IMG/VR virus record: IMGVR_UViG_3300030106_005110
Location: 24,600 to 46,545 of that record
Source of the DNA: a virus
DNA length: 21,946 bases
Strand: one strand, 5' to 3'
The notes under the pieces: model-generated
What the model saw: the letters and a program-made list of their open reading frames with translations, nothing else
What the model was told of the DNA's origin: nothing
The model's database searches: none
In this document: piece after piece, positions 1 through 21,946 of the stretch
How the letters are laid out: each line of letters starts with the position of its first letter
Numbering within the stretch: the first letter of the stretch is position 1
Translations under genes and position numbers: made by a program

Positions 1-1
1 C

Positions 2-370
2 TTAAATTATTTAGAATCTTATAATATTTTTTTAGAAAAATTAAATAATTTACCACTAGGATTTAAAATAGAAACTAGCGTTTATAAAACTGCTAATTGT
101 TGTTTTGTAATAAGACCAGGAGTTGGTATGCTTACTCATTGTATAGAAAATTATATTCCTATAATAGCTTTATACGATAATAACGATTCTAATGAAATTA
201 TTGAGTTAGCTAAAAAAGTAGATAAATTAGGAATAGGATTTTCTCATAATGTTAATAAGAGTTTTAATATTAAAAAATTAATTAATAATACTAGTAACGA
301 TATTTATAATAGAGTATCATTCGAAAAAGAAGGTTATAAAAATATAGCACAGTATATAAAAGGATTATAG
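2..370 (+). CDS. GT-B (MurG/GT28-like) glycosyltransferase, C-terminal part, partial at window start
   Basis: The reading frame is open from the first bases of the window to the TAG at 368-370, so the gene begins upstream; the ATG at 128 is an internal methionine, not a start. The visible 122 residues look like the C-terminal half of a GT-B nucleotide-sugar enzyme. A Cys-Cys-Phe-Val-Ile strand leads to RPGVG, a Thr-His-Cys-Ile-Glu helix, then IPIIALYDN and SNEIIELAKK, followed by LGIGF. This matches the usual donor-binding pattern in which a glycine turn, a conserved Glu helix, a G/N-x-P-I strand and an Asn/Gln-rich loop hold the nucleotide sugar. PseG-type UDP-sugar hydrolases share this fold and are an alternative, relevant because NeuB- and NeuA-like genes follow. 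The next gene starts 2 bases after the stop. Confidence 0.6.
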   Translation, partial: LNYLESYNIFLEKLNNLPLGFKIETSVYKTANCCFVIRPGVGMLTHCIENYIPIIALYDNNDSNEIIELAKKVDKLGIGFSHNVNKSFNIKKLINNTSNDIYNRVSFEKEGYKNIAQYIKGL

Positions 371-372
371 TT

Positions 373-1143
373 ATGAAAATAGGAGTTATAGGAGTAGGTG
401 TTGTAGGTACTGCGATAGAACAAGGTTTTAGAGATTTAGGTCATATAGTTAAAACTCACGATATAAAATTTAATACCAGGATCGAAAATGTACTAGATAC
501 TAAAATAGTATTTTTATGTCTACCTACTAATCCTGATAGAAGAGGCGAATGTAATACTAAACCTATTTTTCAGGTAGTAAGAAGATTAAATCACCTTAAA
601 TATAAAGGTATAATAGCTATTAAATCAACCATTATTCCAGGTACTTATGCTGAACTAAAAAAAGAATTTGATGAAGAAAGAATGTGTCATGTACCTGAGT
701 TTCTAAGAGAAAAATTTGCTTATGAGGATTTTACTGAAAACCATAACGTATTAGTAGTAGGAGCACCTAATTATGATGTTTCAAGAATAGTAATTAACTG
801 TCATGGTAATTACCCTAAAAACGTAATAGAAATGAAACCTGAAGAGGCTGAATTTGTAAAATATTTCTCTAACGTATTTAAAGCAGTTAAAATAACATTT
901 GCTAATTCATTCGGTAAGATATGCGACGAATTTGATATAGACTATAACTCAGTTTTGAAAGCATTCGAATTAGAAAACGTAAAAGAAACAAGTTATTTAA
1001 AATACTCTAATGAATTAAGAGGTTTTGGAGGTATGTGTTTACCAAAAGATGTTCAAGCTTTATCTAAATTAGTAGAGAATAAAGATATTGATGTAAACTT
1101 ATTTAAATTTATTTTAGATGAAAACGAAAAGTTTATACGATAG
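373..1143 (+). CDS. Short UDP-glucose/GDP-mannose 6-dehydrogenase family protein
   Basis: A predicted NAD-dependent sugar-nucleotide 6-dehydrogenase, which would oxidise a UDP- or GDP-hexose to the uronic acid. The N-terminus has the Rossmann motif GVGVVG (residues 7-12), then KST-x-IPGT (Lys84 region), PEFLRE (from residue 108), the central helix pattern E-x-EFVKYFSN, and GFGGMCLPKD with the presumed catalytic Cys222. At 256 residues it is much shorter than the usual 390-450. The C-terminal sugar-nucleotide-binding domain is essentially missing and the protein ends about 30 residues after the catalytic cysteine. There is no sign of a frameshift, because the stop lies inside the start of the next gene. 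It may be a trimmed but active enzyme, or one acting on another substrate. Family assignment is secure; substrate is not. Confidence 0.85.
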   Translation: MKIGVIGVGVVGTAIEQGFRDLGHIVKTHDIKFNTRIENVLDTKIVFLCLPTNPDRRGECNTKPIFQVVRRLNHLKYKGIIAIKSTIIPGTYAELKKEFDEERMCHVPEFLREKFAYEDFTENHNVLVVGAPNYDVSRIVINCHGNYPKNVIEMKPEEAEFVKYFSNVFKAVKITFANSFGKICDEFDIDYNSVLKAFELENVKETSYLKYSNELRGFGGMCLPKDVQALSKLVENKDIDVNLFKFILDENEKFIR

Positions 1144-1993
1144 TTTTAAAACGAATAAACAAGATTTTGAAACTATTCTGCTATGTAACTACGCTGAGCA
1201 GAATAAAACATTATATTGGAAAGCTTCTGATACTAAAGATAAGTTTAAAGAAAAATTAAAAAATAAACCTGAAATAGCTTCCTACTGGGAAGATAAGTCT
1301 ATAAAGTATAGTTATAATAATTACGGATTTAGAACTTATGATAATTTTAATACTACTGATGAAGGTATAGTATGTTTAGGGTGTAGTTTTACTGAAGGAA
1401 TAGGGTTACCTTTAGAATATAACTGGGGTTATAAATTAGCAAAATATTTTAATTTAAAGCATTGGAATTTAGGTCAAGGAGCTATGGGACTCGAAACAGC
1501 TTTTAGACTTCTTCTTGGCGTATCAGATTGGTTAAAATTTAAAAAAGTTTTTTTATTCGTTCCACCTTTTTATAGAAATGAATTAATTACCTGTGATAAT
1601 GATTTTATAGAACCTTTTTTGACCGAAGAGAGTAATATAGGTCAAGGGTTTATACATTCGATGGGCGGTGAAGTTACTCCGCACATATTTAGTTCATTTG
1701 AACCTAAGGTTACTAAATTTTATGAAGCAGTTTTATTTGGTAGTAGGTTAAACGAAAGATTAAGAATGATAAGAAATCTTTGTTCTATTAAAGGATTATG
1801 TGAAGAGTTAGGAGTAGAGTTTTATTATCAAACATTTAGTAATCACTTTACTAAGGAAATTAAAGAAGAAGCGAATAGAATACCTGATGATGAATGTCCT
1901 GATATACAAGCTAGAGATCAACATTGGTCGGCTAAAAGGCAACATTTAATTTATAAAAAATTTATTGAATTATATGAGAATAATAACAGGTGA
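1118..1993 (+). CDS. SGNH/GDSL-hydrolase-like protein (first of four)
   Basis: A cytoplasmic-looking 291-residue protein with no signal peptide or membrane segment. The block I serine motif is LGCSFTEG with the nucleophile predicted at Ser90. A likely block II glycine/asparagine loop is NLGQGAMG. The C-terminal catalytic pair appears as RDQHWS (Asp267, His269), the D-x-H-W form seen in AlgX/DHHW-type O-acyltransferases and many phage SGNH proteins. Expected activity is hydrolysis or transfer of an O-acyl (for example acetyl) group on a sugar. The start at 1118 overlaps the dehydrogenase gene by 26 bases. No later in-frame methionine precedes the serine motif, so this start is the best choice. 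SGNH membership is well supported, the exact reaction is not. Confidence 0.7.
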   Translation: MKTKSLYDSFKTNKQDFETILLCNYAEQNKTLYWKASDTKDKFKEKLKNKPEIASYWEDKSIKYSYNNYGFRTYDNFNTTDEGIVCLGCSFTEGIGLPLEYNWGYKLAKYFNLKHWNLGQGAMGLETAFRLLLGVSDWLKFKKVFLFVPPFYRNELITCDNDFIEPFLTEESNIGQGFIHSMGGEVTPHIFSSFEPKVTKFYEAVLFGSRLNERLRMIRNLCSIKGLCEELGVEFYYQTFSNHFTKEIKEEANRIPDDECPDIQARDQHWSAKRQHLIYKKFIELYENNNR

Positions 1994-2828
1994 AAATATT
2001 CAAGACTTATGTGATATTAGTATAAGCAAAAAAGAACATAAAGTTTTAGAAAGTCAGAATCAACTTCAATCTATAGATATAGAAGAATTCGATTTTACTA
2101 ATTTTGATAATCCTTCTCTTGTTTATGTTAATAGTTCTTTAATTAATACTACGAAACCTACATTAACTAAATGTAAATTATACGATAAGCTAAATCAGTT
2201 TAAAAATCCGTTTGATTTAATTTTACATAATTCTGATGATTCTTTTGATAGTAAGCATTTAAATTATTTTGATATAAAAAATATTAAAAGAATATTTACT
2301 CAAAATATTAATACTGTTCATGAAAGATTATTTCCACTTCCTATTGGATTGGCTAATAGAATGTGGGATTTTGGAGATATAGAATATTTTGCAAATGAAT
2401 TAGAAAATTTACCTAAACAGGATAAATTTATTCATTTTAATTTTACTGTAGAAGGAGGAGCAAGAGATGAATATAGACCCCAATGTTATAAAGCTGCTAT
2501 AAATAAGGGTATTAAGATATCCCCTAGTTATAAATTTCATGAGTACGTTAAAGAAATAAGTAGATATAGGTATTGCCTAAGCCCAGAAGGTAACGGTATA
2601 GATTGCCATAGAATGTGGGAGTGTTTATACTTAAAAGTTATTCCTATATGTCATCGTAATATTTTAACTGAATATTTTTCTAAACTATTCCCTATAGTTT
2701 TAGTTAATGATTGGAATGATTTAGATTTAGAATATTTAAAAAATGAATATAAACCTGATTGGTCTAATTATAAGTTATTAGATTTAGATAATTATTTAAA
2801 CTATATTAAGTTATATGATAAGTCATAA
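1974..2828 (+). CDS. Exostosin-like (GT47-type) glycosyltransferase
   Basis: The last third (roughly residues 195-240) carries the exostosin-like signature: a Tyr-Arg-Tyr-Cys-Leu-Ser-Pro-Glu-Gly strand, then Gly-x-Asp-x-His-Arg-x-Trp-Glu, followed by VIPI. In this family the segment binds the nucleotide-sugar donor; the Glu and the basic His-Arg pair are the typical contacts. The N-terminal part (about residues 1-190) has no motif I can name but shows the alternating strand/helix pattern of a GT-B half. The frame also runs up to a TTG at 1965, but the ATG at 1974, giving Met-Arg-Ile-Ile-Thr, is a more natural start. It overlaps the previous gene by 20 bases. Probable role: adding a sugar to the glycan made by this cassette. 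Confidence 0.65.
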   Translation: MRIITGENIQDLCDISISKKEHKVLESQNQLQSIDIEEFDFTNFDNPSLVYVNSSLINTTKPTLTKCKLYDKLNQFKNPFDLILHNSDDSFDSKHLNYFDIKNIKRIFTQNINTVHERLFPLPIGLANRMWDFGDIEYFANELENLPKQDKFIHFNFTVEGGARDEYRPQCYKAAINKGIKISPSYKFHEYVKEISRYRYCLSPEGNGIDCHRMWECLYLKVIPICHRNILTEYFSKLFPIVLVNDWNDLDLEYLKNEYKPDWSNYKLLDLDNYLNYIKLYDKS

Positions 2829-3462
2829 AAATAAATTTGTATTCTTACATATACCTAAATGTGCTGGGACTTCTATAGGTGAAAAGTTAAATTTTCATTT
2901 CGATGAATTGTGGACTTATAGTGGTTTTAAAATACACCATGATGATTTAACTGAAGATATATTAAAAGAGTATTTCGTATTTACGATAGTTAGAAATCCT
3001 TGGGATAGATTATACTCTCAATACAAATTTAGACCTTGGCTAAATTGTGATCCATTTAAAGATACAGTATTTAATCTAGAAGAAAAATTTGAAGCTGCTT
3101 ATAATAAATCAGTAAGAAATATTCCGGAACATATTAACCCTGTATTAGATACAGCATATAATAGAGCTAATTGGTTTGATGAATTTATTCATATACCTTC
3201 TCAAGTTGAATTTTTAAACGGTAAATATAATGATAATATGAAAAAAATTTCGTATATTGATTATATAGGAAGGTTCGAAGATTTAGATAATTCTTGGAAG
3301 TATATATGCAATAAGTTAAATATTGAATATAGTAAACTACCTCATAAGAATAAAAGTGAATATAAAGAATTAGACTATAGAAAAGCTTATACTACAGAGA
3401 CTAGAGAATTTGTAGCAAAAAAGTATAGTGATGATATAAAATTATTTAATTATGAATTTTAA
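2815..3462 (+). CDS. Sulfotransferase (PAPS-dependent, carbohydrate/HNK-1-like type)
   Basis: Predicted to move a sulfuryl group from PAPS to a hydroxyl or amine, most likely on a sugar. The 5'-phosphosulfate loop is clear near the N-terminus: FLHIPKCAGTS (residues 10-20) with the key Lys15. The 3'-phosphate motif follows as VRNPWDRLYSQY (residues 59-70), with Arg60 and Ser68 as the expected contacts. A later GRFEDL segment and the HKNKS patch resemble the C-terminal part of the sulfotransferase family 2 fold. At 215 residues it is a compact soluble version without the membrane anchor of eukaryotic Golgi relatives. It overlaps the exostosin-like gene by 14 bases, which suggests coupled translation and perhaps action on the same glycan. 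PAPS would have to come from the host or from other phage genes. Confidence 0.85.
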   Translation: MISHKNKFVFLHIPKCAGTSIGEKLNFHFDELWTYSGFKIHHDDLTEDILKEYFVFTIVRNPWDRLYSQYKFRPWLNCDPFKDTVFNLEEKFEAAYNKSVRNIPEHINPVLDTAYNRANWFDEFIHIPSQVEFLNGKYNDNMKKISYIDYIGRFEDLDNSWKYICNKLNIEYSKLPHKNKSEYKELDYRKAYTTETREFVAKKYSDDIKLFNYEF

Positions 3463-4255
3463 TTATACTGGAGTAAGGTATTGGGGTGAAAATTTTAAAA
3501 AATTTAACCATTTCGATATTATTCATTATAAAGATGTAGTAGAAGCATATATTAAAACTTCTAATGAATTAAAACCTAACCATGAAAAGTTTGGTTGGAA
3601 CGAAAGACCTATAAACTCAGATGTTGATAATTTAGACGATACTAAAAACTGGAACGGATTTGACCCAGTATATTTTAATATTGATCCTACTGAAGAAACA
3701 GTAGTAATGGCAAAAGCTGATGTTATTTCGATGGATATGTCAGGAGTAGGTAATACTTGGGATAAATTCTTGTACTTAACTCTTCCTTATGATCTTATAA
3801 ATAAGTATATGACTAATATGCATGATAACGAAGATGTAAGTATAGCAAGAAAGTTTATAACAGAAGTAGAAGATAAAGTAGGATGGGATGGAGAAGAATG
3901 GAAAAATATAGAAAAAAAGTACGATGAACTATATCCTGCTACATCTCAATATACTGATCTGTATGAAACTCATACTTGTATAAAATGGAAACAAGATTTC
4001 GATATTAGACAGTATATATCAATTCAAAAAAATGGATTATTATTCCCTATATGTTATAATAGTATGTACCATATGTTAAGAAGAGGTACTCATAGAGCAG
4101 TACTACTAGCTATGACTAAAAGTGATGTACCTATATTTTTACAAGTACCTAATGAAAAACACTATAAAGTAACTACTCCAAAATTTTTCGGGGGTAAAAG
4201 ATTAGAAATGTGGGTAGATATAAATGATAAAAAATTAGATTTTAATTTAGTATGA
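3452..4255 (+). CDS. Unassigned protein with a ParB/sulfiredoxin-like C-terminal motif
   Basis: I do not recognise this 267-residue protein as a named family. The N-terminal 190 residues are acidic and rich in aromatic residues (many Trp, Tyr, Asp), with no signal peptide or membrane segment. Near residues 185-230 a segment reads Asp-Ile-Arg-x-Tyr-Ile-x-Ile-x-x-Asn-Gly-Leu-x-x-Pro-Ile, then LRRGTHRAVLLAM and VPIFLQVP. The order 'instruction strand, P-I, G-x-H-R, helix, V-P-strand' is what ParB N-terminal/sulfiredoxin-fold proteins show, where the G-x-H-R loop binds a nucleotide phosphate. That comparison rests on a short motif only. Its location between sulfotransferase (11-base overlap) and cytidylyltransferase (4-base overlap) suggests a role in glycan synthesis rather than DNA partitioning. 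Confidence 0.45.
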   Translation: MNFNYTGVRYWGENFKKFNHFDIIHYKDVVEAYIKTSNELKPNHEKFGWNERPINSDVDNLDDTKNWNGFDPVYFNIDPTEETVVMAKADVISMDMSGVGNTWDKFLYLTLPYDLINKYMTNMHDNEDVSIARKFITEVEDKVGWDGEEWKNIEKKYDELYPATSQYTDLYETHTCIKWKQDFDIRQYISIQKNGLLFPICYNSMYHMLRRGTHRAVLLAMTKSDVPIFLQVPNEKHYKVTTPKFFGGKRLEMWVDINDKKLDFNLV

Positions 4256-4926
4256 AAAGTATAGCAGTTATAATACATGCCAGGAGACAAAGTACTAGGT
4301 GCCCTGATAAGCATTTAAGAGATTTAGGTGACGGAAATACGTTAATAGATATTGCTATAAATAATGTTAATAAATTAAAAAATGTAGAAGAAAAATATTT
4401 AGCTGTATATGATAAAGAATTAATAGCAAAAGGAACTGATAAGGTAAATATATTACTAAGAGATTACGCAGCAGTAGCTCCTGGTAATTGCCATCATAGC
4501 ATAATGTACGATCACTTGAATGCTGTCGATTCAGATTATATAATTAATTATAATCCTTGTCAACCGTTTTTAGATGTAGATAAATTACAAAAAGTTATAG
4601 ATTGGTTTAAAGTATCTACTGCTCAGAGTGCTATTACAGTAAAAGAAACTAAAAACTTTTTTTGGGATAGTAAAAAATCTCCTGTTAACTTTAAACCTAA
4701 CGATAGATTATCAACTACTTCAGGTCCTTTTTTATGGGAAGCTACACATTCTTTAGTTATGTATAAACGTAATTATATGTTAGAAAACTGGGAATTATTT
4801 CCTAATACATATAACGAACCTTTTCCTTATTTAATCGATTGGCCAGAAGAGGAAATAGTAGATGTAGATACTGAATTAGATTTCGAATTAGTAAAACTAT
4901 TATATGAAAAAGAAGTACGTAATTGA
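4252..4926 (+). CDS. CMP-sugar cytidylyltransferase, NeuA/SpsF-like
   Basis: The N-terminus holds the nucleotide-binding signature of acylneuraminate cytidylyltransferases in the form IIHARRQSTRCPDKHLRDLG (about residues 7-26), where the Arg/Ser/Arg/Lys positions normally contact CTP. NPCQPF near residue 103 replaces the usual Q-P-T-S-P turn. The end, DWPEEEIVDVDTELDFELVK, matches the conserved I-D-V-D-T-x-x-D-x-x terminus that carries a metal-binding Asp pair. Length (224) is normal. The likely reaction is CTP plus a 2-keto-3-deoxy sugar acid giving CMP-sugar and pyrophosphate. A NeuB-type synthase is encoded at 13304-14137 in the same operon and would supply the substrate. SpsF-like proteins share the N-terminal signature and are the main alternative. 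It starts with an ATGA overlap. Confidence 0.7.
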   Translation: MKSIAVIIHARRQSTRCPDKHLRDLGDGNTLIDIAINNVNKLKNVEEKYLAVYDKELIAKGTDKVNILLRDYAAVAPGNCHHSIMYDHLNAVDSDYIINYNPCQPFLDVDKLQKVIDWFKVSTAQSAITVKETKNFFWDSKKSPVNFKPNDRLSTTSGPFLWEATHSLVMYKRNYMLENWELFPNTYNEPFPYLIDWPEEEIVDVDTELDFELVKLLYEKEVRN

Positions 4927-5212
4927 TATAGACGATACTATATGCATAGAGAAAGGTCCTGTTATAAGTAGGATACCCTATCGTGATAGAATAAAGCAAA
5001 TTAACGAACTATATGATCAAGGACATACTATTATTTTTTATACTGCTAGAGGTAATAAAAGTGGAAGAGGAGAAAAATACTATAGACCTATAACTGAAGC
5101 TCAATTAGAGTCTTGGGGAGTAAAATATCATCATTTATATTTTAAACCCTTCGATGCTGATATATTTATAGATGATAGATCTATTCATCCTGATGAATTT
5201 TTCAATAACTAA
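4904..5212 (+). CDS. Small HAD-superfamily phosphatase
   Basis: A 102-residue protein with the HAD motif I DIDDT (Asp8 nucleophile, Asp10 acid/base), motif II Thr in YTARG (Thr47), a Lys in FKPFDAD as probable motif III, and IDDRS as motif IV. It has almost no cap insertion, as in the short capsule-cluster phosphatases and the DxDDT type. It probably removes phosphate from a small sugar phosphate or related intermediate. In NeuB/NeuA pathways a HAD enzyme can dephosphorylate the 9-phosphate sugar acid, but this protein is far smaller than NANP-type enzymes, so that link is only suggestive. The start overlaps the upstream gene by 23 bases and leaves a complete beta-strand before motif I. The next gene follows after 2 bases. 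Confidence 0.75.
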   Translation: MKKKYVIDIDDTICIEKGPVISRIPYRDRIKQINELYDQGHTIIFYTARGNKSGRGEKYYRPITEAQLESWGVKYHHLYFKPFDADIFIDDRSIHPDEFFNN

Positions 5213-5214
5213 TT

Positions 5215-6165
5215 ATGAAACAGTTTTTTAATATAGTTTTACCAATGGCCGGCAGAGGGTCAAGATTTAGAGAAGAAGGATATACCGAATCAAAACCATT
5301 TATTAACCTAAATGGTAGGTATATGATAGAACATGTAATTCAAAACCTAGGAATAAAATTCGATAGTAATTTTAAATTTATTATTATATGCCAAAAAACC
5401 GATTATGAAAAATACGATTTCAACTTTATTAATAAACTTATAGGTCACGATAATGTTGAAATAATTACTTTAGGTAAAACTACTGAAGGAGCAGCTTGTA
5501 CACTACTTACTGCCAAAAATTTTATAGATAACAAAGTACCTCTTTTAAGTTTTAATTCTGATCAAATGATAGATTATGATGCTAATGAAACTTTTAGTAG
5601 ATTGAGTTTGCATGATGGTGGTATGCCTTGCTTTTATGGTGAAAGTGATGATTGGAGTTATGCAAAAACCGATAGTGATGGGTATGTACTAGAAGTAGCA
5701 GAAAAAAAGAAAATATCGAATGACGCAACAGCAGGGTATTACTATTGGAGCAGAGGATCAGACTTCGTAAAGTATGCTGAACAGATGATAGAAGCAAACG
5801 ATAGAGTAAATAATGAATTTTACGTAGCCCCTGTTTATAACTATGCAATTAAAGACGGAAAAAAAATAGTAATAACTCACGTAGATGAAGTATATGAACT
5901 AGGAACGCCTTTATGGTTAGAGCAGTATGTTACTGATCATTTAAGATTTGCTAATGAAAACGATTTCGATAGAGGAATATTTTATGAAACTCCTGAAAAT
6001 GGACTTTTTGAAGTAAAATGGCCGAAAGGTAATTTAAGGTATCAATGGTATTATAAAGACGGTATTAGAGCAGATGGAATATCAAAAAGCTGGAACCCAG
6101 ATGGTACTATAAAATATACTACTTACTGGAAAGAAGGAAAAGAATATAAAAGAGAAAAAAAGTGA
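5215..6165 (+). CDS. Sugar-1-phosphate nucleotidyltransferase with C-terminal YwqK/MORN-like repeats
   Basis: Residues 1 to about 250 form a nucleotidyltransferase domain. LPMAGRGSRF near the N-terminus is the nucleotide-binding G-x-G-S-R-F loop; the Lys of SKPF contacts phosphate in the family; TEGAACT and FNSDQ (Asp metal site) follow; ELGTP lies near the end. It would activate a sugar-1-phosphate to an NDP-sugar. Residues 261-316 are a separate unit with repeated aromatic-Gly-Asn/Asp spacing (KWPKGNLRYQWYYKDG, then SWNPDGTIKYTTYWKEGK), typical of YwqK/MORN-like short beta hairpins that in other proteins bind membranes, proteins or glycans. The nucleotidyltransferase domain is a close paralogue of the second half of the gene at 14902-16281. 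A basic tail (KREKK) ends the protein. Confidence 0.8.
   Translation: MKQFFNIVLPMAGRGSRFREEGYTESKPFINLNGRYMIEHVIQNLGIKFDSNFKFIIICQKTDYEKYDFNFINKLIGHDNVEIITLGKTTEGAACTLLTAKNFIDNKVPLLSFNSDQMIDYDANETFSRLSLHDGGMPCFYGESDDWSYAKTDSDGYVLEVAEKKKISNDATAGYYYWSRGSDFVKYAEQMIEANDRVNNEFYVAPVYNYAIKDGKKIVITHVDEVYELGTPLWLEQYVTDHLRFANENDFDRGIFYETPENGLFEVKWPKGNLRYQWYYKDGIRADGISKSWNPDGTIKYTTYWKEGKEYKREKK
5224..5925 (+). repeat. Homologous nucleotidyltransferase segment, copy 1
   Basis: Encodes the nucleotidyltransferase domain paralogous to 15571-16267. Identical 21-base stretches shared with copy 2 lie at 5482-5502 and 5802-5822. Same orientation, about 10.3 kb apart. Confidence 0.75.
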
Positions 6166-6836
6166 AAAAAGTAGCTATATGTTTTTGGGGTCAAACTAGA
6201 ACTTTTAGTACCTTATCTGAATATTTTAAACTTAAGCATGATAATATTAAGTTTGATTATTTTATTAGTACTTGGGATGATTTTGAAGATAAATTTAACT
6301 TTGACTCTTTTCAAGGAAAAGAATTTATAGATCCTGAAATAATGGATTTTAAAAATAATACTGATAGAGCTTTTTATTTAATTCATAGAGTTAATAACTT
6401 AAAGTCTAAGTACGAATTAAATAATGGTTTTGTTTATGATTATATACTATGGACTAGAAGTGAAATACTATTTGAAAGTAAGTACTTATTAGAGTATATA
6501 ATAAGTAAATTAAATTTTACAAAGTACGATGATAACCATAAATTAACCGAAATAAATACGCTTTCAGATATTAAATCTGAAATAGATAGAGATTCTGAAG
6601 AAGAGGTTTTGAGATTAGATGCAGATTATTCATTTTTAGGTACATCACTTGCTTTCGATTTATACGCTTCAGGTTGGAAATATTATTTTAAGAGTAGAAA
6701 GTGTGATGATTTTCATGCAAGATCTGGAGGCCATCATGCTCATGCTTCAGTAATAAAGAAGTTTAATTTAGAAGCTGTAAAGTGTAAAATAGCTCATAAA
6801 TTTCAGTTTAGTAAACTATATAAAAGGGAGGTATGA
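6162..6836 (+). CDS. Putative glycosyltransferase-like protein (CFWGQTRTF type)
   Basis: The start codon is GTG, overlapping the upstream TGA as GTGA; the protein then begins Met-Lys-Lys-Val-Ala-Ile-Cys-Phe-Trp-Gly-Gln-Thr-Arg. This Cys-Phe-x-Gly-Gln-x-Arg opening followed by DYFISTWDD, and later YDYILWTRSEILF, resembles a group of small putative GT-A-like glycosyltransferases found in surface-polysaccharide clusters and in cyanophage genomes, where the second motif sits where a metal-binding D-x-D would be. The conserved SGGHHAHAS stretch near residues 187-195 is striking and may be a metal or substrate site. No signal peptide or membrane segment is visible. It is probably a cytoplasmic transferase, but I cannot name the sugar. 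It may be a distant relative of the protein at 19425-20165. Confidence 0.5.
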   Translation: MKKVAICFWGQTRTFSTLSEYFKLKHDNIKFDYFISTWDDFEDKFNFDSFQGKEFIDPEIMDFKNNTDRAFYLIHRVNNLKSKYELNNGFVYDYILWTRSEILFESKYLLEYIISKLNFTKYDDNHKLTEINTLSDIKSEIDRDSEEEVLRLDADYSFLGTSLAFDLYASGWKYYFKSRKCDDFHARSGGHHAHASVIKKFNLEAVKCKIAHKFQFSKLYKREV

Positions 6837-7756
6837 CAAAACCTATTACATATGCTTATTTAGAGACTACAAATTACTGTAATCTACAGTGTTCGTTCTG
6901 TAATAGACACGAAGTAATTGGAGCGTTACAGCATATGCCTGTATCCAAGTTTAGAAAAATGTTAGAAGGTTTGAAACATCATCCTATCGAAGAAGCTAAA
7001 CTAATGGGAATGGGAGAACCTATGCTTCATCCTCAATTCGATGAAATATGTAAAACTTTCAAAGAATTTTTTCCTGATGCATTTTTAATAGTTGCAACTA
7101 ATTGTCAATATCCTGTAAAGCCTCATACTAAAATGGGTATAAAGTTTCAAAACTGTATGAAATATATAGACTTATTGTATTTTAGTATCGATGGTTATAA
7201 AGAATCTTATGAAAGAGATAGAGCTCCGGCTAAATGGAGTAAATTAATATCATTTTTAGATAACTTCCAGTATATGGATAGGAGTGACTGTAGAGTAACT
7301 TGTAATTACGTGGTAAATCCTCAGAACGTTTATGATATTCCCCTTATAAACGAAAGGATAGTAAAGCAGTACGATTTAGAAGAATTAAGATTAAATATAG
7401 CACAAGATTGGTCAGCAGATAAATCAATGCCGGGTGGCTATTCTGAAAAAGATTTACTATATTTAAAGAATAACTGGAAAGATAATATAAAAGGGAAAGA
7501 TGAATGGGATTTTCCTGATTGTTTTTGGGTCAAGAACGGTATATACACGACTGTGGAAGGTCACGTTAAGATGTGCTGCCTTAATACAGGAGCTAAACCG
7601 TTTGGCAATCTTTTTGAGAATACGATAGATGAGATTAGAGAAAGTGAAGATTATTTAAATGTAAAAAATGGTTGTTTAACTAATAAACCTACATCTCATT
7701 GTAAAAACTGTTCTTATAAAGAATTAACTCCAATGCTATCAATAATAAGAAGTTAA
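6833..7756 (+). CDS. Radical SAM enzyme with SPASM-like C-terminal cysteines
   Basis: The 4Fe-4S cluster motif C-x3-C-x2-C is present as Cys16, Cys20 and Cys23, with an aromatic before the last cysteine, so SAM cleavage chemistry is expected. MGMGEPMLHP is the GGEP-like SAM-binding motif, and YFSIDG the downstream strand-4 motif. The C-terminal 90 residues contain more cysteines in the order FPDCF, MCCLN, GCLTN and HCKNC, the layout of a SPASM domain carrying auxiliary iron-sulfur clusters. Such enzymes modify peptides, cofactors or, in some antibiotic and polysaccharide pathways, sugars by oxidation or epimerisation. In this context a sugar or lipid-linked substrate is the natural guess. The start overlaps the previous gene as ATGA. 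A GGGAGG run ends 2 bases before the ATG, too close for a normal ribosome site. Confidence 0.85.
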   Translation: MTKPITYAYLETTNYCNLQCSFCNRHEVIGALQHMPVSKFRKMLEGLKHHPIEEAKLMGMGEPMLHPQFDEICKTFKEFFPDAFLIVATNCQYPVKPHTKMGIKFQNCMKYIDLLYFSIDGYKESYERDRAPAKWSKLISFLDNFQYMDRSDCRVTCNYVVNPQNVYDIPLINERIVKQYDLEELRLNIAQDWSADKSMPGGYSEKDLLYLKNNWKDNIKGKDEWDFPDCFWVKNGIYTTVEGHVKMCCLNTGAKPFGNLFENTIDEIRESEDYLNVKNGCLTNKPTSHCKNCSYKELTPMLSIIRS

Positions 7757-7759
7757 GTT

Positions 7760-8779
7760 ATGGATAAATTAAAATTTAATACTAGGTCTGAAAAGATATT
7801 AGTTGTTGCTGGTTGTTCTCATACTCAAGGATCTGCTTTTATCAAATCTAATAAATTTGATCCTAAATCAGGTAATATAAATAATAAAGGAGAAAAACTA
7901 TATGAACTAGCCTCATATAAACTAAAACAAAAATATGATAAAGACTACATTACCTCTGATTGGTTAACTAAGAATTTAACTTGGGGAGGAAAATTAGCTA
8001 AAATACTTAAAATAAAAGACGTATATAATTTCGGTTTAGGAGGTTTAGGTATAGACGCAGTCATTAGGACTCTATTCAACTATACTAGAGATATAGTTTC
8101 ATTAAGAGACCATCTTTTTGTTATACAAATTCCTTGCTCAGATAGAAAAGAGTTTTTAGCTAACGACTATAAGATTCATCAAAGGGAAAACGATGAAATT
8201 AAAGAAGATAAATGGCATTTAACTTGTATTAAGCACTATGCTGATATGTATGGTGATGAATTCGGTTTTGGAACTAATAAAGATTTTAAAAGAGAATACT
8301 TTTTAAGACATTTTCAAAGTAGTTTAATAGAAATTTTATCTTATAAAGAATTACTAATCCTTCAATCTTATATAGAAGGAAAAGGAGGTCAGATAAGATT
8401 TTTCGATAGACCTTTTACTCCTCCTAAAACTCGTACCTTAGAAGACGAAAAGTTAAATAGTAGTTTATATAAAAATTATGAAGCAATTTCTTTCCATCCT
8501 GAAGAAATAGAGCATATGAGTTTTAAAGAAATATACGATTCGCTAAATATAATTAATTTAGAGGATCTTCAAACATATCGAAAAAAATTAAAAATTGAAA
8601 ACTCATGGACTTTACACAGTGATGGTACTTTATTAGGTGATCATCATTATAATGAATTAGGTAATCAAGCGTTAGCACAAGCTATATTTAAAAATATAGA
8701 TAATAAAGCTTTACCTTTCGTTTATCAAAATGTAGAAGAAAAAGACGGAAATGAAATATTTGGTAAATCTCTATTTTAA
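7760..8779 (+). CDS. SGNH/GDSL-hydrolase-like protein (second of four)
   Basis: A 339-residue soluble protein with block I as VAGCSHTQG (nucleophile Ser20), a glycine-rich block II loop NFGLGGLG, and a C-terminal LGDHHYNELGNQALAQ segment whose Asp294 and His295/His296 provide the acid/base pair. A large middle part (about residues 115-280) has no recognisable motif and may form a substrate lid or partner domain. This protein and the three other SGNH-like proteins of the window share only the catalytic signature by eye, so they are not recent duplicates. Probable role: O-acyl transfer to, or de-acylation of, the cassette's glycan. The next gene starts within its stop codon (TAATG). Confidence 0.65.
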   Translation: MDKLKFNTRSEKILVVAGCSHTQGSAFIKSNKFDPKSGNINNKGEKLYELASYKLKQKYDKDYITSDWLTKNLTWGGKLAKILKIKDVYNFGLGGLGIDAVIRTLFNYTRDIVSLRDHLFVIQIPCSDRKEFLANDYKIHQRENDEIKEDKWHLTCIKHYADMYGDEFGFGTNKDFKREYFLRHFQSSLIEILSYKELLILQSYIEGKGGQIRFFDRPFTPPKTRTLEDEKLNSSLYKNYEAISFHPEEIEHMSFKEIYDSLNIINLEDLQTYRKKLKIENSWTLHSDGTLLGDHHYNELGNQALAQAIFKNIDNKALPFVYQNVEEKDGNEIFGKSLF

Positions 8780-9798
8780 TGAAGAGTTATTTAAAAAATG
8801 TACTTAGAAAAAGTAACCAAGAAGATAAAAGTAAGTACGAAGTTAATCTAAGCCAGAACGAAAGAAACGCAAGTCTTCCTAATAGCTTATTTTTAAAATT
8901 TAAGGAAAGCATTACTGAAAAAGATCTATTTTTCTATCCTAATACTAGCAATCTTATAAATAAAATTAGCAGTTATCAAGGATTAGATACTTCTAATATA
9001 ATGCTTACTCCTGGATCTGATATTGGAATAAAAACTCTATTTGAAGTTTTTGATGTTAAAGATAAAAATATTATTACTACTAATTTCTGTTTTCCTATGT
9101 ACGATGTATATAGTAGTTTATATCAAACTGAACTGAGAAAAGCAAGATATAATAATACCGTATTCAATATTAGAAATATACTAGATAAAATCGATAATGA
9201 TACACAGTTTATAATATTAGCTAACCCTAATTCTCCTATCGGCGATTATTATGATTTTAAAAAAATCGAAAAGCTTTTAGATACCGGTATTTACGTAATA
9301 ATAGATGAAGCATATCAAGAATTTACAGGAAAAGAAAGCTTTGTATCAAAAGTAAATAAGTATAAAAATTTAATAGTATTAAAAACTTTTTCAAAAGCAT
9401 ACGGTGCAGCAGGTTGTAGAGTAGGTTATATAGCAAGTCACCAAGATAATATTAATATTATTAGTAAGTTTAGATTCATGTATGAAATATCTAGCTTAGG
9501 AATGAAGTATGCTGAATTTATTCTTGATAATATTGATTATTATAATAGGTACATAGAAAAAACTATGGAATTAAAAAATAAAACTGTTAAAAAGCTATCT
9601 ATGAAAACTATAAAATTAGTAGATACTTCTTCAAGTTGGTTTTTTATAGAATCTAATCGTAAAATAGAGAGGATATTTGAAAAAAATAAGGTAAGTTATA
9701 GAGTATGTAATCTTCCTATCAAAGGAAAGTTTATTAAACTTAATTATGATCTTATATTAAACGATTCTCAGTTGATAAAAGATTTATTGAATGTATAA
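8779..9798 (+). CDS. PLP-dependent aminotransferase, histidinol-phosphate aminotransferase (HisC)-like
   Basis: A fold-type I aminotransferase with the expected landmarks: NLSQNE near the N-terminus (substrate contact in HisC), TPGSDIGIK (phosphate loop for PLP), ANPNSPIG (Asn stacking on PLP), IIDEAYQEF (Asp for the pyridine nitrogen), and the Schiff-base lysine in TFSKAYG at Lys206. A downstream Arg in GCRVGY completes the PLP phosphate site. Length (339) is close to HisC. No other histidine genes are present, so an amino-acid role is unlikely. HisC-like enzymes in capsule clusters make amino-alcohol phosphates or other glycan substituents, a plausible role here beside the 2-hydroxyacid dehydrogenase at 11158-11994. 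Overlaps both neighbours (1 and 8 bases). Confidence 0.85.
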   Translation: MKSYLKNVLRKSNQEDKSKYEVNLSQNERNASLPNSLFLKFKESITEKDLFFYPNTSNLINKISSYQGLDTSNIMLTPGSDIGIKTLFEVFDVKDKNIITTNFCFPMYDVYSSLYQTELRKARYNNTVFNIRNILDKIDNDTQFIILANPNSPIGDYYDFKKIEKLLDTGIYVIIDEAYQEFTGKESFVSKVNKYKNLIVLKTFSKAYGAAGCRVGYIASHQDNINIISKFRFMYEISSLGMKYAEFILDNIDYYNRYIEKTMELKNKTVKKLSMKTIKLVDTSSSWFFIESNRKIERIFEKNKVSYRVCNLPIKGKFIKLNYDLILNDSQLIKDLLNV

Positions 9799-11170
9799 CT
9801 ATAATCAAGAAACGAGAGAAAGGTTAGATAAAGTTTTAAGTTTAAACGATATCTACCATATAACTTCATTACCAATAGAGTTTGCTTCTATAGACGCTGG
9901 CGGTTTTGCAGCTAACCCAGGTTTCTTATCTTTCCAATGGATATATGATAGATTAGGATTTTATAATTCGATTAGACAGTATGATACTTTTATGAGAAGA
10001 ATTATCGAATTCCAACAAGCAGGAGATTTTTTAAATACTTTAAGACAGAGGTTAAATATTACTCATGAAATGATAAAATGTAATTTAGATAGTAATTTAC
10101 CTGTACATATTTCATGTTGTAATCTAAAAGGAAAAGAAGATAATAAAACTTTAGATTTAAAGAATATTAAAAAAGATGATTTTCTTATAACTATTCATCC
10201 TGGTCAAACAAGAGCACAAGGAAGTGTATTTTTAAGAGATCCATTAAAAAACGTTCTATTATATATAAAAAAAGATCAAAAAATAAAACTTAAAAAGTAT
10301 AGCTTTATAAAAAAACTTACTACTAAAGAACAATTAGTTAAGGTATATAGAGAAGATAATACACTTCACGACGGTGGAGAAAGTGAAATAGATTTTTTTA
10401 TGCCTGGTAATGCTAACGATATTGAAGATGGATTAAAAAAACATATACAGACCGACACCCTTATACTAAAAGCTAATAATATTAAAACACCAGGTAAAGA
10501 TGGTAGTCTACATTCAAGTGTTACATACTTACCTAAGACTTTCGTTTCAATGAATGATTTTGCTAAAATATTTTTTAATAATTACCTAAAAATATATACC
10601 AATAGTAGAAAAAGAGCTGTTGAATTAGTAGAAGGAGGAAGAAAAAAACTTTTAAATAACGTACTTAAAGAAGAAAAAGATAGATATGTTTATTCTAAAT
10701 TAACTAGAGTATCTAGAGATATGTTAAAAGAAAAAGAACTCAATGGAGGATCAACTTGGGGTAGATGGGCTAATTTAGGAAAATTAAATCATGATTATAT
10801 TATTAAAAATTTAACTAAACAAGAAGCTCTTATTGGGGAAATGACTAATACTCTAATAAAAATAAGTGAAGAAGAAACTATACATAACCTTGGTTATGAT
10901 TATATAGAAAAAAACGTAAGTAACTATAAAGAAATAGTCAAAGATAATTCGTATAAAGGATTTTGTATAGTAATAAACACTGAAGAACTAAAAAGTTTTG
11001 AAAGAGATTTAGCTGAATTATTTTTCTGTATACCCGCTTCTTACTCTTTAGCTAGAACTAAAAATAAAAGTATTGCTATAATAAACTGTGAGCATAAATA
11101 TTGGAAAGGAAAAGGAGAAATAAAAGAATATATTATTAATGATAATTTTTGTAAAGAATGGCATCAATAG
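9791..11170 (+). CDS. Large unassigned protein (459 residues), possible ParB/sulfiredoxin-like motif
   Basis: I cannot assign this protein. Visible traits: an N-terminal stretch with SIDAGGFAANPGF and a basic helix; a segment near residues 100-155 reading VHISCC, then ITIHPGQTRAQGSVFL and LKNVLLYIKK; a very lysine-rich central helix region (about residues 280-345); and a C-terminal strand set ending with AIINCEHKYWKGKG. The HPGQTR-helix-LLYI order is loosely like the G-x-H-R phosphate loop of ParB/sulfiredoxin-fold proteins and echoes the LRRGTHR motif of the protein at 3452-4255. No signal peptide, membrane segment or known metal motif is evident. It overlaps the aminotransferase by 8 bases and the dehydrogenase by 13, so it is translated with the glycan enzymes. 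Function unknown. Confidence 0.6.
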   Translation: MYNYNQETRERLDKVLSLNDIYHITSLPIEFASIDAGGFAANPGFLSFQWIYDRLGFYNSIRQYDTFMRRIIEFQQAGDFLNTLRQRLNITHEMIKCNLDSNLPVHISCCNLKGKEDNKTLDLKNIKKDDFLITIHPGQTRAQGSVFLRDPLKNVLLYIKKDQKIKLKKYSFIKKLTTKEQLVKVYREDNTLHDGGESEIDFFMPGNANDIEDGLKKHIQTDTLILKANNIKTPGKDGSLHSSVTYLPKTFVSMNDFAKIFFNNYLKIYTNSRKRAVELVEGGRKKLLNNVLKEEKDRYVYSKLTRVSRDMLKEKELNGGSTWGRWANLGKLNHDYIIKNLTKQEALIGEMTNTLIKISEEETIHNLGYDYIEKNVSNYKEIVKDNSYKGFCIVINTEELKSFERDLAELFFCIPASYSLARTKNKSIAIINCEHKYWKGKGEIKEYIINDNFCKEWHQ

Positions 11171-11994
11171 GTTTTTTGACACCGTATAAGCACTTACCAG
11201 ACTTTAAAGATTATGTAGAAAGTAATTTTAAATGTCTTAATTTAAGTAAAATAAAGAAAGAAGAAATTAAAATGTTTAAAGGAATCGATTATTTATTCGG
11301 TGCCCCTAACTATTTAAGGTACGTTATAGAAGATAGTGATATAGAAGGAACAAATATCAAAGGTATAATATCTCCTTCAACAGGATTAAACCACATTAAA
11401 GCTAAATCTGTTCCTACCTTTAGTATAAAAAATGATAAAATACTAGATACTATTACTTCTACTGCTGAACATAACCTTTTCTTAATTTTAGCTATTACTA
11501 GACAGGTTGGGAAAATACAAGAGTTAAGTAAAATGACATTAGGTATTTTAGGCTACGGTAGATTAGGTAAATTAATTTATAATATATGTAAAAATATTTT
11601 TAAAGATGTATTAATATCAGATTTAGACCATACCGATGAAGACTTTTTTAAAGATACTGATTTTTTAAGTATTAATATTGACTTAAGAGATAAAAATATA
11701 AACTTTATTAATGAAAATTACCTAAGTAAGTTTGATAAGAATATATTTATTATAAACACAGCAAGAGGTGAAGTTATTAATGAAGATGATATTTTAAACA
11801 GTATTACTTCCGGAAAAGTATTAGGTTATGCTACTGATGTTTTAAAAGAAGAACATTCTGATAAGGCTACTAATTTAAAAATTTGTAACGATCCTCGTAT
11901 AATTAAAACTAGCCATATAGGAGGAACTGCTATACAGGCACAAGAGGTTGCTTATAAACACGTTATTAGTAAATTAGATGAAAAAATACGATAA
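11158..11994 (+). CDS. D-isomer-specific 2-hydroxyacid dehydrogenase, short form
   Basis: The NAD-binding motif is GYGRLG (residues 132-137) in the context TLGILGYGRLG. The catalytic set is recognisable: Arg203 in INTARGEVINEDDIL, Glu231/Glu232 after TDVLK, and His253 in SHIGG. These are the Arg, Glu and His of the family (phosphoglycerate and glyoxylate dehydrogenases, PdxB). At 278 residues it is about 40 shorter than usual; the N-terminal substrate domain and the linker before the Rossmann motif are trimmed. It should interconvert a 2-keto acid and a D-2-hydroxy acid. With the aminotransferase two genes upstream it could form a small route to an amino or hydroxy-acid substituent for the glycan; that pairing is inferred from position only. 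Confidence 0.85.
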   Translation: MASIGFLTPYKHLPDFKDYVESNFKCLNLSKIKKEEIKMFKGIDYLFGAPNYLRYVIEDSDIEGTNIKGIISPSTGLNHIKAKSVPTFSIKNDKILDTITSTAEHNLFLILAITRQVGKIQELSKMTLGILGYGRLGKLIYNICKNIFKDVLISDLDHTDEDFFKDTDFLSINIDLRDKNINFINENYLSKFDKNIFIINTARGEVINEDDILNSITSGKVLGYATDVLKEEHSDKATNLKICNDPRIIKTSHIGGTAIQAQEVAYKHVISKLDEKIR

Positions 11995-12790
11995 TATTAT
12001 TTCAACAGGTTGTAGTTTTGTATTAGGAGCTAATATTCAAGACAATAATGATAAATGGGTAGGTGAACAATATAGGTTCTCTAAATTATTAGCCGATTAT
12101 TACTCAGCTAAAGAATATAATGACTCTGTTCCAGGTTCTGGTAATGAAAGAATTCTTAATACCGTATTTAATACTTATCAAAAACTTAAATCGCAAAATA
12201 ATCTTTTTATAGTTGGGTTAAGTGGAATTACTAGAGAATTATTTTTTACTAATAATAGAGAAGAATATTTTGATATTCATGCTCACGATTTATTAGACGA
12301 AGAAATACGTTTTAAAAAATTAGGTACTAAATTATTTGGTAGTGATTACGATAAAGAATGGATAAAAAAATGGAGATATTTAAATCTTAAGTATTTTTAT
12401 AATTATAATGAAGCTAGAACTATATTACAAAGAAATATTCTTTTTTTAGATGGATTTTTTAAAAGTAGGAATATAGATTATATACTTTTTAACTCTATTA
12501 GTGATGATATAGACGAAATAAAAAAAGATATTAATTATTTAAGCTTTGATATTAAAGATGGTAAATCATATCCTAAAACCGATCATACTAAAACTAATAG
12601 TTCTGAAGAAGATGATACTTGGTACCATTATTTAAGACTAAGACAAGAAGAAATAAATCCTGACTTTAATAATAAAGTATATAGAAGTAATAAACCTGAA
12701 TACGGCGAGTGGTTCTGCGGCGGCCATCCATCACCTAACGCTAATAAGGATTTAGCAGATAAATTAATAAAAAAAATAAACGTATTATAA
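11978..12790 (+). CDS. SGNH/GDSL-hydrolase-like protein (third of four)
   Basis: The protein opens with ISTGCSFVLG, placing the nucleophile at Ser13 directly after the first beta strand, and continues with PGSGNERI as a probable block II/III oxyanion loop. Near the end GGHPSPNANKDLADKL provides the catalytic histidine (His250) in the H-P-S-P form common among phage SGNH proteins; the acidic partner is not obvious in the usual position. At 270 residues it has no signal peptide. The middle is rich in Tyr, Phe and Asp and is not recognisable. It overlaps the dehydrogenase gene by 17 bases and its stop shares one base with the next start (TAATG). Likely a carbohydrate esterase or acyltransferase. 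Confidence 0.65.
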   Translation: MKKYDNIISTGCSFVLGANIQDNNDKWVGEQYRFSKLLADYYSAKEYNDSVPGSGNERILNTVFNTYQKLKSQNNLFIVGLSGITRELFFTNNREEYFDIHAHDLLDEEIRFKKLGTKLFGSDYDKEWIKKWRYLNLKYFYNYNEARTILQRNILFLDGFFKSRNIDYILFNSISDDIDEIKKDINYLSFDIKDGKSYPKTDHTKTNSSEEDDTWYHYLRLRQEEINPDFNNKVYRSNKPEYGEWFCGGHPSPNANKDLADKLIKKINVL

Positions 12791-13296
12791 TGGATTGGAG
12801 AAAATTTGATAAATATAAAAATGCTTTTAATTTTATAGAAGAAAATAAACCTGCCCTTATAGTTGAATACGGATCAGGAGGTAGTACTTTACATCTTTAT
12901 AACTGCTTAAAAGAGCTAAATTATGGAGGTAGGTTAATTACATATGAAGATAGTGAAGAATATCGAAATATTATGGTAGATGAATTTCCTTACCTTGCAG
13001 ATATTATCAAAATAGCACCGATAGAATACGTAGATAAAGCTAAAGGTAAAGTTAAGTATGTACACGATTATGAAGAAATAAAAGACGTTGGATTAGTAAT
13101 AATAGATGGTCCTGATTATAGAGTTCATAAGACTGATAAAGGATACCCTTCTAACTTGACTACTAATTTAGAAGATATAAATAATTATCTTAACAAACAC
13201 GTACCTTATTTTATAGATGGAAGATCAGGGTGTATTAATTATTATAACAATTTAAACTATTCTAATTTTATAGAACAGCACTGGCCAGTAAACTAA
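12790..13296 (+). CDS. Class I SAM-dependent methyltransferase-like protein
   Basis: A 168-residue protein with the class I methyltransferase motif I as LIVEYGSGGST (residues 23-33), an acidic end of strand 2 at ITYEDSEEY, and a motif IV-like VIIDGP followed by DYR. This arrangement binds S-adenosylmethionine in small-molecule and sugar methyltransferases. The short length leaves little room for a substrate domain, so it may act on a small sugar or the end of a glycan chain. The stop is followed by a 7-base gap before the NeuB-type gene. Some related small proteins in polysaccharide clusters are annotated only as hypothetical, so activity should be regarded as probable rather than certain. 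Confidence 0.55.
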   Translation: MDWRKFDKYKNAFNFIEENKPALIVEYGSGGSTLHLYNCLKELNYGGRLITYEDSEEYRNIMVDEFPYLADIIKIAPIEYVDKAKGKVKYVHDYEEIKDVGLVIIDGPDYRVHKTDKGYPSNLTTNLEDINNYLNKHVPYFIDGRSGCINYYNNLNYSNFIEQHWPVN

Positions 13297-13303
13297 TTTA
13301 TTT

Positions 13304-14137
13304 ATGAAAATAATATCAGAACTTTGTCAAAACCATAACGGTAATTTAGAAACGCTAGAAAGCATGATTAAATCTGCTGCAAAAAATAGCGATATTTTAA
13401 AGATACAGTCAATTAAGGCTAATACTTTAACTAATAGAGAAGAGTTTGAAGAGTTTAGACCATTTAAAGGTGAGTACGATAGATTAAAAGGTTTAGAATT
13501 ATCAAAAGAAGACGAAGAGTTTTTTATTTTTAAATGTATGGAGTATGGAGTTGATTCTATGACTACTGTATTTACCCCAGATCATGCAGACTATTTTAAT
13601 GAACTTGGTTATACTAATCTGAAGCTATCAGGCTACTCTATACCGGCTTTTGATTACGGTAAAAAATTAGTAAATTTTAATTTTGAAAAATTATATTTTT
13701 CTGCTTCTAGTTTATCTTTAGATGAAATATCTCAAACTATAGCAAATTTAAGAGAATTAAATATAGATTTTTGCTTACTTGGGTGTACTTGTGTATATCC
13801 TACTCCTTTAGAAAAAGCAAATTTACAAAACATACCTTTTTATAAATTTTATTTTAATTTAGATGAAATAGGATATAGTGATCATTCTAATCCTTATGAA
13901 GATAATTTACTAACTACAAAGTTAGCTATTTTTCAAGGAGTAGATGTAGTAGAAAGACATTATACTATAATGGATAAAGATAGTACTAGAGACGGTAAAG
14001 TTTCTATAAATGCAAATATGCTAGCTGAACTTAAACGATTTAGTAAATTGCATAAATACGCACAGTATAACGAACTTAATCAGTTTAATGAACAGCAAAT
14101 TTTCAACCACAACTATTATAGAGGAAGATTTAAATAG
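13304..14137 (+). CDS. NeuB/LegI/PseI-type nonulosonic acid synthase, catalytic domain only
   Basis: Predicted to condense phosphoenolpyruvate with a six-carbon amino sugar to a nine-carbon 2-keto sugar acid (sialic, legionaminic or pseudaminic type). The sequence begins with the family signature ISELCQNHNGNLE (residues 4-16), continues with LKIQS, CTCVYPTPLEKANL, and IGYSDHS in which His194 is the expected metal ligand, and VVERHYT near the end. It has 277 residues instead of about 340-350; the C-terminal SAF (antifreeze-like) domain, which in NeuB dimers reaches into the partner's active site, is missing. The NeuA-like gene at 4252-4926 would activate the product with CMP. The specific sugar cannot be told from sequence alone. 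Confidence 0.85.
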   Translation: MKIISELCQNHNGNLETLESMIKSAAKNSDILKIQSIKANTLTNREEFEEFRPFKGEYDRLKGLELSKEDEEFFIFKCMEYGVDSMTTVFTPDHADYFNELGYTNLKLSGYSIPAFDYGKKLVNFNFEKLYFSASSLSLDEISQTIANLRELNIDFCLLGCTCVYPTPLEKANLQNIPFYKFYFNLDEIGYSDHSNPYEDNLLTTKLAIFQGVDVVERHYTIMDKDSTRDGKVSINANMLAELKRFSKLHKYAQYNELNQFNEQQIFNHNYYRGRFK

Positions 14138-14140
14138 ATT

Positions 14141-14905
14141 ATGAAAGTATTATTAACTAATGGTGATAGTTGGACGCAAGGAGATTCTCCTGCTCAAATT
14201 AAATACTCTGAAACTTCTAAAAGTTTAGATTGGTATGATATTATACCTAACTTTGGGTACCCGGCAGGTAAACATAGTAAAAAAGTAGTTTATAAGTTTT
14301 ATGGTAGTGAAGTTTGGCCTAAGGTCTTAGGAAGAAAGCTAGGAATAGAGACTTGGAATGCAGGAAGATTAGGTGATGATAATAAAGGTATAGCTTGCAG
14401 AACTATTAATAGTATAGAATATTTAAAATCTCTAGGTAAAAAAGATATTTTCGTTATTATAGGATGGACTAGTGCTTTTAGGACACCAGTTATTAAATGG
14501 GATGAAGGAAAACAAAGATTTTCATCACATCATGTTAGACCTCATACTCAGGGAGTTGAATCTTTAGATTTTTATGGTAAAACTATGCTCGAATTTACAA
14601 ACGAATGTCTTAATAATATTTTATTTCTGCAGTACTACTTAGAGTATAATAATATAGATTATTTGTTTTTTAATGCATTTGATGAAATTACTATTAATCA
14701 AACTGTTCCTATGAGACATTTAGTTAAATATGAAAACTGGATTGATAATAATATACATCCAGGTCATTTTAAAGATTATATTTTACGAACTGTTCCGTTA
14801 AATGATTGGCAAAACAATGAATATTTTGAAACCTGGCATCCTAAAGATAATGCTCATACCTTATGGGGGGAGTATTTGTATGACTATATAAAAGATAATA
14901 AATGA
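14141..14905 (+). CDS. SGNH/GDSL-hydrolase-like protein (fourth of four)
   Basis: This is the most classical of the four: NGDSWTQGDS gives the GDS-x-T-x-G block I with Ser10, NAGRLGDDNKG resembles block II/III with glycine and asparagine for the oxyanion hole, and TWHPKDNAH near the C-terminus supplies the catalytic His233. Length 254, no signal peptide, no membrane segment. It probably removes or transfers acyl groups on carbohydrate. It sits between the NeuB-type synthase (3-base gap) and the HAD/nucleotidyltransferase fusion (ATGA overlap), so an O-acetylation step on the nonulosonate-type sugar is a reasonable guess. Confidence 0.7.
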   Translation: MKVLLTNGDSWTQGDSPAQIKYSETSKSLDWYDIIPNFGYPAGKHSKKVVYKFYGSEVWPKVLGRKLGIETWNAGRLGDDNKGIACRTINSIEYLKSLGKKDIFVIIGWTSAFRTPVIKWDEGKQRFSSHHVRPHTQGVESLDFYGKTMLEFTNECLNNILFLQYYLEYNNIDYLFFNAFDEITINQTVPMRHLVKYENWIDNNIHPGHFKDYILRTVPLNDWQNNEYFETWHPKDNAHTLWGEYLYDYIKDNK

Positions 14906-16281
14906 AAAAAGTAGTTAGTTTAATTATTTTTGATTTAGATGGAGTATTAGTAGAAGCTAAAAATTTACATTTTCAAGCTTTAAATGAAGCATTATCTGAA
15001 GTTAATCCTGGTTATAAAATAGATTGGTCTGAACATTTAAATAAGTATGATGGTTTAAAAACTTATCAAAAATTAAACTTAATATCTGACGAAAAGGGTC
15101 TACCTCGAGAAATACATAATCAAGTATGGGAAAAAAAGCAACATATAACTTTAAGTAAATTAAGTAGGATAGAAGAGAATGACGATTTAATAGAAACGTT
15201 TGTTAAATTGTATAATCAAGGATTTAAATTAGCAGTTTGTAGTAATTCTATTAGACGAACTTGTTTAACAGTTTTATCTAAATTAGGATTAATAGAATAC
15301 TTAGATTTAATTATATCTAATGAAGATGTAAAGAATGGAAAACCTCACCCTGAAATGTATTGGAAAGCTATATCAATGATGAGCTGTTTACCTGAAGAAA
15401 CTTTGATAGTAGAAGATTCACCTTATGGATTATTAGCAGCAGCACGTTCTAAATCTCATATATTAAGAGTAAAAAATCCTTCTGAAGTTACATACGATAA
15501 TTTAATAAATAAACTTAACCAAATCGAAATGGGAGAAAAACAAGCAACTCCTGCCTGGAGAGATGAAAAATTAAATATATTAATACCTATGGCTGGTGCT
15601 GGAAGTAGATTCGAACAAGCCGGGTATACTTTTCCTAAACCTTTGATAGATGTTAAAGGAAGACCTATGATTCAAGTAGTAACTGAGAATTTAAATATAA
15701 AAGCAAATTATATTTACGTAGTGCAAAAAGAACATAGAGAAAAGTATAATTTAGATACTTTATTAAACTTAATAACCCCAGGCTGTAAAATAGTAGAAAC
15801 TGAAGGTATAACTGAAGGAGCAGCTTGTACAGCATTATTAGCTAAAAAATATATTAATAATAATAATCCTTTATTTTTTGCTAACTCAGATCAATTTGTA
15901 GAATGGGACTCTAATGAGTTTTTATATAAAATGAATGAGACTAACGCAGATGGAGGTATAGTAACTTTTAAAGCTACACATCCTAAATGGTCTTTCGCTA
16001 AATTAAATAAAGAAGGGTTAGTGACTGAAGTTGCTGAAAAAAATCCTATATCCGATACAGCTACTGTTGGGTACTACTATTGGAAAAAAGGTTCTGACTT
16101 TGTAAAGTACGCAGAAGATATGATAAATAAAAATATTAGAGTAAATAATGAATTTTATGTTTGTCCTGTTTTTAATCAAGCTATACAAGACAATAAACAA
16201 ATAAGGACTTATAATATAAATAAAATGTGGGGATTAGGAACTCCTGAAGATTTAAAATACTATTTAGAAAATTATAAATGA
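14902..16281 (+). CDS. HAD phosphatase (phosphoglucomutase-like) fused to sugar-1-phosphate nucleotidyltransferase
   Basis: Two domains in one frame. Residues 1-205 are a HAD hydrolase of the beta-phosphoglucomutase/phosphatase type: FDLDGVLVE with Asp11 and Asp13, a helical cap, the motif II serine in AVCSNSIRR, a motif III Lys in KNGKPHPEMY, and IVEDSPYG as motif IV. Residues 224-459 are a nucleotidyltransferase: LIPMAGAGSRF, FPKPL (Lys), TEGAACT, FANSDQ and LGTPEDL. The second half is strongly similar to the protein at 5215-6165, including near-identical segments. A fusion could hand a sugar phosphate from phosphatase or mutase to activation; if the HAD part is a mutase, it would convert a 6-phosphate into the 1-phosphate the second domain needs. 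Starts in an ATGA overlap and ends in another. Confidence 0.85.
   Translation: MKKVVSLIIFDLDGVLVEAKNLHFQALNEALSEVNPGYKIDWSEHLNKYDGLKTYQKLNLISDEKGLPREIHNQVWEKKQHITLSKLSRIEENDDLIETFVKLYNQGFKLAVCSNSIRRTCLTVLSKLGLIEYLDLIISNEDVKNGKPHPEMYWKAISMMSCLPEETLIVEDSPYGLLAAARSKSHILRVKNPSEVTYDNLINKLNQIEMGEKQATPAWRDEKLNILIPMAGAGSRFEQAGYTFPKPLIDVKGRPMIQVVTENLNIKANYIYVVQKEHREKYNLDTLLNLITPGCKIVETEGITEGAACTALLAKKYINNNNPLFFANSDQFVEWDSNEFLYKMNETNADGGIVTFKATHPKWSFAKLNKEGLVTEVAEKNPISDTATVGYYYWKKGSDFVKYAEDMINKNIRVNNEFYVCPVFNQAIQDNKQIRTYNINKMWGLGTPEDLKYYLENYK
15571..16267 (+). repeat. Homologous nucleotidyltransferase segment, copy 2
   Basis: The second copy, inside the HAD fusion gene. The identical 21-base stretches lie at 15811-15831 and 16137-16157. 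Protein similarity runs through the whole domain, so this reflects duplication or exchange rather than chance. Confidence 0.75.
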
Positions 16282-16727
16282 TATTAATTTCGCATAGAGG
16301 AAATATTGACGGACCTGAACCTGATACTGAAAATAAACCTTCACGTATACAGTATGCTATATCACAAGGATATGATGTAGAGGTTGACTTTTGGTTCGTT
16401 GATAATAAGTTTTATTTAGGTCATGATGAACCTCAATACGATATTCCTATTGAATTTTTAGAGCAGAGTTATACTAGATTATGGATACATTGTAAAAACG
16501 TAGATGCTATAAATAAGCTGCATGAGCTTGATAGAAGTGGTTTTTATTTAAATTACTTTTGGCATGAAGAAGATAAAGTAGCATTAACATCTAAAGGATA
16601 CCTTTGGGCTTATCCAGGAGTAGAATGTTCTAATGCGATAGCAGTAATGCCGGAACTAGCAGATAAAAATTTTAATACTGATAATGCATTAGGTATTTGT
16701 AGTGACTATATATTAAGATATGAATAA
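16278..16727 (+). CDS. Short glycerophosphodiester phosphodiesterase (GDPD)-like protein
   Basis: The N-terminal half matches the GDPD/PI-PLC-like barrel: ISHRGN (His6, Arg7), a conserved Glu in TENKP (Glu18), GYDVEVDFW (Glu35 and Asp37, the metal ligands) and LGHDEP (His49). These are the His/Glu/Asp/His residues needed for phosphodiester hydrolysis. At 149 residues the protein is far shorter than the usual 240 or more, so later strands of the barrel are missing. It may be a compact variant that cuts small phosphodiesters such as glycerol-phosphate or a phosphodiester-linked glycan. No signal peptide is present, unlike periplasmic GlpQ. ATGA overlap with the fusion gene; it overlaps the next small gene by 8 bases. 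Confidence 0.75.
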   Translation: MILISHRGNIDGPEPDTENKPSRIQYAISQGYDVEVDFWFVDNKFYLGHDEPQYDIPIEFLEQSYTRLWIHCKNVDAINKLHELDRSGFYLNYFWHEEDKVALTSKGYLWAYPGVECSNAIAVMPELADKNFNTDNALGICSDYILRYE

Positions 16728-16968
16728 AGTTGAATTAAAAAAAGAACATTTATTAGAAATAGAAGAGCTATCAAAAATGAGAATAAAACTCAAAAATGAA
16801 TTAGCATCTATTCAAGCTACTGAAATAGAACTTCAAAATCAAAAAGACGTTGCTAGAGTTAATTATAATAAGGTTAAAGCCTATGAAATAGAGTTAGGTA
16901 AAAAATTAACTGAAATTTACGGTAACGGACGAATGAATTTAGAAACTAAAGAATTTATTTCTGATTAG
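16720..16968 (+). CDS. Small coiled-coil protein, function unknown
   Basis: An 82-residue, highly charged protein. Residues 1-65 are almost entirely helix-favouring with regular hydrophobic spacing (Leu, Ile, Met every three to four residues), consistent with one long coiled coil. The tail is YGNGRMNLETKEFISD, a short turn of the kind Y-G-x-G-x-x-N-L-E-T seen at the end of many small phage helical proteins. I cannot name it. It is the last gene before the promoter-bearing gap in front of the tail sheath and overlaps the GDPD-like gene by 8 bases, so it could belong with the cassette or be a leftover of the original tail region. Confidence 0.6.
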   Translation: MNKVELKKEHLLEIEELSKMRIKLKNELASIQATEIELQNQKDVARVNYNKVKAYEIELGKKLTEIYGNGRMNLETKEFISD

Positions 16969-17013
16969 TAGTATTTTCACCTTTCTTTTGTATATTTATA
17001 TATGTGAATAAAG

Positions 17014-17033
17014 ACCATTATATTAAAAATGGT
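17014..17033 (+). terminator. Weak hairpin in the gap before the sheath gene
   Basis: ACCATT (17014-17019) can pair with AATGGT (17028-17033) across an 8-base AT loop, and TTCGATTTT follows. The stem is only 6 base pairs and the T-run is interrupted, so this is at best a weak terminator closing the long cassette transcript. The whole 116-base gap (16969-17084) holds no gene. Confidence 0.3.
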
Positions 17034-17049
17034 TTCGATTTTCCTTATA

Positions 17050-17060
17050 TATTTATAATA
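17050..17060 (+). promoter_or_regulatory. TATTTATAATA motif upstream of sheath gene (possible late promoter)
   Basis: The motif TATTTATAATA ends 24 bases before the sheath ATG and contains a perfect TATAAT. Close variants occur before the tube, gp26-like and tape-measure-like genes. A second, poorer copy (TATTTATATAT) starts at 16993 in the same gap. No matching -35 box is obvious, as expected for T4-type late promoters, but the motif strand and spacing are not proven. Confidence 0.45.
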
Positions 17061-17084
17061 GACGAAATATAAACTTAACCAAAC

Positions 17085-18848
17085 ATGGCAGAAACAATTA
17101 TCTCCCCAGGTGTTTTTCAAAGAGAAAACGATATCTCTTTTATTAACCCAGCACCAGTTGAAGTAGGAGCGGCAATACTTGGACCTACAGTGAAGGGACC
17201 TGTTGAGATTCCTACAGCTGTAACTTCTTTTAACCAATACGTAAGATTATTTGGCGAAACATTTGATAATGGAGCCGCTAAAGATGAATACTTAACATCA
17301 CTTGCTGTCAAAAATTATTTTAGCCAAGGAGGTGACACAGTATTAGTAACTAGAATCGTATCTGAATCTTCAACATGGACTCACGCTGTAAATACACATA
17401 TATCTTCATCTGAAAATGCAAGTATACAACCTTTCGAATTAGCAACATTAGGAAAAGGTGGAATTTATAATGCAGGTACAGGATCAGGTGACGCTTTAAA
17501 TCCAAAAGCAAACTACGTTAATTCAGACAATTCTTTAGTAAGTGGTTCTGAAGATAATTTAAGATGGGAAATTTCAAATAAAAACGAAAAGAAAGGTACT
17601 TTTACTCTTTCAGTACGTAGAGGAAATGATAACCATAATAATAAAGTAGTATTAGAAACATTTAATAATATTTCATTAGATCCTAATAGTGAAAATTATA
17701 TAGAAAAAGTAGTCGGTACTCAAGTTCAAGCTATCTCAGCTGATGCTACTCAAATTACCACAACAGGTGATTATGTAAATAAATCTAATTTTATTAGAGT
17801 ATCTAAAGTTAACAGTAAGACATTAAATTACTTCTCTACAGATGGAGTAACAGTTCAATCTTCTTCAGCAGGAGTAGGGTATAAGAAATTATTACCTATT
17901 AATACTTCTGGTTCATTTTATAATGCTAATGGCTTAACAGCAATTGCATCAGCATCGTTAAATCTATACCAGAATATAAGTACTGCTACCCAAGGAGTTA
18001 TTGCTACAGATTATAATAATGTTATTACTCTATTAGGTAATAAAGATGATTATAAATTTAACGTTATTTCAGCTCCAGGATTATTTAAAAATAATCACTC
18101 AACTCAAGTTGATAATATTATATCATTAGCTGAAAGTAGAGGTGACTGTATCGCAGTAATAGATTTATATCCTCACGGAGCTTCAGTAGCTAACGTAACA
18201 GGTCAAGCAGATGTATTAAATTCATCTTATGCAGCAGCATACTGGCCATGGTTACAAACTCAATCAGCTACTAGCAAGAACGTATTCGTTCCAGCTTCAG
18301 TATTTATTCCAGGAGTTTATGCATTTACTGATGGAGCAGCAGCACCATGGTTTGCACCTGCAGGATTAGTAAGAGGTGGAATCGTAGGAGTAATTCAAGC
18401 AGAAAGAAAACTTTCAAGATCTCAAAGAGATACATTATATGATGCTAAAGTTAACCCAATTGCTACATTCCCTGGATCAGGTATTGCAGTATTTGGTCAA
18501 AAGACTTTACAGACTAAAGCTTCAGCTTTAGATAGAGTAAACGTTAGAAGACTATTAATCGAGCTTAAAGAGTTTATTGGTAACCAAGCTCAGAACTTAG
18601 TATTCGAACAAAATACTATAGCAACAAGAAATAAATTCTTAGCAGCTGTTAATCCATTCCTAGACTCAGTAGTACAGAGACAAGGTTTATTTGCTTTTAG
18701 AGTAGTAATGGATGATACTAACAATACTGCTGACGTAGTAGATAGAAATCAATTAGTAGGTCAGATATTTATTCAACCAGCTAAAACGGCAGAATTTATA
18801 GTACTAGACTTTACAGTAGAACCAACAGGAGCTACTTTTGGTCAATAA
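17085..18848 (+). CDS. Contractile tail sheath protein (T4 gp18-like)
   Basis: A 587-residue tail sheath subunit, the protein that forms the contractile outer tube of myovirus tails. The N-terminus (ISPGVFQREND) and the following AAILGPTVKGP and FNQYVRLFG segments are typical of sheath proteins, as is the C-terminal half: an RDTLYDAKVNPIATFPGSGIAVFGQKTL stretch (residue sequence abbreviated by family pattern), the VNVRRLLIELKEFI helix, and the ending RNQLVGQIFIQPAKTAEFIVLDF, which in known sheaths forms the strand exchanged between neighbours. The middle (about residues 120-330) is variable Ser/Thr/Asn-rich surface domain. No Shine-Dalgarno sequence precedes the ATG; the leader is A-rich. Its GC content is visibly higher than in the sugar genes, fitting high expression. 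Confidence 0.95.
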   Translation: MAETIISPGVFQRENDISFINPAPVEVGAAILGPTVKGPVEIPTAVTSFNQYVRLFGETFDNGAAKDEYLTSLAVKNYFSQGGDTVLVTRIVSESSTWTHAVNTHISSSENASIQPFELATLGKGGIYNAGTGSGDALNPKANYVNSDNSLVSGSEDNLRWEISNKNEKKGTFTLSVRRGNDNHNNKVVLETFNNISLDPNSENYIEKVVGTQVQAISADATQITTTGDYVNKSNFIRVSKVNSKTLNYFSTDGVTVQSSSAGVGYKKLLPINTSGSFYNANGLTAIASASLNLYQNISTATQGVIATDYNNVITLLGNKDDYKFNVISAPGLFKNNHSTQVDNIISLAESRGDCIAVIDLYPHGASVANVTGQADVLNSSYAAAYWPWLQTQSATSKNVFVPASVFIPGVYAFTDGAAAPWFAPAGLVRGGIVGVIQAERKLSRSQRDTLYDAKVNPIATFPGSGIAVFGQKTLQTKASALDRVNVRRLLIELKEFIGNQAQNLVFEQNTIATRNKFLAAVNPFLDSVVQRQGLFAFRVVMDDTNNTADVVDRNQLVGQIFIQPAKTAEFIVLDFTVEPTGATFGQ

Positions 18849-18863
18849 TTTTAAGAATATAGA

Positions 18864-18874
18864 TATTTATAATA
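18864..18874 (+). promoter_or_regulatory. TATTTATAATA motif upstream of tail tube gene
   Basis: Identical to the copy before the sheath gene and lying in a 36-base gap, 10 bases before the tube ATG. If it is a promoter, transcripts would be nearly leaderless; if not, it may be an RNA signal or processing site. Confidence 0.4.
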
Positions 18875-18884
18875 AATAAAGAAC

Positions 18885-19370
18885 ATGGCAGTACTAGACG
18901 CAAACGACATAATGTTTAGAGCTTTTGAACCAAAGGTTCAGAATAGATTTGTATTAAACATTGATACTATTCCAGCCTTTATGGTTAAAAACGTAAAAGC
19001 TCCAACTTTTACAGATAACGTAGTAAAGCTTGACCATATTAACTCTTATAGAAAAATCAGAGGAAAAAGAGAGTGGGATGATATAACAATGGTATTATAT
19101 GATCCAATTACTCCTTCTGGAGCTCAAGCAGTAATGGAGTGGGCTAGACTTTCTTATGAGTCAGTAACTGGTAGAGCAGGTTATTCTGATTTTTACAAAA
19201 AAGATTTAACTCTTAATATTTTAGGACCTGTAGGAGACATTATAGGTGAGTGGGTTATCAAAGGAGCATTCTTAACAAATGGTGACTTTGGTCAGTACGA
19301 CTGGGCTACAGATGAAGTAGTTGATCTATCAATTACAGTAGCAATGGATTACTGTATACTTAACTATTAA
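18885..19370 (+). CDS. Tail tube protein (T4 gp19-like)
   Basis: A 161-residue protein with the features of the T4 gp19 tail tube family: an N-terminal FEPKVQNRFVLNI strand, the hydrophobic FMVKNVKAPTF segment, a KREWDDITMVLYDPITPSG beta-hairpin region, and a C-terminal WVIKGAFLTNGDFGQYDW/VDLSITVAMDYC strand pair. Hexameric rings of this protein build the inner tube through which DNA passes. Position directly behind the sheath gene is the standard order. The start is preceded by an A-rich leader with the same AAC-ATG-GCA context as the sheath gene and no Shine-Dalgarno sequence. A strong terminator lies 24 bases after the stop. Confidence 0.93.
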   Translation: MAVLDANDIMFRAFEPKVQNRFVLNIDTIPAFMVKNVKAPTFTDNVVKLDHINSYRKIRGKREWDDITMVLYDPITPSGAQAVMEWARLSYESVTGRAGYSDFYKKDLTLNILGPVGDIIGEWVIKGAFLTNGDFGQYDWATDEVVDLSITVAMDYCILNY

Positions 19371-19394
19371 GATTTTTATACATATATTTTAATT

Positions 19395-19419
19395 AAACCC
19401 AGCTTGTCTGGGTTTTTTT
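19395..19419 (+). terminator. Rho-independent terminator after sheath-tube unit
   Basis: AAACCCAG (19395-19402) pairs with CTGGGTTT (19408-19415) around a CTTGT loop; the 5-bp CCCAG/CTGGG core is followed directly by seven T. This is a textbook intrinsic terminator and the best one in the window. It separates highly expressed tail genes from the glycosyltransferase-like gene whose start codon lies only 6 bases after the T-run. Confidence 0.9.
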
Positions 19420-19424
19420 ATATA

Positions 19425-20165
19425 ATGAAAGTAGCAGTTATAATAATAGGCAGAATAGATTTTATAAATAAAGATAATTATAATCTTAATTTAAGCCTTT
19501 TAAAAGATTCCGACATATTTTTTCATACTGATTTTAACTATAGAAAAGAAGGTATGAAACTTAAACCTAAAGATTTTATATTTACCAATCCTGAAATTAG
19601 CAATAACATAGTTAAAAAGTATAAAGATAAGTATAAGTTATTACTTAAAAAAATAAAAAAATTAAGTCTTAAAAATAATAAACATTACGGTCATAACTTT
19701 GATAGAGTAATACAGTGGTGGAGGTTTAATGAATGTATTAATGAATTTAAACTACATGATTACGACTATATAATAAAGTGGAGAACAGATACTCCAAAAG
19801 TACACCGTTTATTGACTAATAGCTTTGAAAATTTGATAGAAATATATGGTTCTCTCAAAGGTTATATAGAAAGACAATCATTTAATAAAGACTATCTTTA
19901 TATGTTTAGAGATTTGATCTTTTTCGGTTCTCCTGAAGTAATTAAAAAAGTAGACTTTTATAGTAATATAGAAGATTATATAGGAGATAAAAATGAAAAT
20001 ATACAATATAATAAGTATTTAATAGATAAGTGTGATATAGAAAGCGGAAGATTTCAATGGTTAGAATATAATAATAGACCGTTTTTACATTTATTTTCAA
20101 GTGAAACAGCTATGATTAAAAAAGTATTAAGCGAAAATATAATTATAAAAGATTTCTTTAAATAG
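19425..20165 (+). CDS. Putative glycosyltransferase-like protein inserted between tail genes
   Basis: A 246-residue soluble protein starting MKVAVIIIGRID. A TTG at 19404 would extend it by 7 codons, but that codon lies inside the terminator stem-loop, so the ATG at 19425 is chosen. The central HDYDYIIKWRTDTP resembles the 'Y-D-Y-x-I-x-x-R-x-D' motif of GT-A-like putative glycosyltransferases from surface-polysaccharide clusters, including the type at 6162-6836. Other parts (RVIQWWRFNECI, RDLIFFGSPEVIKK) fit that group. It probably transfers a sugar, perhaps onto the phage tail or the cassette's glycan; the acceptor is unknown. Composition is AT-rich like the cassette and unlike the flanking sheath and tube genes, which suggests later acquisition. 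Confidence 0.5.
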   Translation: MKVAVIIIGRIDFINKDNYNLNLSLLKDSDIFFHTDFNYRKEGMKLKPKDFIFTNPEISNNIVKKYKDKYKLLLKKIKKLSLKNNKHYGHNFDRVIQWWRFNECINEFKLHDYDYIIKWRTDTPKVHRLLTNSFENLIEIYGSLKGYIERQSFNKDYLYMFRDLIFFGSPEVIKKVDFYSNIEDYIGDKNENIQYNKYLIDKCDIESGRFQWLEYNNRPFLHLFSSETAMIKKVLSENIIIKDFFK

Positions 20166-20190
20166 TTGTTTTCAAAATATTTTTTTACTA

Positions 20191-20201
20191 TATTTATTAT
20201 A
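20191..20201 (+). promoter_or_regulatory. TATTTATTATA motif upstream of gp26-like gene
   Basis: One mismatch from the TATTTATAATA copies, placed 26 bases before the gp26-like ATG in a 62-base gap. Its position after the inserted glycosyltransferase-like gene means the tail genes downstream could be expressed independently of that gene. Confidence 0.4.
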
Positions 20202-20227
20202 GAACCGGTTTTAACTAAATAAAATTT

Positions 20228-20971
20228 ATGGAATCAAAGTTTAAAATACCTACGGAAACGGTAGAACTACCTTCCAAAGGGTTATTATATCCTAAAGATT
20301 CTCCTCTTGCAAAAGGCGAAATAGAAATGAAGTATATGACAGCCAAAGAGGAGGATATCTTAACTAATCAAAACTTTATTAGAAATGGTACAGTTATTGA
20401 TAAACTATTAAAATCTCTTATTGTTTCTGAAGGAGTAAACTATTCAGACCTTTTAGTAGGAGATAAAAATGCTATTATGATAGCAGCTAGAATTTTAGCT
20501 TATGGACCAAGTTATTCTTTTAATTGGAAAGGAAGTAATGTTGACGTAGATCTTTCTGAAGTAAATAATAAAGAAATTGATGAAGCTCTATTTAAAAATG
20601 GTAATAAATTTAATTATGCATTACCTTCAGGTAATGAAGTTACTTTTAAACTATTAAACCATCAAGACGAAGTAGCAATTGATAGAGAATTAGCAGGTCT
20701 TAAAAAGATAAATAAGAACGATTCGAGCCAAGTTACAACCAGGCTTAAAAGAATCATTACTTCAGTTAATGGATCAACTGAAATAAAAGATGTCAGGGAA
20801 TTTGTAGATAAATATATGCTAGCTACTGACGCTAGAGCATTGAGAAAGCATTATAGCGATATACAGCCTGATGCTGATCTTTCTTTTGTAGTAAATGCAG
20901 AAGACGGTGGAGAGGAGGTCATCGATATTCCCATTGGGATCGGCTTTTTTTGGCCTGACTCCGGAGAATAG
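20228..20971 (+). CDS. Baseplate hub / tail assembly protein, T4 gp26-like
   Basis: A 247-residue protein beginning with the conserved ETVELPSKGLLYP, followed by EIEMKYMTAKEEDILTN and GTVIDKLLKSLI, the hallmark N-terminus of the gp26-like T4 baseplate family found in marine T4-type phages. Later regions (ARILAYGPSYSF, FKLLNHQDEVAIDREL, DARALRKHYSDIQPDADLSF) fit the same group. It lies immediately before an overlapping small frame and the tape-measure-like gene, the position of tail assembly chaperones in other tailed phages; so it may act as a chaperone during tail building rather than as a fixed baseplate part. No Shine-Dalgarno sequence is seen. Its last 77 bases overlap the next frame. Confidence 0.75.
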   Translation: MESKFKIPTETVELPSKGLLYPKDSPLAKGEIEMKYMTAKEEDILTNQNFIRNGTVIDKLLKSLIVSEGVNYSDLLVGDKNAIMIAARILAYGPSYSFNWKGSNVDVDLSEVNNKEIDEALFKNGNKFNYALPSGNEVTFKLLNHQDEVAIDRELAGLKKINKNDSSQVTTRLKRIITSVNGSTEIKDVREFVDKYMLATDARALRKHYSDIQPDADLSFVVNAEDGGEEVIDIPIGIGFFWPDSGE

Positions 20972-21215
20972 ACTTAATATTTTTACTCAAATTCATGAAA
21001 TATGCTTTCATGGACAGGGAGGTTATGACTGGGAAACAGTTTATAACATGCCGATATGGTTAAGAAGATGGACTTTCCAGAAAATGAAAGAACATTATGA
21101 GCAAAAAAATGAAGCTGAGAAAAATGCATATAGTAATGCTTCTAACAAAAAAAGAGGTCAAGTAAATAGACCTAATATTAAACCATCTTATAGTACGAAG
21201 GCTTCAAACAAATAG
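20895..21215 (+). CDS. Small tail-chaperone-position frame overlapping the gp26-like gene (possible frameshift extension)
   Basis: A 106-residue frame whose conserved-looking part starts around LTPENRLNIFTQIHEIC and continues GGYDWETVYNMPIWLRRWTFQKMKEHYEQ; this is the kind of short tail-assembly segment found next to gp26-like genes in marine myoviruses. The first 20 or so residues from the ATG at 20895 are read out of frame through the end of gp26-like coding sequence and look non-natural (MQKTVERRSS), and no ribosome site fits that ATG. The alternative is that ribosomes shift by +1 or -2 on the T7 run at 20945-20951, giving gp26-like protein with this C-terminal extension, as in lambda G/GT or Mu tail genes. 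The Lys/Asn-rich tail is probably disordered. Confidence 0.65.
   Translation: MQKTVERRSSIFPLGSAFFGLTPENRLNIFTQIHEICFHGQGGYDWETVYNMPIWLRRWTFQKMKEHYEQKNEAEKNAYSNASNKKRGQVNRPNIKPSYSTKASNK
20945..20951 (+). other. Candidate slippery heptamer (TTTTTTT)
   Basis: Seven T in the gp26-like frame as GGC TTT TTT TGG. A +1 shift, or a -2 shift with one extra Phe, moves ribosomes into the downstream frame at GGC CTG ACT, exactly where the conserved-looking part of that frame begins. AGGAGG at 20913-20918 could act as an internal stimulator but is about 26 bases upstream, further than in known cases. Confidence 0.4.
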
Positions 21216-21223
21216 AAGCCTTC
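21197..21223 (+). terminator. Strong perfect hairpin at the end of the gp26-like unit
   Basis: GAAGGCTTC (21197-21205) pairs perfectly with GAAGCCTTC (21215-21223) across a 9-base loop. The stop codon of the upstream frame lies at the loop/stem boundary. No T-run follows directly (CCTATTTATATTA), so it may be an RNA stabiliser or partial terminator rather than a full one. Confidence 0.5.
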
Positions 21224-21225
21224 CC

Positions 21226-21236
21226 TATTTATATTA
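21226..21236 (+). promoter_or_regulatory. TATTTATATTA motif upstream of tape-measure-like gene
   Basis: The fourth copy of the leader motif, one mismatch from TATTTATAATA, ending 18 bases before the ATG at 21255 and directly after the hairpin. Confidence 0.4.
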
Positions 21237-21254
21237 TATAAGTTTGTATAATTT

Positions 21255-21946
21255 ATGGCTACTAGAGAACAAAAACAAAACTCAGAAGAAGTAAAAAAGA
21301 ATACCCAAGCAGCTGCAAAAGCAGGAGAAGAGTTAGCAAACAATATGGCTGACTATGCTAAAGAAGCAGATGCAGTAATAGGTAATATAGCTGATTTAGC
21401 TGATATGATGCGTAAAACAGCATCTTCTTCTAGAGATTTTGGTGGAACTCTTAAAGAAGCAACTAACTTAACTAAACAAATAGCTACTCAAGCTAAAGCT
21501 GTTACTAAGTTTACTGCTGAAGAAGTAAAAAGCAAAAGAGAAACTGAAAAGTTTCTTAAAAGAGAGTTAATAGTTAAAGGACAAATACAAGCTATAGAGT
21601 CTAAAATCAAGAATTTAACTGAACAGGCACTTGTTGCTGAAAAAGAAGAAGCAGCACTACTTACCAAACAAGCTGAAGATTTAACGAAATCAGCTTTCGA
21701 AGCAGAACAATTATTAAATGCATTTGAAAGTATACGTAAAGAAAATGATAGATTAAATTCAAAAACTCAATTTTTTGATAGATTCGCTGAAGTATTAGGT
21801 GATATACCTGGGGTCGGTAAGTTCTTTAATGAATTTGGTAAAGCTGCACAGGATATAAGAGACGCTGGAGGTACTTTTAAATCTCAATTAGTAGGAGGAT
21901 TAAATGCTAGTATTAGTCTCTTAGGTAAGTTTACCCTTTTGACGCT
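21255..21946 (+). CDS. Tail tape-measure-like protein, N-terminal part, partial at window end
   Basis: The frame opens at ATG 21255 and stays open for 230 codons to the end of the window. Residues 1-165 are almost purely helical and rich in Ala, Lys, Glu and Gln, with several coiled-coil stretches (KNTQAAAKAGEELANNMADY; EATNLTKQIATQAKAV; LTEQALVAEKEEAALLTKQ). From about residue 175 it turns into Gly-rich, more hydrophobic sequence (GDIPGVGKFFNEFG, LVGGLNASISLLGKF), as often seen at the start of the membrane-active part of tape-measure proteins. Position right after gp26-like and chaperone-position genes supports tail length control and DNA ejection as its role. No homologue can be named without the rest of the sequence. 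Confidence 0.75.
   Translation, partial: MATREQKQNSEEVKKNTQAAAKAGEELANNMADYAKEADAVIGNIADLADMMRKTASSSRDFGGTLKEATNLTKQIATQAKAVTKFTAEEVKSKRETEKFLKRELIVKGQIQAIESKIKNLTEQALVAEKEEAALLTKQAEDLTKSAFEAEQLLNAFESIRKENDRLNSKTQFFDRFAEVLGDIPGVGKFFNEFGKAAQDIRDAGGTFKSQLVGGLNASISLLGKFTLLT

Follow-up and report, generated by a model that had tools for sequence, protein, structure and literature searches.

Why should a phage carry some twenty closely packed sugar genes beside the genes for its tail, and onto what surface would their product go? A sequence-only reading of the window examined here (21,946 nucleotides of viral DNA) had proposed that such genes at 373-16727 either build a glycan for the phage itself or remodel that of the host. 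The 46.5-kb contig encodes a T4-like head protease, major capsid, tail fibre, sheath, tube and hub, and is phage DNA. The phage is a marine T4-like virus, and its host is probably a member of the Bacteroidota. Its tail sheath matches that of Flavobacterium phage immuto, the nearest isolate, at 65.6%; immuto has the same structural gene order without the island. A pelagiphage origin, guessed from the low GC content, was dropped, as sheath and capsid both match immuto.

All 20 open reading frames at 373-16727 lie on the plus strand, with neighbors mostly overlapping by a few bases, and the named enzymes are mostly confirmed by profile (Table 1), so the proposed cluster of tightly overlapping sugar genes beside tail genes holds. 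Its limits do not. The window opens partway through a GT28-like gene (g0), so 373 cannot be the start of the block; the N-terminal part of this gene is found further up the contig (L003:4081...), where a run of N also occurs. Glycosyltransferase, SGNH and radical SAM genes extend upstream to about 12.4 kb of the contig, giving a true island of about 29 kb, flanked by tail-fibre genes on one side and the tail-sheath gene on the other. The T4-like late-promoter motif TATAAATA was not enriched, either in the window (15 versus 12.3 expected) or upstream (6 versus 6.5).

Table 1. Genes of the island and the adjoining tail region (window coordinates)
Feature	Position	Strand	Evidence or occurrence
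g0, C-terminal part of GT28-like (MurG/PseG-type GT-B) protein	2..370	+	
UDP-sugar (UGDH-type) dehydrogenase, 256 aa	373..1143	+	PF00984 1e-22
SGNH1, esterase/acyltransferase-like, without signal peptide	1118..1993	+	S/G/N/H blocks
GT1, putative exostosin/RXYLT1-like glycosyltransferase	1965..2828	+	weak, E=0.028
Sulfotransferase (Sulfotransfer_2)	2815..3462	+	PF03567, E=2.4e-15
g5, without Pfam family	3452..4255	+	RGTHR motif; relatives in 24/24 loci
CMT, NeuA/KdsB-type cytidylyltransferase (core)	4252..4926	+	21/24 loci
Small HAD phosphatase, EcbF/BcbF-like (core)	4904..5212	+	19/24 loci
NTP1, sugar-1-phosphate-type nucleotidyltransferase (core)	5215..6165	+	PF00483; 20/24 loci
GT2, glycosyltransferase-like	6162..6836	+	PHROG 13607 (function unknown); 20/24 loci
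Radical SAM/SPASM protein (core)	6833..7756	+	profile match; 24/24 loci
SGNH2	7760..8779	+	S/G/N/H blocks
HisC-like PLP aminotransferase (core)	8779..9798	+	PF00155 2e-35; 22/24 loci
g13, core protein without known family	9791..11170	+	24/24 loci
HADH, D-2-hydroxyacid dehydrogenase (core)	11158..11994	+	PF02826 1e-26; 23/24 loci
SGNH3	11978..12790	+	S/G/N/H blocks
Putative methyltransferase	12790..13296	+	weak; best relevant match CmcI, E=0.07
Short NeuB-family PEP-condensing synthase without SAF domain (core)	13304..14137	+	PF03102 4e-31
SGNH4, DUF6071-like (below cut-off)	14141..14905	+	S/G/N/H blocks
HAD (beta-PGM-like) fused to NTP transferase	14902..16281	+	PF00483
GDPD-like small protein, last island gene	16278..16727	+	PHROG 34507 (function unknown); 17/29 loci
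g21, small hypothetical protein bridging island and tail genes	16720..16968	+	
Tail sheath, right island border	17085..18848	+	
Tail tube protein	18885..19370	+	
GT3-like gene	19404..20165	+	in some relatives, inserted between the tail tube and baseplate hub genes

The synthase is unusual in its architecture. The phage NeuB (277 aa) retains the TIM-barrel domain, the metal His pair and the PEP-binding residues, with the catalytic motifs present in all 46 orthologues, and synthase homologues are available in the PDB. It lacks the SAF (antifreeze-like) domain: after the ERHxT motif it has 61 residues, where most classic copies have 111-117. In place of the domain is a C-terminal signature of the type N[RH]xYYxGRF, found in 46/46 phage and 45/46 cellular SAF-less proteins and in none of seven classic NeuBs. 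The phage NeuBs form one clade (100/100), sister to a clade of SAF-less cellular NeuBs that holds SAR11, Prochlorococcus, Thaumarchaeota and CPR bacteria; we found no description of a SAF-less NeuB module in the literature. Family profiles agree with the NeuB-type and NeuA-like enzymes first proposed, but because the SAF domain is missing, 'NeuB/NeuA-like' must not be taken to mean sialic acid. Sialic acid proper was ruled out as the product by this missing domain together with missed NCBIfam cut-offs.

Among the other enzymes, the cytidylyltransferase CMT passes its Pfam cut-off (PF02348, 1.8e-9), but its best score against curated specific families, PseF and KdsB included, is 35 bits where the cut-offs are 155-281, so its sugar cannot be identified from the family. 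UGDH keeps the NAD-binding and central domains and the catalytic K, N and Cys (GGxCxPKD); PF03720, the C-terminal UDP-binding domain, was not matched in its 256 residues. As UGDH was found in just 10 of 20 related virus records, some of which are fragments, and is not an orthologue of the cellular CBS-UGDH (an ordinary UGDH was the best match in nearly all 15 genomes), the uronate step falls outside the core. The four SGNH proteins stand despite giving no Pfam SGNH match, with S10 and H233 invariant and N73 and G78 nearly so across 22 paralogues and orthologues. Catalytic motifs or homologues were also recovered for UGDH, HADH, radical SAM and HisC (HisC-Lys pattern in 25/33 orthologues; HADH motif patterns in 28-36 of 36), and the HAD/NTP fusion has homologues about 57% identical in Synechococcus cyanophage glycan clusters. 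The name 'GDPD-like' for the last island gene comes from reading its sequence. Most of the enzymes, then, keep their catalytic residues, the reverse of what had been named as grounds against the idea; of those listed at the outset, the dehydrogenase, sulfotransferase, cytidylyltransferase, two NTP transferases, radical SAM protein and NeuB were recovered by profile, while the methyltransferase is weak.

The same NeuB occurs in 47 related marine viral loci. Gene-order comparison, which the sequence-only reading had called for, revealed an ordered core, CMT-HAD-NTP-rSAM-HisC-g13-HADH-NeuB, in the 24 contigs with enough flanking sequence, whereas the sulfotransferase, SGNH and methyltransferase genes turn over among relatives. 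Every island gene is under purifying selection (dN/dS 0.03-0.16, compared with 0.05 for the sheath and 0.14 for the hub). Because the ordered set recurs in 24 contigs and dN/dS is this low throughout, the block exceeds what chance would give. Distances for NeuB, HADH and GDPD follow those of the tail sheath (Spearman 0.65-0.79, 0/500 permutations); those of the methyltransferase do not.

To what extent is this block peculiar to phages? Its presence on bacterial chromosomes free of phage genes had been named as evidence against a phage glycan, and a sub-module is indeed there: GT28-like, NeuB, CMT and HADH genes occur together, with no phage genes present, in the chromosomes of bacteria and archaea, SAR11 and CPR among them. 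In one genome HADH and the cytidylyltransferase are joined in a CMT-methyltransferase-HADH fusion that adjoins NeuB, and the NeuB-adjacent HADH is the closest cellular homologue of phage HADH in 10 of 11 genomes. Full-length phage GT28-like homologues (loci L012 and L016) show matches to the GT28-like genes at 12 NeuB loci of cells, and one cellular GT28-like protein matches Glyco_tran_28_C just under the cut-off. The cellular loci examined showed no HisC. Chromosomes did not yield the larger block that includes g13: g13 was absent from 197 SAR11-family genomes and from 12 cellular genomes with the module, two phage records serving as positive controls (the viral scan used a single g13 sequence as query). 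The sugar module is therefore common to phages and cells, and the full block with g13 is seen only in phages.

The g13 protein itself carries an invariant HPGxTR motif. Its C-terminal half resembles the GT-A/nucleotidyltransferase fold weakly, at no more than Z 4.5, and its N-terminal half is weakly sulfiredoxin-like (Srx matches at TM 0.36-0.41 by target). For g5, profile comparison gave a very weak ParB_N-like alignment, in the right place, at 3.4% probability; g13 gave no profile match to ParB, no relation between g5 and g13 was found, and structure searches (Foldseek, VIA-align) returned no convincing match. A ParB/Srx fold for the two was set aside as doubtful, the GxxR-type motif being suggestive but profile comparison reaching just 3.4% for g5 and 0.1% for g13.

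We propose, at a probability of roughly 0.5, that the island encodes a cytosolic pathway to a CMP-activated 3-deoxy-ulosonic sugar and on to a short decorated glycan, most likely placed on the phage's own tail or head proteins. It is probable that these enzymes form a working route to an acidic sugar of the ulosonic type. NTP1, HAD/NTP and UGDH would supply an NDP-sugar or uronate. In the pseudaminic acid pathway PseG frees the sugar, and the GT28-like protein may likewise release it, or else transfer it. The short NeuB would condense the free sugar with PEP, giving an acidic product that is probably not N-acylated; HADH and HisC could form a pair leading from alpha-hydroxy through alpha-keto to alpha-amino acid. 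CMT would join CMP to the product and so activate it, its transfer would fall to the glycosyltransferases and perhaps to g13, and the sulfotransferase, SGNH and methyltransferase proteins may vary its decoration; attachment to tail or head proteins would presumably come late in infection.

The destination of the sugar is the less certain part, and we regard the chances of the virion being its main target as about even. For marine T4-like phages that carry glycan islands, and for pelagimyophage and cyanophage LPS genes, the usual proposal is remodeling of the host surface (PMC7029224, PMC9602691, PMC5332604): activated sugars would feed O-antigen or capsule export, and the altered surface would block superinfection. 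Polytopic ORFs occur in 26 of 34 cellular module loci, where the sugar is thus probably used in exported surface glycans. In 39 phage islands, however, hydropathy identified no polytopic ORF (0/538, versus 36/549 in cellular loci), hence no flippase, polymerase or other polytopic enzyme, and none of the polytopic proteins by which Gtr/Oac-type serotype conversion acts on O-antigen. A place among head and tail genes also suggests late rather than early expression. Because the island lacks a flippase and a polymerase, virion decoration is favored over autonomous synthesis of a host-surface glycan; the missing polytopic proteins suggest a shift in the odds, short of proof, and we consider the host surface a possible but rather unlikely target. 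Since export of the glycan could be handled by a flippase and ligase of the host, a lack of membrane genes is compatible with the host surface.

Two further explanations are harder to sustain. Cyanophage LPS clusters have been suggested as possible stuffer DNA for headful packaging (PMC3037559), and host glycan genes might have been acquired passively at a permissive insertion site with no selected function; this is very improbable here, being already largely refuted by selection on every gene at levels similar to sheath and hub, by the kept gene order and by distances that track the sheath. It is also improbable, if slightly less so, that the sugars are put on phage DNA against restriction, as in T4. 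This is a T4-like phage with many glycosyltransferases, and DNA glycosylation is a known role of such phage enzymes (PMC12619734). No base-hydroxymethylating enzyme was recognized in the 46.5-kb contig, itself a fragment. We know of no precedent for NeuB, CMT, a sulfotransferase or SGNH proteins in DNA modification. Virion decoration thus remains our preferred reading: phage DNA, a conserved ordered block and mostly intact motifs carry the original proposal of a phage-borne glycan pathway, while its product and the surface it serves we infer.

Phage glycan islands are already known as a kind, and this one fits the marine T4-like type, with genes for making and transferring sugars inside the structural region. 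The hypervariable host recognition cluster of pelagimyophages and cyanomyophages, proposed to alter surface glycans, is likewise large, sits among structural genes and includes tail-fibre genes, glycosyltransferases and a UDP-glucose dehydrogenase, but it lies between VrlC and gp14 and is described as non-syntenic, with many glycosyltransferases (PMC7029224); the island here borders directly on the tail sheath, in a lineage akin to Immutovirus, and has an ordered core of 8-11 genes around a SAF-less NeuB. Cyanophage LPS clusters (P-SSM2, S-SSM7, S-SCSM1; PMC3037559, PMC9602691) share phage-borne sugar-nucleotide and transferase genes, but those examined lie near photosynthesis or tRNA genes rather than tail genes, and none of the cyanophage records gave a match to NeuB. 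Nonulosonic acid pathways (NeuB/NeuA, PseI/PseF, legionaminic) have in common a PEP-condensing synthase, CMP-transferase, nucleotidyltransferases and an aminotransferase; the island differs in lacking the SAF domain, in its extra D-2-hydroxyacid dehydrogenase and radical SAM protein, and in scores far below equivalog cut-offs. In mycobacteriophages Che8, Corndog and Myrna, phage enzymes decorate capsid or tail proteins (Freeman et al. 2023, as cited in PMC12363180 and PMC12619734); as cited there, the report concerns glycosyltransferases and not, as here, a full pathway to a new activated sugar.

Earlier work had left undecided whether the 'LPS clusters' of marine phages have a function or are stuffer DNA (PMC3037559). 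In one lineage the question is now answered by a core that is conserved, ordered and kept by purifying selection, and that identifies the enzymes concerned. Should the virion be the target, this phage would encode a complete biosynthetic pathway for a sugar coat of its own, for which we found no literature description in a bacterial phage. More speculatively, and on balance doubtfully, SAF-less NeuB, GT28-like, CMT and HADH may constitute an undescribed pathway, widespread among marine bacteria and archaea, for a CMP-activated 3-deoxy-ulosonic acid with an acceptor that is not N-acylated (for example, leading to a ulosaric double-acid or alpha-amino sugar), which T4-like phages would have acquired once, extended with the phage-only protein g13 and with a radical SAM enzyme, and used to coat virions. 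The module in SAR11, Prochlorococcus and Thaumarchaeota would point to an unrecognized acidic sugar on very abundant cells of the ocean.

The glycan-type genes form a series on a single strand that extends from about 12.4 kb to about 41.3 kb of the 46,545-base record, of which the window is the final 21.9 kb. The island is therefore about 29 kb long rather than the 16 kb proposed in the sequence-only reading, whose interval (373-16727) holds 20 ORFs; most of the family names given there stand, on profile searches and, for the SGNH proteins, on motifs. Upstream, the island is flanked by genes for head proteins, namely a T4-like head maturation protease, the major head protein and a head-tail adaptor, together with genes for tail-fibre-type proteins; downstream, the tail sheath and tube genes are followed by the baseplate hub and the beginning of a tape-measure-like gene. 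Closest to the window phage is Flavobacterium phage immuto (sheath 65.6%, capsid 69.2%), so a host among the Bacteroidota is likely. Immuto has the same structural gene order, but the interval from its last tail-fibre gene to its sheath gene carries no annotated glycan island.

Features of the island and related loci (window positions unless a locus or record with its own coordinates is named)
Feature	Position	Remarks
g5	3452-4255	no known family; RGTHR motif in the window copy; some islands carry several divergent members of the family
g13	9791-11170	no Pfam or PHROG family; HPGxTR invariant
HAD/NTP fusion	14902-16281	
Glycosyltransferase-like gene	19404-20165	within tail operon, tube/hub junction; also in a few relatives; dN/dS 0.26
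GT7-type galactosyltransferase fused to laminin-G(-like) domain	L002:15104-16492	upstream half of island
Gene directly after GT7/laminin-G	L002:16489-17907	similar in appearance to GT7/laminin-G gene
GT2		upstream half
DUF6734		upstream half
Methyltransferase		upstream half
Second radical SAM		upstream half
Two further SGNH genes		upstream half; by motif
GT28-like gene	L003: about 4590	just 5' of window; broken by short run of N
UDP-sugar dehydrogenase	G232 (record of L011): 15700-16421	two frames and a stop; sequencing error or decay

The phage NeuB keeps the catalytic motifs, but ends 61 residues past the ERHxT motif and has no SAF domain, whereas most classic copies continue for 111-117 residues. 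The genomes in which relatives of this protein occur belong to SAR11, Prochlorococcus, Thaumarchaeota, CPR bacteria and other organisms. In a tree, all 46 phage copies group in a single clade (100/100), with the short NeuBs of cells as its neighbours and the classic NeuBs at a distance; as sampling was seeded by the phage sequence and motifs, unsampled cellular copies could nest within this clade. A C-terminal signature, N[RH]x[YF]Yxx[RS]F, occurs in 46/46 phage and 0/7 classic copies, and in 45/46 cellular ones, a count partly built in by the motif-seeded sampling.

A SAF-less NeuB module (with GT28-like protein, cytidylyltransferase (CMT), D-2-hydroxyacid dehydrogenase (HADH) and CBS-UGDH) is spread across SAR11, Prochlorococcus, Thaumarchaeota and CPR genomes. 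Gene order is HADH, NeuB, CBS-UGDH, GT28-like, CMT in a SAR11 locus (L088) and CBS-UGDH, GT28-like, NeuB, CMT, HADH in a Peribacteria locus (L071); in a Kuenenbacteria locus (L100), the gene after NeuB encodes CMT, methyltransferase and HADH domains in a single protein. HADH adjoins NeuB in about 12 of the 47 cellular loci, and in 10 of 11 such genomes the best match of the phage HADH is the NeuB-adjacent one; the phage GT28-like protein likewise matches a NeuB-neighbouring GT28-like gene in 12 loci. These neighbourhoods and matches give good support to a single pathway comprising CMT, NeuB, HADH and the GT28-like protein. The phage UGDH is not orthologous to that of the cellular module, but the two are functional parallels.

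A search with the NeuB yielded 47 viral loci, and in almost all of them the gene is complete. Among the 24 contigs with at least 9.4 kb of upstream sequence, radical SAM (rSAM), g13 and g5-type genes are each present in 24, HADH in 23, the PLP aminotransferase HisC in 22, CMT in 21, the nucleotidyltransferase NTP1 and the window's own glycosyltransferase-like GT2 gene in 20 each and the small HAD in 19, and the order CMT-HAD-NTP1-rSAM-HisC-g13-HADH-NeuB is nearly constant. Downstream, HAD/NTP, GDPD (the last island gene) and sheath were found in 18, 17 and 20 of 29 contigs with enough sequence. When the window is compared with the relative closest to it, each island gene has a dN/dS of 0.03-0.16. 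Distances of NeuB, HADH and GDPD track those of the sheath (Spearman 0.65-0.79), but those of the window's methyltransferase and g13 do not: a large part of the core is co-inherited with the structural genes, and some decoration genes are exchanged.

The core protein g13 was seen only in phage contigs with the short NeuB; a search with g13 alone returned 14 contigs, every one already found by NeuB. The HAD/NTP gene is common to the island and to cyanophage glycan clusters: its counterparts in cultured Synechococcus phages are about 57% identical and belong to a glycan cluster that lies close to photosynthesis genes. Marine T4-like phages were already known to carry glycan islands (PMC7029224; PMC3037559; PMC9602691), and NeuA and KdsA have been reported from a marine viral genome (PMC5332604). 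The open-access library searched yielded no account of the core with the SAF-less NeuB, or of the corresponding module in cells.

None of the 538 ORFs in 39 phage islands is polytopic (four or more membrane spans); the figure for 34 cellular loci with the module is 36 of 549, affecting 26 loci. On the window contig no island protein has even one span, and only the GT3-like gene in the tail block (19404-20165) reached one. The phage thus supplies no flippase, polymerase or ligase. By hydropathy, the SGNH proteins have no clear signal peptide. Decoration of virion proteins in the cytosol fits best, the main alternative being export of the product via host machinery.

NeuB enzymes carry out PEP condensation, CTP_transf_3 enzymes CMP activation, D-2-hydroxyacid dehydrogenases alpha-hydroxy/keto chemistry and HisC-type enzymes transamination. 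To the established gene content, motifs, conservation, selection, module shared with cells and lack of polytopic island proteins, a mechanism of cytosolic decoration may be added: NeuB would act on a non-N-acylated acceptor sugar, perhaps freed by the GT28-like protein, HADH and HisC would perform an amino-acid-like step, g13 may have a role in the pathway, and the product would be attached to the virion.
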